Positions 1 through 64,000 of a stretch of DNA of 64,000 nucleotides are shown piece after piece. The position numbers and the translations under genes are program-made. Numbering within the stretch: position 1 is the first letter of the stretch; each line of letters starts with the position of its first letter. The DNA is from Petrimonas sp. IBARAKI (lineage in GTDB: Bacteria; Bacteroidota; Bacteroidia; Bacteroidales; Dysgonomonadaceae). Location of the stretch: contig AP018040.2 of NCBI GenBank assembly GCA_002356435.2, forward strand, positions 1,984,001 through 2,048,000, written 5' to 3'. The notes beneath the pieces are model-generated. The model ran no database searches, was not told the DNA's origin, and saw nothing but the letters and a program-made list of their open reading frames with translations.

Positions 1-1422
1 TTTAGCCGCTTTTTCTTCGTCGGAAAGAGGTAGGTTATCGAGTTCAGCCAGTTGCGATGCAATATCAGGCAACACGAAAAAGTACGGGTCGTCCGACTTC
101 CCGGTCAGCAAGTCGATCCCTTTATCAGTCAACTCGATGCTGTTTTGTTTTTCGTCAATAACGAAGTACAACGGGTCAGTGGCGATATGCATGTTGCGCG
201 ACTGCTCCTGCATATAAAACTCCTCGGTCTTCAGCATGGCCGCTTTCACGCCCTGTTCACTCAAAAACTTGATGAGCGGCTTATATTTCGGCATACCTTT
301 GTAGGAACGGAACAGCAATAGAGCGCCTTCTTCCTGTTCCTTTTTATCTGCCGAAGCCATTTTGGCTTTTGCATCAGCGAGCAACCGGGTAGTGAACTCA
401 CGCTGGACTTTTACCACCTGCTCCACCCGCGGACGGAAAAGATCAAACAACTGATCATCGCCTTTCGGAACGGGTCCCGATATGATCAAGGGGGTACGCG
501 CATCGTCAATTAATACGGAGTCAACCTCGTCCACGATGGCATAGTTGTGTATACGTTGCACCAGATCTTTGGGTGAAACAGCCATATTGTCGCGAAGGTA
601 ATCGAACCCAAACTCGTTGTTCGTACCAAAGGTAATGTCGGCTTCGTAAGCCTTGCGGCGGGCGTCGGAGTTGGGTTCATGCTTATCGATACAATCTACC
701 GAAAGCCCGTGGAACATGTATATTGGCCCCATCCACTCCGAGTCACGTTTGGACAAGTAATCGTTTACGGTAACCACATGCACTCCTCTGTGTGTAAGAG
801 CATTAAGGAATACAGGCAGGGTAGCCACCAGTGTTTTCCCTTCACCGGTTGCCATTTCGGCAATCTTACCCTGGTGAAGCACCACGCCCCCAAACAGCTG
901 CACATCGTAATGCACCATGTCCCAGGTTATTTCATTGCCACCGGCAACCCAGCGATTCAGGTAAACAGCCTTATCTCCCTCTATACGCACAAAATCGTGA
1001 CTGGCCGCTAAATCACGGTCAAAATCGGTGGCCGTAACCACAGTTTCCGGGTTTTCCTTAAATCTTTTAGCTGTTTCCTTGACAATAGAAAATGCTTCGG
1101 GAAGAATTTCCGATAATATTTTCCCCAATTTCGATGTAATCTCCTTTTCAATTTTATCTATCTCGTTCCAAACCGACTCGCGTTTTTCGAGTTCCACTTC
1201 TTCAATACTGGCTTTTAGCTCCGCGATACGGGCATTATCCCCGGTAATGTATTCTTCTATTTTCTTTTCGAGTTCTTTGGTTTTTGCACGTAACTCATCG
1301 TTTGAGAGCTTGGCTATTCCCGGATAAGCCTCCTTTATTAAATTTACAATGGGGTTTATCTCGTTCAGGTCCCTCTGTGCCTTATTACCAAATATTTTAC
1401 TTATAAATGAATTGAATCCCAT
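1..1422 (-). CDS. secA: Preprotein translocase ATPase SecA (N-terminal part; gene runs off the window)
   Basis: SecA is the cytoplasmic motor that pushes unfolded precursors through SecYEG by ATP hydrolysis. The 474 visible residues start at ATG 1422 ([12 protein letters not shown]) and continue past base 1. The Walker A motif GEGKT (Lys about residue 196) lies in the context [14 protein letters not shown], and the Walker B-like [15 protein letters not shown] is seen further on, both diagnostic of SecA. The nucleotide-binding domain carries the long insertions usual in Bacteroidota SecA proteins, which are about 1100 residues long. The C-terminal helical scaffold and any zinc-binding tail lie outside the window. 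The next gene on the same strand is an exported PafA-like protein that starts 1.7 kb upstream. Identification is secure. Confidence 0.97.
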
Positions 1423-1519
1423 ATTGTTTTGTATTGCGGGTTTCGGATTTCAGGTCCGACCTGTTGTACGGATTTATCCGGTCCCCTTAATTTTAATTGT
1501 TAATTGTTAACTTCTCTAT

Positions 1520-3103
1520 TTAAAACAGTTCTTCCAAAATATTGGCTTGGGCAGCGTTGGGAGCACGAATCCGCAAGCGGTGTGAAACGCTGGGGGCGAT
1601 CTCCGTTGCATCAATCACACGATTGATCCGCTGCGGTTTAATGTTGTTTCCGAAAAAGATGACCGGCGCATGAACGGCATTGTCTCTTACGCGGACGTTG
1701 TTGTTGAGGTCATTCTCAACCACTACCTTCCATCCGGGCTGTAATTCCAGGTAAAGATCACCCGATATTCCTTTGTAGAAACCATTTCTGTAATGTTGCA
1801 CACGTTGATTGTAAGCACCGTGCAGCATCTGGTGAGAGGTAATGACATCCTGTATACCGGCCGACTGAACAAGAAATTCAGCCGCTTTTTGCTGAAATTC
1901 CACGAAATTGATTTTCCGGTCTTCAATCAGTTTCCGGTTGAAAAACAGCTGCTGGTTGTAATATTTGCTTACCCATTGTTCGCGACCGTAAATGGCCATG
2001 AGGTACATGTTGAGCAATGCGATGCTCCTGTCGGGATAAAAATCTCCGCCTGAAGTAACCATATCCGAAGGGTGGATCTCCTGTTCGTTGAAATATCCGG
2101 TGGAAACCACAAAGATCAGGGTGTTCTGCAGGCCTACAGCTGAATCAATAGCTTCGAGCAGTTTCTCTATTTCCTGATCCAGCCGGTAGTAAGTGTCTTG
2201 CACTTCAACGGAATAGTTTTTGTCGAGCGAATTTTCAAAATTGCCGGCATAGAAAGTCAACGCCAGGAAATCAGGATTTTGACGTTTTCCCAACGAGCTG
2301 GATTTTAGTACCTTCTCTGCAATTTCACGAACTTCCGTGTTAACATAAGGCGACTGTTTCAATAACCGAACGTGATTTTTTTTATCCACACCGAAGTAAT
2401 GCTGGAAGTTATACAGGTTCTTGGTATAAGGAAACGCTTTGTAATTCGATATGTCGATAGCTGGGCGCCACGTGATGGAACCAATTTTCTTACTCAATGA
2501 CTCCGGTGTACGGTTATGTTGATCCACGATGGGTTGCCGGGTTTTATAAAAAGCCGTCGTTGCCCAGTTTCCGGTCATGTCTTCAACCCAGTACGCACCA
2601 CTGGCAGCGTGTCCTCCGGATGCCAATGCCTGTGAAGCGTGAGGCGCAAAAGCAAACACATCCGATTGTCCTCCGGAAGCGATTTTGAGTTCGTCGGCAA
2701 GGGTAGAAACCTTTACAGGTAATGGAGAATAACGTTCGGTAGTGAAATTTCCGGCATAATTGTTATCGGAAAAAGCAGGAATTTCCCGGTTTTCTTTCAG
2801 TATAAACCTGTTTTCTCCGGTAATTCCGTGGTAAGCGGGATTGGCACCCGTGAAAATGGTAGTGATGGTGGAAGCACGATCAAGGTGGGGAAAATCAAAT
2901 TCCAGATCTGCATAAACCAACCCCCCATTCAGGAGCCTTTTAAATCCTTTTTCTCCGAAAGTATGTTGAAACATCTCCAGGTAATCGCCGCGTAATTGAT
3001 CTATGGTGATCCCCACAACCAACTTGGGGACGATTGGTGTGTCCTGGGCACAAAGAGCGGTTACCGAAAAAAGAGCGACAAGAGAGGATAATATTTTATT
3101 CAT
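1520..3103 (-). CDS. Exported PafA-like alkaline phosphatase superfamily protein, probable pseudoenzyme
   Basis: The 527-residue protein starts with a signal peptide (about residues 1-20, ending CAQ) and has the alkaline-phosphatase-superfamily fold of the PafA/nucleotide pyrophosphatase type. Recognisable landmarks are the first metal Asp in TIDQLRGDYL (Asp35), a TIFTGANPAYHGITGE block and a SVEVQDTYYRLD segment. Judged by eye against the PafA pattern from memory, the nucleophile Thr region reads PHLDRASTITT instead of a T-x-x-G-H-A form. The D-x-x-x-H ligand block reads FYAGNFEN, and the DHG block reads VVSTGYFN. Most zinc ligands and the nucleophile therefore seem lost, while the scaffold is kept. 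The protein is probably periplasmic and non-catalytic. It sits between secA and an Lnb-like gene on one strand. Family assignment is firm; the loss of activity is inference. Confidence 0.8.
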   Translation of the reverse strand: MNKILSSLVALFSVTALCAQDTPIVPKLVVGITIDQLRGDYLEMFQHTFGEKGFKRLLNGGLVYADLEFDFPHLDRASTITTIFTGANPAYHGITGENRFILKENREIPAFSDNNYAGNFTTERYSPLPVKVSTLADELKIASGGQSDVFAFAPHASQALASGGHAASGAYWVEDMTGNWATTAFYKTRQPIVDQHNRTPESLSKKIGSITWRPAIDISNYKAFPYTKNLYNFQHYFGVDKKNHVRLLKQSPYVNTEVREIAEKVLKSSSLGKRQNPDFLALTFYAGNFENSLDKNYSVEVQDTYYRLDQEIEKLLEAIDSAVGLQNTLIFVVSTGYFNEQEIHPSDMVTSGGDFYPDRSIALLNMYLMAIYGREQWVSKYYNQQLFFNRKLIEDRKINFVEFQQKAAEFLVQSAGIQDVITSHQMLHGAYNQRVQHYRNGFYKGISGDLYLELQPGWKVVVENDLNNNVRVRDNAVHAPVIFFGNNIKPQRINRVIDATEIAPSVSHRLRIRAPNAAQANILEELF

Positions 3104-3206
3104 TTGAGAGTATATCTTTCATTTAAGCTTGTTCTGTTGGCTTCTTTATGTGCGCAATACAGTTCTTATTGTATCATGCAAAAACCGTGCTACGTTTTGA
3201 TTCACA

Positions 3207-4451
3207 TCATTGCCCCCAACCTGCCTTCATGTATTTCGACGAAACATACCGCTTATTAACCTTTCTCCTTTTCGTCTGCATAAATACATTCATTCCCGAT
3301 CTGAGCCACATACTCATTGAAAAAAGAATGCCTGCCACCGGTAATTGTTGTGGCAGCAACCACCAGAAAAGCAGAAAGAGGGTTAGGGCTGCAAAGTTAA
3401 TAAAATGATAGATATTTACCGCTTTTTTCACCGGCTTTGCCCAAAATAAAATGGCAGCGACAAGCGCAAAAATGTTTAGCCATACAAAATTCCAGTTAGG
3501 ATTTGTAGCCGGATGCTCCGAAAAAAACATCAGGAGAAACAGGATACATCCTCCCAAGCCGTAAACAGCGAACAAAATCGTGTCATAAATTTGGGGCAAC
3601 TGGGTTTTATTCCACTTTATGTATTGAATAATCGATACCAGCAAGGTTATAAAAAAAAGCGCGAATGCCGCTATTAACGGAGAAAATATAATCTGTTCGC
3701 TACCATTGTCCTCCTCATTTGAAACCAATACCGTAGTTGTACTTCTGATAAGGGGATAGCTAACAGAGTCGTTCTTAACAACGGTTGCCCCCTCAAATGA
3801 ATTCATCAAATAAGAAGGAATAAACATTTTTGCACGAACATCAATAGGGGAATCGGCTCCCGCACCTATGACCAAATCAATACCGAATTTGTTCCACGGA
3901 TAGGGTTGTAAACATTCGTGCAAGAGATCCCGATAGGTTTGTCCTTCCTTTGTGGGTGGGTATATAATCTTACCTCCGGCGAATTTCTCCACCATATCGC
4001 GCGGACGTGTGGCGCAGTTGTCGTAAAAATAATTATACCGATACCCCCTGTTTTCCGGCAAATGATTGAGGTACAAGGCCTCCCATAACTGTTGCTTTTC
4101 CGGTTGAGCTAAATTAAGCTCCTGTTCATAAACGGCGACCTTCTTGTAGGCATATTCATTGATAAATCCTTCAAAAGATGTTGTTCCCAAAATATAATCG
4201 GTTTCTCCCCTTACAAAGTGATACATAAAATTGGGCTGGGTAGGATCAAAAAAACCGTAATTGAATACAATATCCATGTGTGCGGAATCGTCCTGTACAC
4301 GCAACGCCGTATGTCCGTAAAACGCATAAACTGCTCCCGACCATGGCCCGCAGGTCATCAGGCTTATTTTGGCACTGTCGCTCAATACTACCTGGGCATT
4401 TGCAAAAACCGACATCGTGATAAGAATCAGGGCAAAAAAATATTTTTTCAT
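3207..4451 (-). CDS. lnb: Lnb-type (DUF4105) lipoprotein N-acyltransferase-like membrane protein
   Basis: This 414-residue protein has a signal peptide (residues 1-19, ending NAQ) and a periplasmic DUF4105 domain. The domain is now named Lnb N-terminal after the Bacteroides lipoprotein N-acyltransferase, which transfers an acyl chain to the N-terminal Cys of outer-membrane lipoproteins. A conserved His block (YGHTALRV, about residues 45-52) and a Cys block (FYDNCATRPRD, about residues 143-153) are the likely catalytic elements. The C-terminal third has about five hydrophobic segments (for example LIAAFALFFITLLVSIIQYI). Many lipoproteins in this window would be substrates if the activity holds. 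A -7 element TAAATTTG lies at 4485-4478. Another DUF4105 paralogue with a different role is possible, so the symbol is provisional. Confidence 0.75.
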   Translation of the reverse strand: MKKYFFALILITMSVFANAQVVLSDSAKISLMTCGPWSGAVYAFYGHTALRVQDDSAHMDIVFNYGFFDPTQPNFMYHFVRGETDYILGTTSFEGFINEYAYKKVAVYEQELNLAQPEKQQLWEALYLNHLPENRGYRYNYFYDNCATRPRDMVEKFAGGKIIYPPTKEGQTYRDLLHECLQPYPWNKFGIDLVIGAGADSPIDVRAKMFIPSYLMNSFEGATVVKNDSVSYPLIRSTTTVLVSNEEDNGSEQIIFSPLIAAFALFFITLLVSIIQYIKWNKTQLPQIYDTILFAVYGLGGCILFLLMFFSEHPATNPNWNFVWLNIFALVAAILFWAKPVKKAVNIYHFINFAALTLFLLFWWLLPQQLPVAGILFSMSMWLRSGMNVFMQTKRRKVNKRYVSSKYMKAGWGQ

Positions 4452-4477
4452 TATCGACTGAACTTATGTTGGAAATG

Positions 4478-4485
4478 CAAATTTA
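4478..4485 (-). promoter_or_regulatory. Candidate -7 element for the lnb-like gene
   Basis: TAAATTTG on the minus strand matches the Bacteroidetes -7 consensus TAnnTTTG and lies 27 bases before the start codon at 4451. No TTG is found 19 bases further upstream, so only half of the promoter is supported. Confidence 0.3.
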
Positions 4486-4909
4486 CATATAAAAGTTTAT
4501 TTTCACGGCTTTTCAATCAATGGAAAAACCACAGGACCTCCACCTACCTCTCGGTTTCTGACACAACCGATGCCTGAAAAATGGGATAATCCGCTATATT
4601 TTAACCTGTTTTTAAACCATACGTTCGGCATTTTTGGCTATATTTCCTCTATAAATCCCATTCTTTCTCGGTTTAAATAAACCCATACAGTTAGTTTAGG
4701 ACATTTTAGGCAAATAAGTACACTGACGGAAGAACAAAGTCTTTCGTCAAATTATAATTAATTTCCTCTTCGAACTCTTCTGTTTCTTGAGTGGCGTTCA
4801 ATACGGATTGTATGCTACAGTCAGTTTGCAAATCGGGGTATCAATCCACCACAAATATAAAGACCTTACAAACAACCCGAATGCCTCTTAAAACGGAGAA
4901 TATCCCTTT
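4486..4909. other. Gene-poor stretch downstream of the IS110 transposase
   Basis: These 424 bases lie between the lnb-like promoter and the transposase stop and contain no recognisable gene. On the minus strand a stop-free run of 44 codons (4840-4706) has protein-like composition (NATQETEEFEEE) but no start codon and no family I know. A perfect 8-bp hairpin lies at 4886-4915, overlapping the transposase stop codon. If the element belongs to the IS1111 branch of IS110 elements, its guide (bridge) RNA would be encoded here, on the 3' side of the transposase. Confidence 0.4.
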
Positions 4910-4915
4910 TTAAGA
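4886..4915 (-). terminator. Hairpin overlapping the IS110 transposase stop codon
   Basis: On the minus strand TCTTAAAA (4915-4908) pairs perfectly with TTTTAAGA (4893-4886) around a 14-base loop; the transposase TAA is inside the left arm. No U-run follows, so it may be a weak terminator, an mRNA 3'-end protector, or the first stem of a non-coding RNA. Confidence 0.4.
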
Positions 4916-6052
4916 AGCAGTTTTTTTCTTTATCCGATACATTTGATCAAAGTTTTCTTTTTTGGAAAGCAGTGTCCATATGATGGTAAGTATCTGCCTG
5001 GCGATAGCTACGATAATGGCGTTATGATGTTTTTTCATCCCTTTCAAATGCCAAAACCGGAAGTAAAACACCGAACCTTTCGTTCGGGCAGCACCATTGG
5101 CACATTCCATCAAGGCTTTACGCAGATACTTGTTCCCGTGTGTTATTTGGCGGCTCTTAATTTTTCCTGCGCTTTCATCATTGCGCGGTCGGAGTCCTGC
5201 CCATGACACCAGGGCTGCTGCAGTAGCAAAAAGTTCCATATTATCGCCTATTTCCGAAATGATAATGGCTGCCGAGACAAGCTTTATACCCGGCACGGTC
5301 AGTAAAAACGAGAAGGCTTCGGGGTAGAGTTGATTGCACATGCGCACCATGGCATCAAGGCATTGTTGTTTTTGGAGTTGAAGCATGTCAAAGCTTTGAG
5401 TGTACTGCTGCAATAAATCGCTGTCACTTTCACAAATACACCCTTCCAATGCCTCGTGTACGGCTGATTTCCCGTATCGGTTAACCGTGCGTCCATGAAT
5501 GAGTTTGACCAGCGCATCGGCTGATGTCTCTCCCGCAATCAGGGCATCCACTACTTTACGGTAACTCTTGTTTTTGGTGCGTGAAACATAATTGCTCAAA
5601 CGAATGTTGCAGCGTTGTAGAAGCATGTCGATACGTTGCTCGCAGCGAACCAAATCTTTGTTTATCTCGTTAATGCGACGCCCATATTGACGAAGTCGCT
5701 GAATGTTCCCGTCCGGAACAAAACTGTCTCTGACTAATTCTTTAAGCAACGCGGTTGCAATCCATTGCGCGTCCTTCACATCGCTCTTGCGTCCGGGCAA
5801 TTGTTTAAGAAACTGAGGGTTTACCAGATGAAGAGAGAAATCGTTTTCAAGCAACCGCCAAATCGGAATCCAATAAATACCGGTACTTTCCATACAAATA
5901 TCACTCACGTAATGTGTATGCAGTACAGAGGACATTCGCTTTATTTCACGTGTAGTTACACCAAATTTTTCTTCTGTCTTTTTGCCTTGTTCGTCCAAAA
6001 TGCACATAAATATGCTATCTTTGTGGATGTCGAGGCCGCTGACTGTTCTCAT
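4910..6052 (-). CDS. IS110 family transposase (DEDD recombinase)
   Basis: At 380 residues this has the usual length and two-domain order of IS110 transposases. The N-terminal RuvC-like DEDD domain shows GLDIHKDSI (Asp8), MESTGIYWIP (Glu about residue 55) and RKSDVKDAQWIA. The C-terminal Transposase_20 domain shows LLTVPGIKLVSAAIIISEIG and the SWAGLRPRNDESAGK region, which carries the serine used in strand exchange. The frame is complete and has no internal stop, so the enzyme is probably intact. In this family the protein works with an element-encoded structured RNA that selects target and donor DNA. The element lies between the lnb-like gene and an exported nitroreductase. Confidence 0.95.
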   Translation of the reverse strand: MRTVSGLDIHKDSIFMCILDEQGKKTEEKFGVTTREIKRMSSVLHTHYVSDICMESTGIYWIPIWRLLENDFSLHLVNPQFLKQLPGRKSDVKDAQWIATALLKELVRDSFVPDGNIQRLRQYGRRINEINKDLVRCEQRIDMLLQRCNIRLSNYVSRTKNKSYRKVVDALIAGETSADALVKLIHGRTVNRYGKSAVHEALEGCICESDSDLLQQYTQSFDMLQLQKQQCLDAMVRMCNQLYPEAFSFLLTVPGIKLVSAAIIISEIGDNMELFATAAALVSWAGLRPRNDESAGKIKSRQITHGNKYLRKALMECANGAARTKGSVFYFRFWHLKGMKKHHNAIIVAIARQILTIIWTLLSKKENFDQMYRIKKKTAS

Positions 6053-6167
6053 AAAAGATAAAATTTTAAAAGTGAAACAATTGTGCCTTTAAGCACCTTT
6101 ATCATCTATAGAACAGTCACGGTCCCGATTTTTATCGAAAGGCGTATATAAAAACAGCTTTTTTATG

Positions 6168-6175
6168 TAAGTTTG
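6168..6175 (+). promoter_or_regulatory. Candidate -7 element for the exported nitroreductase
   Basis: TAAGTTTG fits TAnnTTTG and lies 26 bases before the ATG at 6202. No TTG is seen 19 bases upstream, so support is partial. Confidence 0.3.
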
Positions 6176-6201
6176 TACGTCGTAAATCTAAAATTTTAAG
6201 C

Positions 6202-6804
6202 ATGAACAAATTGGTTATTTTTCTTTTATTTTCATGGCTGACACTACCCTTGGATGCTCAGGACATTCAACTCTCCGCTCCGGATAAAAAAGGCGGAAAA
6301 CCCCTAATGCAGGCGTTGAGTGAACGCAAATCCGCCCGTGAGTTTCAGGAAAAAGAACTGCCGGACGAGGTTCTATCCAATTTACTTTGGGCGGCCAACG
6401 GATTTAACCGCGAAGATAAGCGTACTGCCCCAACAGCCAACAACAGGCAGGAACTCGAACTTTACCTGGTGATGAAAAGCGGTATTTATTTTTACAATGC
6501 CCGGGAACATAGACTGGCGTTGGTAAAAAAAGGCGATTATAGGAAAAGTGCTGGTACACAAACCTATGTTGCCAACGCACCGGTGAATATCCTTTTTGTT
6601 TCCGATTCCGGAAAAGCATCGGGCAAAAACTATGCATACACCGATTGCGGCTTTGTTTCGCAAAATATTTATTTGTTCTGCGCCTCCGAAGGATTGGCAA
6701 CGGTTGTACGCGGTTCGTACGACAAAAAGGTACTTGAAGAGCTCCTGCAATTACCGGCAAATCAGGAAGTGCTGCTCACACAAACGGTTGGCTATCCCAA
6801 ATAG
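6202..6804 (+). CDS. Exported nitroreductase-family protein (SagB-type)
   Basis: The protein has 200 residues, with a signal peptide at about 1-19 (FSWLTLPLDAQ). The nitroreductase fold follows: the SERKSAREFQEKELPDE start, the WAANGFNR block, the TAPTANNRQ block that contacts flavin, and the C-terminal GLATVVRGSYDK and TVGYPK blocks. Enzymes of this superfamily bind FMN and oxidise or reduce small organic molecules with NAD(P)H. An exported member is expected to act in the periplasm, where the electron donor is unclear. The gene stands alone on the plus strand and is followed by a strong terminator. Family is sure; substrate is unknown. Confidence 0.85.
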   Translation: MNKLVIFLLFSWLTLPLDAQDIQLSAPDKKGGKPLMQALSERKSAREFQEKELPDEVLSNLLWAANGFNREDKRTAPTANNRQELELYLVMKSGIYFYNAREHRLALVKKGDYRKSAGTQTYVANAPVNILFVSDSGKASGKNYAYTDCGFVSQNIYLFCASEGLATVVRGSYDKKVLEELLQLPANQEVLLTQTVGYPK

Positions 6805-6831
6805 TTTGCCGGCTTCGCATTGTTCGTTAAC

Positions 6832-6867
6832 AAAAACGGTGATTCTCTTTCGAAAACCACCGTTTTT
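6832..6867. terminator. Bidirectional rho-independent terminator
   Basis: AAAAACGGTG (6832-6841) pairs perfectly with CACCGTTTTT (6858-6867) around a 16-base loop. T-runs follow the stem on both strands. It sits between the convergent nitroreductase and rpmE genes and can serve both. Confidence 0.75.
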
Positions 6868-6888
6868 TATTATTACCTGAAAAAGGAT

Positions 6889-7143
6889 TTATTTTTTCTT
6901 ACGATCTCCGTAACGGCTCATAAACTTGTCGACACGTCCGGCTGTATCCACCAATTTTTGTTTTCCGGTGTAAAACGGATGCGATGAACTGGTAATTTCA
7001 AGTTTCACCAAAGGATAAGTAACACCGTCAATCTCAATGGTTTCCTTGGCGTTTATAGTAGAACGTGAAATAAAAATTTCTTCGTTCGACATATCTTTGA
7101 AAACTACCGGGCGATAATTGCTTGGATGTATTTCTTTTTTCAT
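6889..7143 (-). CDS. rpmE: 50S ribosomal protein L31, type B
   Basis: The 84-residue protein begins [19 protein letters not shown] and contains [23 protein letters not shown], the L31 signature. The zinc-binding cysteines of the type A form are absent, so this is the zinc-independent type B (C-minus) protein. L31 bridges the large and small ribosomal subunits. The reading frame is open for another 59 codons upstream, but ATG 7143 is the conserved start. A TATCTTTG -7 element lies at 7198-7191, inside that extension, which confirms the shorter protein. Confidence 0.95.
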
Positions 7144-7190
7144 TGTTATATGATTTGTTTTATTTTTTGTTGCTTTGGATTTTCGGAATG

Positions 7191-7198
7191 CAAAGATA
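7191..7198 (-). promoter_or_regulatory. Candidate -7 element for rpmE
   Basis: TATCTTTG on the minus strand matches TAnnTTTG exactly and lies 47 bases before the rpmE ATG. The position 19 bases upstream reads TTT rather than TTG. Confidence 0.45.
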
Positions 7199-7262
7199 TA
7201 ACAATTCATTGAAATAGAAAAATTAAATAGAAATAATTTAGAAAAAATCGATTCCGATAGCT

Positions 7263-7270
7263 TAATTTTG
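7263..7270 (+). promoter_or_regulatory. Candidate -7 element for cinA
   Basis: TAATTTTG fits TAnnTTTG and lies 52 bases before the cinA ATG at 7323. The upstream half-site is not evident. Confidence 0.3.
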
Positions 7271-7322
7271 TACGAAATTGGAAAGCTAAAAAGAAACAAG
7301 CATGTAAATCGGTTACACACAA

Positions 7323-8576
7323 ATGAAAATAGAGATTATAACCGTTGGAGATGAAATTCTTATCGGGCAAATTATTGATACCAATTCCGCCTGGATGGCT
7401 GCAGAACTCACCCGGCAGGGATTTGAAATCGTGGCAATTACAACCGTCGGCGATCGGGAAGAAGATATGGCGAAAGCCATTGACACGGGCTTTTACAGGG
7501 CGGATGTGCTGTTGATGACCGGAGGAGTTGGACCCACCCGGGACGATATTACCAAGAAAACACTCTGCAACTACTTCCGTACCGAATTAATTTTCAACGA
7601 AAAGGTCTTTCGACAAATCAACCGTCTCTTTGCACACAAAAATTATCCGATGAATGAATTGACAAAGAACCAGGCTTTTGTTCCGAAAGGTTGTACTGTT
7701 ATACAGAACAGAGTCGGAACAGCCCCCCTTCTTTGGTTTGAACAAAGAAACCACATATTGGTTTCAATGCCAGGTGTTCCTTTCGAGATGAAAACAGCAG
7801 TAACCACTGAAATCATTCCCCGATTAAAAAAACGATTCCTATCGGTTGACTACCTGAAGTCTTCATTCCTCGTATCGGGAATCACGGAATCGTCATTGGC
7901 CATCCTGCTGGAAGACTTTGAAGCGACACTTCCAGGCAATTTCTCACTCGCCTATCTCCCCTCCTACGGATTGATCCGCTTACGACTGTCGGCCCGGGGC
8001 AAAGAGAACCTTCCGGAAATGAGGTTTCAAGAGAAAAAACTCAGGGAAGTGTTGTGCGATTTCCTTGTTGCTGATAGTGATGAACCGCTTGAAGCATTGC
8101 TGGGTGAAGCTTTGAGAAAAGAAAAGCTCACCCTCTCCACAGCCGAGAGTTGCACCGGAGGAAACATTGCCCACCGGATAACGCTTGTTCCGGGCGCGTC
8201 GGAGTATTACAAAGGTACGGTTGTATCGTACGACAACAGAGTTAAAATCTCCCTGCTGGAGGTTTCAAACCAAGCAATTGAAACGTACGGTGCCGTCAGC
8301 CGCGAAGTAGTGGAGCAAATGGCGCAGAATGTATCTGAAAAAATGAAGACCGACTGCTCCATAGCCGTATCAGGTATTGCCGGCCCTGATGGAGGCACAC
8401 CCGAAAAACCAGTGGGAACGGTATGGATTTGCACCCGGATGCATCGCGAAACGGTAACGAAAAAATATCAATTCGGTACTTCCCGCGAAGAAAACATAAA
8501 CAGAACAACCAACATGGCTATCCTACAGATGATAAAAATGCTTGACAAATATAAAAACAAAAAAGATGCAAACTAA
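7323..8576 (+). CDS. cinA: CinA family protein (nicotinamide-nucleotide amidohydrolase / pyrophosphatase)
   Basis: The 417-residue, two-domain protein has the full CinA length. The N-terminal MoCF-like domain shows [16 protein letters not shown] and [15 protein letters not shown]; in this family it hydrolyses ADP-ribose-type pyrophosphates. The C-terminal CinA domain shows [16 protein letters not shown] and [19 protein letters not shown]; it deamidates nicotinamide mononucleotide in the pyridine nucleotide salvage cycle. Both domains look intact. The last codons overlap the start of the thioredoxin-like gene, so the two are probably co-translated. The protein is cytoplasmic. Confidence 0.95.
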
Positions 8577-9009
8577 AACAGAAAAAATCACCGTAAAGTC
8601 TCTGGACGGCAACACGCTGAATTTAATGGATATTTATCGGGGAAAACCTCTGCTAATCTTGTTTTTCAACATCCATTGCCTGGGATGTGTGGGCAGGGCA
8701 ATCCCCTTGGCCTACGACTACCTGCAGGAATTCAAAGACCTGAACGTAGTGGCCATCCACACCACTTTTGGGAAAGAGATGATCTCCAAAGACGACATCC
8801 TCAACTTATTTACAATGAAGGAGCTACCATTCCCTATCTATTTTGACATTGAAAAAACAAATTACGAAACGTTTGAATGCGAGGGCACACCCCATTGGAT
8901 TCTGTTGGATAAAGAAGGCAACCCGACCCGGTCAATTTTCGGATCGCAGGATGGCTCCCAAACCCGCTTGATTTACGCACTCGAAGAATTAACACGAGAA
9001 TCGGAATGA
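8566..9009 (+). CDS. Thioredoxin-like / redoxin domain protein
   Basis: The 147-residue cytoplasmic protein (no signal peptide) has a thioredoxin fold of the AhpC/TlpA kind. The redox site is CLGC in NIHCLGCVGRA, and a cis-Pro region EGTPHWILLDKEG comes later. I chose ATG 8566, which overlaps the cinA stop by 11 bases, over an in-frame TTG at 8542 that lies deeper inside cinA. The stop overlaps the next gene's ATG as ATGA. The likely role is thiol-disulfide exchange or peroxide reduction. The partner is unknown. Confidence 0.8.
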   Translation: MQTKTEKITVKSLDGNTLNLMDIYRGKPLLILFFNIHCLGCVGRAIPLAYDYLQEFKDLNVVAIHTTFGKEMISKDDILNLFTMKELPFPIYFDIEKTNYETFECEGTPHWILLDKEGNPTRSIFGSQDGSQTRLIYALEELTRESE

Positions 9010-9623
9010 AAGAATTCTGGGACAACAAATATTCCACAAATGAATATGTTTACGGAGAAGAACCGAATGAATACTTCAAGTACGCAATAGATACTTTTCT
9101 ACCGGCCGGAAGATTACTTCTACCGGCCGAAGGAGAAGGTCGGAATGCCGTGTATGCTGTCAAGAAAGGCTTGGAGGTAGTCGCGTTCGACCAAAGCAAA
9201 GAAGGAAAGAAGAAAGCCCTAAAACTGGCTGACAAAGCCGGTGTAAAAATTGATTATCGAGTAGGTGAACTTCCCGATCTTCCGTTGGAGGGAGAAATTT
9301 TCACCGCTGCCGCTCTTATTTATGCTCATTTTACCCCACAACTGCGTTTGGAGTATCACCGGTTGATCGGTAAACTTATCAAGCCCGAGGGTCTTATTAT
9401 TGTGGAGGGATTCAGCCAACAGCACATCGAATATCAGAAAAAATATCCCAATATCGGTGGGCCACGAAATATCGGGATGTTGTATACCCTGGAGATGATC
9501 CGGAGTGATTTTGACGATTTTGAGCCCATCGAATCAAGTGAAGGAGAGGTGGAACTTTCCGAAGGAAGCAGCCACATAGGTACCGGTAACGTAATCCGGT
9601 TCATAGGAAGGAAAGTCAAGTGA
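9006..9623 (+). CDS. Class I SAM-dependent methyltransferase (TehB-like)
   Basis: The 205-residue protein opens with WDNKYSTNEYVYGEEPNEYF, typical of the tellurite-resistance TehB-like methyltransferase branch. It continues with a SAM-binding segment in which the usual glycine motif reads LLLPAEGEGRNAVY. The acidic residue for the ribose is in VVAFDQSKEG, and the motif IV region is ALIYAHFTPQLR. The ATG overlaps the preceding stop codon, so it is coupled to the thioredoxin-like gene. The substrate is unknown; detoxification of thiopurine-like or metalloid compounds is the family precedent. Confidence 0.85.
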   Translation: MKEFWDNKYSTNEYVYGEEPNEYFKYAIDTFLPAGRLLLPAEGEGRNAVYAVKKGLEVVAFDQSKEGKKKALKLADKAGVKIDYRVGELPDLPLEGEIFTAAALIYAHFTPQLRLEYHRLIGKLIKPEGLIIVEGFSQQHIEYQKKYPNIGGPRNIGMLYTLEMIRSDFDDFEPIESSEGEVELSEGSSHIGTGNVIRFIGRKVK

Positions 9624-9765
9624 AAACCTACTGAGTTGCCTGTGTCCGGAAAGGTTGTTTTAAGGTTTTTGCTTATACACGATTTTTCTCCCCCTGATTT
9701 ATACGTTTTAACCAAAATTTCCGTTATATTTACTGAATCGAGTATCGTTACAACTTTTTGAATTT

Positions 9766-10356
9766 ATGATTGACTATATCAAAGGTGAAATCGCTGAGTT
9801 AACACCTGCTTCCATTACAATTGAATGCAATGGCATTGGCTATATGGCAAATATTTCCCTGAACACGTACACCGCACTCAACGGCAAACAATCGGCCAAG
9901 CTTTACATTTTTGAATCCATCCGCGAAGACGCACACGTGCTTTTTGGTTTTGCCGACAAACACGAACGCGAAATTTTTCTACACCTTATCAGCGTATCGG
10001 GTGTCGGCCCAAGCACAGGACGAATGATTTTGTCGTCACTCAGTTCCCGTGAACTGGAAGCGGTTATTGCTTCTGAAAACGCGACTGTACTCCAGTCTGT
10101 AAAGGGTATCGGTGCAAAAACCGCACAACGCATCATCATCGATCTGAAGGATAAGATCAAGTATACGGAAGAGGGTTCAACGGTGAAAATACCGGCTGCC
10201 TTGTTTATCTCGGGAGCGGCCCTGGAAGCTGTTTCTGCACTGGTGATGCTAGGATTTACCAAACAAGCTTCGGAAAAGGCAGTGGCAAAAATAGCGAAAG
10301 AATCACCGTCACTATCGGTAGAGGCCATTATTAAAGAGGCGTTGAAACGGATGTAA
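9766..10356 (+). CDS. ruvA: Holliday junction branch migration protein RuvA
   Basis: The 196-residue protein has the three RuvA domains: an OB fold (MIDYIKGEIAELTPASITIE), two helix-hairpin-helix motifs (SGVGPSTGRMIL and VKGIGAKTAQRII), and a C-terminal RuvB-binding three-helix domain (AVSALVMLGFTKQASEKAV). RuvA tetramers bind four-way junctions and load the RuvB motor. The gene stands 42 bases before sprA, an arrangement shared with other Bacteroidota. It is complete and ordinary. Confidence 0.97.
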   Translation: MIDYIKGEIAELTPASITIECNGIGYMANISLNTYTALNGKQSAKLYIFESIREDAHVLFGFADKHEREIFLHLISVSGVGPSTGRMILSSLSSRELEAVIASENATVLQSVKGIGAKTAQRIIIDLKDKIKYTEEGSTVKIPAALFISGAALEAVSALVMLGFTKQASEKAVAKIAKESPSLSVEAIIKEALKRM

Positions 10357-10397
10357 AATGAGTTGTGAGTTATGTTATCTATCCACTCACTGGATAA

Positions 10398-13300
10398 TTG
10401 AAAAGAACAGCATTATATAACCTCTTTCTCATTGTTCTGCTTGCTGTGAGCAGAATACAACCTGTTGTTGCTCAGCAAGACACCACCAAATCAAGGTTTC
10501 CGGTGCAGAAAACGACCGTTGAAATGGTGGAAGACCTAACTAAAAAATTACCTGCAGATCTCCAAACACCCTCGAACATAAGAACGGAAGTGTTTTATGA
10601 TTACAAAACCAACCGGTATGTTTTCCAAAACAAAGTCGGCGATAAGGTAACAGGAATTCCATTTACCATGACGCCTGCGGAGTACATGGAATATACGTTG
10701 AAAGAATCGAACGACAAGTATTTCAAAGATAGAAATGCCATCAGGAAAGAGGACAAACCTGCAGGCAAGGAGCCGTTACCGTTTTTCAACCTACGTCGGA
10801 GCAACACGCTGCTGGAAGACGTTTTCGGGCCTGGCGGAATCCAGTTGACCACTCAGGGATCGATAGAACTCAGCAGCGGGTTAATAAGAAACGTAATCGA
10901 CAACCCCACCCTCCCCGAGCGCTCCCGAAAGCGAACCCGGTTCGATCTCGATCCACAAATTCAGCTTAACGTCAATGCCAAAGTCGGCAACAAGATTAAT
11001 TTCGGACTGAATTACGATACCGATGCTGCGTTCAATTTCGATGCCAGACGTGTAAAACTCGCTTATCAGGGTGATGAAGACGAAATCATCAAAAACATGG
11101 AAGCCGGAAACGTGAGTATGACCACCGAAAACTCGCTTATCAACGGCGGAACGGCTCTTTTCGGTATCAAATCAGACCTACAGTTCGGCAAATTGCGCGT
11201 AAGCACTGTTTTGTCGCAACAGGAGTCGGAATCCCGGACCATCAGTTCTCGCGGTGCCGTTCAAACCACACCTTTCGAAATTAATGCCGATCAGTACGAC
11301 GAAAACCGTCATTTCTTTTTAAGTCATTACTTCAGGGACAATTACGACAAAGCACTGGCAAAATTGCCTTACGTCCAATCGGCGGTCTCGATAACCCGGT
11401 TAGAAGTATGGGTGACCAACAAACGAAGCAGCTATGACCAGGCACGGGACATACTGGCTTTAGCTGATCTGGGGGAGCACAGCTCCATCCATAATCCCCT
11501 GTGGTCGACTACCGGTACAGAAACTGTGCCGCATAACGATGCCAATACGATGCACCGGGAACTGATCTCCACTTACGTTGCCGCACGCGATATCAGCCAA
11601 ACCGCGGCAGTCCTTCCTTCAACCGTGATTATGGGCCGCGATTACGAGAAAATTGAAAGCGCACGGCTGCTCACTCCTTCCGAATATACTTTCCAGCCGC
11701 AATTGGGTTATGTTTCGTTGCGTACACCGTTGCAGGCCGATGAAGTACTAGCTGTTGCCTACGAATACATCTACAACGGAAAAGCTTATCAGGTGGGGGA
11801 ATTTTCATCCAACCAAAACGTTGGTGCCCTTTTTCTGAAGCTCTTGAAGCCTGTCTCCCTTTCTCCGCAAGCCTATACCTGGGATTTGATGATGAAAAAT
11901 ATCTATTCACTGGGATACAATGCGTACAACATACAGAAAGACCGGTTTAAGCTCAGTATCACTTACCAGAGCGACACCACCGGCGTTTACCTGAATTATA
12001 TTCCCGAAGGCGATATCCGCGATCACCTATTGCTGAGCGTGATGAATCTGGACAACCTGAATTCAGCTAACGACCCTCATCCTGACGGTATTTTTGACTT
12101 TCTGGACGGTTACACCGTTATGGCCGATAACGGACGGATCATCTTTCCTGTAGTGGAACCTTTCGGTTCACACTTGCGAAAAATGATCGCTGACGATGCC
12201 GTTGCTGAAAAATACGTTTTTCAACAACTTTATGACTCCACACTGACCGTTGCCCGGCAGTTTGCAGAGAAAAATAAATTCAGGATTTCGGGCGAATACC
12301 GGGGCAGTTCGGGCGCGGAACTCAACCTGAATGCCACGAACATTACGCGCGGATCCGTGCGGGTCACAGCTAACGGCGTAGCGTTAATCGAGGGCACCGA
12401 CTATACGGTGGATTATATTTCCGGGACGGTGACTATCATCAACCAGGCGATCCTGGATGCGGGAACACCTGTGACCGTGACACTCGAAAATCAATCGGTG
12501 TTCAACATGCAGCGTAAAACAATGATGGGAGTTGACCTGGCGTACAACTTCTCGAAAGATTTCAGGGTTGGAGCTACTGTTATGCACTATTACGAAAAAC
12601 CCCTTACCGTGAAAACCGTTTTTGGCGAAGAATCTGTAAAAAACACCCTTTGGGGCCTGAATACCTCGTTTAGGAAACAATCGTATGCGCTAACCCGCCT
12701 GCTCGATATACTGCCCTTCGTGGACGCCTCCGCCCCATCCCAACTGACAGCCAACCTGGAATTTGCCCACATGATTCCCGGACATTACCGCAACAAGTAC
12801 ACAGGCGGATATTCTTACCTGGACGATTTTGAAACATCTACCTCAAGAATCGACTTACGGTCACCCTACGGTTGGTCGCTGGCATCAACACCATTCAACG
12901 ATACCTCCACCGGGCTGTTTCCCGAAGCGGCATTAACCAACAATATCGATTACGGAAAAAACCGGGCGCACATGGCGTGGTTCTATATTGACGGGCTGTT
13001 TACACACCGGAACTCCTCACTCACCCCCGCACACATAAAAAACGACAAGGAGCAGCTATCCAATCACCTGGTACGCGAAATCTACGAACGTGAGATTTTT
13101 CCCGACAAGGAAGCCGTTTACGGCGATCCCCCTACACTTCCGGTGATGAACATCTCTTTTTACCCCGACGAACGCGGCCCATACAACCTCGACACCAGCA
13201 TCGATCCCGAAGGAAAATTACTTAACCCGGAAAAGCGGTGGGGAGGAATCACACGAAAAATGGACATTCGCGATTTTGAAGCGGCTAACATCGAATATAT

Positions 13301-16300
13301 CGAATTCTGGCTGATGGACCCGTTTGTGAACGATAAAACGGGAGCTGACCGTGGCGGCGATTTGTATTTTAACCTGGGTGAAATTTCGGAAGACGTGCTG
13401 AAAGATGGAAAAAAGTTTTTTGAAAACGGATTACCTGTTAACGGTGATGCGAGTACCTCCGGTACCAGTATTTGGGGAAAATACCCCTTGCGCCAGTCCA
13501 CCGTCTATGCTTTCGATAATTCGCAGGGAGATGAATCGCGCCGTGTACAGGACGTGGGCCTGAACGGATTGAGTACGGAAGAAGAAAAAGCGTTTCCTAC
13601 CTACGCCGCCTATTTGGATGAAATTATTCCTAAACTTTCTGAAGAGGTATTGCCAAGAATGCGGGCAGACAGACATTCATTGCTCAACGACCCTTCAGGA
13701 GACAATTTCAGGCATTACAGGGGACAAGAACAGGACCGGGCGCAACTGAGTATTCTGGACCGTTATAAATACTACAACGGGACCGAAGGAAATTCTCTCG
13801 TGCCCGATGAAACACAGCCCTACTCCACCGCATCGCGCACAACACCCGATGTGGAAGATATTGACAACGACAATACGCTGAATGAGAACGAGTCGTATTA
13901 CCAGTATAAAGTGCAGCTTCGTCCCGGAAACATGACAGTGGGTAGCAACTATATCGTTGATAAACGAGAAGCAAACGTTTCGTTGCGCAACGGAAAAACG
14001 GGAAAAGTGAACTGGTATCAATTTAAGATTCCCCTACGTGATTACCAGTCCCGGGTAGGTAATATGAGGGGATTCAACAACATCCGGTTTATGAGAATGT
14101 TTCTTACCGGTTTCGGACAACCTGTATTTCTTCGGTTTGCCACGCTGGAACTCGTGCGCAGTGAATGGCGGACATACACTCAAAGCCTTCAATCAGGCGG
14201 AACCGTAGCGGGACCGGGTAAGCTGGAAGTCTCAACCGTAAGCATCGAAGAGAACGGAGACCGTACTCCCGTGAATTACGTTTTACCTCCGGGTGTGACA
14301 CGTATCCTCGATCCTAGCCAGCCGCAACTTCGTCAACAAAACGAGCAAGCCATCGCATTGAAAGTGAAGGATCTCGATCCGGGCGACTCACGCGCCATTT
14401 ACAAAAACACCGAGTACGACCTGCGTCGCTACAAACGCCTCCAGATGTTCATACATGCCGAAGAAACGGCAGACGGCAGCAGCGATCTGCAAGACGACGA
14501 GATGAGTATTTTTTTACGTATCGGTTCTGATTACCGGAACAATTATTACGAGTACGAAATTCCACTTAAATTAACTCCTGCAGGACGCTACAGTTCGAAC
14601 ATCCCCGATCACCAGGAAACGGTATGGAAACCCGGGAACAAGTTCGATTTTCCGCTTGAACTGCTGACAAGCCTGAAACTGAAACGCAATGCGGAAAAAC
14701 GTCGTGGAAGCGGTGTGACCTACCTTACTCCTTATTCCGAAGCAGATCCCCAAAAGCCGGAGAACAGGTTAACCGTTGTGGGAAATCCGTCACTTGCCGA
14801 AGTGAAAGTGATAATGATCGGCGTTAGAAATAACTCCGTCAGCGCCAAGTCTTCCGAAGTGTGGGCAAACGAACTCCGATTAAGCGAGTTCGACGAGAAA
14901 GGAGGTTGGGCGGTACAGGGGAACGTTAATCTCGCGTTATCGGATATCGGGTCGTTAACGGTTTCGGGAAGAAAGGAGACAGTGGGCTTCGGTACACTTG
15001 ACCAAAGCTTGCTGGAAAGACGGAACGACGATTATTCATCAATAAATGTCGCCATGAATATGGAACTGGGACGATTCCTACCTGAGCCGTTAAAGATATC
15101 GGCTCCCCTCTACTATTCCTATTCCAATCAAACTACCGCACCACAATATGATCCGCTCAACCGGGATATTTTGCTTTCGGAATCGTTAAAAAACACGCGA
15201 AACAAACAAGAACGGGATTCGGTTATTCGCCTGGCTGTCACACAAACACTAAACAAAAGTTTGATTCTGAACAATATAAAAATGAATATAAAGAGTAAGA
15301 ATCCGATGCCGTACGACCCAACGAATTTCAGTTTCGGATATTCCTACAGCGAGAACCATTTTCAAAGCCCCGATACCGAATACAACAACAGCATCCATCA
15401 GCGCTTGCAGGCGAATTACGGTTACACTCCGCTTGTGAAACCGTTTGAACCTTTTAAAAATTTCAGTTTCAACTACCTCCCCAACAATATCCAGATCAGT
15501 TCCCAACTGATGCGAAACTACCAGGAAACGCAGCTACGCGATCTGAACGCACACATGTCGGGATTTTCACAGTCGCAACGGCAGTATTTAACGTTCAGCC
15601 AATTCTTCACTTGGGACAGGGATTTTTCGATTACCTGGGACCTGACCCGAAACCTGAAGACCTCGTTCCGTTCGGGCACCATTGCTGAAATAGAAGAACC
15701 TTATCTACAGGTAAACAAAAAACTTAACCGCGACGACTATGAGCTTTGGAAAGATTCTGTCATTCAGAGTATTCAGAACCTGGGAAAGCCACTCAATTAC
15801 GAACAAACGGCAGATATAAGCTACACACTTCCGTTTGCGCAAATTCCTGTTCTGGACTGGATGAGTGTAAGCACAGCATACAATTCGCGTTACCGGTGGG
15901 AACGAGGTGCGTTTATCCGCGATGAAAATATCGGAAACATTTTGCAAAACGACCTGTCGCTCACCGTAAACGGACGGCTGAACCTGGTACAGCTGTACAA
16001 CAAAATAGGGTTTCTGCGAAAAACCGGACAACGCTTTGATGCAGACGTTGCCCAATACCTGGCACGCAGCCTGATGATGGTGCGCAGTGTGAACGTAAAT
16101 TTCGGGTACAGGTCCAGGACAGATATTCCGGGTTTTGATCCTATGGTCGGTGATTTTTTCGGACAAAGCCACACGCCTGCGGGACTGATCCCCGGGCTGG
16201 GCTTTGCTTTTGGATTTGATGGAGGTGAACGTTTTCTGGAAAAGTCTGATGCCAACAACTGGTTAGTTAAAAACGCAGACAATATCTCGCCGGCTCTATA

Positions 16301-17549
16301 CCAACAAACACATAACGTGCGTATGGAGGCCACACTTGAACCGCTCCGCGGCCTGAAAATTGATTTAAATGCGCTGTATGAAAATAGCCGCCGTACGGAA
16401 ATCCAATATATGTTCGACGGAATGCCCAAAATTTACGGCGGAAGTTTTGCGATAAGTACATTAGCCTTGGCTTCGGCTTTTGAGAACTCCAAGGCTAGAA
16501 ATGATTACGCCTCGCCATCGTTCGACCGGTTCCTGGCAAACCGGGAAGTCGTCGCCGGCAGGGTACGCAGCCGGTACCAAAACTCCACCTACCCCAATCG
16601 GGGGTTTATTGCTGAAACGGCATTTCAAAACCAGCCCTTTAGTCCGGAAAACGGCGACGTGAACCTCCATTCGGCAGATGTGCTGATACCCTCTTTCCTG
16701 GCCGCCTACACGGGACGGGATGCTCAAAAAATCGGATTGACCGCTTTTCCTGACCTGCTATCGCTACTGCCCAACTGGGACATTTCGTACAACGTTTTAC
16801 AAATGCTGCCTGCGCTCCGGGCAAACTTCAAATCGCTGCTGCTTACGCACAAATATGTGTCGCAGTATCGTGTAGGAGCGTTCTCCTCGTTCCTCAGCTG
16901 GGTACCCCTGGATGATACGTCCGATTTGGGATATGTCCGCGATGTGCTTACCGGTTCGCCTGTTCCGTCGTCACCATACGACATCTCTGCGGTAAACCTG
17001 ATCGAAACTTTTAGTCCGCTTATCGAGGCACGGGGGGTACTCGATAACAACATGACCTTCAATTTCCGCATTAACCACACGCGTTCGCTCAACCTGAACA
17101 TCGCATCTTACCAAGTCGTGGAAACGAACGACAACGATATGGTTTTCGGGTTAGGTTACCGACTACCCGATTTTAACCGCATTATCGGCTTTGGCTCTAA
17201 CTCGGTAAAAGCCGGTCGCAGGCAAACACGTGTTAACCGCGCACAAGCAACGCAAACAGAGAACGCCGATAACCTGCCGGAATTCAACAACGACCTGAAC
17301 ATCCGGGTAGATGTGTCGCACAAAATCACACAGGCCCTTATCCGTAAGATCGAAGACCGGTTTACCCAAGCCACCAGCGGATTAAAAACCACCGCCATCC
17401 GCTTTTCTGCGGACTATGCGTTGAGCCGGTCACTCACGCTCCGTGCATTCTTCGATAAAACCATTCATGTGCCGTTGGTCTCCTCAGCAGCATACCCCAC
17501 AGCCAACACAAGTGCAGGAATGAGCCTGCGGCTGAATTTGAACCGGTGA
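10398..17549 (+). CDS. sprA: SprA, type IX secretion outer-membrane translocon (Sov homologue)
   Basis: The 2383-residue size, signal peptide (about residues 1-25, ending VVAQ) and position after ruvA identify SprA (Sov in Porphyromonas). SprA is the very large beta-barrel through which type IX secretion substrates cross the outer membrane and on which gliding depends. The sequence is rich in alternating beta-strand patterns with repeated barrel blocks. It ends with an aromatic-poor strand (TSAGMSLRLNLNR). The start is TTG 10398: an in-frame TAA immediately precedes it, and no ATG occurs before the signal peptide. The last 60 coding bases recur at 31906-31965, see repeats. The gene is complete with no frameshift. 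Confidence 0.95.
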   Translation: MKRTALYNLFLIVLLAVSRIQPVVAQQDTTKSRFPVQKTTVEMVEDLTKKLPADLQTPSNIRTEVFYDYKTNRYVFQNKVGDKVTGIPFTMTPAEYMEYTLKESNDKYFKDRNAIRKEDKPAGKEPLPFFNLRRSNTLLEDVFGPGGIQLTTQGSIELSSGLIRNVIDNPTLPERSRKRTRFDLDPQIQLNVNAKVGNKINFGLNYDTDAAFNFDARRVKLAYQGDEDEIIKNMEAGNVSMTTENSLINGGTALFGIKSDLQFGKLRVSTVLSQQESESRTISSRGAVQTTPFEINADQYDENRHFFLSHYFRDNYDKALAKLPYVQSAVSITRLEVWVTNKRSSYDQARDILALADLGEHSSIHNPLWSTTGTETVPHNDANTMHRELISTYVAARDISQTAAVLPSTVIMGRDYEKIESARLLTPSEYTFQPQLGYVSLRTPLQADEVLAVAYEYIYNGKAYQVGEFSSNQNVGALFLKLLKPVSLSPQAYTWDLMMKNIYSLGYNAYNIQKDRFKLSITYQSDTTGVYLNYIPEGDIRDHLLLSVMNLDNLNSANDPHPDGIFDFLDGYTVMADNGRIIFPVVEPFGSHLRKMIADDAVAEKYVFQQLYDSTLTVARQFAEKNKFRISGEYRGSSGAELNLNATNITRGSVRVTANGVALIEGTDYTVDYISGTVTIINQAILDAGTPVTVTLENQSVFNMQRKTMMGVDLAYNFSKDFRVGATVMHYYEKPLTVKTVFGEESVKNTLWGLNTSFRKQSYALTRLLDILPFVDASAPSQLTANLEFAHMIPGHYRNKYTGGYSYLDDFETSTSRIDLRSPYGWSLASTPFNDTSTGLFPEAALTNNIDYGKNRAHMAWFYIDGLFTHRNSSLTPAHIKNDKEQLSNHLVREIYEREIFPDKEAVYGDPPTLPVMNISFYPDERGPYNLDTSIDPEGKLLNPEKRWGGITRKMDIRDFEAANIEYIEFWLMDPFVNDKTGADRGGDLYFNLGEISEDVLKDGKKFFENGLPVNGDASTSGTSIWGKYPLRQSTVYAFDNSQGDESRRVQDVGLNGLSTEEEKAFPTYAAYLDEIIPKLSEEVLPRMRADRHSLLNDPSGDNFRHYRGQEQDRAQLSILDRYKYYNGTEGNSLVPDETQPYSTASRTTPDVEDIDNDNTLNENESYYQYKVQLRPGNMTVGSNYIVDKREANVSLRNGKTGKVNWYQFKIPLRDYQSRVGNMRGFNNIRFMRMFLTGFGQPVFLRFATLELVRSEWRTYTQSLQSGGTVAGPGKLEVSTVSIEENGDRTPVNYVLPPGVTRILDPSQPQLRQQNEQAIALKVKDLDPGDSRAIYKNTEYDLRRYKRLQMFIHAEETADGSSDLQDDEMSIFLRIGSDYRNNYYEYEIPLKLTPAGRYSSNIPDHQETVWKPGNKFDFPLELLTSLKLKRNAEKRRGSGVTYLTPYSEADPQKPENRLTVVGNPSLAEVKVIMIGVRNNSVSAKSSEVWANELRLSEFDEKGGWAVQGNVNLALSDIGSLTVSGRKETVGFGTLDQSLLERRNDDYSSINVAMNMELGRFLPEPLKISAPLYYSYSNQTTAPQYDPLNRDILLSESLKNTRNKQERDSVIRLAVTQTLNKSLILNNIKMNIKSKNPMPYDPTNFSFGYSYSENHFQSPDTEYNNSIHQRLQANYGYTPLVKPFEPFKNFSFNYLPNNIQISSQLMRNYQETQLRDLNAHMSGFSQSQRQYLTFSQFFTWDRDFSITWDLTRNLKTSFRSGTIAEIEEPYLQVNKKLNRDDYELWKDSVIQSIQNLGKPLNYEQTADISYTLPFAQIPVLDWMSVSTAYNSRYRWERGAFIRDENIGNILQNDLSLTVNGRLNLVQLYNKIGFLRKTGQRFDADVAQYLARSLMMVRSVNVNFGYRSRTDIPGFDPMVGDFFGQSHTPAGLIPGLGFAFGFDGGERFLEKSDANNWLVKNADNISPALYQQTHNVRMEATLEPLRGLKIDLNALYENSRRTEIQYMFDGMPKIYGGSFAISTLALASAFENSKARNDYASPSFDRFLANREVVAGRVRSRYQNSTYPNRGFIAETAFQNQPFSPENGDVNLHSADVLIPSFLAAYTGRDAQKIGLTAFPDLLSLLPNWDISYNVLQMLPALRANFKSLLLTHKYVSQYRVGAFSSFLSWVPLDDTSDLGYVRDVLTGSPVPSSPYDISAVNLIETFSPLIEARGVLDNNMTFNFRINHTRSLNLNIASYQVVETNDNDMVFGLGYRLPDFNRIIGFGSNSVKAGRRQTRVNRAQATQTENADNLPEFNNDLNIRVDVSHKITQALIRKIEDRFTQATSGLKTTAIRFSADYALSRSLTLRAFFDKTIHVPLVSSAAYPTANTSAGMSLRLNLNR
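17488..17547 (+). repeat. 60-bp direct repeat, copy A (3' end of sprA)
   Basis: Bases 17488-17547 are the last codons of sprA up to the first base of its TGA stop. They match 31906-31965 at 59 of 60 positions in the same orientation, 14418 bases apart. The only mismatch is C at 17532 against T at 31950, a silent Leu codon change. Identity ends exactly at the stop codon (TGA here, TAG in copy B). Confidence 0.97.
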
Positions 17550-17572
17550 TCCGGATTACAACAGGTGGAGAT

Positions 17573-17602
17573 TTGCGACTTTCCGTGAAAAAAGTATCTT
17601 TG
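17573..17602 (+). promoter_or_regulatory. Promoter of the ECF sigma factor gene (TTG-N19-TATCTTTG)
   Basis: TTG at 17573-17575, exactly 19 bases, then TATCTTTG at 17595-17602: a perfect match to the primary-sigma promoter of Bacteroidetes. Transcription would begin near 17609, so translation must start downstream. This decides against the longer reading frame that begins inside sprA. Confidence 0.7.
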
Positions 17603-17674
17603 CATACGGCAAATCACAAACAGGATACGTATTTTCCTCTTTTGAGGTGTCCTTTACAATATAAACCCATTATT

Positions 17675-18274
17675 TTGCAAAAATCCGCAGGTAATACAAA
17701 ATATTTATTTAATCAACTATCTACTGGGAATCAGAAAGCATTTGATATGCTTTTTCGGGATTGGTATGCGAGATTGGTGGGTTTTGCCCAAACCTTTGTT
17801 TCCGAAAGCGGTCTGGCGGAAGAAGTGGTGTCGGATGTTTTTGTATCGCTTTGGATAAATCGCCAAAAATTGGCCACTGTTAATCACGCAGATACTTACT
17901 TGTACGTATCCGTGAAAAACAGGTGCCTTAACGCCTCGCGGAGCAAAATTTTTGCCGTAGCCCCTGAAACACAACCTGATGTAAAAATGCTGGAATATGA
18001 AAATCCGCAGGAAGTAATGGAACATCGGGAGTTGTATGAGAAATTAAACCGTTTGATCAGTCAGCTTCCAGAGCAACAGCAAGTTATTTTTCGCATGATT
18101 AAAGAGAACGGATTAACAGCCAAACAAACGGCTAAAATCCTACAGCTTTCGCCTCGAACCGTGGAAACCCATATCTATAAAGCCGTAAAGCGACTCGAGG
18201 AAGAGATTACCGGATATCTGGGTTATTCGCCCAAGAAAAAAACGGTAAATCGGATGATCACGTTGGCATTGTGA
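17675..18274 (+). CDS. ECF-type RNA polymerase sigma factor
   Basis: The 199-residue protein has sigma region 2 (AFDMLFRDWYARLVGFAQTF and EEVVSDVFVSLW) and region 4 (QLPEQQQVIFRMIKENGLTA, then LSPRTVETHIYKAVKRL). It is a Bacteroidales-type ECF factor that would direct polymerase to the receptor gene downstream once released from FecR. The frame is open back to 17546 inside sprA, but the promoter at 17573-17602 makes TTG 17675 the likeliest start, and the resulting size is normal for the family. FecR follows 160 bases later on the same strand, and then a TonB receptor. Confidence 0.85.
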   Translation: MQKSAGNTKYLFNQLSTGNQKAFDMLFRDWYARLVGFAQTFVSESGLAEEVVSDVFVSLWINRQKLATVNHADTYLYVSVKNRCLNASRSKIFAVAPETQPDVKMLEYENPQEVMEHRELYEKLNRLISQLPEQQQVIFRMIKENGLTAKQTAKILQLSPRTVETHIYKAVKRLEEEITGYLGYSPKKKTVNRMITLAL

Positions 18275-18434
18275 GATAAAGAGTTTTCATATATCGTAGA
18301 TTTTCCGTTTTTCCACTACGTATTCCTTTTCTTTCCCGTGTCCTTATTACAGAACCCAGGTGAAGCAGCCCGCAAGCCGCTTATCTACAAAGCGAGTTGG
18401 ATATTGCTCTACCCCCATTAAACAACGTAATACA

Positions 18435-19436
18435 ATGACAAAAAAATCGTTTCTTCACCTGCTCGCCAAAGAAATATCAGGGACTATTTCAACGGATGAG
18501 AAAAAAATGTTGGACGAAAGTCGGGAAGAAAATCCGACATTCGACCGGGTTTATACCGAAGTGCAGCGATTTATGCAGACGAAACACCATCAACCTGTCG
18601 TGGACGTGGAAGGCAAACTCGATGAAGTGTGGCGTCGTATCCATACACAACTGGAGCCGGAAGAGCCGGATACTCCCAAGCGGATTGTTCCGTTGTGGGC
18701 ACATGTAGCCGCATCGGTGGCAATAATCGTGGGATTGGGCATACTGGCGTACAACCATTTGCCGAACGAGCGGATGCTCCATACGCAAACATTGCAAACC
18801 GGAGATGAAAACCTTTATGCCGTGCTAGACGATGGCACGCAGGTATGGTTGAGCAAGCACTCTCAATTGGCATACAATAAGAATTTTGGTGAAAAAAAAC
18901 GAAAAATACGTCTCTCAGGCGAAGCGTTCTTCGATGTGGCGCATCGCCCCGAAGTACCGCTGACGGTTTCGGCGAACGAGGTGGATATAACCGTGAAAGG
19001 CACGGCGTTTAATGTGAATGCGACGCAACCCGATGTAGAGGTTGTGCTCGTCCGCGGGCTGGTGTCTGTGAAAGAGAATCGCCGAAAAGACACCGAAGCG
19101 TTCTTGTTGTATCCCAACCAGAAAGCGACAGTAGGCCATGGAAAACTCGTGTTAAACGAACACAATTACCAAGTTACGCAAACCAACGACACCATCGTTC
19201 TCGAAACCCAATGGTTGGGCGACGCGCTCGTTTTCCAAAAACAACGCTTTACCAATTTGGCTAAACTGATGGAAGTCCGGTTTGGCGTGGAAATCACGCT
19301 CCTCAATCCCACCATTGCCGAACAGCAATTCACGGGCAGCATCAAGAACGAAAGTCTTACGCAAATGCTGGACGCACTAAAACAATCGTATCCGTTTGAG
19401 TATGAGATTGACGGGAAGACAGTCCTAATTAGATAG
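18435..19436 (+). CDS. FecR family anti-sigma factor
   Basis: The 333-residue inner-membrane protein has an N-terminal cytoplasmic anti-sigma segment (about residues 1-85), one membrane helix (HVAASVAIIVGLGILAYNHL), a periplasmic FecR domain (DDGTQVWLSKHSQLAYNKNF, GEAFFDVAHRP, VKGTAFNVNA) and a C-terminal DUF4974 domain (ITLLNPTIAEQQFTGSI). It holds the preceding sigma factor until the outer-membrane receptor signals. ATG 18435 is preferred to an upstream GTG at 18360, because the latter adds a tail without family resemblance. The arrangement sigma-FecR-receptor is the standard ferric-citrate-like signalling unit. Confidence 0.92.
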   Translation: MTKKSFLHLLAKEISGTISTDEKKMLDESREENPTFDRVYTEVQRFMQTKHHQPVVDVEGKLDEVWRRIHTQLEPEEPDTPKRIVPLWAHVAASVAIIVGLGILAYNHLPNERMLHTQTLQTGDENLYAVLDDGTQVWLSKHSQLAYNKNFGEKKRKIRLSGEAFFDVAHRPEVPLTVSANEVDITVKGTAFNVNATQPDVEVVLVRGLVSVKENRRKDTEAFLLYPNQKATVGHGKLVLNEHNYQVTQTNDTIVLETQWLGDALVFQKQRFTNLAKLMEVRFGVEITLLNPTIAEQQFTGSIKNESLTQMLDALKQSYPFEYEIDGKTVLIR

Positions 19437-19522
19437 AAAATTAGAACCAAGAGACAGGAACCAGGATAGATGACAATAGACTATTAGACCGATAGACTGA
19501 TAGACAAAAAAAACAAACCACT
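19437..19522 (+). repeat. Degenerate short tandem repeats between FecR and receptor genes
   Basis: The gap contains gaaccaagagacaggaacc-like and then ATAGACtATTAGACcGATAGACtGATAGAC-like units, that is about four heptamers around TAGAC. It has no dyad symmetry and no coding potential. Slippage-prone filler is the simplest reading, although a 5'-leader role for the receptor mRNA cannot be excluded. Confidence 0.5.
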
Positions 19523-22189
19523 ATGCACAACAATAACATTCACACCACTGTAGAGACGCAATGCCTTGTGTATCAAACAAAAATAGTCATTTTCATTTTA
19601 CTATTTTTATTTTCCTTCGGCACATTTGCCCAAACCAAACCCATTTCCATCTCGGCAAAAAACACGCCCATAAAACAAGTTTTCGCCGAAATCCAACAAA
19701 AATCGGGCTACCGTATTTTATATAATGACAAAGTGGTGACGGATGATTTACGCGTATCGGTAACCGCCGAAAACACATCGGTAAAAAAAATCCTGCACAT
19801 GATATTGGAAGGCACGGATTTAACATACATCATGCAGTCGGACGAACTCATTATCATCACCAAACACCGATATGAGAGCCAGCGGGCGGAGGTTTTCGGC
19901 ACGGTTATCGATGAAAAAGGCTTACCCGTGCCTTACGCCAACGTGGTGCTGCTGCAACCCGACGATACCACCAAACTGGGCTATGGTGCAGTTACCGACG
20001 AGGCGGGCTACTACAAATTGGCCAACGTGAAGCCCGCCACATACCGTCTACAAGTGTCGTTTATCGGCTACAAAACACAGTATTCGGAGTTTGTGGTATC
20101 GGACGAAAACCGTCAGCCCATCGTGCGCAATTTCACGTTACCCGCCGACGAAACCGTGTTGCAGGAACTTGTGGTGGAAGGCCAACGCCCCGCCCTGAAA
20201 ACCGAAAACGGAAAACTTATCTACCACACACCCACGCTTTTGCGCGGGAAAGGTGTAACCAACGCTTACGACGCACTCAAAGAAATCCCGGGCGTGATGG
20301 AGCAGGGCGAACGCCTCACCCTCATCGGTACAAGCGGCATGACGGTGCTGCTCAACGGACGAAAAACATCAATGACTTACGAGCAACTGATGGCGATGCT
20401 CAAAAGCATTCCACTCTCGCGCGTGGAAGACGTGGAAATCATGTACAGCACGCCGCCGCAATACAACATTCGCGGAGCGGCCATCAACGTGGTTTTGAAA
20501 CAGCAGGGCGATGACGAGCAAAACGCGTGGCAGGGCGAAGTAACAAGCGAATACCGCCAACGCACCTACGCTGTGGGCGGATTGCGGGCAAGTATGCTTT
20601 ATGTGGGAAAACGCACAACGGCAGAAGCACTCTATGCGTACCGAAACGGAAGGGAGTTCAGCGAAGAAGAACTCACGGCAGCACATACACTCAACGGTAC
20701 GGTGTACGATATTCGTCAACACAGCGAAGGAACGAACAAAGGCGATGGACACAACGTGCACATGGCGCTTCAACACACGTTCGGCAACAAAGACAAAGGC
20801 GATGTTTCCTACACGGGAATCTTCGATGACGGGCGGTCCAACCGAACCGCGTCCACCGATATTTCAGGCACGGTAACCAATTCGAAAACAGGAACGTCGG
20901 GGCCCTCGTCCACACACAACATCAAAGCCGATTATTCCGCGCATTTCGGGCTAAACATCGGAGCAGATTACACCGCGTATAACGATAAATCGGATTATTT
21001 TCTCGAAAACACGTCGTTGGCATCTTCCGCGCTTGCCAACAAACTTACCTATCAGTCCGAGCAGGAAGTCCGCCGAACGATGTTTTATGTCACCCAATTA
21101 CACACGCTCAACAACGATTGGAGCATCAATTACGGGCTCAACTATTCGGGTGCGCACACCCAAAACCGTTCCCGCGCGCTCAAAAACGGCGAGGGATTTG
21201 ACGACGCTACTTTCGACACGCGGCAGCGCGAACATATCTGGAATTTCTTCGCGGGATTTTCCAAATCGTTTTCCGAAAAACTATCCATGCAAGCATCGTT
21301 GGCGGCAGAATATTACAAAGCTTCCGAAACATCCAAAGGCCATACCAATCCGCTTTGGAACGATGTAGCTTGGTTTCCGACGCTCAACGCGAGTTACAAG
21401 CCTTCGTCCGACCATATTTTTCAGTTTGCCGTTTCGTCCGACAAAACCTATCCCTCGTATTGGAGCCTCAATCCAAGCGTGTTTTATTTCAGTACCTACG
21501 GCGTAACTTATGGAAATCCGCACCTGCGACCAAGCCGCGATTACAGCATCGGCCTCACCTATATCCACAAACGGAAATATGTAATTCGTCCTTATTTCAA
21601 TTACATTCCCCATTATTTTGTGCAGTTGCCCTATCAGTCACCCGAAAAATTGCAACAGGAGTTTGTGGAACAAAACTACACATACAGGCAAGTTGTCGGG
21701 TTGATGGGTGTTTTGCCGTTCACTATCGGCAAGCGCGTTTCGTCGCGACTGGTTACCAACGTGATGCACTGGCGCGAGAAAGACGACGAGTTTTTCAATT
21801 TGTCGTTTGACCGTAAAACCGTTTTGGGTATTTTTCAGATGAACCACGATATTACATTGTCGGCAAAACCCGACGTGAAAATGAATGTTTCAGGATACGT
21901 TTCCACGCCCACAGGGATTCAGGGAATTTACGATTTGGGTGCGTCAGGTAACCTCGCGGGTGCGCTCACGTGGACATTCGACCGCAACCGCACCCAAATC
22001 ATCCTAAAAGCTGACGATGTTCTCAACACCCGCACGCCTCTTGCCTCCATCGATTTTAAAGGGCAAAAAAGCACGCTAAACGCTTTCCGAGACACCCGCA
22101 CCGTTTCCCTCTCCTTCATCTACCGCTTTGGCGGTTACAAGGAAAAAGAACACAAGCAGGTGGATACATCGAGGTTTGGAACGAACTAA
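19523..22189 (+). CDS. TonB-dependent receptor with STN signalling domain
   Basis: The 888-residue outer-membrane protein has a hydrophobic signal (about residues 20-36, ending FAQ). An STN domain (ISISAKNTPIKQVFAEIQQ, about 42-115) passes the ligand signal to FecR, and a carboxypeptidase-regulatory-like domain (GTVIDEKGLPVPYANVVLLQ, about 125-205) follows. Next come a plug region (GVTNAYDALKEIPGVMEQ, TVLLNGRK) and a long beta-barrel of the outer-membrane-barrel family rather than the SusC type, ending with FIYRFGGYKEKEHKQVDTSR. No SusD partner follows. The ligand could be a metal chelate, peptide or oligosaccharide. The gene ends the plus-strand module. Confidence 0.88.
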   Translation: MHNNNIHTTVETQCLVYQTKIVIFILLFLFSFGTFAQTKPISISAKNTPIKQVFAEIQQKSGYRILYNDKVVTDDLRVSVTAENTSVKKILHMILEGTDLTYIMQSDELIIITKHRYESQRAEVFGTVIDEKGLPVPYANVVLLQPDDTTKLGYGAVTDEAGYYKLANVKPATYRLQVSFIGYKTQYSEFVVSDENRQPIVRNFTLPADETVLQELVVEGQRPALKTENGKLIYHTPTLLRGKGVTNAYDALKEIPGVMEQGERLTLIGTSGMTVLLNGRKTSMTYEQLMAMLKSIPLSRVEDVEIMYSTPPQYNIRGAAINVVLKQQGDDEQNAWQGEVTSEYRQRTYAVGGLRASMLYVGKRTTAEALYAYRNGREFSEEELTAAHTLNGTVYDIRQHSEGTNKGDGHNVHMALQHTFGNKDKGDVSYTGIFDDGRSNRTASTDISGTVTNSKTGTSGPSSTHNIKADYSAHFGLNIGADYTAYNDKSDYFLENTSLASSALANKLTYQSEQEVRRTMFYVTQLHTLNNDWSINYGLNYSGAHTQNRSRALKNGEGFDDATFDTRQREHIWNFFAGFSKSFSEKLSMQASLAAEYYKASETSKGHTNPLWNDVAWFPTLNASYKPSSDHIFQFAVSSDKTYPSYWSLNPSVFYFSTYGVTYGNPHLRPSRDYSIGLTYIHKRKYVIRPYFNYIPHYFVQLPYQSPEKLQQEFVEQNYTYRQVVGLMGVLPFTIGKRVSSRLVTNVMHWREKDDEFFNLSFDRKTVLGIFQMNHDITLSAKPDVKMNVSGYVSTPTGIQGIYDLGASGNLAGALTWTFDRNRTQIILKADDVLNTRTPLASIDFKGQKSTLNAFRDTRTVSLSFIYRFGGYKEKEHKQVDTSRFGTN

Positions 22190-22274
22190 GTACCTTTAAT
22201 TGAATAAATTCTATAAAATTCTGTTCAAATAATAAATGCAGCCAGTCTTCATCCAATTTCTAAAGACAAAAAAG

Positions 22275-22307
22275 AACCCGCCGGAAAAGTTATGGTTCCG
22301 ACGGGTT
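22275..22307 (-). terminator. Terminator of the minus-strand SusCD operon
   Basis: AACCCGCCGGAA (22275-22286) pairs with TTCCGACGGGTT (22296-22307) with one mismatch and a 9-base loop. On the minus strand the stem is followed by CTTTTTTG, a good U-tract. On the plus strand only AAAATTTTC follows, so termination of the converging receptor gene is less certain. Confidence 0.65.
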
Positions 22308-22338
22308 AAAATTTTCTAATGATCAATATTTTAGTGTT

Positions 22339-23190
22339 TTACAAAACCTCATCCGCAACTTTATTGAAATAATCAATAGACTGTCTGATTTCCGGCAGGT
22401 TGTTTTCCCAGTTTGCTTCATATTCAATGGTGAAATACCCGCTGAAGTCCTGACGCTTCAACTCTTCCAGCATTCCCTTCACATTCAACACTCCGGTTCC
22501 CCAGACCACATCTTCCAGGACTCCCTCCGGCCCTTCAGGGGCAATGTCCTTAAAGTGCATGGCCATGAGCCTTCCCTCCAGTTGCCCCAGCGCCGGTATC
22601 GGATCGATTCCCATTCTCTTGAAATGGCCTACATCGGCGCTTGATCCCAATAGCGGATCTCTTTGTCCGATGTACTCCAGCAAAAGTTCAGGTTTCCAAT
22701 AGGAGTCCCCGTTCGGATGATTGTGGGTGGCTACCTTTATGCCATATTCTTTGGCAAAGAGTTCCACGATATCCCAGTCCTCGCGTGCCGGCTCGGCGCT
22801 GATGAATTCCATTCCCATATCTTTGGCAAACGAGAAAACCTTCTCCCATTCATCGCGCGAGGAAGTCCAGACACCGGAAGATACGATTTTCACCTCCCTG
22901 GATGCGGCCAGCTCCCTCAATTGTTCTTGTTGCTCCGTAGTCAGGCCATAACCGAAAACAGCATCGCCAAACCCTTCTCCCATCTTTTGTCCGGGATAGA
23001 TTTCAATGTAATGCAGTCCCAGTTCCCGGGTCTTCTCCAATGATTCCACTACGGAAAACAGGTGAAAGGTGTAGGATTGCATGGAAAGTCTCCAGCCTTG
23101 CTTTTCCGCTTTGGTTTCCGTCTTGGATGAAGCAACGCAAGCCGACAGGCAGCCGGCCAAAAGAAAAAACAGCAATTTTTTAATTTTCAT
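22339..23190 (-). CDS. Lipoprotein with sugar phosphate isomerase/epimerase (xylose-isomerase-like) TIM barrel
   Basis: The 283-residue lipoprotein has the signal peptide MKIKKLLFFLLAGCLSAC (lipobox LSAC). The AP-endonuclease-2/xylose-isomerase-like barrel follows, with metal-ligand positions in HYIEIYPG, EFISAEPA, THNHPNG, SADVGHF, AMHFKDI and FTIEYE. ATG 23190 gives a clean lipoprotein signal, unlike an upstream start at 23217. In Bacteroides such proteins occur beside Gfo/Idh/MocA dehydrogenases and DUF1080 proteins, where they act on 3-keto sugars (hydratase or isomerase). Here the gene is the last of the SusC-SusD-oxidoreductase operon. Envelope location and context suggest processing of an oxidised sugar; the exact reaction is inference. 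Confidence 0.82.
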   Translation of the reverse strand: MKIKKLLFFLLAGCLSACVASSKTETKAEKQGWRLSMQSYTFHLFSVVESLEKTRELGLHYIEIYPGQKMGEGFGDAVFGYGLTTEQQEQLRELAASREVKIVSSGVWTSSRDEWEKVFSFAKDMGMEFISAEPAREDWDIVELFAKEYGIKVATHNHPNGDSYWKPELLLEYIGQRDPLLGSSADVGHFKRMGIDPIPALGQLEGRLMAMHFKDIAPEGPEGVLEDVVWGTGVLNVKGMLEELKRQDFSGYFTIEYEANWENNLPEIRQSIDYFNKVADEVL

Positions 23191-23204
23191 ACGGTTTGTT
23201 TTAT

Positions 23205-23240
23205 AACGATAGTGCATCCGGTCCCCGGAGCACTATCGTT
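23205..23240 (-). other. Intercistronic hairpin between oxidoreductase and TIM-barrel genes
   Basis: AACGATAGTGC (23205-23215) and GCACTATCGTT (23230-23240) form a perfect 11-bp stem with a 14-base GC-rich loop that can itself pair partly (TCCGG/CCGGA). The T-run lies on the plus strand, where no gene ends, so it is not a normal terminator for the minus-strand operon. It may stabilise or partly terminate the upstream mRNA. Confidence 0.6.
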
Positions 23241-23253
23241 TTTTCATTAATTC

Positions 23254-24771
23254 TCAAATGTTTGGCATTTCCGGCAGCGTGAACCCGTTTTGGTATGTAT
23301 GCCTAATCCACTCATTGGCCATCTCCAGGGCGTTGAATTCGGCAAACCTGCGGTCGAACTTCGGGTCCCCGTCTATCACCGCATACTCATCCACCGTCAC
23401 AATCTTTATCTTGTCGGTCGGGGAGATATTGGTGAACTTCATATTCTCTCCATCCCACTTCAGTTCCCGGTGCAGGCCGTGCAGCCCGGAGAGCCTGGTT
23501 GCCAGTACGCCCATTACGACCATTTCATTAAACGGTCCCGAGAACTGGAAGTTGGACGAGGACTCTTTCCGGTTATTTGGAGACTCCTTACATGCCCTTA
23601 TCCAGTCTTGCTCGTGGGCATCGGTAGCCCAAATATTCCCGTTTCCTCCCTTAACCCTGGGAATGGTGGGCTCCGGCTCTTTGAAGTCTGCCATCAGGGA
23701 GGTCGGCAGGAGCGTCGGGTTCATGCCGTAACATCCGGTCATGATCTTTCCTTTGGTTCCCACCAGTATGATGCCGCCGTTTGAATCGCCCATCATCTCT
23801 CCGTCTTTCAGTTCCTTGGGACGGTCGGGAACCAGACCGCCATCATACCAGTAAACGGTGAGCTCTGGCATGTTTACATTGCCTTTGGGAGGCCTTGCCG
23901 GGAATTTATAGGTTACCTTCTGTGCCTGCGGCGGTGAATAGAGGTTGGAAAGCGTGGAGCTGCCTTCTACCGAAGAGGGGTATTTCAAGTCGAGTGCCCA
24001 GTAGAGCGGGTCCATGATGTGGCAGGCCATGTCTCCCAGGGCGCCTGTGCCGAAATCCCAGAATCCCCGCCAGTTCCACGGGGTGTATGCCGGGTCGTAG
24101 GGCCGTCTTGCGGCCGGACCGATGAACAGGTCCCAGTCGAGAGCCGCCGGAACGGGGACACCTCCCTTGGGCTCTGCCAGCCCTTGCGGCCAGATGGGGC
24201 GGTCCGTCCAGCAGTGGGCTTCGTGGACATCCCCGATGACACCTGACTTTACCCACTCTGCCACTTGTCTGCACCAGTCGAAGGAGTTGCCCTGGTTGCC
24301 CATCTGGGTGGCAACCTTGTATTTTTTAGCCAGCCTGGTCAGCAGCCTGGATTCATACACGCTGTGTGTCAGCGGTTTTTGTACATAAGTGTGCTTCCCC
24401 AGGGTGATGGCGTGGGCGGCCACGCCCGCGTGGGTGTGGTCGGGTGTCGCCACCAGGATGGCATCGATGGAGTTTCCCATCTTGTCGAACATTTCCCGCC
24501 AGTCTTTAAACTGCCTGGCCTTTGGATGATCGCCGAATGTCTTTGCGGCATATTTCCAGTCCACGTCGCAAAGGGCTATGATGTTCTCCGTTTTCATGTT
24601 GGCCAGGTTGCGGCGCCCCATGCCCCCAACGCCAACACCCGCAATATTGAGCTTGTCGCTGGGAGCCATATGGCCAAAAGATTTACCTAATATGCTGTCA
24701 GGTACGATGGTCAACCCGGCAGCGCCTGCTGCCGCTGTTTTTAAAAATTTTCTGCGTGAATATGTGTTCAT
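23254..24771 (-). CDS. Tat-exported Gfo/Idh/MocA family oxidoreductase
   Basis: The 505-residue protein begins with a twin-arginine signal (SRRKFLKTAAAGAAG), so it is exported folded with its cofactor. A Rossmann NAD(P)-binding domain follows (IAGVGVGGMGRRNL, ALCDVDWKYA, ATPDHTHAGVAAHAI, and QKPLTHS in place of the usual EKP). The C-terminal Gfo/Idh/MocA domain begins near the HCWTDRPIWPQG segment. ATG 24771 places the Tat motif at the N-terminus; a start at 24807 would add 12 residues. Candidate roles are glycoside 3-dehydrogenase or a GH109-like NAD-dependent glycosidase, both known for exported members. It follows susD by 19 bases and precedes the TIM-barrel lipoprotein. Its GC-rich base use contrasts sharply with the AT-rich susD. 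Confidence 0.87.
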   Translation of the reverse strand: MNTYSRRKFLKTAAAGAAGLTIVPDSILGKSFGHMAPSDKLNIAGVGVGGMGRRNLANMKTENIIALCDVDWKYAAKTFGDHPKARQFKDWREMFDKMGNSIDAILVATPDHTHAGVAAHAITLGKHTYVQKPLTHSVYESRLLTRLAKKYKVATQMGNQGNSFDWCRQVAEWVKSGVIGDVHEAHCWTDRPIWPQGLAEPKGGVPVPAALDWDLFIGPAARRPYDPAYTPWNWRGFWDFGTGALGDMACHIMDPLYWALDLKYPSSVEGSSTLSNLYSPPQAQKVTYKFPARPPKGNVNMPELTVYWYDGGLVPDRPKELKDGEMMGDSNGGIILVGTKGKIMTGCYGMNPTLLPTSLMADFKEPEPTIPRVKGGNGNIWATDAHEQDWIRACKESPNNRKESSSNFQFSGPFNEMVVMGVLATRLSGLHGLHRELKWDGENMKFTNISPTDKIKIVTVDEYAVIDGDPKFDRRFAEFNALEMANEWIRHTYQNGFTLPEMPNI

Positions 24772-24790
24772 TGTTTTAAAATTTTGGAAA

Positions 24791-26473
24791 CTATTTGTAA
24801 TTATCATTTTGAATCAACACTCCGTTTGAAGTGTCAATTTCAGTTTGAGGAATTGGAAATGGCCAACTTTTATCCGTAACTAATTTACCTTTATTGGCGT
24901 AGGGCTGTTTTACGTTATAAGTATTCATAACGGTCACAAAATCACCCCAACGCAAAAGATCTATAAATCTATATCCTTCTAATCCAAGCTCCCATCTTCG
25001 TTCATTTTTAATCGCTTTCAGTAAATCATCAGAAGCCTTAACTGCTAAATTCGTTTCAAAATATACATCATCAATAGGAATCAAATCAGCTTCAAAAGCC
25101 CTGAAGCTGGCTTCTTCATCTTTTTTTGAAGTGGTAACAAAAGCCCTGTAACGAACTTCATTAACTAAACTAGCCACTTTCTGATTATCGCCTCCAGTTT
25201 TTAAAAGCGCCTCAGCATACATCAATATGAGATCTGCGTAGCGAATATAGTATGGAGTCCAATCTGAACGAATATCACCCAAAGAATACCCTGCTCTAAA
25301 TTTATCGGGTACAAATGCTTTCCTGCTTTGCTGAAAATGAACATTATCATAACCTTTATAAGAGTGTTCAATTTGCTTACCTCCCACGTTCGGAAAGATA
25401 TCTCCTGATTTTATAACGGAAAACAATTTTCTGGGATCTCTTTTGTCAAAAGACTCGGCAAAGTCAATTGTAGGGCAGTTACCTCCCCAACCGCCAACCT
25501 CCCCGCGTCCGGCATACATAACGGCAGTACAATAACCAATATCAAGATATCCGGGAACATATTTTCTTATTACAGTAAATATGGTTTCTTTATAAAGTTC
25601 TGCACTGTGTTCACCGGCGAAATAATCTCCCCTAAAAAGGTTTTGATAATCTGAAACTAAAGCAAAAGATTTGCTGTCATAAACAGTTTTTGCCGCATTC
25701 AAAGCTAGAGTATATTCTACGCCGGCATTACCTTGTAGTTTTCCCGTTTCCATTAATCCGGCAAAAAATAAACAAACTCTTGCTTTGAAAGCGTTAGCTA
25801 CGTGCTTAGATATCCGACCATATTCATTGCCAGTTACCTGTATTGGCATATTCGGATCAGCTAAACATTCATCAATATCTTTCAGTATTTGTGTTCGTAA
25901 ATCTTCAATAGAGGCTTTTTCGGGTAATTCAGAAGGTGCAGGGGTGCCCGTTAATAAAGGAACAGTTCCAAAAGTTGAAACTAAATCAAAATAATACCAG
26001 GCTCGAAGAAATTTCACTTCGGAGACATACCGTGATTTTACTTGTTCAGAAAGCAAACTTCCATCTGCTGCCACTAAAGATGTAGCAGTACTAATACCTT
26101 CAATTGCTGAATTACAACGAGATATTCCGGTATACCTTCGCGTCCACATATTCAATAATTCACCGTTTGAGGTTAATGGCCTTCCAGTAGCTACCTCTTT
26201 CGTTTCAGCTCGATCATTTGCATCTGAACCGCCGGCATCCGCATCATCCGTTATATTACTTCCAAGTTCTATCCTATTCAGATAATAATCCCAGTCTCCC
26301 CATGGAATCATATTTATGTAACAATTTGTTACGGCTTTAAAAGCAGCATCTGGGGTATTATAATATCCTGCCTCATCAATAGAAGCATATTGTTTCGAAT
26401 TTAAAAAACTATCTGAACAAGAATAAACTAAAAACAACAAAAAAATGATGGGTATATATATTATTTTTTTCAT
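24791..26473 (-). CDS. susD: RagB/SusD family nutrient-binding lipoprotein
   Basis: The 560-residue lipoprotein has the signal peptide MKKIIYIPIIFLLFLVYSC (lipobox VYSC). The SusD fold follows: an N-terminal helical half with TPDAAFKAVTNCYINM and SEVKFLRAWYYFDLVSTFG, and the C-terminal signature ERRWELGLEGYRFIDLLRWGD, which is diagnostic. SusD proteins form a lid over the SusC barrel and bind the glycan at the cell surface. It starts 12 bases after susC ends, and the two form a functional pair. The ligand is unknown; no glycoside hydrolase is inside the operon. Confidence 0.95.
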   Translation of the reverse strand: MKKIIYIPIIFLLFLVYSCSDSFLNSKQYASIDEAGYYNTPDAAFKAVTNCYINMIPWGDWDYYLNRIELGSNITDDADAGGSDANDRAETKEVATGRPLTSNGELLNMWTRRYTGISRCNSAIEGISTATSLVAADGSLLSEQVKSRYVSEVKFLRAWYYFDLVSTFGTVPLLTGTPAPSELPEKASIEDLRTQILKDIDECLADPNMPIQVTGNEYGRISKHVANAFKARVCLFFAGLMETGKLQGNAGVEYTLALNAAKTVYDSKSFALVSDYQNLFRGDYFAGEHSAELYKETIFTVIRKYVPGYLDIGYCTAVMYAGRGEVGGWGGNCPTIDFAESFDKRDPRKLFSVIKSGDIFPNVGGKQIEHSYKGYDNVHFQQSRKAFVPDKFRAGYSLGDIRSDWTPYYIRYADLILMYAEALLKTGGDNQKVASLVNEVRYRAFVTTSKKDEEASFRAFEADLIPIDDVYFETNLAVKASDDLLKAIKNERRWELGLEGYRFIDLLRWGDFVTVMNTYNVKQPYANKGKLVTDKSWPFPIPQTEIDTSNGVLIQNDNYK

Positions 26474-26485
26474 ATTGCGATTTTT

Positions 26486-29400
26486 TTAAAATTTAACACT
26501 TAATCCTATTAGATACTGACGTGCTTGCGGGTAAAACGCAATATCCACTCCGTTGAATAAAGGTCTGCTATCAGCAATTTCAGGAGACATGCCCGTGTAC
26601 TTGGTTAACGTGAATAAATTGTATGCGCCTATCCAAATTCTCATTTCCTGCATATATATTTTTTTGAGAAGATTTGCAGGCAATCTGTATCCAATTTGAA
26701 TATTTTTCATTTGAAAATATGAGCCGTCTTCGGCTAACCAATCTGATACTTGGACATTTGTTGAATTGTCGGTTGTAATGCGGAATTGCGTATTGGATTT
26801 GTTTGTTTCACTCCAAGCATTCTCCATCAAATCCTTTGGTGCATTATAGTAAGCAGTTCCCGAATATAAATCCAATTTTTTCATATTCATAATGGTATTT
26901 CCTTGTACACCGTAGAAATCCATTAATAAATCAAAACCTTTGTAATCGAAACTTGCATTTAATCCGAAAGTAAATTTCGGAAACGGGCTACCCAAATATG
27001 TTCGATCAGCGTCAGAAATTATTCCGTCATTATTAACGTCAACATATCTCAAGTCACCCGGTCGAGCTTTATCTTGAACGACTTGTTTGCCTTCGGCATT
27101 TTTATAGCTGTCGATTTCTTGTTGTGATTGAAAAATTCCGTTGGTCTTTAAACCGTAAAAATAACCTACTGGCTGACCAACTTCAGTTTTCGTAATGGTT
27201 TTATTATCATACCCAACTCCGTATAAAGGCTGACCTCCACCTAATGAAAGAACTTTATTGGAGTAAGTAAAGAAATTACCACCTAAAGAATAATTAAGAT
27301 CTCCGGTACTTCCCAGATAATTAATACTTAATTCTATTCCTTTATTCTCAATACTTCCTGCATTTGTCCATGGGTTATTAGTATAACCTAAATAGTGAGG
27401 TAGTGGTACCTGCAAAAGCATGTCTTTTGTCTTTTTATAGAATAAGTCACCAACAAAAGTTAATTTGTTATCAAAAAAACCCAAATCTATACCTAAATCC
27501 GTCTGTTCTGTAGTTTCCCATTTTACGTTTGGATTACCCATATAGCTTTTTCCACCGGCTAACTGGAAAATCCCGTTAAAGAAGAAATATCCACTGTTAA
27601 GACTATATGTTGAACGATACGCTCCTCCGTCTATTGCTTGGTTTCCTATTTGTCCCCAGCTTAAACGCAGTTTTCCATTAGATAGATGACTATCCATGTT
27701 TTTCAGAAAACTTTCTTCTGAAAACACCCAAGCAGCTGATGCCGACGGAAATACTCCCCACCTATTTCCGATACCGAAACTGGACGAACCATCGTATCTT
27801 AGAGTGGCGGTTAACAAATATCTATCTTGCCACGAATGGAAAAGACGTCCAAAATAGGAAACCATCGATCCATTGTATTTACTTCCCCCGGCAGATGGAT
27901 TCTTAGTGGCTGCATCAATTACTGTCTGACTTTCCGCATTGGTTACAATACCTGTTTTTGATGCACTGAATGCCCCACCTTTAGTCATTTCAACAGAATT
28001 CCCCAATAAAAATGTCGTGTGTTGCTTTCCATTCCAATCGTATGTTTTGTCCAAAGTTAATAAGTTATCAATCACCGTATAATTTGAAAAATAGGATGCT
28101 GAACCTACATATCCGTCTATATTATTTTGATAAGCCCCAATATAATAGGAGGGCGTAAAATACTCAGGATTAGCCCTGTATATCGATAAATTTACTGTCC
28201 CTCTGTATTTCAACCATTTGAAGATGTCAATATCCAACGTGCTTCCTCCTCTAAAGGTAACATCCTTCCACCTATTATTCTTATTTATATCCAATTGTGC
28301 AACCGGATTGGCTCTGTTGTTAAAAAAAACAGGACTGTAAGCCGTATAAGGATTACTTGCGTCAATTTTGTCAATCAACAATAAGTTGGCCAATAAAGGA
28401 GCTACGTTATTTAAATTGGTTCTAAAAATTGGGGTAACCGGATCTACTGTTAATGAGGAGAATATTGTTCCATCGTAAATAGTGTTTTCCACTACATTGC
28501 GGCGTTCTTGCGAAACAATGGAAAAATTGCTGGAAAGCCTGGCCCAGCTGGTTAACTGATTGTCCACGGTTGTTCTCCATGAAACTCTTTTAAAGTCAGA
28601 TTCTTTCACAATTCCATCCTGAGACATATAACCAAGGGAAGAATAATAAGAGGTTTTTTCTGTTCCGTTGGAGATGGATAAATTATAATTACGGATGGGA
28701 GCAGATTGAAATATTTGCTCCTGCCAGTCCGTACCTTTTGTACTACCGAAATTATTCTTCAAGAAATCCAATAATTGTTGCTTGTCACTTGACGAAATCC
28801 AAGGTTGTCCAGTTCCGTTTGTATAGGCTAAGTTCCGATAATCAATAAACTCTTCAGCATCTAAAAGATCGAATTTTTTTGTAACATTTTGTTTGCCAAA
28901 ATAAACATCTAAGTTCACATTCATTCTATGAGTGCTACTCATTGTCCCTTTTTTTGTAGTAATAATAACAACTCCGTTGGCACCACGTGATCCATAAATG
29001 GCTTCTGCTGATGCATCCTTCAGAATTTCCATCGATTGGATATCATTTTGATTAAGCCACCCTATATCTGATTGAGGAAAACCATCAACCACATAAAGAG
29101 GATCGTTCCCGTTAACCGTTCCGATACCCCTAATCCTTACCGACGGGGGTGTTCCCGGGCTGCCTCCTGTTGACATAATGGTAACCCCAGGGACTTTTCC
29201 TTGTAATGCTTCTGATGCAGATCTAACCGGTATTCCGGTTAAATCTTCTCCTTTGACACTAGCAACAGAACCTGTCAAGTCACTTTTCTTCATAGTACCA
29301 TACCCAACGACCACTACTTCATCCAATGTTTTTGTATCTTCCTGTATTATAACACTTAATGATGTTTGTCCGGTTGTTGTTATTTCATAAGGAAGATAAC

Positions 29401-29947
29401 CAATATAAGATACATGTAGAATGGCATCAAGAGCCACACGCAACGAAAAACTCCCATTAACATCGGTGATAGTGCCATTACTTGTTCCTTTCTCTATAAT
29501 GTTAGCACCAATAACAGGTTCACCGTTTACATCGGTAACCTTTCCCGTAACAACTTTTTGCTGGGGTTGTTGTTCAGATACCAGTTCGATAGTGCGTTTG
29601 CGATCGAAAAAAATATACTTGTCGGAAACAGAATATGACAAAGAAGTGTTTTGGGTCATCACTTCCAGAATTTCTTTAACCGTTTTATCAGTCATATCTA
29701 AATTGAACCGGTAAGAATTATCCACATCGCGGTTTTTATAAAAAAACACATAACTCGATTGTTTTTCAATTATGGAAACCACCTCGTTAAAAGTGGCATC
29801 CTTTGCTTTAACAGTAATTTTTTCACTTTGTGCGTGACTCAGAGCAAATGCATTACAAATGCCCGCCAACATAAAAATTACGATAAACTTCATGGTTAAT
29901 ACTATTTTTCCGGGTATAAATCCTCGTAAGATTACTATTTTATTCAT
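26486..29947 (-). CDS. susC: SusC/RagA family TonB-linked outer-membrane transporter with STN domain
   Basis: The 1153-residue protein begins MNKIVILRGFIPGKIVLTMK, followed by a signal peptide ending SHAQ. An STN domain follows (KITVKAKDATFNEVVSIIEKQ), then a carboxypeptidase-regulatory-like domain (VTGKVTDVNGEPVIGANIIEKG), the SusC signature VVGYGTMKKSDLTGSV with plug, and the barrel, which ends PQARQYLIGLSVKF. It imports large oligomers across the outer membrane with TonB energy, and through the STN domain it signals to the adjacent FecR. ATG 29947 fits the usual SusC N-terminus; a longer frame to 30004 exists. Gene order on this strand is sigma, FecR, susC, susD, oxidoreductase, TIM barrel. 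Confidence 0.95.
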   Translation of the reverse strand: MNKIVILRGFIPGKIVLTMKFIVIFMLAGICNAFALSHAQSEKITVKAKDATFNEVVSIIEKQSSYVFFYKNRDVDNSYRFNLDMTDKTVKEILEVMTQNTSLSYSVSDKYIFFDRKRTIELVSEQQPQQKVVTGKVTDVNGEPVIGANIIEKGTSNGTITDVNGSFSLRVALDAILHVSYIGYLPYEITTTGQTSLSVIIQEDTKTLDEVVVVGYGTMKKSDLTGSVASVKGEDLTGIPVRSASEALQGKVPGVTIMSTGGSPGTPPSVRIRGIGTVNGNDPLYVVDGFPQSDIGWLNQNDIQSMEILKDASAEAIYGSRGANGVVIITTKKGTMSSTHRMNVNLDVYFGKQNVTKKFDLLDAEEFIDYRNLAYTNGTGQPWISSSDKQQLLDFLKNNFGSTKGTDWQEQIFQSAPIRNYNLSISNGTEKTSYYSSLGYMSQDGIVKESDFKRVSWRTTVDNQLTSWARLSSNFSIVSQERRNVVENTIYDGTIFSSLTVDPVTPIFRTNLNNVAPLLANLLLIDKIDASNPYTAYSPVFFNNRANPVAQLDINKNNRWKDVTFRGGSTLDIDIFKWLKYRGTVNLSIYRANPEYFTPSYYIGAYQNNIDGYVGSASYFSNYTVIDNLLTLDKTYDWNGKQHTTFLLGNSVEMTKGGAFSASKTGIVTNAESQTVIDAATKNPSAGGSKYNGSMVSYFGRLFHSWQDRYLLTATLRYDGSSSFGIGNRWGVFPSASAAWVFSEESFLKNMDSHLSNGKLRLSWGQIGNQAIDGGAYRSTYSLNSGYFFFNGIFQLAGGKSYMGNPNVKWETTEQTDLGIDLGFFDNKLTFVGDLFYKKTKDMLLQVPLPHYLGYTNNPWTNAGSIENKGIELSINYLGSTGDLNYSLGGNFFTYSNKVLSLGGGQPLYGVGYDNKTITKTEVGQPVGYFYGLKTNGIFQSQQEIDSYKNAEGKQVVQDKARPGDLRYVDVNNDGIISDADRTYLGSPFPKFTFGLNASFDYKGFDLLMDFYGVQGNTIMNMKKLDLYSGTAYYNAPKDLMENAWSETNKSNTQFRITTDNSTNVQVSDWLAEDGSYFQMKNIQIGYRLPANLLKKIYMQEMRIWIGAYNLFTLTKYTGMSPEIADSRPLFNGVDIAFYPQARQYLIGLSVKF

Positions 29948-30126
29948 ATATTTGCATGTTTTTGATTGGGTTAGAACTAATTGTTCCGTTAGTTTACCAG
30001 ACACCCGGAACAGTTGTTAATTGATTAAAAACGCCTTATCTTGAATCGGGTAGTCTATCGAATTGCCCGGTTCTTTTTATTCTTCTTTTATCCGTCCATA
30101 GGTTTTAATTTTAAATGATTTAATGT

Positions 30127-31149
30127 TTATTTTAACGCAATTGTAATGGAGTCGTTGCTAAAAATTGTCCGGAATTCTCCATGAAAATTAATAATCCGCA
30201 TAACCTCTTCTATGCTCTGATTCGATGAGAATTTACCGGTATACTTCTCCGCACGGCTTTCTTTATCAGTAACAATAATGGTTACACCGTACATTTTACT
30301 CAACCGATCAGTTATTTGTTGCAAAGGAACATCCTGAAACGAATATATCCCGTTGGTCCAAGATATTACCTCATGGGTATCGGTCTGGTTCAAGGTTATT
30401 TGTCCGGTATATGCATCAAAGCGAAGTTGTTGCTCAGGACTCATTACAATACGATCCCTTAAATTTTTCTCTTCGTCAAAAGTTTCCAGTTGCACTTTTC
30501 CACTGATCAGGGTAGTGACGGAATATGCATCTGTTGAATAATCCATAACATTAAATCTCGTTCCCAGCACATTGATTTGTTGTTTATTGCTGTGAACAAT
30601 AAATAATTTGTTTTCCTGCTTTATTACGTTGAACAATGCTTCACCATCGAGGTATACTTTACGTTCTTCATTTTTAAATTTCTTCGGATATCTTAAATAA
30701 GACGACGCATTTAGTTGTACCCACGAACCATCGGGTAAATGAATGGTTTTAGGAAGACTACACGCGGGATTATGAACTTCCACCCAGGTAACGGATGTTT
30801 CCTGCCGTATGTAAAACAAAGTAACGCCCCAAATTAAGAATCCAGCGACAGCGGCAGTTGTAGCTATTTTCCAACGGTTGAACAGTATTGATTTTTTCTT
30901 TGTAACAACTATCTCATCCTTACTTTTACTTTTTTGAAGTTTTGCCCATAGGCGATTCCATCCGGTTTCCAACTCAACACCATCAATATACAAATCTCCT
31001 TTTCGATAATCATAGATATTTTTTAGTTCGAAAAACAATTTTTTGTTTTTGTCGGTTAAATGAATCCATTCAGAAAAGAAATGCATTTCTTCTTCCGAAA
31101 CGGTATTTTGTAAAACCCGAATGATTATTTCCTCTATATTAAAGTCCAT
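30127..31149 (-). CDS. FecR family anti-sigma factor of the SusCD locus
   Basis: The 340-residue protein has an N-terminal anti-sigma segment (FNIEEIIIRVLQNTVSEEEM), one membrane helix (WKIATTAAVAGFLIWGVTLF), the FecR domain (HLPDGSWVQLNASSYLRYPK, DGEALFNVIKQ, VLGTRFNVMDYS) and C-terminal DUF4974 (FQDVPLQQITDRLSKMYGV). It controls the sigma factor upstream and receives the signal from the STN domain of SusC. ATG 31149 is used; one in-frame TTG lies directly before it. The 179-base gap to susC is where a sigma-dependent promoter for the transport genes would be expected; I see no confident motif there. Confidence 0.92.
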   Translation of the reverse strand: MDFNIEEIIIRVLQNTVSEEEMHFFSEWIHLTDKNKKLFFELKNIYDYRKGDLYIDGVELETGWNRLWAKLQKSKSKDEIVVTKKKSILFNRWKIATTAAVAGFLIWGVTLFYIRQETSVTWVEVHNPACSLPKTIHLPDGSWVQLNASSYLRYPKKFKNEERKVYLDGEALFNVIKQENKLFIVHSNKQQINVLGTRFNVMDYSTDAYSVTTLISGKVQLETFDEEKNLRDRIVMSPEQQLRFDAYTGQITLNQTDTHEVISWTNGIYSFQDVPLQQITDRLSKMYGVTIIVTDKESRAEKYTGKFSSNQSIEEVMRIINFHGEFRTIFSNDSITIALK

Positions 31150-31267
31150 CAATTACTTATTTCTTCTAATAATCAAAAAGACTCTACGGCCTTTATAGCG
31201 TCTTTTGATATATATACGGTTTAAGAACAAAAACTACGTATATAAATTACAAAAAATTAAATAATTT

Positions 31268-31810
31268 TCACAATAAAACAAAAAAAATGGAGAGAAGTAA
31301 AGGCATTAAATTATCACGAATTATTTTCAAAGCTTTATAAACTTGTGTTTCTACGGTTCTTACGGAGATATTTAAATCTTTAGCAATTCTGGCATGTTTT
31401 TCTTCTTCAAGGTAAGCTTTAATAAAAATTCTTTTACATTGTGGGGGAAGTCTCTCTATTTCATCATAGACAGCATTGATTTTCTCATTAAATAAAATAT
31501 CTTCGTTTAAATCATACCATCTTAATTCTTCAATCTTCAGTTCTGCCTGAATCCTTGACACATAAGTCTCTTCAACTTTAAGATGCTCCAGATAATCGAG
31601 ACAGGCATTTCTTACCATGCGGAAAAGGTAAGCCTTTATTCCGTTTTCATTAAACTTCTCTGAATTTTGGTGATAAAACTTAAGAAACACATCATGTACA
31701 ATATCTTCAGCTGTGAAGTTATCGACAAACTTTCTGGCAAAGGCGATTAACTGAGGAGCCTGTTGCAGGTAAATTTTTTTTACTTGCTTTTCATCGCCAC
31801 AGGGTATCAT
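31268..31810 (-). CDS. ECF sigma factor of the SusCD locus
   Basis: The 180-residue protein shows region 2 (APQLIAFARKFVDNFTAEDI, VHDVFLKFY, KAYLFRMVRNACLDYL) and region 4 (ERLPPQCKRIFIKAYLEE, LNISVRTVETQVYKALKII), typical of the Bacteroidales expansion of ECF factors. It ends with a hydrophobic stretch (LMPLLLSIFFVLL), common in this subfamily and perhaps membrane- or FecR-contacting. ATG 31810 is preceded by AAGAGA, a plausible ribosome site; an in-frame TTG at 31834 is the alternative. FecR follows after 118 bases. The gene start lies 96 bases from the sprA-tail repeat copy B. Confidence 0.9.
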   Translation of the reverse strand: MIPCGDEKQVKKIYLQQAPQLIAFARKFVDNFTAEDIVHDVFLKFYHQNSEKFNENGIKAYLFRMVRNACLDYLEHLKVEETYVSRIQAELKIEELRWYDLNEDILFNEKINAVYDEIERLPPQCKRIFIKAYLEEEKHARIAKDLNISVRTVETQVYKALKIIRDNLMPLLLSIFFVLL

Positions 31811-31859
31811 ATCTCTTAATCGACCGTTTTGCAATTCAGGTATTTTTTCTCTTCATCTG

Positions 31860-31867
31860 CAAAGGTA
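31860..31867 (-). promoter_or_regulatory. Candidate -7 element for the SusCD-locus sigma gene
   Basis: TACCTTTG on the minus strand fits TAnnTTTG and lies 49 bases before ATG 31810. The nearest TTG is only 15 bases upstream instead of 19, so the promoter would be imperfect. Confidence 0.35.
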
Positions 31868-31905
31868 ACCAATTTGGAAAAACAATAAAAAAACTTGATA
31901 TTACA

Positions 31906-31965
31906 CAGCATACCCCACAGCCAACACAAGTGCAGGAATGAGCCTGCGGTTGAATTTGAACCGGT
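31906..31965 (+). repeat. 60-bp direct repeat, copy B (orphan sprA 3' end)
   Basis: This orphan copy of the sprA tail is still readable in frame: it encodes the last residues of SprA (SAGMSLRLNLNR) and ends in TAG. It differs from copy A by one silent base within 60 bases. Its upstream flank is unrelated to sprA. It lies 11 bases from the stop of the WbsX-like gene and marks the right boundary of the candidate island. Confidence 0.97.
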
Positions 31966-31976
31966 AGCGGGTACTT

Positions 31977-33197
31977 TTAGGGCTCGTATTCCCCGCTCAT
32001 CACCTCTTTTACGGCTTTTAAATAGCCAAATCCATTCTGCATATCAGGCAGGAGATAGCTCCCCTCCACCCATTCATTCCAGGCATTTATGGTAATGAGT
32101 TTCGTTTGTTCAGGATGACTATCAGCATACTTCTTAGCTTGATACAACAAAGCTGCGAAGCTTTCGGGGGTGTTGTGGTAATGAACCACATCCTTCATGC
32201 CTTTCGCTGGAAAACGCGGCGTATCATCCCAGCCAACAGATACACATGGGAATAACGGTACGTTCAATATGGAATCCATTTGAGTCCGTATTTTTCTTGA
32301 ATTGTCGCCGTATACCAAATAATCTTCGTTGAGTCCTCCCATGTTATACATGGCAACACTGTTGAACCCCATCTCCTCTACTTTGTTTGAAAATTTTTCA
32401 GCCGACTCTTTCGACATGAGGGAGCCTCCCCCCTGGTTCCATTGAATATGCAGGTCCGGGAATCCCGCTTTTTTAACTTCCTCCCGGAAATAATCCAGTG
32501 CTTCCCGTGTTCTCTTCGCATCTCCTCCGAAGCTCTCCATCAGCTTGTCAATACTGAAAATAGAGAAAACGGGCTTGCCGTCAATCTTAAAATAATTCGG
32601 TTGCTTGAAATATTGATTGATCACCCGGTCAACGATAATCTTAAAATTATTTTCATCAACAACAGCGTTCCACAAAACCGACGTATCGTCCTTATATTTG
32701 TGAACATTCCAATAATTGCGCTTTACATCGTGATTGGCCCACATGATATAAAACTGCATCTTCGAGTTATTTTTTGCTTTCAGGAATCCATCGTTCAGCG
32801 CACTTTCCAGAAATGGTCCCTCGTCATACCAGTACCAGTCATACACAAAGACATTGACTCCATGTTCCACTGCCAGGTCAATCCATTTCTCAACCACCTT
32901 AGGGTCGTTATCCATCTCATAACCCCACAACGGAAGCCTCGGCTGGTAATGGCCTTCAAATCGTGGGTTTCCTTTCTTGATCACCTCCCATTCCCCGGTT
33001 CCTTCGGGCCACAACATATCACCGAAACGCTCGTCGTGATGGCACGATGGCCAAATGTAGGCTGCAACGTAATACTCAGAATTATTACTGCTCTCCTTAA
33101 CCGTGTTTTTTTTATCGGTACATGAAGTTACTGCCATACAGCATGCCATCCATACGGACAACTTTAAAAAAAAATTTACATTAATTTTGAAAACCAT
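31977..33197 (-). CDS. WbsX/GH99-like glycoside hydrolase lipoprotein
   Basis: The 406-residue lipoprotein has a signal with lipobox VTSC (about residue 24) and a GH99-like/WbsX TIM-barrel domain. Landmarks are AAYIWPSCHHDERFGDMLWP at the start, VFVYDWYWYDEG in the middle and TINAWNEWVEGSYLLPD near the C-terminus, which is the WbsX hallmark. GH99 enzymes cleave alpha-mannosides through an epoxide-type mechanism; WbsX-like proteins occur in polysaccharide loci. ATG 33197 gives a proper lipoprotein signal, while the frame extends to 33260. It lies just outside the sprA-tail repeat and upstream of the SusCD operon, so its connection to that locus is uncertain. Confidence 0.8.
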   Translation of the reverse strand: MVFKINVNFFLKLSVWMACCMAVTSCTDKKNTVKESSNNSEYYVAAYIWPSCHHDERFGDMLWPEGTGEWEVIKKGNPRFEGHYQPRLPLWGYEMDNDPKVVEKWIDLAVEHGVNVFVYDWYWYDEGPFLESALNDGFLKAKNNSKMQFYIMWANHDVKRNYWNVHKYKDDTSVLWNAVVDENNFKIIVDRVINQYFKQPNYFKIDGKPVFSIFSIDKLMESFGGDAKRTREALDYFREEVKKAGFPDLHIQWNQGGGSLMSKESAEKFSNKVEEMGFNSVAMYNMGGLNEDYLVYGDNSRKIRTQMDSILNVPLFPCVSVGWDDTPRFPAKGMKDVVHYHNTPESFAALLYQAKKYADSHPEQTKLITINAWNEWVEGSYLLPDMQNGFGYLKAVKEVMSGEYEP

Positions 33198-33264
33198 AGT
33201 ATTTGAGTTAAAAAATATTTTTGCAATTATAGTAAAAACTATTGAGAATCCTCCTAACAATTCT

Positions 33265-33951
33265 CTAATAGCCGAAATTCTTCAAATCGACCAATTCCGT
33301 GTTTTCACATTTCATGATACGTCCGGGAAAAGTCTGAACAATGGAATAATTGTGGGTCGACATAATAACAGCAGTGCCCCCACTGGAAATCTGTTGCAGT
33401 AAGTCTACAATCTGGCTACCGGTTTCGGGATCCAGATTTCCTGTAGGCTCATCGGCAAGAATCAGCAATGGCGAATTGAGCAACGCCCGGGCAATTACCA
33501 CACGTTGCTGTTCGCCACCTGAAAGTTCGTGCGGCATTTTGTAGGTTTTGTTTTGCATTCCAACCTGAGTCAATACCTCAATAATACGGTCCTTAATAAT
33601 TATTTTGTCTTTCCAACCCGTCGCCCGGAGCACAAACTCCAGGTTCTTTTCTACCGTACGGTCGATGAGAAGCTGAAAATCCTGGAAAACGATACCGATC
33701 TTTCTACGCAGGTAAGGGATCTGTTTTCTTTTCAAGGCTTGCAAGTGGTAATCGAAGACACGGGCATCGCCGGACTCAATCGGAATTTCAGCATACATAC
33801 TCTTCAGTAATGTACTTTTCCCCGACCCTACTTTACCGATAATGTATAAAAAATCACCCCGGTTGACCTCCAGGTTCACATCACGTAAAATTATATTTTC
33901 CTCTCTGTTGAGTTGTACTCCGGTATATTTTATCAAAAAATCGTCACTCAT
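33265..33951 (-). CDS. ftsE: Cell-division ABC ATPase FtsE
   Basis: The 228-residue ATPase has Walker A (GKVGSGKST), Q-loop (VFQDFQLL), signature ([15 protein letters not shown]), Walker B ([13 protein letters not shown]) and H-loop (STHNYSIV). The GKVGSGKST form and overall length match Bacteroidota FtsE, which works with FtsX to regulate peptidoglycan hydrolases at the septum. ftsX is not adjacent here, as is common in this phylum. Its ATG overlaps the stop of the preceding SHOCT/DUF4870 gene by one base (TAATG), so translation is coupled. Another MacB/LolD-type ATPase is less likely. Confidence 0.87.
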
Positions 33952-34418
33952 TATTTTAAAAATTGAATAATAAACGGATATCTCCAGTATTCGCCGTTAT
34001 TGGCTTTAACAGCAGCCAAAATAACAAAAACCAGGTAAACAATACCCAGAACGACGAGCAACGGAATACCGATAATAGTAATAGCTAGTACCGCACTGTA
34101 AATGAGATAGCTGATCGTAAAATTCAATATATTTTTTCCGTGAAGATCCACGTTGGCGTTGATATCCTTATTGATAACCCACATGAGTACGGGCGCCACA
34201 AACCCAGCTAACGGTATCAGCAAACCCAGCAATTGGGAAACATGCATCAACATGAGGTAAGTGTTTTCTTCCAGTCCGAAAAGAGGCTTACTGCCCGACG
34301 ATGTCGACGACGAAATTGTTTCATTCAATATCTTCGCTTTTTCACGTTGGTATTCTTCTTCGGTGATGCTTCCTTTTTCACGAAGTTGGTCCAGAATTTT
34401 TAAATCTTCGTATTTCAT
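33951..34418 (-). CDS. SHOCT and DUF4870 domain membrane protein
   Basis: The 155-residue protein begins with a SHOCT-like helix pair (LDQLREKGSITEEEYQREKA), followed by a DUF4870 domain with about three hydrophobic segments (VSQLLGLLIPLAGFVAPVLM, FTISYLIYSAVLAITIIGIP, VVLGIVYLVFVILAAV). It is an inner-membrane protein with no known activity. It is translationally coupled to ftsE and lies 32 bases after the TlpA-like lipoprotein gene. DUF4870 proteins are widespread in Bacteroidota. Confidence 0.85.
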   Translation of the reverse strand: MKYEDLKILDQLREKGSITEEEYQREKAKILNETISSSTSSGSKPLFGLEENTYLMLMHVSQLLGLLIPLAGFVAPVLMWVINKDINANVDLHGKNILNFTISYLIYSAVLAITIIGIPLLVVLGIVYLVFVILAAVKANNGEYWRYPFIIQFLK

Positions 34419-34450
34419 GATCTTTTTTGTGTTATGTAGTACATTTAATC

Positions 34451-35035
34451 TTAACTCATAGCTCTCAGCAACTTGTCAATCAAGGAAACCATTTCGTTGA
34501 ATTCCTCTTCTTCAAACAACCGGGTAAGCATAACGATCTTACCCTCCCTGTCAATAATGATATTGCGCGTGATGCCGGCATCTTTTTCGGCGTACAACCC
34601 GAAGATTCCCGCATCCGGATCCATTCCAATGGGATAGGTAACACCGGTTGCCTCACGCAGCACCTGAATTTTTTCTGCCGGTTCCTCCCGGTCAATACCA
34701 TACAACGCAAACTGGGGATTGTCTTTGTGTTTTTGCCATATCTCTTTCTCGATGTGCGGCATTTCTTTCCGACAAACCCCGCACCAACTGGCGGTAAATT
34801 GCAGCATCACCACTCTCCCGCGCAAATCGGATAGTTTTATTTTTTTACCGTCGGGCAAAGCCATCTCAAAATCGGGAGCAGGGTCTCCTACTTTTACCCG
34901 GTATTGGCGGTCAAGGGTATCCTGAACCTGAACGGTATTTTGTTTTTGCGTATTAACACCGTTCTTTTTCACGGAGGGGTTACACGATACCAACGCCAGG
35001 ACAAATAAAAAAATGAAAGATAATCCTTTAAGCAT
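34451..35035 (-). CDS. TlpA-like thioredoxin-family lipoprotein
   Basis: The 194-residue lipoprotein (signal ending ALVSC, Cys about residue 18) has a TlpA/ResA-like thioredoxin domain: GDPAPDFEMALPDGKKIKLS at its start, WCGVC as redox site in FTASWCGVCRKEMPHIEKE, and a cis-Pro region VTYPIGMDPDAG. It would reduce or shuffle disulfides, or act as a peroxide sensor, on the periplasmic face of a membrane. It heads the minus-strand run with DUF4870 and ftsE. The redox partner is unknown. Confidence 0.88.
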   Translation of the reverse strand: MLKGLSFIFLFVLALVSCNPSVKKNGVNTQKQNTVQVQDTLDRQYRVKVGDPAPDFEMALPDGKKIKLSDLRGRVVMLQFTASWCGVCRKEMPHIEKEIWQKHKDNPQFALYGIDREEPAEKIQVLREATGVTYPIGMDPDAGIFGLYAEKDAGITRNIIIDREGKIVMLTRLFEEEEFNEMVSLIDKLLRAMS

Positions 35036-35098
35036 ATGATTTTAACGGTTTTCAAAAATAAATCTTTTACGCTAAACGCTTTGTTCTTCGTTTACACT

Positions 35099-35506
35099 TC
35101 ACAAAGATAGTTTTTTTTCCTGTTTCCGATTTTTTTTGTATAAAAATAAAGCGATAAGCCAAGCGGTAAGGGAACCCAGGAGGTCGGCCAAAAAATCGGC
35201 CAGTTCTGCACTGCGCGAGCTAAAGAAGTACTTCTGCATCAGTTCAATAGCTGCTCCGTATATAACAGGTAAAATAAATCCCCAGAAAACCCAGCGGCTC
35301 ATTCTGGGACGACCGTTATGCAAGCGATAATAATCAAACAAGGAGACGGCCGACAATACAAAAAACATTCCGAAGTGAGCTATCTTGTCCCAAGCTATAA
35401 TTTGTGGAAGTTGAGGGACATCATCAGAACTAATCAAGCAGGTTACGGTGAAAATCAGGAATCCAACAAAAACGGGAAGAAGAATATGACGGAGATAATT
35501 ATTCAT
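35099..35506 (-). CDS. VanZ family membrane protein
   Basis: The 135-residue protein has four hydrophobic segments and the VanZ-like landmarks KIAHFGMFFVLSAV near the second segment and AAIELMQKYFFSSRSAELAD in the loop before the last segment. VanZ-like proteins are inner-membrane proteins linked to teicoplanin tolerance in Gram-positives, but their role in Bacteroidota is unknown. In many Bacteroidota a VanZ-like gene follows gcvH; gcvH is not here. It is divergent from the S41 protease gene. Confidence 0.85.
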   Translation of the reverse strand: MNNYLRHILLPVFVGFLIFTVTCLISSDDVPQLPQIIAWDKIAHFGMFFVLSAVSLFDYYRLHNGRPRMSRWVFWGFILPVIYGAAIELMQKYFFSSRSAELADFLADLLGSLTAWLIALFLYKKNRKQEKKLSL

Positions 35507-35681
35507 ATAGGGACATCGTTTTGCAAAAAACGTCTCAAAGATAATTTAAAAACATGACTCCACGCTCAATTTTAAAAACATATAACTAAAACAATCCCTT
35601 AAATTCCTGAAAAATTCGTTTCTTTGTCAGCTAAATACAAAAAACAACATACAAAACGATCATTTTCGGATTTCTTTAAAT

Positions 35682-37355
35682 ATGAAAAAAATTTCTTTTC
35701 TTCTATTAATCGTATTAATCGCAACAACCGTTAAAGCCCAAACCACGCAAACCGATAAAAATCAACGGTATTTCGATATCAACAAAAGCATCGATATTTT
35801 CAACTCCGTGATCAGGGAATTGGATATGTTCTACGTGGACAGCGTAAAGGTAGACAGTTTGATCAACGGAACCATCCGCACCATGCTGGCCCGGATGGAT
35901 CCCTATACGGAGTACTATGCCGAAGAGAATATCGGTGATCTTCAATTTATGACTACAGGCGAATATGGCGGCATAGGGTCAATCATTTCCTACAACAACA
36001 ACCGGGTGATTATCAACGAACCCTACAAAGGACTTGCGGCCGATAAAGCAGGCCTAAAGGCAGGCGATGCCATTCTGGAAATTGACGGAGCGGATATGGT
36101 AAAAGCATCCGTAAAAGAGGTCAGCGATAAGTTAAAAGGAACTCCCGGAACAACGTTGAAACTGAAAATTCAACGTCCCGGAGAAAACAAATCCCGCGAG
36201 ATAACCCTTGTTCGCGAAAAAATAGAAATCGACCCCATCACCTATTCTGCCGTTTTGGATGATGCCGTGGGATATTTGCATTATTCCGGCTTTACCAACG
36301 GCAGCTCGAACCGGGTTAAGGAAACGATCCTGGATCTGAAGAAAAAAGGCGCTGAATCTCTGGTTATTGACCTGCGCGGAAACGGTGGAGGTATTTTGGA
36401 TGAAGCCGTCAACGTTGTCAACTTCTTCGTGCAGAAAGGGCTTGAGATTGTTTCCACAAGAGGCAAGGTAAAACAATGGGACAGATCGTATCACACTCAA
36501 AACCAACCGATCGATACACTTATGCCGATTGTTGTGCTTATCGATACCGGCTCGGCTTCTGCCTCTGAAATTGTTGCCGGCTCACTTCAGGATTTGGACC
36601 GGGCTGTTATTATCGGCAATCGCTCCTTCGGAAAAGGCTTGGTGCAGACACCACGTGATTTACCTTACGGTGGAAACATCAAAATCACTACATCGAAGTA
36701 TTACATTCCAAGCGGACGTTGTATTCAGGCCCTGGATTATTCGCACCGCAATCCCGATGGTTCCGTAGCACGTGTTCCGGATAGTTTGACGCATGTTTTC
36801 AAAACTAAAAGCGGTCGTGAAGTGCGTGATGGCGGCGGTATCACCCCTGACTACGTCATTCCCCAGGAAAAAAGCGGCACGATCGGTTATTATTTACTTA
36901 CCGAAAACATTATTTTCGACTACGTCACCGATTGGGCCCTAAAACATCCGTCCGTTGCACCTCCCGCCAATTTTTATCTTTCCGACGCTGATTACGAACT
37001 GTTTAAACAGTTTGTAAAAAGCAAGGATTTTCAGTACGACCAAATGAGCAACCGCTCGTTACAGTCGTTAAAAAACATCATGGAGTTCGAGGGATATTTC
37101 AACACAGCTTCGGAAGAATTCAAGGCACTGGAAGAAAAATTGCAACCCAACCTCGATCGTGACCTGGAACTTTTCAGTAAAGAGATCAGGCAGATGATCG
37201 AAACCGAGATTGTTCAGCGGTACTATTACAAAGAAGGTGTACTGATGTATGAGCTGAAGGATGATGTGGCACTGAAGAAGGCCAAAGAAGTGCTGAAAGA
37301 CAAACAACTTTACGCTCGCACGCTCCAGCCGCAACCCGTAACCGGACCTCAATAA
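35682..37355 (+). CDS. S41 family C-terminal processing peptidase
   Basis: The 557-residue exported protease has a signal (about residues 1-19, ending VKAQ), a PDZ domain (GSIISYNNNRVIINEPYKGL, AGLKAGDAILEIDG) and an S41 catalytic domain. The serine is in DTGSASASEIVAGSLQDL and the lysine in IGNRSFGKGLVQT. Family members (CtpA/Prc) trim or degrade periplasmic proteins, often near their C-termini. The protein also has the C-terminal helical extension (about residues 420-545) common in Bacteroidota. The capA-like gene follows after 10 bases and may be co-transcribed. Confidence 0.93.
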   Translation: MKKISFLLLIVLIATTVKAQTTQTDKNQRYFDINKSIDIFNSVIRELDMFYVDSVKVDSLINGTIRTMLARMDPYTEYYAEENIGDLQFMTTGEYGGIGSIISYNNNRVIINEPYKGLAADKAGLKAGDAILEIDGADMVKASVKEVSDKLKGTPGTTLKLKIQRPGENKSREITLVREKIEIDPITYSAVLDDAVGYLHYSGFTNGSSNRVKETILDLKKKGAESLVIDLRGNGGGILDEAVNVVNFFVQKGLEIVSTRGKVKQWDRSYHTQNQPIDTLMPIVVLIDTGSASASEIVAGSLQDLDRAVIIGNRSFGKGLVQTPRDLPYGGNIKITTSKYYIPSGRCIQALDYSHRNPDGSVARVPDSLTHVFKTKSGREVRDGGGITPDYVIPQEKSGTIGYYLLTENIIFDYVTDWALKHPSVAPPANFYLSDADYELFKQFVKSKDFQYDQMSNRSLQSLKNIMEFEGYFNTASEEFKALEEKLQPNLDRDLELFSKEIRQMIETEIVQRYYYKEGVLMYELKDDVALKKAKEVLKDKQLYARTLQPQPVTGPQ

Positions 37356-37365
37356 CCCACTTGCC

Positions 37366-38430
37366 GTGCGTTTCACTGCTTCAACTTTATTTCTGTTCCT
37401 TGCCTTTTCACTTTCACAAGCCCAGGAGAAACAGGTAAGGTTGATTTTTGCCGGAGACGCTATGCAACACCTGCCGCAAATACGTGCAGCACAAACCCCT
37501 GACGGATACAATTACGATTCCTGTTTTTATTTGCTGAAGGAGAAAATAGCGTCTGCAGACATCGCTTGTGTGAATTTCGAGACCACATTAGCTGGAAAAC
37601 CTTATTCGGGATATCCACAATTTAGTGCTCCCGACGAGTTTGCTTCCGGATTGAAAGATGCGGGATTTGATATTTTCTTTCTGGCCAACAACCACGTCGT
37701 TGATAAAGGGCGCAGGGGAGTTGAGCGCACACTCGGCGTGCTGGATTCCATCGGGATAAAACATACAGGAGTATTCCGTTCGAAAGACTTCCGGGCATTG
37801 AACTACCCTCTTATGGTTATTAAAAACGGTATCCGGATTGCTTTCCTGAACTACACGTACGACACCAACGGACTCCCGGTTACTGCGCCCCATATGGTGA
37901 ACGTCATCGATACGCTGCAAATGAAAAGCGATTTAAGGCTCACGCAACTTTATAACCCCGATATCGTTATCGCCAATATGCATTGGGGCGATGAATACGT
38001 AACCCGTCCGAATGCCGAACAGAAAAGGCTGGCCAGTTTTCTTTTCAGGAACGGTGTCAGAATCATTATCGGCAATCATCCGCACGTAGTACAACCGTTG
38101 GCTAAGAATAAAACAAACAACGAGATTGAGACCGTTGTTTATTATTCGCTCGGTAATTTCGTCTCCAACCAGCAAAAAATAAATACCGACGGCGGGGCAA
38201 TGGCTGAGATAGTTATCCATATGGCGGATGATAACAGTCCGGTGAAGATAATATCGTGCAGTTACTCGTTGATCTGGGTGAGAAAACATACCGAAAACGG
38301 GAAGTTGAAATACACGGTCATTCCGGTAGAGGAACACAAAAAAAAGGCAATTCCGGAGCTAACCCCGGAAGAATGGCAAAAAATGAATATCTTTGCAACC
38401 AAGGCCGATCAACTAATTGGATCGTTTTAA
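37366..38430 (+). CDS. CapA family metallophosphatase-like protein
   Basis: The 354-residue protein starts at GTG 37366, which yields a signal peptide (RFTASTLFLFLAFSLSQAQ). The PGA_cap metallophosphatase fold shows FAGDAMQHLPQ, CVNFETTLAG, FFLANNHVVDKGRRG, IANMHWGDEY and IIGNHPHVVQP. These residues bind two metal ions in the calcineurin-like family. Family members take part in poly-gamma-glutamate or other cell-surface polymer assembly, but orphan copies are common and of unknown role. Spacing to the S41 protease gene (10 bases) and MgtC gene (3 bases) suggests one operon. Confidence 0.88.
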   Translation: MRFTASTLFLFLAFSLSQAQEKQVRLIFAGDAMQHLPQIRAAQTPDGYNYDSCFYLLKEKIASADIACVNFETTLAGKPYSGYPQFSAPDEFASGLKDAGFDIFFLANNHVVDKGRRGVERTLGVLDSIGIKHTGVFRSKDFRALNYPLMVIKNGIRIAFLNYTYDTNGLPVTAPHMVNVIDTLQMKSDLRLTQLYNPDIVIANMHWGDEYVTRPNAEQKRLASFLFRNGVRIIIGNHPHVVQPLAKNKTNNEIETVVYYSLGNFVSNQQKINTDGGAMAEIVIHMADDNSPVKIISCSYSLIWVRKHTENGKLKYTVIPVEEHKKKAIPELTPEEWQKMNIFATKADQLIGSF

Positions 38431-38433
38431 GCT

Positions 38434-38889
38434 ATGCCAACATGGGAGTTTGTTTTTCGCCTGCTGGCGGCAGTTGCTGCCGGTGGCGCCGTGGGACTTG
38501 AACGTCAAATCAATAATAAAAGTGCGGGATTCCGTACCAATACCCTGGTATCGGTAGGTGCCTGTATTTACGTGCTGATCAATGTAATTTTAACCGAAAA
38601 CGGCGGAGACCCTACCCGGATAATCGGCCAGATCGTAACGGGAATCGGCTTTCTGGGAGCGGGTGTGATCCTGCACAGGGGCATCAATGTCCAGGGCCTC
38701 ACCACTGCGGCTACGATATGGTGCAGCGCCGCCCTGGGCTCCCTTGCCGGATTGGGTTTGTATGTGGAGCTGTTGATTTCCGCCCTGTTGATTATCCTGG
38801 TCAATACGGCCTTCAAGAAAGCGGACAAATGGTTTATGGGAGAGAAGAAAAAGAAAGCCGGAAATAACAACGATCATTCATTCGAATAG
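38434..38889 (+). CDS. MgtC/SapB family membrane protein
   Basis: The 151-residue protein has the MgtC N-terminal domain: AAVAAGGAVGLERQINNKSA, the RTNTLVSVGACIYVL block with its conserved Arg, GFLGAGVILHRG and LTTAATIWCSAALGSLAGLG, with four to five membrane helices. The C-terminal soluble domain of Salmonella MgtC is missing, as in many environmental members. The function is linked to magnesium stress and ATP synthase control in pathogens; in Bacteroidota it is unknown. Three bases separate it from the capA-like gene. Confidence 0.9.
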   Translation: MPTWEFVFRLLAAVAAGGAVGLERQINNKSAGFRTNTLVSVGACIYVLINVILTENGGDPTRIIGQIVTGIGFLGAGVILHRGINVQGLTTAATIWCSAALGSLAGLGLYVELLISALLIILVNTAFKKADKWFMGEKKKKAGNNNDHSFE

Positions 38890-38892
38890 AAA

Positions 38893-39750
38893 TCAACGGA
38901 CAAGCATTACCGTGATTCCCGTACAGGATTTTTGCTTCTTACAATAATCACTCAACGTTTTTTCATCAATCACCACGTTGTTTTTCGCACTCGATGCGTG
39001 GATAAACGTCAGTTTACCGTCCTTTTTGTAGGAAAACCCCGTGTGTGTGGTGTCCAACCCTTTGATGGAGGTGGTAAAGGCAATCATCGCCATGTGTGGA
39101 ATATCTACTTTCGCTGACTCTAACTTTTCTTTAGGGAGGTAGTAAAATCCTCCCCTGGCGTTTATCTCGCCTTCAATATTCCTTATTCTTTCGAGCATTT
39201 GATCGTCTGTTTTCAACAAACGGTAAGCAGTGCGGTGCGAAGTCATAAAATCGATGGTTTTCGTTTCAGATATTCCACCCAACCGTTGGCTTGCTTCCGA
39301 TAAAATTTTCTTTTTCACGTTATCGTAAATCCAGTCAGAAGTGTAATGCAGCCGGGAATCGTAACCATCGACAACACCATTTCTATACCTGATTCGTTTT
39401 AGTTGCGAAGCAAAATTGTCAAACGAAAGATCGTCCGAAACAACTGTGTTGGCAAGGGCAATAACTGTTTCCACAAAAGTCACACAATCGAATTCCCGTA
39501 AATTTATCACCAGTCTTTCGGTATCGTTTTTATCCAAAGTCCCGGTAACATAAGGCGCATTGAGAAAAAATTCCGCTGTCTGTTGCAAAATCAGTTCTTT
39601 TGATTTTGACCGGATAGGGTCTATGTGTTTTCTGTAATGCTCGAAAATAATTTTGTCCTGCGGTTCCCAATCGATGGATTGGGTAAAGGAGACCTGAACA
39701 TCAAAAAAAAATGAGAAAAATAAGAAAAAATGAATGGGTTTAGGCAACAT
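38893..39750 (-). CDS. DUF1460 amidase-like protein (exported)
   Basis: The 285-residue protein has an N-terminal hydrophobic signal (about residues 6-23) and a DUF1460 domain, an NlpC/P60-related cysteine peptidase/amidase fold. The nucleophile is in LREFDCVTFVETVIAL and the His in TTHTGFSYKKDGKL, with HASSAKNNVVI later. Characterised DUF1460 proteins cut bonds in peptidoglycan fragments. It faces the MgtC gene tail-to-tail with only 3 bases between, and ung lies 24 bases upstream on the same strand. Confidence 0.87.
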   Translation of the reverse strand: MLPKPIHFFLFFSFFFDVQVSFTQSIDWEPQDKIIFEHYRKHIDPIRSKSKELILQQTAEFFLNAPYVTGTLDKNDTERLVINLREFDCVTFVETVIALANTVVSDDLSFDNFASQLKRIRYRNGVVDGYDSRLHYTSDWIYDNVKKKILSEASQRLGGISETKTIDFMTSHRTAYRLLKTDDQMLERIRNIEGEINARGGFYYLPKEKLESAKVDIPHMAMIAFTTSIKGLDTTHTGFSYKKDGKLTFIHASSAKNNVVIDEKTLSDYCKKQKSCTGITVMLVR

Positions 39751-39774
39751 TTGAAGATTTGTTGAAGTTTACAT

Positions 39775-40437
39775 TTACCAATCTATGGGGGAAATACCGT
39801 GAGCCCGTAAATACGTATTTGTTTTACTAAAATGCTTGTTTCCAAAGAATCCCCGATGTGCAGATAATGGCGAAGGGTGCGGGGATTTCAACACAAGATG
39901 TCTATTCGTATCAACAACGGAACCTTTACGCTGTGCATAGGCTCCCCAAAGGAGGAAAACCAGATTTTCACGTTCGTTGGCGAGGTGATAAATAGCGGAA
40001 TCGGTAAATTCTTCCCATCCTTTGTGTTGGTGTGAGCCGGCCTGATGGGCACGGACAGTTAGCGTTGCATTCAATAAAAGAACCCCCTGCCTGCTCCATC
40101 TTTCCAAGTTTCCCGATGCCGGAACGGGGTTTCCTAAATCGTTGTGAATCTCTTTGTATATATTGACCAGCGATGGAGGAATTTGTACTCCATCGTTCAC
40201 TGAAAAACACAATCCATGAGCCTGTCCGGGTTCGTGATACGGATCTTGACCCACAATAACCACCTTTACCTGCTCAAAAGGGCATTGGTCAAAAGCGTTA
40301 AAAATCAGCTTTGCCGGCGGATAAACGGCTCGTGTGGAATACTCCTGCCGTACGAAATCAGTCAGGGTTTTAAAATAAGGTTTTTCAAACTCTTCACTCA
40401 GTCGTTGTTTCCAGCTCTCTTCTATTTTTACAGTCAT
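39775..40437 (-). CDS. ung: Uracil-DNA glycosylase (family 1)
   Basis: The 220-residue enzyme removes uracil from DNA as the first step of base excision repair. All family-1 motifs are present: the catalytic-water motif [14 protein letters not shown], the uracil-binding Asn in [16 protein letters not shown], the block [11 protein letters not shown], and the minor-groove loop [13 protein letters not shown]. Length is normal. It precedes the DUF1460 gene by 24 bases on the same strand. Confidence 0.97.
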
Positions 40438-40604
40438 AACGGTTTATAAAGCTAGACTATTGCTTGCTAAGGCATGACTCATGCAGGCTTAAGCATTGTC
40501 TGTTCGCATAGCCTGACGCAACAGTTGGTTTTTGGTGAGTAAAAATACAAAAAAACAAGCAGAAACAGGAATTTTCAATGAAATTCAACAGAAAAGTCTT
40601 CGGC

Positions 40605-41642
40605 TTATATCAGGAAGATATCGTTCTCTGCAGCTTCTCTTCTCATTTCTTTCGACCATATGCTGGCCTGGATCTCCCCGATATGCGCTTTACGCAAATA
40701 GTACATACACAAGCGTGACTGTCCTATCCCTCCACCTATGGAAAGGGGAAGTTCATCGTTGACCAACCGTTTGTGAAAAAACAAACGGAGTTTTTCCTCC
40801 TGATTTTTGATTTTTAACTGCTTCAACAAGGCTTTCTTGTCCACCCGAATTCCCATGGATGACAGTTCCACAGCCCTATCTAGCACGGAGTTCCAAACAA
40901 GCAAATCGCCATTCAATCCCTCGAAACCCTCCTCGTTGAGTGTTGTCCAGTCGTCGTAATCGGCAGAACGTCCATCGTGTGGCTCACCGTTAGATAAGCT
41001 CCCCCCGATACCAATAATAAAAACGGCTCCGCATTCTCTTGCTATGGCATCTTCTCGTTCCTTTGCCGCCAGATCCGGATATTTTTGCAACAAATCTTCA
41101 GAAGAAATGAAGGTTATTTCGCGTGGAAGCTCAGGTGTTAACTGAGGAAAATATTCATGTACCAGATATTCGGTACGGAGCATAGCGCTGTAAATCCGCT
41201 TTACAACATCTTTCAGGAACGTAACCGTTCTTTCTTTTTCATCGATTACCAACTCCCAATCCCACTGGTCAACATAAAGCGAATGCAGGTTGTCCAATTC
41301 TTCATCAGCTCTGATAGCATTCATGTCGGTATAAATACCATACCCCTTTTCTATTCCGTAATCGGCCAGAGTCATTCTTTTCCATTTGGCAAGAGAATGT
41401 ACAATTTCAGCAACGGTATCGTTCATATCCTTAATAGGAAAACTCACCGGACGCTCTATTCCATTCAGGTCGTCGTTGATTCCGGTTCCCTTTTCCACAA
41501 AAAGAGGTGCGGTAACACGCCGTAAACGTAACTCCGATGCTAAATTTTGCTGAAAAAAATCCTTGATTTTTTTAATTCCAAGCTCCGTCTGCCTTAGATT
41601 TAACAAGGGTTTATATCCTTTTGGAACAATCAGGTTTGACAT
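40605..41642 (-). CDS. asnA: Aspartate--ammonia ligase (asparagine synthetase A)
   Basis: The 345-residue enzyme makes asparagine from aspartate, ammonia and ATP and resembles class II aminoacyl-tRNA synthetases. Diagnostic parts are ERPVSFPIKDM near the N-terminus, RADEELDNLHSLYVDQWDWE in the centre, EDAIARECGAVFIIGIGG, and GGGIGQSRLCMYYLRKAHIG near the C-terminus. ATG 41642 is chosen over a TTG at 41672 because the promoter -7 element at 41677-41670 overlaps the longer form. The promoter is a perfect TTG-N19-TATCTTTG. Confidence 0.96.
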   Translation of the reverse strand: MSNLIVPKGYKPLLNLRQTELGIKKIKDFFQQNLASELRLRRVTAPLFVEKGTGINDDLNGIERPVSFPIKDMNDTVAEIVHSLAKWKRMTLADYGIEKGYGIYTDMNAIRADEELDNLHSLYVDQWDWELVIDEKERTVTFLKDVVKRIYSAMLRTEYLVHEYFPQLTPELPREITFISSEDLLQKYPDLAAKEREDAIARECGAVFIIGIGGSLSNGEPHDGRSADYDDWTTLNEEGFEGLNGDLLVWNSVLDRAVELSSMGIRVDKKALLKQLKIKNQEEKLRLFFHKRLVNDELPLSIGGGIGQSRLCMYYLRKAHIGEIQASIWSKEMRREAAENDIFLI

Positions 41643-41669
41643 TTTATACCGTTTTGATGTAATCGTCTG

Positions 41670-41699
41670 CAAAGATACATCAATTATTCAGTTTGTCAA
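41670..41699 (-). promoter_or_regulatory. Promoter of asnA (TTG-N19-TATCTTTG)
   Basis: On the minus strand TTG (41699-41697), exactly 19 bases, then TATCTTTG (41677-41670). This is a perfect Bacteroidetes primary-sigma promoter, 28 bases before the asnA ATG at 41642. Confidence 0.7.
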
Positions 41700-41760
41700 A
41701 TATTTTCATCACAAATACTCATTTTGACAATTTTTTTAATAAAATAAGATCAAAAGAGCA

Positions 41761-42672
41761 TTAAACCTCTAGTTTGCCTATTATTTCGCTGACTGACTTC
41801 AAATTATGCCTATCCAGGTAATCGGTAATTCCGTCGATTACTTTCATGGAAACCGCAGGATCTATAAAGTTATAGGTCCCGATTTGTATGGCTGTCGACC
41901 CGGCAAGCATAAATTCAATGGCATCGGCTGCATTTGAAATTCCTCCCATCCCGATAACCGGAATTTTCACGGCATTGTATACTTGCCAAACCATTCGCAG
42001 CGCGATAGGCTTTATACACGGACCCGACAACCCTCCCGTCACGGTGGAGAGCCTGGGCCTTCTGGTTTCCGCATCGATAGCCATTCCCAGAAATGTATTT
42101 ACCAGCGAGACAGAATCAGCCCCCTCATCCTCAACCGCTCTCGCAATATCAGCTATATCGGTAACGTTGGGCGATAACTTTACAATCAATGTCTTATGGT
42201 AAACATTGCGAACTGCTCTGGTAACGTTTGCAGCCGACTGGCACGAAGTACCAAAAGCCATTCCGCCCTCTTTGATGTTGGGGCAGGAAATGTTCAGTTC
42301 AATGGCAGGAACTTTATCCAAATCGGCCAGTCTTTCGGAACATTTTACGTAATCATCGAGCGTTGAGCCCGATACATTAACGATTATGCAGGTATTGTAC
42401 CCTTTTATTCCGGGATAAATATGTTCGACAAAGTAGTCCACACCTTTATTTTGCAAGCCGACAGAATTAAGCATTCCGGAAGGTGTTTCAGCCATCCTGG
42501 GATAGTCGTTGCCTTGTCTCGGCTCCAGGGTAGTTCCCTTGACAAAAATTGCCCCCAACCGGTTCAAGTCAATGAAATCAGCATATTCCACTCCGTAACC
42601 GAAGGTTCCCGATGCCGTGGTTACCGGATTTTGCAATTCCAGTTCTCCGATATTTACTTTTAATCGATCCAT
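41761..42672 (-). CDS. pyrD: Dihydroorotate dehydrogenase, class 1B catalytic subunit
   Basis: The 303-residue FMN enzyme oxidises dihydroorotate to orotate in pyrimidine synthesis. It shows [11 protein letters not shown], the substrate loop [28 protein letters not shown] with the catalytic Cys nearby, KLSPNVTD, and the FMN phosphate site [18 protein letters not shown]. The start overlaps the end of pyrK by 13 bases. The class 1B enzyme needs PyrK to pass electrons to NAD. Confidence 0.96.
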
Positions 42673-43433
42673 GTGAGTTCGTTAATGTTAAAGACGGGTC
42701 CATCGGTGCAGGCGCAAAGATTTCCCCGGGTTGTTTTCTCGATGCAGCAGAGGCAAGCTCCGAAACCGCACGCCATAAGATTTTCCAATGATGCTTCACA
42801 TCCGGTTTTGTTCGTGCGTGCATACCGGGCTACCGCCACCATCATAGGTTTTGGTCCGCATGTATAAATAAAGTCGTATACGTTGTTCCGAAGAACAGAA
42901 TGATCGGTTACAAATCCTTTTTCGCCCAACGATCCGTCCTCAGTAGTACAGTACACTGTTCCCAACGCCTCAAAATCACTCAATTGAAGTATATCCCTTT
43001 GGGAACGTCCCCCTAACAGGAACTCGGGAGAATACCCTTTTTCATTGAGTTTTTTCCCCAGAAAAAGCATGGGAGCAGTGCCCACTCCCCCTCCCACAAG
43101 CAGGTATTTGCCCTCTTTCTTCGGAATGGTAAAGGAGTTGCCCAGCGGAAAAATCAGATTCAATAGTTGACCAGCAGGTGTTTCACATATTTTTCGGGTT
43201 CCTTCACCCACACGCTGTATCAAAAGCCACATTTCATTTTTTTCCTTATCTACAAAGTTTATGGATATAGGCCTTCGAAGAAACACATTGCCTGAATTAC
43301 TTACTAAAACCTGAACAAACTGTCCCGGAAACATATCGGGCAACGTATCATTATCTGCCGGAGTAACCTTGATCAGGTTGTTCTGGTAATTAAGAGGTTC
43401 GTTTGAGCGAACAATGAAGTCGAGTACTTTCAT
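42660..43433 (-). CDS. pyrK: Dihydroorotate dehydrogenase electron-transfer subunit
   Basis: The 257-residue protein carries FAD and a [2Fe-2S] cluster and links PyrD to NAD. It shows a ferredoxin-reductase-like FAD domain ([20 protein letters not shown]), a nucleotide-binding domain ([34 protein letters not shown]) and a C-terminal cluster with four cysteines ([20 protein letters not shown]). ATG 43433 is chosen; the frame continues upstream to 43523 through the promoter region, which gives residues unlike the family. It overlaps pyrD by 13 bases, so the two are translated together. Confidence 0.95.
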
Positions 43434-43454
43434 CGGTGAAAACTTTATTGGGTA

Positions 43455-43462
43455 CAAATTTA
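43455..43462 (-). promoter_or_regulatory. Candidate -7 element for pyrK-pyrD
   Basis: TAAATTTG on the minus strand fits TAnnTTTG and is 21 bases before the pyrK ATG. The TTG half-site is not at the expected spacing. Confidence 0.3.
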
Positions 43463-43502
43463 CACTATAATTTTCAATTCCTGCACAGGCGCACAAAAAT
43501 AA

Positions 43503-43531
43503 AACCAGGCTTGCAAAGGGCAAACCTGGTT
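43503..43531 (-). terminator. Terminator after the exported methyltransferase-like gene
   Basis: AACCAGG (43503-43509) pairs with CCTGGTT (43525-43531), and the stem continues with TTGC/GCAA inside. On the minus strand the hairpin is followed by TTATTTTTG. It lies downstream of the gene ending at 43570 and upstream of pyrK. Confidence 0.65.
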
Positions 43532-43569
43532 CTGAAGCAGGATTACGGTTTTTTAAAAACCCCTTTTCT

Positions 43570-44118
43570 CTATTTTATCCGGCTGCTATCTTTTCTTTTG
43601 GGAACCGTCCACAAATATACCGTTCTACCATCTACTGATACCTGCTTATCTGGCTTCCAGTCACCCATGTCAAAAGCATGAGAAACAACCCTGCTTCCCG
43701 GTTTCATTTCTTTCAGTATTTTCGGCATTAATTTCAGGTTGACATCCGGTAGCAGATAAAGGGTTAGCACAGTAGCTTTACTGAAATCAAAATCGAAAAG
43801 ATTTCCTTCGTAAAATTTCACTTTCTTTTCTACTCCTTTTTTCTTAGCATAAGCATTGGCCTCCTCAATCCTTTCCGGGTTCAGATCCACTCCTATCCCG
43901 GTAGCTCCATATTTTTTGGCAGCAGTTATCACTATACGCCCATCACCGCATCCCAAATCGTAAACGACATCGCTCCTGTTCACTTTTGCCAAATCAAGCA
44001 TAACATCTACCACCTCCATCGGAGTAGGAACATAGGGAACGTCAAGATCTATCTGGGCATTTAACTGTGTGAATGCCAACGTGAATAACAAAACAAACAA
44101 GCACTTGACTGATTTCAT
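43570..44118 (-). CDS. SAM-dependent methyltransferase-fold protein with a signal peptide
   Basis: The 182-residue protein has a signal peptide (KSVKCLFVLLFTLAFTQLNAQ, cleavage near residue 22) directly followed by a class I methyltransferase fold. Motif I is VVYDLGCGDGRIVITAAKK, the ribose-binding acidic residue is in GIGVDLNPERIEEA, and motif IV is near ATVLTLYLLPDVNLKLMP. The SAM-binding residues look intact. SAM is not expected in the periplasm, so either the signal is used as a membrane anchor or the protein binds another ligand. It has its own terminator and no clear partner. The fold is firm; activity is open. Confidence 0.8.
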   Translation of the reverse strand: MKSVKCLFVLLFTLAFTQLNAQIDLDVPYVPTPMEVVDVMLDLAKVNRSDVVYDLGCGDGRIVITAAKKYGATGIGVDLNPERIEEANAYAKKKGVEKKVKFYEGNLFDFDFSKATVLTLYLLPDVNLKLMPKILKEMKPGSRVVSHAFDMGDWKPDKQVSVDGRTVYLWTVPKRKDSSRIK

Positions 44119-44233
44119 GTTGTGTAATTTTTAATTGTTAGAAAATAAGGGTCTTATGTAATAAATCAACGGGTACCGTTAATTGTTCAACCGATGTAAG
44201 AATAAATAAGGTAAAATTAACAATTTAAGACTG

Positions 44234-45643
44234 TTAATCCTTCCTGGCTACAATCTTGTTTTTGAAAAGAAGGTAAAAAATCAGCCCGATGATTAAAAGT
44301 GCCGCCCCCAATAAAGCACCTTTGCCGGTATAAGACAGACTCGAATAAAGTAAATATCCACAAAACACAACAAACAAGAGCGGGGTTACCGGGAACAACG
44401 GAACTTTGAACGGTCGTGGTACGTCAGGCATCTTTACCCGCAGTACAATCAATCCAATGCCCATACACAAAAAGAAAAACCAAAAAACGGGTGCTGTAAA
44501 ATCGACCATGGATTCGAATCCGCTCCGGCTAAATGCTCCGAAAATTATAAGCAAAACAGCAATGACACCTTGAATAAGAAGGGAATTGAGCGGCGCAGAC
44601 TTTCTTTCGTTCCATTTTCCGAGAGTGGCAAACAGACTGAAATCTTTTCCCAGTGCATAATTGGATCGTGCACCCGTAAAAATAGTTGTGTTTAATGATG
44701 TTAAAGCAGAGAATATTACCAGCAAGCCTATTAAAACAACCCCTTTTTTTCCAAGCGTAACCCTCATCATATCCACCCCAACGGCATCCGACGCAGCCAT
44801 CCCAGGAAGTCCCAACACATTCAAAAAAGCCATATTGATAAGAAGGTACACCGCGGTTATGATCAAAATACCCGCAACCAGCACAAATACCATCTTCCTA
44901 CTGCCAGCCTTCAACTCCGAAGAGACATAAGCTGCCTCATTCCATCCGCCAAAAGTCAATAAAACAAAAATAAGAGCCAGGCTGAATGATTGAAAAGAGG
45001 GCGATGATTCAATACCCGGAGAGGCTGTTGACGAAATATCGGGCTCTACAAAAAAACCCACTACGATGATGATCAGTATGCCGGTAAACTGCAATGCGGA
45101 CAGAAGCTTTTGAAGGCCAGTTCCGAATTGAATTCCCAGCCTATTTACCAGGGTGAGCAGAACCACTACGAGAACAGCATAAAAAGAGGCTGAATGTTCG
45201 CCAAACGATAGCAGTTTCGACATATAGTCACCCGCAATATAAGCCAGTATAGCAATGGAGCCTGTTTGAATAACCGCAATACGCGCCCAGGCAAACAAGA
45301 AAGAGAACCCATTACCAAACGCCATTCTTAAAAAATGGTAATCGCCTCCAGCACTGGGAAAGGCAGAGCTAAGCTCCGAATAGCAAAGCGCACCGGCAAG
45401 AGAAACCAGGCCTCCCAGCACCCAGACACTCAAGAACCAAAATCCATCGGGAGTGTTCGCTGCAACCACCGACGGTGTTCTGAAAATTCCAGCACCGATC
45501 ACAATGCCTGTAATCAGAACAATAGCGTCTATAAGGCGTAATGTAGGTTTGGGAGCTGCGGGCGGACATATCTCGTTTTGATCCGAAGAAATCCTGCTGT
45601 CAACTGTTGATCCGTTGCCTGTATTTGCGTTGTTCTTTTGCAT
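44234..45643 (-). CDS. APC family amino acid permease
   Basis: The 469-residue inner-membrane protein has about twelve hydrophobic helices and APC superfamily landmarks: LIDAIVLITGIVIGAGIFRTP in helix 1, GALCYSELSSAFPSAGGDYHF in helices 2-3, and LTFGGWNEAAYVSSELK in helix 6. It would import or exchange amino acids. A polar N-terminal tail of about 35 residues precedes helix 1. No binding protein or regulator is adjacent, and the substrate cannot be read from the sequence. Confidence 0.9.
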   Translation of the reverse strand: MQKNNANTGNGSTVDSRISSDQNEICPPAAPKPTLRLIDAIVLITGIVIGAGIFRTPSVVAANTPDGFWFLSVWVLGGLVSLAGALCYSELSSAFPSAGGDYHFLRMAFGNGFSFLFAWARIAVIQTGSIAILAYIAGDYMSKLLSFGEHSASFYAVLVVVLLTLVNRLGIQFGTGLQKLLSALQFTGILIIIVVGFFVEPDISSTASPGIESSPSFQSFSLALIFVLLTFGGWNEAAYVSSELKAGSRKMVFVLVAGILIITAVYLLINMAFLNVLGLPGMAASDAVGVDMMRVTLGKKGVVLIGLLVIFSALTSLNTTIFTGARSNYALGKDFSLFATLGKWNERKSAPLNSLLIQGVIAVLLIIFGAFSRSGFESMVDFTAPVFWFFFLCMGIGLIVLRVKMPDVPRPFKVPLFPVTPLLFVVFCGYLLYSSLSYTGKGALLGAALLIIGLIFYLLFKNKIVARKD

Positions 45644-45666
45644 AACACCATCAGTTATCGCAAATC

Positions 45667-45674
45667 CAAAGATA
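45667..45674 (-). promoter_or_regulatory. Candidate -7 element for the APC permease
   Basis: TATCTTTG on the minus strand matches TAnnTTTG and lies 23 bases before the permease ATG. No TTG stands 19 bases upstream. Confidence 0.35.
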
Positions 45675-45791
45675 CAAATAATTAATTTATTAATGTTCTA
45701 CAGGTATCCGTCAAATAAAACAAGGGTTCCGGATTGAACGGGAAAGGAAATTTAATTTTTGAGGAATAGGGAAAGCGTCAAAAACAACACA

Positions 45792-46250
45792 TTATTTAAC
45801 CGGCTGCGGTACAAAAGTTTCAAATGTGCTGTCGTTGTAATAAATAATTATTTGCCTGATTTTTTTATCATTATTTTTCTGAGCATCAATAATCTTATTT
45901 TCAATAACTTGAATATTTTTTTCAGGCTTATTAACGTCAATTCCTTCAGGTTTAACGACCGTTTCTTTCTCCTGGAGTGTTGCAGGAGGGCCCTGATGGA
46001 ATAAATCATGTTCTTTAGGTATAGAATCCATATCAAATCCATCTTTATACATCTGTCCTGTACCATTGATTAGCCACTCAGTATTGATGTACGGCATTCC
46101 TGATAAAATTTTGGTAACGACATCGAGGCTAGGGTTGTTTCTTCCGTTTAGAATATGAGAAATATTGGCCCGGTTAATCTGAAGTCTATCGGCAAATTTT
46201 GCCGGCGTCAAATTTTCATTTTCCATTATTTGTCTAATTCGTTCTCTCAT
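45792..46250 (-). CDS. XRE-family helix-turn-helix regulator
   Basis: The 152-residue protein has an N-terminal HTH of the XRE/Cro type (ENLTPAKFADRLQINRANIS, then HILNGRNNPSLDVVTKIL). An acidic, probably disordered linker follows, and then a short C-terminal segment (QIIIYYNDSTFETFVPQP) that recurs in small Bacteroidales regulators. No LexA-type peptidase is present. It faces an 823-base AT-rich gene-free region that contains a 10-bp inverted repeat (46701-46729), a candidate operator. Its targets are unknown. Confidence 0.85.
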   Translation of the reverse strand: MRERIRQIMENENLTPAKFADRLQINRANISHILNGRNNPSLDVVTKILSGMPYINTEWLINGTGQMYKDGFDMDSIPKEHDLFHQGPPATLQEKETVVKPEGIDVNKPEKNIQVIENKIIDAQKNNDKKIRQIIIYYNDSTFETFVPQPVK

Positions 46251-47073
46251 GATGCAAGAATATGAATAATGAATAAATATTCAGTATTTAATTTAGATAC
46301 AAATGTACGAAACATTATTTACAAATAGAAATTATTAGAATATATATTTGTTAATTACAAAAGTATCTAATCAATAAACAATTGTACTTGCAAATAAAAC
46401 AACAACGGTTAACAACGTCAAAAACTGAAAAAATATAAACTTTAAAATATTAATCTATAGTACTGATATATATCATTATAAATAATATATAATGCTATTA
46501 TTTAACAAATTATCCGCATTCTTAGAGTTGAAAATCGCTAAAAACTAATCTATAAATTTAATAAATGATTTTAACTATATGATTTATAGATATTTAGCAT
46601 CTATAAATAAATTGATTATCTGTTTGTTAAAATAATAAATATACAAATGTTTTATACTTTTTGGTATTTATGTTTGATCTTAGTCTTGGTACATTTGTTG
46701 TTTACTTTTGAAATGGATACAAAAGTAAATTATTTGTATGTGTCTTATTGCTTGTAATTATTCAACGACTGTTGAAAATTTATTTAAGCCGAACCGTATT
46801 TTTTCGTCAAGCAATCAGTAGCGTTTGAGAAGACAGAGGATAAATACTCGAAATACACCAGAACTCCACTAAAAACAAAAAAATACCGGGAACTCCCCAT
46901 GTCAATAGAAATAATCGATTCTCGTAGGATTCAAAAAACTATTATTTACTGATAATCAAACAATTGATACTAAAAATCTATGCTAAAAAAAGTGATCTGA
47001 TAAATAATAAGAGTAAAAAATGAAAAATCAGAGAAAAATGATTTAATTTGTGAAACTTTAAACGTATAAAAAA
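46251..47073. other. 823-base AT-rich region without genes
   Basis: No open frame with coding character is present on either strand. The sequence is strongly A/T-rich with many short direct and inverted motifs. The one clear structure is the inverted repeat at 46701-46729. No tRNA, no transposase fragment and no recognisable RNA family is seen. The region separates the XRE regulator from gpx and is the longest gene-free stretch of the window. Confidence 0.7.
46701..46729. promoter_or_regulatory. Perfect 10-bp inverted repeat, candidate operator or back-to-back promoters
   Basis: TTTACTTTTG (46701-46710) and CAAAAGTAAA (46720-46729) are exact reverse complements separated by 9 bases. Each arm contains TACTTTTG, which itself fits the -7 consensus TAnnTTTG, one on each strand. 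A dimeric HTH protein such as the neighbouring XRE regulator could bind here. No TTG lies 19 bases upstream of either arm. Confidence 0.5.
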
Positions 47074-47625
47074 ATGAAAAAAGGAATAATTTCAGTTTTA
47101 CTGTTCATCACCGTTGTTCTGCTGGCATCTGCCCAAAACAAACAAAAAAATCTATACGATTTTACAGTTATTGATATCGACGGAAAGAAATTCGACCTTT
47201 CTCAGTTTAAGGGAAAAAAAGTCATGATCGTTAATGTTGCTTCAAAATGCGGGTTCACTCCCCAATACGAACTTCTTCAGGAACTCTACGATGAATATAA
47301 GGACACGGGCTTCGTTATCATTGGATTCCCTGCGAATAACTTCAAGGATCAGGAACCCGGATCCAACAAAGAGATAAAAGAGTTTTGTACCTTGAATTAC
47401 GGCGTGACTTTCCCGATGATGGAAAAAATTAGTGTTGCCGGCAATGATCAAGCTCCTCTTTATAAATGGCTGACCCAAAAATCTGAAAATGGAAAAATTG
47501 ACCAGGAAGTCACTTGGAATTTCCAAAAATTCCTGATTGATAAGAAAGGAAACCTGGTGGATGTGGTGATGCCTAAAGAAAGTCCCAAAAGCAAAGTCAT
47601 TCTGGATTGGTTGACAAAAGACTAA
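47074..47625 (+). CDS. Exported glutathione-peroxidase-family protein
   Basis: The 183-residue protein has a signal peptide (about residues 1-20, ending ASAQ) and the GPx thioredoxin fold. The peroxidatic Cys is in VNVASKCGFTPQYE, followed by GFPANNFKDQEPGSN and EVTWNFQKFLID with the conserved Trp-Asn. The common FPCNQF reads FPANNF, so the usual resolving Cys is absent there; a Cys in KEFCTLNYG may replace it. It probably reduces peroxides with thioredoxin rather than glutathione, in the periplasm. The stop overlaps the stop of holA by 4 bases (convergent). Confidence 0.88.
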   Translation: MKKGIISVLLFITVVLLASAQNKQKNLYDFTVIDIDGKKFDLSQFKGKKVMIVNVASKCGFTPQYELLQELYDEYKDTGFVIIGFPANNFKDQEPGSNKEIKEFCTLNYGVTFPMMEKISVAGNDQAPLYKWLTQKSENGKIDQEVTWNFQKFLIDKKGNLVDVVMPKESPKSKVILDWLTKD

Positions 47626-48638
47626 TGCATTATTTTGTAAACCAATTCTTTAAGTAATTCTCCGGGAGAAGCAGAGACATTATCGATCCCTTTGGATTTC
47701 CCGTCGAAAATGCGTAAGCAGGTGATAATCTCCATTACTTTTACAGCGTTGTAATTCCGTAGACCGGTCATGTAATCACGGGCGAAAAACGATGATTTCA
47801 GGTTAAGCGCCAACATCACGTTTTGCTCGTTTTTTTGCGGTAACCAAAAGCATTCCAACAAATTGCTGAAGTAGTTGAACAAAACCGACAACGTGACAAC
47901 GCTGGGGTTGTCCTTTTGATTTTTACCGAAATAATCGACTATTGTATTGGCTTTCAAGATGTTTTTTTCAGCAATGGCTTTTAACAACTCAAAATTGTTG
48001 TAATCTTTGCTGATACCCACATTTTTTTCTATAAGTTCCGAAGTAACCGTGTTGGAACCTTCGGGAAGGGAAACTTCCAGTTTTTGAAGCTGCTGAATAA
48101 GTTTACTGATGTCGTTCCCTACAAAATCGGTAATCATCTGAGCCGATTTCTCATCGATCCGGATCCTTCTCTCGGAAAAATAGTTTTTTATAAAAGACGG
48201 TACCTGGTTTTCGTACCACTTTTTCGACTCAAACACTACTCCTCCGTTTTTTTCAATATGCTTTATCACAGCCTTTCTTTTATCTACGGTACCGTGTTTG
48301 TAGCTAATAACCAACACCGTACTTTTCAATGGATTTTTGACGTAAGAATCCAACAGGTCAAACTTATTGAGTTCCTGCGCCTCTTTCACTACAATAAGCT
48401 GGTATTCAGCCATCATCGGAAAACGTCGTGCTGCAGCTACAATGGCATTCACATCAGAATCCACCCCGTAAAATGTGAGCAGGTTGAAATCTTTTTCGGT
48501 CTCAGTAAGTACTTTCTCCAACAACAGCTCCGTCAGTTGATCTATGAAATAGGCTTCGTCCCCCATCAACAAATAGACGGGGGCAAAATTCCGGTTGGAA
48601 ATGTCTTTTTTCAGTGAATCGAAGGTAATGTTGGCCAT
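47622..48638 (-). CDS. holA: DNA polymerase III subunit delta
   Basis: The 338-residue protein matches the delta subunit of the clamp loader: an N-terminal domain starting with APVYLLMGDEAYFIDQL, domain II with RRFPMMAEYQLIVVKEAQEL, and a C-terminal collar domain (NPSVVTLSVLFNYFSNLLEC, FARDYMTGLRNYNAVKVMEI). It opens the beta sliding clamp. The P-loop is degenerate, as is normal for delta. It converges with gpx. Confidence 0.93.
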   Translation of the reverse strand: MANITFDSLKKDISNRNFAPVYLLMGDEAYFIDQLTELLLEKVLTETEKDFNLLTFYGVDSDVNAIVAAARRFPMMAEYQLIVVKEAQELNKFDLLDSYVKNPLKSTVLVISYKHGTVDKRKAVIKHIEKNGGVVFESKKWYENQVPSFIKNYFSERRIRIDEKSAQMITDFVGNDISKLIQQLQKLEVSLPEGSNTVTSELIEKNVGISKDYNNFELLKAIAEKNILKANTIVDYFGKNQKDNPSVVTLSVLFNYFSNLLECFWLPQKNEQNVMLALNLKSSFFARDYMTGLRNYNAVKVMEIITCLRIFDGKSKGIDNVSASPGELLKELVYKIMH

Positions 48639-48690
48639 TTATTTTTGACTTTTAAATTTTTAGATATAAAGATTTCAGCATCCGTCATCA

Positions 48691-49467
48691 TTACCAGTCA
48701 AACCGGAGATGTTTTACCGTTGAACCTCTGTTGATAAGTGTGGTAAGCGATTTAATGCCAATCTTAACGTGTTCTTCCACGAAATTCTCGGTAATGACCT
48801 TATCGCTTTTATCGGTCTTTACGCCTGTAGAAATCATGGGTTGGTCCGAAACCAACAGCAGGGCACCCGTAGGAATATGATTGGCAAAGCCGCACGTGAA
48901 TAATGTTGCCGTTTCCATGTCCACAGCCATTACGCGCAATTTCCGCAGGTAGTTTTTGAATTCATCGTCATATTCCCACACGCGACGATTCGTGGTGTAA
49001 ACTGTTCCGGTCCAGTAATCACGCCCAAAATCCCGGATATTTGAAGAAACGGCACGCATAAGGCTAAATGCCGGCAATGAAGGCACTTCGGGTGGAAGAT
49101 AATCGTTTGAGGTTCCTTCTCCGCGAATAGCAGCAATAGGTAATATATAGTCACCAAGTTCATTTTGTGCTTTTATTCCGCCGCATTTTCCCAGAAACAA
49201 CACCGCTGTTGGAGAAACCGCACTCAGTAAATCCATGATAGTCGCGGCATTGGCGCTCCCCATACCAAAATTAATGATGGTAACTCCATCGGACGATGCG
49301 CTGGGCATATTGGCATCCAGTCCCAAGATAGGAACGTTAAAATGATGGGCAAAAATTTCGACATATTTTTGAAAATTGGTCAACAGAATGAATTTGGTGA
49401 AATCTTCCAAAGAGCGCTTTGTATAACGTGGAAGCCAATTTTCAACAATTTCTTGTTTGGTTCTCAT
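48691..49467 (-). CDS. amn: AMP nucleosidase
   Basis: The 258-residue enzyme belongs to the nucleoside-phosphorylase-like superfamily and hydrolyses AMP to adenine and ribose 5-phosphate. It shows TIINFGMGSANAATIMDLLS, VLFLGKCGGIKAQNELGDYI, the catalytic region AVDMETATLFTCGFANHIP, and LLVSDQPMISTGVKTDKSD. The long N-terminal domain of the enterobacterial enzyme is missing, as in other Bacteroidota. It is divergent from the HsdR-N protein gene. Confidence 0.9.
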   Translation of the reverse strand: MRTKQEIVENWLPRYTKRSLEDFTKFILLTNFQKYVEIFAHHFNVPILGLDANMPSASSDGVTIINFGMGSANAATIMDLLSAVSPTAVLFLGKCGGIKAQNELGDYILPIAAIRGEGTSNDYLPPEVPSLPAFSLMRAVSSNIRDFGRDYWTGTVYTTNRRVWEYDDEFKNYLRKLRVMAVDMETATLFTCGFANHIPTGALLLVSDQPMISTGVKTDKSDKVITENFVEEHVKIGIKSLTTLINRGSTVKHLRFDW

Positions 49468-49517
49468 ATTTAATTTACTTTTGTCTGATCACTTTTCCCG
49501 ATGAACAAAGATAACAT

Positions 49518-49967
49518 ATGTATGCGTTAAATTTGCCAACTTTCGATGCTAAAATCCGAAAAACCCCTAACGGTTTGGAAATTTTCGATCCGTTACGCAG
49601 GAAATATGTATCCTTGACCCCCGAAGAGTGGGTACGCCAGCATTTTGTGCATTACCTGATTTCAGAGAAAGGATATCCAGCTTCTTTAATGGCAAATGAA
49701 ACGATGATCAGGTTAAACTCGCTCACCAAACGATGCGATACCGTTGTGTATGACAACAGCCTCCGTCCGGTGGTTATCTGTGAATTTAAGAAACCCGATA
49801 TAGAGATTACTCAACAGGTTTTCGATCAGGTAGTGAGATACAATATCGTATTGAAAGTGAAATACCTGATTGTATCCAACGGGATGTCTCACTATTGCTG
49901 TAAAATGAACTACGAAGATATGTCGTTTGATTATTTACAGGAAATACCGGAGTACGGGGATTTATAG
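49518..49967 (+). CDS. Small HsdR-N (type I restriction endonuclease N-terminal-like) domain protein
   Basis: The 149-residue protein consists only of the HSDR_N_2 domain: a VRQHFVHYLISEKGYPASLM helix, the RCDTVVYD strand and CEFKKPDIEITQ. Together these give the PD-(D/E)xK nuclease pattern (Asp, then E-x-K). It is widespread as a single-copy gene in Bacteroidota and not linked to a restriction system. No helicase or methylase gene is near. A nuclease or DNA-maintenance role is possible; the function is unknown. Confidence 0.85.
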   Translation: MYALNLPTFDAKIRKTPNGLEIFDPLRRKYVSLTPEEWVRQHFVHYLISEKGYPASLMANETMIRLNSLTKRCDTVVYDNSLRPVVICEFKKPDIEITQQVFDQVVRYNIVLKVKYLIVSNGMSHYCCKMNYEDMSFDYLQEIPEYGDL

Positions 49968-49970
49968 CGT

Positions 49971-51356
49971 TTATTTCTTCATCACATAAAGCTGGAAGTT
50001 TTCGTAACGTTTTACAACTACTTCGTCTCCCTTTTCTATAAATCCTTTCATCGATACCGCGTCGTAATGCTGGTCTCCTATCCTTATTTTTCCGGACGGA
50101 CGAAGCACAGTAGAGGCTATTCCGGTTTGTCCGACTAATGTCAGCGGTTCCATAGGCACAGAAACATATCCTTCCTGATCGGAAACCAAGGCAACGCGGC
50201 TGAAAATTCCCGGTTTTCCGATCCGGCTCGACATATAGATTATCAGGGCCAACCCCATTCCTATTCCTGCAAAAACAACCATTATCGCACGAAACAGTTG
50301 CCTGAGAGATAAACCGCTGAAATCGAAATGGATGTTCCCGACCAGAGCAAGTATTAAAGCCGTAAAAACAAGTATTATCCCCGAGATACCTGCCACTCCG
50401 AATCCGGGAATAACAAAAATCTCAAAGACAATCAAAATTAAACCCAATACAAACAACAAAACCTCCCAGTTTTGCGCATAGCCGGTCAGGTAAAGCGGCG
50501 TAAAATACAACAAGGCAGCCGTCACAGCTACCGCGGTAGGAAAGCCGATCCCCGGCGTTTGCAATTCGAAATAAATTCCTCCAATGATTAACATGATTAA
50601 AATGGCCTGCAAAACTCCGTTCATCAATAAGCCTTTAATTCTGTCGTAAAGCGTTGGATTATACGTTTCAAGGTCGTAATCACGATAACCCAGGTACTGT
50701 ACGGCAATCTGGTTGATATTTTCCGCAATGCCGTCACAGTAACGCAACTCAACGGCCTGACTTGCCGTTAACGTCAGAATCTGGGTAGAATCCGCAAAGC
50801 CGGGTATCACAATTTTTTCATCCACCATTGCCTCGGCAACTTTCGGATCGCGTTTCCACTCTATCAATGTATCCCTGTTTTGAATGACCGTGTCTCTTCC
50901 GTGACTTTCTGCTGTTGCGCGCATCATTCCACGCATGTACGACTGGTATTTGTCGGGAGCTTTGGAACCGTCCTGGCCGCTCACTACAGTTGCCGCTCCA
51001 ATGGAGGCCGCCGATCTCATAAAAATACTGTCGCACGCAATGGAAATCAGTGCACCGGCAGAAGCAGCGTTGTTATCTATAAATACGTAAACGGGAAGCT
51101 GAAAATTTAAAATGGCGGTACGCATGGAGTCGGCTTCTGTAACAGAGCCACCGTACGTATTCATGTGAAGAAGTATACAATCGGCATTCTTGTTCAGGGC
51201 CTGATGCATTCCGTTCTGCAAATATACCCAGGTGTTGCTTCCAATGTTCTCTTTTATATTGATTTTGTAAATCAGTGGATTTGAATGCTGTCCATACGTC
51301 ACATAGACAAACAGAATGAAAAACAAAACGAAAATCAGCCTGATATTTTTCATCAT
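49971..51356 (-). CDS. NfeD family membrane-bound ClpP-class serine protease
   Basis: The 461-residue protein has a signal peptide (about residues 1-22). A ClpP-like protease domain follows, with nucleophile Ser in NNAASAGALISIACD and HMNTYGGSVTEADSMR before it. Then come four to five membrane helices (for example ILIMLIIGGIYFELQTPGIG) and a C-terminal OB fold (GYVSVPMEPLTLVGQTGIAS, IRIGDQHYDAVSMKGFIEKG). NfeD proteases cut stomatin-type proteins; no stomatin gene is adjacent. The length and domain order are those of the long NfeD1b class. Confidence 0.9.
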   Translation of the reverse strand: MMKNIRLIFVLFFILFVYVTYGQHSNPLIYKINIKENIGSNTWVYLQNGMHQALNKNADCILLHMNTYGGSVTEADSMRTAILNFQLPVYVFIDNNAASAGALISIACDSIFMRSAASIGAATVVSGQDGSKAPDKYQSYMRGMMRATAESHGRDTVIQNRDTLIEWKRDPKVAEAMVDEKIVIPGFADSTQILTLTASQAVELRYCDGIAENINQIAVQYLGYRDYDLETYNPTLYDRIKGLLMNGVLQAILIMLIIGGIYFELQTPGIGFPTAVAVTAALLYFTPLYLTGYAQNWEVLLFVLGLILIVFEIFVIPGFGVAGISGIILVFTALILALVGNIHFDFSGLSLRQLFRAIMVVFAGIGMGLALIIYMSSRIGKPGIFSRVALVSDQEGYVSVPMEPLTLVGQTGIASTVLRPSGKIRIGDQHYDAVSMKGFIEKGDEVVVKRYENFQLYVMKK

Positions 51357-51374
51357 TCAACAGGTTTATTTCTA

Positions 51375-51382
51375 CAAAGATA
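51375..51382 (-). promoter_or_regulatory. Candidate -7 element for the NfeD gene
   Basis: TATCTTTG on the minus strand fits TAnnTTTG and is 18 bases before the NfeD ATG. The TTG half-site is not evident. Confidence 0.35.
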
Positions 51383-51401
51383 GTTGTTTTTCGTTTCTAG
51401 G

Positions 51402-51433
51402 TTGCCCCTTTTAAAAAAAACTGATTATATTTG
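51402..51433 (+). promoter_or_regulatory. Candidate promoter of the HPPK-like gene
   Basis: TTG at 51402-51404 and TATATTTG at 51426-51433 are separated by 21 bases instead of 19. The -7 element is 22 bases before ATG 51456. Confidence 0.4.
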
Positions 51434-51455
51434 CCTTTTAAAATTTAAATCTACT

Positions 51456-51827
51456 ATGGTTAAAATCTTAGTCAGTTTAGGCTCGAATATATACTCAAAA
51501 CAAAATATTGACAGGGCAAGAAGGATGCTCGCTCATTATTTCCCCGATGTTGTTTTCACCCCATCGATAATAACTACGGCGACTGATGAGAAATATTCTT
51601 TCCCGTTCCGGAATGTATTGGCAGTTTTTTACAGCGATTTACCATCGGAAGAAATTGTTCAAAAATTAAAAATGATAGAGTTTGCTATGGGACGGCAACC
51701 GCGCGATAAAGATACAGGAAAGGTTACTATAGATATCGATTTGCTTCAGTATGGTGACGAAATTCTTCGTCCGGATGACTATGAGAGAGCTTATGTGCAA
51801 GCATTATTGACCCGATTAATCAGTTGA
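51456..51827 (+). CDS. Divergent HPPK (FolK)-like protein, short form
   Basis: The 123-residue protein resembles 6-hydroxymethyl-7,8-dihydropterin pyrophosphokinase: ILVSLGSNIYSK at the N-terminus, MIEFAMGRQPRDKDTG, and the metal-binding Asp pair in TIDIDLLQYGDEIL. It is some 35 residues shorter than ordinary HPPK. The Arg of the G-P-R-T block is replaced (GKVTIDID), and the His of the P-H block is replaced (RPDDYERAY). It may be an altered or regulatory paralogue rather than the folate enzyme. ATG 51456 is chosen over an upstream start at 51384, because the -7 element lies between them. Confidence 0.75.
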   Translation: MVKILVSLGSNIYSKQNIDRARRMLAHYFPDVVFTPSIITTATDEKYSFPFRNVLAVFYSDLPSEEIVQKLKMIEFAMGRQPRDKDTGKVTIDIDLLQYGDEILRPDDYERAYVQALLTRLIS

Positions 51828-51884
51828 TTCAGCATGTTTCAAATAAACCCTTCTCCTCCAATGCCCCGTTACTAGCAGCTCAGT

Positions 51885-54089
51885 TCAATTCAATCTCGAA
51901 ACAGATTTTACCCCTTTCACCGCTTTCAGTTTTTTTATTAATTGTTCCAGCATAGAGGTGCTAGCCAGCATTACAGCGATGTTTCCCTGAAATAATCCGT
52001 CGTTTGAATCGATGGAGATGGAGCGCATCTGCACTCCGTCTTCTTTTGAAATGATCGACATCAGATTAGCTACAATATTGAGCTGATCATTTCCAATGAT
52101 GCGCAGTACGGATGTATAGTTTGCCGTCCCCGAGGTTTTGCCCGACCACCGGGCTTTTAAAATCCGATAACCAAAACGCGAGAACAGATCGTGTGCGTTG
52201 GGACAACTTGTACGGTGAATTTTAATTCCTTGCGACGACACAAATCCAAAAATCTCATCACCGTAAATGGGGTTACAGCATTTTGCCAACCGGTAGTCCA
52301 CCCCGGTCAGGTTCTGATCAATAATAAGCTCGTCAGAGCTTTTTATTTCTTGCGAAGATGGTTTAAGGACAAAACTATCAGCGCTAGTAGCTGAAAGGAA
52401 GTCCCTGTGTTCAAACTCTTTACTTCCCAATTCCAAGTAACGGTCTATCACCCAGTTCACTTCCAGTTTCTCAGCGGCGATATCGATGTAAAAGTCTGTT
52501 ACCGTTTTATATTTTAATTTTTTAATCAGTTGCATCAACAGCGGATCGTCCAGGTCTATCTTGCGGTTTTTCATCCGTCGTGACAACATTTCCTTGGCAA
52601 TATCCACCTGTTTTCCTGCTTCTTCCTTGAGCAACTGCCGAATCCGGGTTTTGGCCTTCGAGGTCACCACATAATTCAACCAGTCCTGTTTGGGAGACTG
52701 GTGCGACGAGGTGTTTATCTCAACCTGGTCTCCGCTTTTCAGCATGTGTTTTATCGGCACATTCTTTCCGTTCACCTTTCCAGACACACAAGTAGCACCC
52801 AATTTAGAATGTATGGCAAAAGCAAAATCGAGGACCGACGCACCTTTAGGGAGCTTGAACAGATCGCCTTTCGGGGTGAAAACAAAGATTTCCTCGTCGT
52901 ACAAATCGAGTTTAAAATCGCCCAGTTTATCCCTGATATCCACATCTCTGCTCTCCAGGGATTCCCGCAACGATTTCAACCAATCGTCCAGCGTGGATTC
53001 TTCTTTTATTCCCTTATATTTCCAGTGGGCGGCCAAACCCCGCTCGGCAATATCATCCATTCGCCGGGTCCTGATCTGGACTTCCACCCATTTTGAGTCC
53101 GGCCCCATCACCGTGATATGTAATGACTCGTATCCGTTGCTTTTGGGTATGGACAACCAGTCTTTCAACCGCTTCGGATTTGGCTGATACATATCGGTCA
53201 CAATGGAATATACTTGCCAGCAATGTGCCTTTTCCATTTCCGAAGGAGAATCAAGGATGATGCGTATAGCAAAGAGATCGTAAATATTATCGAATTCAAT
53301 CTTTTGTTTTTTCAGCTTGTTATTAATGGAATGAATGGATTTTGTACGGCCTTTGATATCGTATTTCAGGTTTGTTTTATCCAGACGTTCCTTTAACGGA
53401 TGAATAAACTCCTCGATATATTTATCTCGAGAACGTTTGCTTTCATTAAGTTTCCGGGCAATGAAATCGTAAGTCTCCCTATCCGTATACTTCAGCGACA
53501 AGTCTTCCAGTTCCGACTTAATAGTATATAAACCCAATCGGTGTGCCAACGGCGCATACAGGTAAGTGGATTCAACGGAAAGATCCAATCGATTTTCCGG
53601 AGTCGACTTTTTCGCATCGCGCATCAACTGCAATTGTTCGGCCAACAGTATGAAAACCACACGGATATCTTCGGCTATGGAGAGGAGCAGCTTGATATAA
53701 TTCTCCGACTCAACACGCGATTTTTTTTCAGTCAGGTCGTTCACTTTCTTCAAACCCCGAATAATGACAGCTACCTCTTCACCAAACTCCTTCCTGATTT
53801 CATCAACCGTAACATAGCCTTTCATCAACGGCCTGAACATTAAAACCGCACAGACCACTGCATACTTTAAGCCAATCTCGTCGACTAATATCACCGCTGT
53901 TTTCATATCAAACAAAAGGCCTTGCAACAAATCTTCCGAGCCTTCATCTACGGACCTCTGCAGAGAATCCTCCCAGACTCTTTTCAAAAAGCCGGTTTTC
54001 TGCAAGCTCCATCTCTGCCGGAATAAACCATACAGCCTCCGGTGCAAAAGAACATAGTCATCGAAAGATATAGTGGGTATTGTTTTCAT
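51885..54089 (-). CDS. relA: RelA-type (p)ppGpp synthetase with degenerate hydrolase domain
   Basis: The 734-residue long RelA/SpoT homologue has an HD hydrolase-like domain (about 40-190), a synthetase domain (about 245-390), a TGS domain (VFTPKGDLFKLPKGASVLDF), a helical/zinc-finger-like region and a C-terminal ACT domain. Synthetase residues are kept: RTKSIHSI, IYDLFAIRII, SIPKSNGYESLH, WVEVQIRT and AERGLAAHWKYKG. Hydrolase ligands are gone: the HDVVEDT position reads VLMFRPLMKG, and the D-x-x-N position reads AEQLQLMR. It should therefore only make the alarmone, so a second, hydrolase-active RSH must exist elsewhere in the genome. Confidence 0.92.
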   Translation of the reverse strand: MKTIPTISFDDYVLLHRRLYGLFRQRWSLQKTGFLKRVWEDSLQRSVDEGSEDLLQGLLFDMKTAVILVDEIGLKYAVVCAVLMFRPLMKGYVTVDEIRKEFGEEVAVIIRGLKKVNDLTEKKSRVESENYIKLLLSIAEDIRVVFILLAEQLQLMRDAKKSTPENRLDLSVESTYLYAPLAHRLGLYTIKSELEDLSLKYTDRETYDFIARKLNESKRSRDKYIEEFIHPLKERLDKTNLKYDIKGRTKSIHSINNKLKKQKIEFDNIYDLFAIRIILDSPSEMEKAHCWQVYSIVTDMYQPNPKRLKDWLSIPKSNGYESLHITVMGPDSKWVEVQIRTRRMDDIAERGLAAHWKYKGIKEESTLDDWLKSLRESLESRDVDIRDKLGDFKLDLYDEEIFVFTPKGDLFKLPKGASVLDFAFAIHSKLGATCVSGKVNGKNVPIKHMLKSGDQVEINTSSHQSPKQDWLNYVVTSKAKTRIRQLLKEEAGKQVDIAKEMLSRRMKNRKIDLDDPLLMQLIKKLKYKTVTDFYIDIAAEKLEVNWVIDRYLELGSKEFEHRDFLSATSADSFVLKPSSQEIKSSDELIIDQNLTGVDYRLAKCCNPIYGDEIFGFVSSQGIKIHRTSCPNAHDLFSRFGYRILKARWSGKTSGTANYTSVLRIIGNDQLNIVANLMSIISKEDGVQMRSISIDSNDGLFQGNIAVMLASTSMLEQLIKKLKAVKGVKSVSRLN

Positions 54090-54244
54090 TTTTGTCAGCT
54101 CATATCCGGTTTGTAACGTAAAATTACAATTTTTTGAAATAAATTGGCTGTTTTACCCATAAACTTGTCACGGGAAAGATTAAAAAATCAGGTTTGTTAT
54201 CAGGTTTCCATACTGCAATCTTTTCCAATTAGCGGTTTATTTAT

Positions 54245-54252
54245 TACTTTTG
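54245..54252 (+). promoter_or_regulatory. Candidate -7 element for the DUF1080-mannosidase genes
   Basis: TACTTTTG fits TAnnTTTG and lies 19 bases before ATG 54272. The upstream half-site is not clear. Confidence 0.35.
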
Positions 54253-54271
54253 TATTTCTAAAAACAAGCAA

Positions 54272-55021
54272 ATGAAAAACTTATTCATTGCCGCAGTCCC
54301 GTTAATTTTCGGAATTGTCGCAGGATGTCAGAACAAAAAAACCGACGATGGATTTGTACCTATTTTCGATGGGAAATCGTTGGACGGATGGAAAGGCGAC
54401 TCCACTTACTGGCGTATAGAGAACGGTATTCTTACCGGTGAGATAACTCCTGAAACCGTTTTATCGAGAAACTCTTTCATTGTCTGGCAAGACGGAGCTC
54501 CCGAAAACTTTGAATTAAAATTGGAATACCGCATTAGCGAAGACGGGAACAGCGGTATCAACTACAGGAGTGAGGAAATTGCAGATCTTCCCCATGCACT
54601 CAGGGGATATCAGTTTGATATCGACGGCAAAAACAACTATACAGGGCAGAACTACGAAGAGCGACGGAGAACAACACTCGCCTATCAAGGACAAACGGTG
54701 GTGTTAAATCCTTTACCTGACTCGTTATCCAGCCTTCCGGTTTCGGACCTGGTCAAGAACAATGCCTGGACAAAAGCAGAAATAGTTGAATTAGCCGATG
54801 TTGCCGAATTAAAAAGCCACATCAAAAATAACGATTGGAACTCCTGTCACCTAATTGTAAACGGCAATAAAATGAAGCACATTCTGAACGGTGTTTTAAT
54901 GAGTGAGGTAACGGATAATGATTTGCTTAACGGAAAGAAACAAGGATTAATAGGCGTTCAGGTTCATGTAGGCCCCCCCATGAAAGTGGAGTTCAGAAAT
55001 ATCCGATTAAAAACCCTGTAA
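54272..55021 (+). CDS. DUF1080 lipoprotein (3-keto-disaccharide hydrolase/lyase-like)
   Basis: The 249-residue lipoprotein has a signal with lipobox VAGC (Cys about residue 19). The concanavalin-like DUF1080 fold follows: FVPIFDGKSLDGWKGD, WRIENGILTGEI, FELKLEYRISEDGNSGINYR, GYQFDIDGKNNYTG and WNSCHLIVNGNKMKHILNG. DUF1080 proteins act on 3-keto-glycosides (hydrolase or 1,2-lyase) made by Gfo/Idh-type dehydrogenases. The beta-mannosidase gene follows after 18 bases, so both probably act on the same glycan. A purely binding role is possible. Confidence 0.87.
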   Translation: MKNLFIAAVPLIFGIVAGCQNKKTDDGFVPIFDGKSLDGWKGDSTYWRIENGILTGEITPETVLSRNSFIVWQDGAPENFELKLEYRISEDGNSGINYRSEEIADLPHALRGYQFDIDGKNNYTGQNYEERRRTTLAYQGQTVVLNPLPDSLSSLPVSDLVKNNAWTKAEIVELADVAELKSHIKNNDWNSCHLIVNGNKMKHILNGVLMSEVTDNDLLNGKKQGLIGVQVHVGPPMKVEFRNIRLKTL

Positions 55022-55039
55022 AAAGGATTGATAAAAGAA

Positions 55040-57598
55040 ATGAAAAAACTATCACTTTGGTTGTTGGCATTTTTGCCGGTGTTTGGGTACGCACAGAAAA
55101 ACGGAGAAACGTTATGGTTGAACGAAGGGTGGACATTCTCGCAAACCGGTAAGGACACCTGGTACGAAGCTCAGGTCCCGGGTTCGGTACAGCACGACCT
55201 CATCCGTCATAAAGTGTTGCCCGATCCGTTTTACGGGACCAACGAAAGGCTGGTTCAATGGGTAGAAGACGAAAACTGGGATTTCAAAAAAACGTTCACC
55301 GTTTCTGCCGAACAACTCAGGCATGACGATGCGGTTATCTTCTTCGAGGGATTAGACACGCAAGCCGATGTTTTCCTGAACGGCGCTCGGATTCTACGTT
55401 CCGAAAATATGTTTGTTGGCTACAAAATATCGGTAAAAAACATACTTAAAGAGGGTGAAAACAGTTTATACATCCGGTTTTATTCACCCGTACAATCGCT
55501 GATGCCTGCACGGCTGACCGCAGGGTACGATTATCCGGCCGGAAACGACCACCGCGATGAAAAACTGAGCATATACAACCGGAAAGCACCTTACCAGTTT
55601 GGTTGGGACTGGGGAATCCGCATAGCACAGATGGGGATCTGGAAACCGGTATCCTTGGTATTTTATGACAAGGTACGGATCGATGATTTTTTCGTAAAAC
55701 AGACATCTGTTACAGCACAATCGGCTAAAATCGAAAATATAGTCGAAGTGTTTTCCATCGCCGAAAAACCTGTTTCTGCAATTGTTACGGTTGAATATGC
55801 CGCAGCGGGTGAAGCCAAAAGATCGGTATCAAAACAAGTAACGCTACACCGAGGCAACAATACCGTTTTCTTGGAGTTGGAAATTGCATATCCCAAAAGA
55901 TGGATGCCAACCGGCTGGGGGGATCAACACCTGTATGATTTCACAGCAAACGTTGCTGCGGAAAACCGGGTAATTACTGAAAAAACAGAAAAAATAGGCT
56001 TACGTTCTGTCAGACTGGTTCAGGAGCCGGACAAGTACGGAAAATCATTTTATTTCGAAGTAAACGGCATTCCTCTCTTTGCCAAGGGCGCTAATTATAT
56101 CCCGGGCGAGATTTTCACTACTCAACAAAACGAAGATTATTACACCAAACTTTTTGATAACATTGAAGCGGCAAATATGAACTTTGTCCGTGTGTGGGGC
56201 GGCGGAATCTACGAGAACGAAGAATTTTACCGCCAGGCCGATAAAAGAGGCATCCTGGTTTGGCAGGATTTCATTTTCGGCTGTGTGCCCTACCCGTCCG
56301 ACGATCGTTTTCTGGCCAACGTGAAAGACGAAGTTATATATAACCTCAAACGCCTGCGCAACCGTGCTTCCCTGGCGTTCTGGTGCGGGAACAATGAGGT
56401 GGAAGAAGGGCTTCAACACTGGGGTTGGGACAAACAATACCCGGAGGATATTTACAACGTCTGGCTCGAAGGTTACGACAAGACGTTCCGTGAACTCATT
56501 CCTGGCCTGGTAAATGAGTTCGACGGAACACGCAGCTATATCCACGGTTCGCCATACGATTCCAACTGGGGAAATCCCGAAACGTTCGCATCGAGCGATG
56601 TGCACGACTGGGGGCTCTGGTACGGACACCTGCCGTTCGAAGGAATGGCCGGCCGACTTCCGCGCTTTGCCAGTGAATTCGGCTTCCAGTCGTTCCCCGA
56701 AATGAAAACCATCCGCTCTTTCTCACCTGAAAATGAATGGAGCCTGGAAAGTGAAGTAATGAAAGTTCATCAAAAAGCATCCACCGGAAACTCACTCATC
56801 AAAAAATACATGGACATGTATTACCACGAACCCCGGAATTTTGAAGATTTCGTTTATATCGGACTGGTAATGCAAGGCAACGGTATGGAAGAATCCGTTG
56901 AAGCTATGCGCCGTGGCCGTCCCTATTGCATGGGTGCACTCTATTGGCAGATAAACGATGACTGGCCGGTGGTTTCCTGGTCGAGCATCGATTATTACGG
57001 CAACTGGAAAGCACAACACTACCGCATGCGAGACGTGCTGGCTCCGTTGGCATTGGGTGTAGAATTCAAGGATAATCAACTGAATTATTACACCCTGTCG
57101 GACTTCCTCATCGATAGGAATGGCTTGCAGTTAACCGTGCAGGTAGTGGATTTCAACAAAGGCGTAGTGAAACAGTTCAAGGAAAAAGTGAACGCAAAAG
57201 CCAACTCCAGCAACGTGGTAAAAACTTTCAACGTAGAAGAATTACTATCTGAAGCCGATAAGTCAAACAGGATGATCCGAGCGTGGTTAACCGACAGCAA
57301 GGGAAAAAAACTTTCCGTCAAAGATCATTTCTTCTACTGGCCCAACAAACTAAACCTGCCGCAAACCACCGTACAAACTTCGGTAAAATATGCCGACGGC
57401 AAATATACCGTTACGCTCACAAGCAAAAAGTTGGCGAAGGACGTTTTTATCGAGATCCCTGTAATGGGCGCGAAGTTTACCGATAACTTCATTGATCTGC
57501 TTCCGGGAGAAAAAAAGGTAATAGAAATAACCTCTCCCGAACTGAAAGCATCAGCAAAAACACCGGTTACCGTAAGGCATATTAGGGAGACGTACTGA
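55040..57598 (+). CDS. Beta-mannosidase, glycoside hydrolase family 2
   Basis: The 852-residue exported enzyme has a signal peptide (KKLSLWLLAFLPVFGYAQ), a GH2 sugar-binding domain (TWYEAQVPGSVQHDLIRHKV, FEGLDTQADVFLNGARIL), an immunoglobulin-like domain and a TIM barrel. The active-site blocks are FVRVWGGGIYENEEFYRQAD and FIFGCVPYP, the acid/base Glu453 in WCGNNEVEEG and the nucleophile Glu546 in ASEFGFQSFPE, followed by the mannosidase-type C-terminal domains. It removes terminal beta-mannose. ATG 55040 gives the signal peptide directly; a TTG at 55028 is the alternative. Confidence 0.94.
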   Translation: MKKLSLWLLAFLPVFGYAQKNGETLWLNEGWTFSQTGKDTWYEAQVPGSVQHDLIRHKVLPDPFYGTNERLVQWVEDENWDFKKTFTVSAEQLRHDDAVIFFEGLDTQADVFLNGARILRSENMFVGYKISVKNILKEGENSLYIRFYSPVQSLMPARLTAGYDYPAGNDHRDEKLSIYNRKAPYQFGWDWGIRIAQMGIWKPVSLVFYDKVRIDDFFVKQTSVTAQSAKIENIVEVFSIAEKPVSAIVTVEYAAAGEAKRSVSKQVTLHRGNNTVFLELEIAYPKRWMPTGWGDQHLYDFTANVAAENRVITEKTEKIGLRSVRLVQEPDKYGKSFYFEVNGIPLFAKGANYIPGEIFTTQQNEDYYTKLFDNIEAANMNFVRVWGGGIYENEEFYRQADKRGILVWQDFIFGCVPYPSDDRFLANVKDEVIYNLKRLRNRASLAFWCGNNEVEEGLQHWGWDKQYPEDIYNVWLEGYDKTFRELIPGLVNEFDGTRSYIHGSPYDSNWGNPETFASSDVHDWGLWYGHLPFEGMAGRLPRFASEFGFQSFPEMKTIRSFSPENEWSLESEVMKVHQKASTGNSLIKKYMDMYYHEPRNFEDFVYIGLVMQGNGMEESVEAMRRGRPYCMGALYWQINDDWPVVSWSSIDYYGNWKAQHYRMRDVLAPLALGVEFKDNQLNYYTLSDFLIDRNGLQLTVQVVDFNKGVVKQFKEKVNAKANSSNVVKTFNVEELLSEADKSNRMIRAWLTDSKGKKLSVKDHFFYWPNKLNLPQTTVQTSVKYADGKYTVTLTSKKLAKDVFIEIPVMGAKFTDNFIDLLPGEKKVIEITSPELKASAKTPVTVRHIRETY

Positions 57599-57617
57599 AG
57601 AAAGTTTAAAAGTAAAC

Positions 57618-58841
57618 ATGAAATCATTAAAAGAACTGTATAGAATTGGGAACGGCCCGTCCAGCAGCCACACCATGGGACCTAAAAAGGCTGCAGAGCT
57701 ATTCCTGGAAAGGGCTCCCGGAGCTGCGAAATACGTGGTAACGCTGTACGGAAGCCTGGCAGCTACCGGAAAAGGGCATTTAACCGACACTGCCATCCTG
57801 AACGTGTTGGAACCGCATGCCCCAACCACCATCGAGTGGCTACCCAGGACATTCCTGCCGTTTCATCCCAATGCGATGAGGTACGACGCTCTCGACGCAA
57901 CAGGCAATAAACTCGATTCTTGGACGGTCTACAGCGTAGGTGGCGGAGCATTAAGCGACGGTACCACTGTTGTGGGGCTATCGGAAGCCGCACAAAAAGA
58001 TATCTATCCGATGACAACCATTGCCGATATACAGGCATGGTGTGAGCAAAACGGCAGAACGTACTGGGAATACGTTGAAATACATGAGGATAATGATATT
58101 TGGGAGCATTTGCGGGACGTGTGGCAGGTGATGAAAGCAGCCGTAAAAAGTGGTTTGGATAACGAGGGGGTGTTACCGGGTCCGTTGAACCTGCAACGCA
58201 AAGCCGCATCCTATTTCATCAAAGCCAAAGGCTACAAGGCATCGCTTCAGTCGCGCGGGCTGGTGTTTGCTTATGCGCTGGCGGTCTCGGAGGAAAACGC
58301 CTCCGGGGGAAAGATTGTCACTGCGCCTACGTGTGGTTCGTGCGGAGTACTTCCAGCTATCCTGTACTACCTGGAAGAAAGCCGCGATTTCAGCGAAACC
58401 CGCATCTTGCGGGCGTTGGCTACAGCCGGTTTGTTCGGCAACGTGGTCAAGCAAAACGCATCGATATCGGGGGCTGAAGTGGGTTGTCAGGGCGAAGTGG
58501 GTGTAGCCTGCTCCATGGCGGCAGCAGCAGCCAGCCAGTTGTTCGGGGGTAGTCCGGCTCAGATTGAATATGCGGCCGAAATGGGATTGGAGCATCACCT
58601 GGGAATGACATGCGATCCGGTTTGCGGACTGGTACAAGTACCTTGCATCGAGCGAAATGCTTATGCCGCTGCGCGCGCATTGGATGCCAACCTCTACTCA
58701 TCGTTTACCGACGGTATCCATCTGGTATCGTTCGACCGTGTGGTTGAAGTAATGAAACAAACCGGCCATGATTTACCCTCGCTCTACAAAGAAACCGGAG
58801 AGGGCGGGCTCGCAAGGGATTACAAAAGGATGAAAAACTAA
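57618..58841 (+). CDS. sdaA: L-serine ammonia-lyase, single-chain iron-sulfur type
   Basis: The 407-residue enzyme deaminates L-serine to pyruvate with a [4Fe-4S] cluster. It has the beta domain at the N-terminus (GNGPSSSHTMGPKKAAELFL, TLYGSLAATGKGHLTD) and the alpha domain with TAPTCGSCGVLPAILYYLEE, ISGAEVGCQGEVGVACSMAA and GMTCDPVCGLVQVPCIERNA, whose cysteines hold the cluster. It lies 19 bases after the mannosidase gene on the same strand but is metabolically unrelated. Confidence 0.95.
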   Translation: MKSLKELYRIGNGPSSSHTMGPKKAAELFLERAPGAAKYVVTLYGSLAATGKGHLTDTAILNVLEPHAPTTIEWLPRTFLPFHPNAMRYDALDATGNKLDSWTVYSVGGGALSDGTTVVGLSEAAQKDIYPMTTIADIQAWCEQNGRTYWEYVEIHEDNDIWEHLRDVWQVMKAAVKSGLDNEGVLPGPLNLQRKAASYFIKAKGYKASLQSRGLVFAYALAVSEENASGGKIVTAPTCGSCGVLPAILYYLEESRDFSETRILRALATAGLFGNVVKQNASISGAEVGCQGEVGVACSMAAAAASQLFGGSPAQIEYAAEMGLEHHLGMTCDPVCGLVQVPCIERNAYAAARALDANLYSSFTDGIHLVSFDRVVEVMKQTGHDLPSLYKETGEGGLARDYKRMKN

Positions 58842-58856
58842 TTACCCACAGCTTTT

Positions 58857-60242
58857 TTACTCTGTCATAGCGGGTTTATACATATCCTGTGCAGTAATGC
58901 CACATTCCTTCATCATCTGTATGCAATATTCCATTTTACCGAAATCGGAATTGGAGTTGTTGGTACCGAATGTGAATTTCAGCCCGGCAGCTTTGGCTTT
59001 CTGAATAAAAGACTTGTTCGGTATCTTATACCGATGGTTGATCTCCAATGCTTTATGAGTTCTCACCATAGCCTCAATCACTTTGTTTTGACGTTCATCC
59101 GTCCAAAAAAGGTCGTAACGGTCGTTCATCGCATCGGGAAGAAAATTGGGGTTTACATACACATCCATCGGTTCGTCCATAACCTTCACAATGTTCTCAA
59201 CAATCAGATCCATGTATTTTTGTTCATCGTCTATGAATACTTCATCCGGCATCCACAAGCGGGTTCTGTTGCCTTTTCGATCTGTAAACGTCATGGCATC
59301 CGTAAAAACATAATCGAACAGGTCACGCACTTCTTTAGAAAAAGTGGCCGGCCATTCACGCCCTTCTCCCTGCATGGCCTGAACAAACGGCTGGCCTTTC
59401 ATTCCATTGAAATACTCCAGTACCTGCGCATCATTTTGAATGGGAAATCCTATACCGCAGTTGGGTGCCAATGCATAATTGATGCCATACTTGCGTGATT
59501 GGGACCTAGCCAGCTCCAACGTCAGGTCTTCTTTCAGGTGCACGTGATAATCGAGTACCGGAAAATTCGCCTGATGCAGTTTTATGATCTCGTCCGATGA
59601 TTCGTCGATAGCTTGGACAAGCTGGCTGTCAATCACCGTTTTTTCGATTTTTAACGGCGTAACTTCAATGAATTTCACTTCAACGATACCTTCAGTACTT
59701 TGCAGGCAAAAAGTTCCTCCTGAAAGGATTTGCGACCTGTTTTCCGGTGTACGGTACGGTTGTGCAGGTTCAATATAGTCTACTAGTAATTCATCGTTAA
59801 CAGCCACCTCTATCTTTTTACCTTCTACCCGGATACGAAGGTTAAACCATTCGTTGTTTTTCACAATAGATTTTGTCAGGTTCCTGACTGACAATAAACT
59901 TCCCGTCTTTGTCCACCATTGTTGATGATCCAGATCGTTGTTGAGCGCAACAGCGTAACCGCCGTTACCGTTTTCATCGGTATGAAAACGGACCTCTCCC
60001 TTCCCGTTATCCATCGTTTTTGCCGTAAGAAGCAGTTCAAAATCGGTGAACATTCCGTTTTTCAAGGTCATTTTACCGACACCATCCATTCGGACTACGG
60101 AATCCGAAACCGTCACCGGCCCTTCAGTCAGCCAGTTCGTCACATCTTTTCCGTCAAAAAGGATTTTTTTCTTGTTCTGCTCGGTACAGCCCGGCAATAT
60201 GAGAGAAACAACACACAAGAACGATAGAATTTTTTTTGCCAT
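58857..60242 (-). CDS. Fusion lipoprotein: DUF1080-like domain plus PHP-like metal hydrolase domain
   Basis: The 461-residue lipoprotein (lipobox LPGC, Cys about residue 19) joins two parts. Residues about 25-200 are DUF1080-like (LFDGKDVTNWLTEGPVTVSD, LLLTAKTMDNGKGEVRFHTD, WFNLRIRVEGKKIEVAVNDE). Residues about 225-461 are PHP/amidohydrolase-like, with LDYHVHLKEDLTLELA as first metal motif, then YVFTDAMTFTDRKGN, ALEINHRYKIPNKSFIQKAK and LKFTFGTNNSNSDFGKMEYC, where PHP enzymes usually have S-D-A-H. It may bind or cleave an oxidised sugar and then hydrolyse the product. It follows the porin gene by 13 bases. Confidence 0.78.
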   Translation of the reverse strand: MAKKILSFLCVVSLILPGCTEQNKKKILFDGKDVTNWLTEGPVTVSDSVVRMDGVGKMTLKNGMFTDFELLLTAKTMDNGKGEVRFHTDENGNGGYAVALNNDLDHQQWWTKTGSLLSVRNLTKSIVKNNEWFNLRIRVEGKKIEVAVNDELLVDYIEPAQPYRTPENRSQILSGGTFCLQSTEGIVEVKFIEVTPLKIEKTVIDSQLVQAIDESSDEIIKLHQANFPVLDYHVHLKEDLTLELARSQSRKYGINYALAPNCGIGFPIQNDAQVLEYFNGMKGQPFVQAMQGEGREWPATFSKEVRDLFDYVFTDAMTFTDRKGNRTRLWMPDEVFIDDEQKYMDLIVENIVKVMDEPMDVYVNPNFLPDAMNDRYDLFWTDERQNKVIEAMVRTHKALEINHRYKIPNKSFIQKAKAAGLKFTFGTNNSNSDFGKMEYCIQMMKECGITAQDMYKPAMTE

Positions 60243-60255
60243 AGTTTTAAATTTT

Positions 60256-61263
60256 TCAGAAGGTCAATAATAATTCAACTGTAAACTTGTCCGAATCCAT
60301 TTCTTCGTAGAGATTCAAAATATCAAGCTCTTGATTTATAAAATACCATTCGTAATCGAACCGCAATATCGATGAAAAATATTTTTTAGTAAGCCCAAAA
60401 CCAAGCCCGACTGTCAACCTATCCACATCAAAACCCTTTTCGTTCATATGCTTGTCAATGGCATCCCATCGAACGGCAGGCACAATATTCTTGAAAAAAT
60501 AGGTTTCCTTAAGAGGAACTGCATAAGCGCCCTGCAGGTAATAGGAAAACATCTGATCTTCGTCGACCTCTTTGTTATCACGTTTCATAAATTCCGTTTC
60601 TACTTTCCAGTTAGCGCCCTCATAACGCAAATCTGCTCCGTAAAAAAAGTAATGTACTGTGGGTGTATTCAGGTAATCGTAAAACTTGAACGTCGACCGC
60701 AGCCCTTTCATACTACCGAGTTCGAGACGCCCGCCGTACGACAATTTTTCACGCCAGACCGGATCGTTGATCGTGTTCCCATTATATGCACCAAACTCAA
60801 TGGAAGCCGGAACCGCATCAATCTTAAAATTATAATCGGCCAGAAAACCGATATCGCGTGTGCTTATAAAATATTTTCCTATAAAAGCACGGTTGGCAAA
60901 CATCAGGTTGGCTGGCGAAACAACGTAAGAATTAAAAATTGGAATACTAGTCTGCCCCAGAGAAAGAGACAGTCCCCTGACGGGTTCAAAAGAACCGTAC
61001 AAATCCAGCACTTTAAAGTTACCGTTATCGCTGAGCTCTATCTGTCCACGGTAGGAAAAGAAAGGGGTCAGGTAACCGCGTACGCCCATCCTGGAATTTC
61101 TGACGGAGAACCTGGAACTTCCGGTTTCAGAGGCATACTCAAATTTATTTTTCATCGTTCCATCAACCTTAAAAGTGGGATAACGAACGGAATCTGTTTC
61201 CTGTGCCGGTGTCAGCAGGGAAAACATCATAAAAATAGCAACGAATAGTTTTTTCAACGACAT
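60256..61263 (-). CDS. Outer-membrane porin (phosphate-selective porin O/P-like)
   Basis: The 335-residue protein has a signal peptide (SLKKLFVAIFMMFSLLTPAQ) and beta-barrel features throughout: alternating residues, RNSRMGVRGYLTPFFSYRGQ at the first strands, FGAYNGNTINDPVWREK in a loop, and a C-terminal strand ending KFTVELLLTF with terminal Phe. It resembles the OprO/OprP family common in Bacteroidota. ATG 61263 is used; a start at 61284 adds seven residues. It lies between ogt (25 bases) and the DUF1080-PHP lipoprotein (13 bases), so it could admit the substrate of the latter. Confidence 0.82.
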   Translation of the reverse strand: MSLKKLFVAIFMMFSLLTPAQETDSVRYPTFKVDGTMKNKFEYASETGSSRFSVRNSRMGVRGYLTPFFSYRGQIELSDNGNFKVLDLYGSFEPVRGLSLSLGQTSIPIFNSYVVSPANLMFANRAFIGKYFISTRDIGFLADYNFKIDAVPASIEFGAYNGNTINDPVWREKLSYGGRLELGSMKGLRSTFKFYDYLNTPTVHYFFYGADLRYEGANWKVETEFMKRDNKEVDEDQMFSYYLQGAYAVPLKETYFFKNIVPAVRWDAIDKHMNEKGFDVDRLTVGLGFGLTKKYFSSILRFDYEWYFINQELDILNLYEEMDSDKFTVELLLTF

Positions 61264-61288
61264 GGATTGTTTGACGTTTAACATTTAC

Positions 61289-61837
61289 TTAATTTTCGAT
61301 TTCCGCTATTTGTGCTTCCCTTTCAATCATTTTCTTTTTGATCTCCAGTCCCCAGAAGTAGCCACCCAATCCGCCGTCGGAGCGGATAACACGGTGACAG
61401 GGAATAATGTAGGAAACGGGATTATCCCCGATAGCGGATCCGACTGCGCGTACCGCTTTCGGATTGTTTACAGCCTTCGCGATGGCTTTATAGGAAGATA
61501 ATTTTCCAACGGGGATTTGCAGCAACGCTTTCCAGACACTTAACTGAAAATCGGTTCCTGCAATATGTAACGGAAGCTCCGAAACTCTTTCGTTTTTAAT
61601 AAAGCTCAACGCGAGTTTATGTAAACCGGCTTTTTGTTCCTGAAGAGCCGTGCCGGAGTATCTCTTTTTCAAATCATTCAGCATCGGTTCCTTTTCTCCG
61701 AAACCCACATAACAAATACCTTTTGAAGTGGAAGCAATAACTGCCAGTCCGTAGTCGGTTTCATAAAAGAAATAGCTGACAACCGTATCTTTCACCTCTT
61801 TTTTGTTCAGAGGAACAATGGAAACAATGTTGTTCAT
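61289..61837 (-). CDS. ogt: Methylated-DNA--protein-cysteine methyltransferase
   Basis: The 182-residue DNA repair protein removes methyl groups from O6-methylguanine by suicidal transfer to its Cys. The active site is SYIIPCHRVIRSDGGLGGYF, the helix-turn-helix is VGKLSSYKAIAKAVNNPKAV with the arginine finger in RAVGSAIGDNPV, and an N-terminal ribonuclease-like domain precedes them. ATG 61837 follows the apbE TGA (ending 61839) by one base, which suggests coupled translation; an in-frame start at 61861 would lie inside apbE. Confidence 0.95.
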   Translation of the reverse strand: MNNIVSIVPLNKKEVKDTVVSYFFYETDYGLAVIASTSKGICYVGFGEKEPMLNDLKKRYSGTALQEQKAGLHKLALSFIKNERVSELPLHIAGTDFQLSVWKALLQIPVGKLSSYKAIAKAVNNPKAVRAVGSAIGDNPVSYIIPCHRVIRSDGGLGGYFWGLEIKKKMIEREAQIAEIEN

Positions 61838-61838
61838 A

Positions 61839-62855
61839 TCAGTTGGCAAAAAACTGTTCAAACCCTTCGGAATAAGCTATGTCCAGCGTACTGTCGGGTT
61901 TCACGTAAATAAAATAATAATGCAGTCCCGGTATTTTCCGGGCAATCTCCTTCGACTTTTCCAAGCCCGAAGCCATAAATGCCGTAGCATAGGCATCGGC
62001 AGTCATACAATCTTCAGCAATAACGGTTGCGCCTAAAATATCCTGTTCCGAAGGATACCCGGTTTGCGGGTCGATGGTATGGGCATACTTTTTTCCGTCT
62101 TTCACGTAGAAATTCCGGTAATTCCCCGATGTCGCCAGCGACTTATCGCATAGCGATAAGATGGTTTGCAATTCATGCTGCATACCCGTACTGTCATCAA
62201 TAGGCTTATCTACTCCGATGCGCCAGCATACACCTTTATCGTTCACGCCTTTGGTCACGATCTCACCGCCAATCTCTATCATGTAATTTTCAATCCCATA
62301 GCTATCGAACAAACGGGCAACCAAATCACAGGCATAACCTTTGGATATGGCGGAAGTGTTTAACTGTAGCCGCGGATCGGATTTTACGACATTTCCTTCA
62401 CTGTCGATCCGGATCTTATCGTATCCCACAAATTCTTTCAGGCTGTCGATAATTTCGGGCGTGATGCTGTCCATATTCCTGAAACCGAATCCCCAGGCAT
62501 CAATAAGCGGCGAGGCCGTAATATCAAATTTTCCGTCCGTCATCCGTGAAACTTCCGTAGCTTTGTTGAATACTTCCATAAAAAGTGAATCGGGCTTCAC
62601 GGGTATATTGCTGTTTATTTTGGTGATGACCGTATTTTCCCGGAAAGGATTCAAAGATTGCTCAAACCTGTCCAGTTCAGCCAGAATCTCATCCTCCAAT
62701 GATCTCTTGTAAGCGTATTTGATGTGGTAAGAGGTATGGAAAATTTCACCGCTGTTTTGAAAATAGGAGTAGTTTTGTTTTTTAGGATTACACGAAGATA
62801 CAATAATTGTAAAAATAAGTACGGATACCGTTAGAAAAGATATTTTTGTCTTCAT
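61839..62855 (-). CDS. apbE: FAD:protein FMN transferase, lipoprotein
   Basis: The 338-residue lipoprotein (lipobox VSSC) attaches FMN to Thr/Ser of target proteins such as Rnf/Nqr subunits, using FAD. It shows the FAD-binding segments FDITASPLIDAWGFG, LQLNTSAISKGYACDLVARL and IEIGGEIVTKGVNDKG, and the metal-site region KKYAHTIDPQTGYPSEQDIL and CMTADAYATAFMASGLEK. ATG 62855 gives the lipoprotein signal; the upstream start at 62891 would run into the nitroreductase gene. It follows that nitroreductase gene by 26 bases. Confidence 0.95.
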   Translation of the reverse strand: MKTKISFLTVSVLIFTIIVSSCNPKKQNYSYFQNSGEIFHTSYHIKYAYKRSLEDEILAELDRFEQSLNPFRENTVITKINSNIPVKPDSLFMEVFNKATEVSRMTDGKFDITASPLIDAWGFGFRNMDSITPEIIDSLKEFVGYDKIRIDSEGNVVKSDPRLQLNTSAISKGYACDLVARLFDSYGIENYMIEIGGEIVTKGVNDKGVCWRIGVDKPIDDSTGMQHELQTILSLCDKSLATSGNYRNFYVKDGKKYAHTIDPQTGYPSEQDILGATVIAEDCMTADAYATAFMASGLEKSKEIARKIPGLHYYFIYVKPDSTLDIAYSEGFEQFFAN

Positions 62856-62881
62856 CTGTGTTTTAATTAATTGAAATATCA

Positions 62882-63397
62882 TTAGATCCACTTCGTTATT
62901 TCTTCCGGCGATTTCCGTTTCTTGTTTCTGGGATCCGGATCAACGTTTTCCGGATAACCAACGGGTAATAGAACGATGGGTTCCTCATTTTCACTGAGTT
63001 GTAATCCCTCCTTTACGGTTTGCGGATTGAAGTTGCAAACCCAACAAGTTCCAAGTCCAAGTTCAGTGATTTTTAACACCATGTGTTCCACGGCAATCGC
63101 TATATCGATATCGAGGTGGTCCTTGCCGTCACACGGGCGTTTCCACGATTGTTGATGGTCTCCGCAGGCAAGGATGTATAGCGGGGCACTATTGAACCAC
63201 TCTCGCGGATAGCTCTGACGTACTATTTTTTTGGCTTCTTCCGATCGGCATATGTAGAATTTCCACGGTTGAAAATTAACGGCTGAAGGAGCTAAACGGG
63301 CACTTTCGATTATCTCACCAATAACTTCTTTATCAATAGATTGATCCTTGAATTTTCTTACCGATCTGCGTAACTGGATTATCTCGTCAAGTTTCAT
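62882..63397 (-). CDS. Nitroreductase family protein (cytoplasmic)
   Basis: The 171-residue FMN enzyme shows the family start LRRSVRKFKDQSIDKE, the flavin and substrate block SARLAPSAVNFQPWKFYICR, VEHMVLKITELGLGTCWVCN and the C-terminal VLLPVGYPENV. There is no signal peptide, unlike the exported paralogue at 6202. It lies 10 bases from the glycosyltransferase gene and 26 from apbE. The substrate is unknown. Confidence 0.92.
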   Translation of the reverse strand: MKLDEIIQLRRSVRKFKDQSIDKEVIGEIIESARLAPSAVNFQPWKFYICRSEEAKKIVRQSYPREWFNSAPLYILACGDHQQSWKRPCDGKDHLDIDIAIAVEHMVLKITELGLGTCWVCNFNPQTVKEGLQLSENEEPIVLLPVGYPENVDPDPRNKKRKSPEEITKWI

Positions 63398-63407
63398 CTG
63401 TTATCCC

Positions 63408-64000
63408 TTAAAATTCTTCTTCAATCCTGTAATTATTCCGGTCGGGAGAATTGCGCGAAATCAATTCACCCAGAAAACCGGTAAGGAAAAGCAGTGTTCC
63501 CAGAATCATCATCGTTAGTGATATGTAAAAGTAGGGCGATTCGGTTACCAGCCGGTACGGATTTCCTACATGCATATCGTACAGTTTAGTGGCGCCTACC
63601 AGGATGCTGGCAATAAACCCCAGAATAAACATTATACTGCCCAAGAGCCCAAAGAAATGCATCGGTTTCTTGCCGAATTTATTCAAAAACCAGATGGTCA
63701 ACAAATCGAGGTAACCGTTCACAAAACGGTCTGCGCCGAACTTGCTTTTTCCGTATTTGCGCGCCTGATGACGGACCTCTTTCTCGCCGATCTGTTTAAA
63801 TCCTGCATCTTTTGCCAGAATGGGAATATAGCGGTGCATGTCGTTATACACTTCAATGCTTTGGGCCAATGAGCGTTTGTAGGCTTTTAGACCGCAATTG
63901 AAATCGTGAAGGCGGATACCCGATACTTTTCTTGCCGTGGCATTAAAAAGCTTCGACGGCAGGTTTTTGGTCAGTGTGGCATCGTAACGCTTGCGTTTCC
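63408..64000 (-). CDS. Family 2 glycosyltransferase, C-terminal part (5' end outside the window)
   Basis: The visible 197 residues are the C-terminal part of a membrane-linked GT2 enzyme of the polyprenyl-phosphate sugar type. NLPSKLFNATARKVSGIRLH is followed by DFNCGLKAYKRSLAQS, KYGKSKFGADRF and two C-terminal membrane helices (FFGLLGSIMFILGFIASILV; FYISLTMMILGTLLFLTGFL). Such enzymes move a sugar from a nucleotide donor to a lipid carrier or to lipid A. The nucleotide-binding N-terminus lies past base 64000, and the frame is open to the edge. Confidence 0.9.
   Translation of the reverse strand, partial: KRKRYDATLTKNLPSKLFNATARKVSGIRLHDFNCGLKAYKRSLAQSIEVYNDMHRYIPILAKDAGFKQIGEKEVRHQARKYGKSKFGADRFVNGYLDLLTIWFLNKFGKKPMHFFGLLGSIMFILGFIASILVGATKLYDMHVGNPYRLVTESPYFYISLTMMILGTLLFLTGFLGELISRNSPDRNNYRIEEEF

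Follow-up and report, generated by a model that had tools for sequence, protein, structure and literature searches.

A second sprA 3′ end downstream of the gene in Petrimonas sp. IBARAKI and its probable origin by allele exchange

The window, a stretch of 64,000 nucleotides from Petrimonas sp. IBARAKI (genome G000), contains an intact sprA gene and, downstream of it, a second, orphan copy of the sprA 3′ end. The orphan probably arose when sprA alleles that differ in their downstream genes recombined, with one illegitimate junction displacing the sprA end of one allele. Recombination with foreign sprA DNA was among the options raised in an earlier note on this DNA, and the data are best read as recombination between alleles of sprA. 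The two ends have their own stops, relatives carry alternative alleles, and the trees of sprA and of the genes that follow it conflict. Specifically, recombination in the genus would add, remove, and exchange gene blocks in the interval between the convergent, conserved sprA and FtsE-like genes. An allele of the type sprA-(sigma-FecR-TonB ...) would have been combined with one of the type sprA-(WbsX)-FtsE-like. The left junction would have been homologous and within sprA, which would have kept sprA whole. The right junction would have been illegitimate, falling roughly 60 bp short of the stop codon in the sprA of the second allele and thereby placing this end, own stop included, 14.4 kb downstream. 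We infer this order of events, the joining of the two alleles by one event, and the homologous-plus-illegitimate mechanism.

Table 1. Features of the sprA–FtsE-like interval, in window coordinates.
Feature	Coordinates	Strand	Basis
sprA (Sov/SprA, T9SS outer-membrane translocon), intact, ends TGA	10398..17549	+	TIGR04189 2667 bits, cut-off 200
Copy A, true sprA 3′ end, 63 bp with stop TGA	17487..17549	+	Repeat alignment
ECF sigma factor 1, mechanical ORF; conserved part from about 17669	17546..18274	+	Pfam Sigma70_r2/r4_2
FecR-type anti-sigma factor 1	18360..19436	+	Pfam FecR, FecR_C
TonB-dependent outer-membrane protein with STN domain	19523..22189	+	Pfam OMP_b-brl_3, STN, CarboxypepD_reg
Sugar isomerase-like TIM barrel	22339..23217	-	Pfam AP_endonuc_2
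Gfo/Idh/MocA oxidoreductase	23254..24807	-	Pfam
SusD-like lipoprotein	24791..26473	-	Pfam
SusC-like TonB-dependent receptor, low GC	26486..30004	-	Pfam, GC
FecR-type anti-sigma factor 2	30127..31152	-	Pfam
ECF sigma factor 2	31268..31834	-	Pfam
129 bp missing in same-species G099: sigma 2 upstream region and orphan sprA end	31846..31974	.	Genome comparison
Copy B, orphan sprA 3′ end, in frame, stop TAG	31905..31967	+	Repeat alignment
WbsX-like glycan gene	31977..33260	-	Pfam Glyco_tran_WbsX
FtsE-like ABC ATPase, right border of variable interval	33265..33951	-	TIGR02673 227.5 bits, below cut-off 264.85

The neighbour previously named ftsE indeed encodes an ABC ATPase that is FtsE-like, but its score is below the cut-off of the FtsE model; "FtsE-like ABC ATPase" is therefore the safe name. 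Sigma 2 is preceded by what we take, from reading by eye, to be a promoter of the -33/-7 type, the promoter type of the phylum. In agreement with the earlier note, Pfam revealed no recombinase or transposase among the 10 ORFs of the interval in the window genome.

Alignment confirmed the direct repeat: copies A (17488-17547) and B (31906-31965), 14,418 apart, share 59 of 60 bases. The stops of both copies are in the same frame, TGA in copy A and TAG in copy B, and the single internal difference, CTG/TTG, is silent (Leu in both), also as first described. When the stops and one base to the left are included (17487-17549 and 31905-31967), 4 of 63 positions differ; the leftmost base, at which copy B has the base of G008, is counted as presumed homology. 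The best alignment score of the sprA tail against the interval up to the FtsE-like gene was 115. By comparison, the maximum for 300 dinucleotide-shuffled tails was 29, and the highest score for other sprA 75-mers (n = 175) against the same interval was 32. The view that the orphan is a true sprA end with its own stop is supported. The window has two listed families of direct repeats: the sprA-end pair and one of 31 nt at 74%. Searching the whole genome (one contig, 3.69 Mb) with the sprA end returned two places plus 12 short matches, all with E ≥ 0.48. A scan for repeat pairs (1–30 kb apart, ≤400 bp, ≥88%) over 864 kb of this genome, window included, listed 13 pairs besides the sprA pair, nine of them in one local array. 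One of the 13 is a tRNA-Pro 3′ end repeated 16.2 kb apart. Tandem duplication of the sprA end with its neighbours was rejected, since the genes on either side of the orphan end are not joined by a second repeat.

The 14.4-kb segment had been regarded as one accessory unit. This view did not hold: a single inserted element was rejected, and the segment is composite, because its pieces occur separately in relatives. Comparing the sprA–FtsE-like interval across relatives, as the earlier note had proposed, revealed other states. Thus, sprA is followed directly by the FtsE-like gene, with the interval empty, in G003 and G001. The sole gene between them is WbsX in G007 and the isomerase in G008, the latter having 85% DNA identity to the window's isomerase. 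The left 4.7 kb of the segment (sigma-FecR-TonB) occurs by itself in G006, whose interval also contains an orphan sprA end. G000 and G099, a genome of the same species, carry a stack of these cassettes plus a SusCD set. Within the genus, the SusC protein appears limited to this species: the 8 congeneric genomes from other species gave no match at E ≤ 1e-200 (7 candidates scored per genome). Across species, therefore, conserved border genes flank differing whole-gene cassettes, and the two genomes of the window's own species share the same cassettes. Homologs of sigma 1 follow sprA in G006, G005, G004, and G017, the last being from another genus; in G019, from a third genus, a sigma gene lies 1.2 kb from sprA. 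The sigma gene of G005 adjoins sprA, the gene order is rearranged in this genome's pieces, and no orphan end was found in them. The G001 genome is incomplete, and a sigma match lies on another of its contigs.

The trees of sprA and of the block were in conflict. The sprA tree rejected the pairing of G000 with G005 (AU p 0.0136), whereas the sigma 1 DNA tree joined these two at 100/100 and rejected G000 with G006 (AU p 0.00043). The latter pairing was likewise rejected by the TonB protein tree (AU p 0.0004); the sigma 1 protein test was borderline only (p 0.0495). This conflict implies that at least one lineage has exchanged the block. The exchange may have occurred in G006 rather than G000; the identity between G000 and G005 was 77.6% for sigma and 76.1% for sprA, and G006 was unusually far from both. 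On the species tree, the presence of the block required 4 changes, and well supported branches make 2 of these unavoidable. A comparison of sprA in windows of 150 codons showed no foreign donor tract toward the 3′ end: sprA of G000 was closest to that of G008 in 17 of 17 windows, up to the gene end (G005 lacks 4 windows). The partner's sprA would thus have been very similar, or the tract short.

Orphan sprA ends were found at the matching place in three species: G000, G006, and G004. Their scores were 115, 49, and 50, respectively, and the maxima of shuffled sequences were 28–29 (300 shuffles each; the G006 interval was two bases short). The stops of the intact and orphan ends were TGA/TAG in G000, TAA/TAG in G006, and TAG/TAA in G004, and the homology ended at the stop codon in all three. 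Such endings and differing stops are expected of two alleles, not of a copied stretch with random borders. Orphan ends varied in length between species and covered at least the last 28 positions of sprA in all three. At all 4 positions that distinguish copy A from copy B, the G000 orphan matches the sister species G008; at two of them, the orphan's base also occurs in G006 and G003, so it may simply be ancestral. The last 28 bases of the G004 orphan had 0 differences to the sprA end of the sister genome G001 and 2 to its own sprA. This base pattern rests on 4 positions in G000 and 2 in G004, and a change in copy A only would also give it. The G004 orphan adjoins what by eye is an apparent frameshifted gene fragment, as an illegitimate join would give. 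Among the points against allele exchange, next to the lack of a visible donor tract in sprA, is that the three joins all lie in the last 28–63 bp of a 7-kb gene, which is more concentrated than random joins.

Alternatively, the orphan ends could descend from an ancient duplication, which we consider possible but rather improbable. The ancestor of the genus would have had the order sprA-block-orphan end-FtsE-like; gene conversion would keep the ends alike, and recombination would at times delete the block cleanly, giving the block-less G001, G003, G007, and G008. Indeed, these four genomes, which lack the block at this place, retain sprA as a long open frame, and the species tree demands repeated change. 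The sigma genes beside or near sprA in the two outgroup genera indicate that the link is old. Moreover, the two copies within a genome agree in the codon before the stop, which encodes Pro in G006 and Arg in G000. Finally, the G006 orphan differs at 5 of 36 positions from the G000 orphan and at 5 of 36 from its own sprA, and the first 7 bases after the orphan stops agree at 5 of 7 between G000 and G006 (by eye). These equal distances and the post-stop likeness hint at one older orphan end. However, ancient duplication is at odds with the conflict between the sprA and block trees and with the G004 orphan, which over its last 28 bases is nearer to the sister's sprA than to its own. In addition, 25 loci from other genera of the family, the sigma-bearing G017 and G019 among them, yielded no orphan end.

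Genomic islands at gene 3′ ends, with tRNA-type attachment, leave the gene whole, and a direct repeat of its 3′ end brackets the cargo. The sprA locus has this anatomy, down to the shared minimum length of the orphan in three species, and the anatomy is the sole positive support for an element of the integrase type inserted there, which we regard as doubtful. A recombinase acting in trans would have integrated circles bearing a sprA 3′ end for attachment, much as tRNA genes are used by integrases, and the block would be decayed or dependent. The tRNA-Pro repeat in the same genome suggests that ordinary islands of that kind may occur there. By contrast, the 10 ORFs include no integrase or other recombinase, the cargo is composite and varies between species, and the orphan ends differ in length. 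Sigma genes by sprA in G017 and G019 also occur with no second copy of the sprA end within 8.6 kb and 16.7 kb, respectively. A symmetric core like that of a recombinase site was sought by eye only; the short inverted repeats visible in copy B are not conserved in G006 or G004. It is similarly unlikely that the last 28–60 bp of sprA are a recurrent recombination site in the genus, through which nutrient-uptake blocks, sigma-FecR-TonB among them, come and go with trans-acting help. If they are, a type IX secretion gene would be a docking site for outer-membrane transport cassettes. Among the literature matches listed, no title dealt with such a role of the sprA 3′ end.

The same-species genome G099 has the same gene order and no orphan end: 129 bp are gone, with about 4 bp there instead. 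In the earlier note, the same order without the second repeat was to count against its interpretation. G099 formally shows that state, but about half of the missing 129 bp is non-repeat sequence upstream of sigma 2, and the absence reads as a later deletion. To the right of the repeat, 94 of the 108 differences between G000 and G099 fall in one patch at 46–49 kb, an import-like pattern. Although G099 has no copy B, an assembly artefact or chance similarity is highly improbable given the non-repeat sequence also missing there, the two further species with their own orphan ends, and a score far above those of shuffled sequences.

The displaced sprA end is most likely a variant of a known process. 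According to PMC3082526, minimal mobile elements (MMEs) of Neisseria are differing whole-gene cassettes between two conserved genes that are incorporated by homologous recombination. The sprA–FtsE-like interval resembles these in having different cassettes between conserved genes and, in the window genome, no mobility genes inside. As to border recombination, an MME feature, the border and cassette trees conflict, and no donor tract was seen in sprA. Unlike these MMEs, the interval lies in another phylum in which natural transformation is only putative here, the border gene's displaced end marks the exchange, and several cassettes are stacked in this genome. At Rhs/T6SS effector loci, as described in PMC5361080, a homologous anchor lies upstream, the join at the other end is illegitimate, and the old 3′ end is shifted downstream; homology-facilitated illegitimate recombination (HFIR) is defined in PMC3240628. 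Similarly, orphan sprA ends are retained downstream in three species, in frame to their own stops, and would be the older ends. At the Rhs/T6SS loci, however, the variable tip of the gene is replaced, whereas here the gene product is unchanged and only the downstream neighbours change. The displaced sprA end is a short scar and not an orphan immunity gene.

In Bacteroidota, SusCD and ECF sigma/FecR/TonB sets that serve substrate uptake are numerous. How such blocks enter the chromosome when no mobile-element genes accompany them is difficult to observe directly. Because an exchange scar, alternative alleles, and conflicting trees occur at one border, this route can be followed in strain collections.

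The 3' end of sprA, the type IX secretion gene (SprA by TIGR04189), occurs twice in the window from Petrimonas sp. IBARAKI (G000). The two stretches lie in direct orientation, 14,418 bases apart, and are identical at 59 of 60 bases; counting the stop codons, and one more base at the left edge, yields 63 bp with 4 differences. When the sprA tail was aligned with the interval as far as the FtsE-like ATPase gene (ftsE), the score was 115; 300 shuffled tails reached at most 29, and 175 other 75-mers of sprA at most 32. Searching the entire genome, a single contig of 3,693,233 bases, returned the two repeat places; a further 12 matches were short and had E values of 0.48 or higher.

The segment between the copies encodes an ECF sigma factor, FecR and a TonB-dependent protein on the plus strand (the block), followed on the minus strand by an isomerase, an oxidoreductase, SusD, SusC, FecR and a second ECF sigma factor (sigma 2). 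Copy B is followed on its right by a WbsX-like gene and then ftsE. Tests of 10 ORFs, the WbsX gene among them, revealed no recombinase. The GC content was 0.33-0.38 across 25 to 32 kb of the window. SusC matched at E<=1e-200 in 6 of 101 family genomes (7 candidates scored per genome): two of this species and four of other genera, at 36-55% identity.

Coordinates of the sprA ends and other features
Feature	Sequence	Coordinates	Strand	Stop
sprA	window	10398..17549	+	TGA
Copy A (sprA 3' end)	window	17487..17549	+	TGA
Sigma-FecR-TonB block	window	17546..22189	+	
Copy B (orphan end)	window	31905..31967	+	TAG
Segment replaced in G099	window	31846-31974		
Divergent patch	window	46332-49016		
Toxin-antitoxin-like pair	G019, L078	3605-4223		
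Toxin-antitoxin-like pair	G005, L072	2606-3224		
tRNA-Pro 3' part	G000:C1 (L142 4507-4569)	1264507		
tRNA-Pro 3' part	G000:C1 (L143 672-733)	1280672		
32-bp repeat	G000:C1 (L175)	2376835-2376866		
32-bp repeat	G000:C1 (L175)	2381217-2381248		

The sprA-ftsE interval was compared in ten genomes of the genus, several of them incomplete: G000, G099 of the same species, and eight others (G001-G008). In G003 and G001, ftsE directly follows sprA; WbsX intervenes in G007 and an isomerase gene in G008. G006 carries sigma-FecR-TonB and a decayed sprA end before ftsE. In G005 and G004, the sigma gene follows sprA and the contig then ends, and in G002, where sprA and the ftsE-like gene are on separate contigs, the 1.9 kb available downstream of sprA lacks the sigma gene. 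The block is absent from the sprA-ftsE place in four genus genomes. At the cut-offs used, the sigma, FecR and TonB proteins had no match in G003, G007 and G008; G001 has a sigma match, on a different contig. Within the genus, FecR matched only in G000, G099 and G006, and TonB in these three as well as in G005 and G004, there on contigs of their own. In other genera, the sigma gene adjoins sprA (G017) or lies 1.2 kb from it (G019); the sigma-sprA link therefore predates the genus.

In G005, the ruvA-sprA-sigma-TonB stretch between cinA and the ftsE-like gene seems to be inverted (L126, L193; names by eye): on one contig, ruvA and the beginning of sprA come after the ftsE-like gene and share its strand, and another contig carries TonB followed by an apparent cinA end on the opposite strand. 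A toxin-antitoxin-like pair, of HigBA type by eye, follows the sigma gene in G019 and G005, and precedes FecR in G019.

Searches with each genome's own tail downstream of sprA gave matches at a score of at least 30 in 2 of 16 sequences of a first set, namely G006 and the window; a second set of 18 gave none. Some sequences were short on the downstream side (minimum 1.1 kb). Searching from the ftsE side in five genomes gave a match only in G004 (28/30 bases). None of 25 loci from other genera (7 in the first set, 18 in the second, assigned by kinship), drawn from 73 such genomes with a sprA match, had an orphan end. In G006, G004 and G000, homology extends as far as the stop codon and no further; in all three, the orphan's stop is not the one used by the intact gene. 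By eye, the G004 orphan abuts an apparent frameshifted gene fragment, and the G006 orphan stop overlaps that of the ftsE-like gene.

A tree of five linked proteins from 12 genomes placed G000 and G008 as sisters (86/86); G003 was the next to join this pair (99/99), followed by G006 (97/94). It paired G004 with G001 (90/94). Block presence required four changes on this tree, two forced by well supported branches, and was not more clustered than shuffled labels (500/500 shuffles as low). The last 299 codons of sprA joined G000 with G006 (88/93) and rejected a G000+G005 pair (AU p 0.0136); sigma gene DNA joined G000 with G005 (100/100) and rejected G000+G006 (p 0.00043). The sigma protein test was borderline (p 0.0495). 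The TonB protein rejected G000+G006 (p 0.0004), the G004 row coming from a contig without FecR or sigma and maybe from another locus. Because these trees conflict, the histories of the block and of sprA differ along at least one line. Sequence identities lean towards G006's line, rather than G000's, as that of the exchange. Since G000 sprA is nearest to G008 in 17/17 windows, a donor tract in sprA, if there is one, must be short or come from a near relative.

At the 4 differing positions, copy B has G008's base in every case. Similarly, over 28 bases the G004 orphan is identical to the end of sprA in its sister G001, with 2 differences from G004's own sprA. Both patterns fit an orphan that is the end of a block-less allele. 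The positions are few, and the same patterns would also be expected if changes hit copy A alone. G006 and G003 share copy B's base at two of the 4 positions, so the G008-like bases may be merely ancestral. Counting against a fresh event in each line, the G006 orphan differs at 5/36 positions from the G000 orphan and at 5/36 from its own sprA, and the two orphan stops are followed by bases that agree at 5 of the first 7 positions (by eye).

G099 is 99.90% identical to G000 over 8891-31845 and 99.37% over 31975-49016; in place of the intervening 129 bp, which contain sigma 2's upstream region and copy B, it has about 4 bp. Loss by G099 is a simpler account than gain of both pieces by G000, and is the direction we infer. 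The missing upstream region is, by eye, a likely promoter of the sigma 2-FecR-SusCD operon, which may be silent in G099. Of the 108 differences between G000 and G099 on the right side of copy B, counted as far as 49016, 94 lie at or beyond 46,000. The patch there, with glutathione peroxidase-like, DNA polymerase III delta-like and AMP nucleosidase-like genes (names by eye), looks like imported homologous DNA. Elsewhere in G000, a second copy of the 3' part of a tRNA-Pro gene lies 16.2 kb from the first (92% over 63 bp), a pattern typical of islands at tRNA genes. There is also a perfect 32-bp direct repeat with copies 4.4 kb apart.

From the observed anatomy and the conflicting trees, we infer the order of events and a mechanism in which two sprA alleles with different downstream genes would recombine, the left junction being homologous within sprA and the right junction illegitimate. 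This model explains the intact sprA, the orphans' own stops, the differing cargo and the stacked order in G000. It resembles the model of displacement put forward for effector genes of T6SS loci (PMC5361080) and homology-facilitated illegitimate recombination (PMC3240628), and the whole site would fit the definition of a minimal mobile element (PMC3082526). An earlier note had described one 14.4-kb unit integrated at the sprA 3' end. The repeat it reported is real; the single unit should give way to a site flanked by two conserved genes at which cassettes vary, the displaced gene end being its scar. The finding is real and informative, and of a known kind. Excision between the repeat copies was not seen here; the prediction is that they could recombine, deleting the block and restoring sprA.
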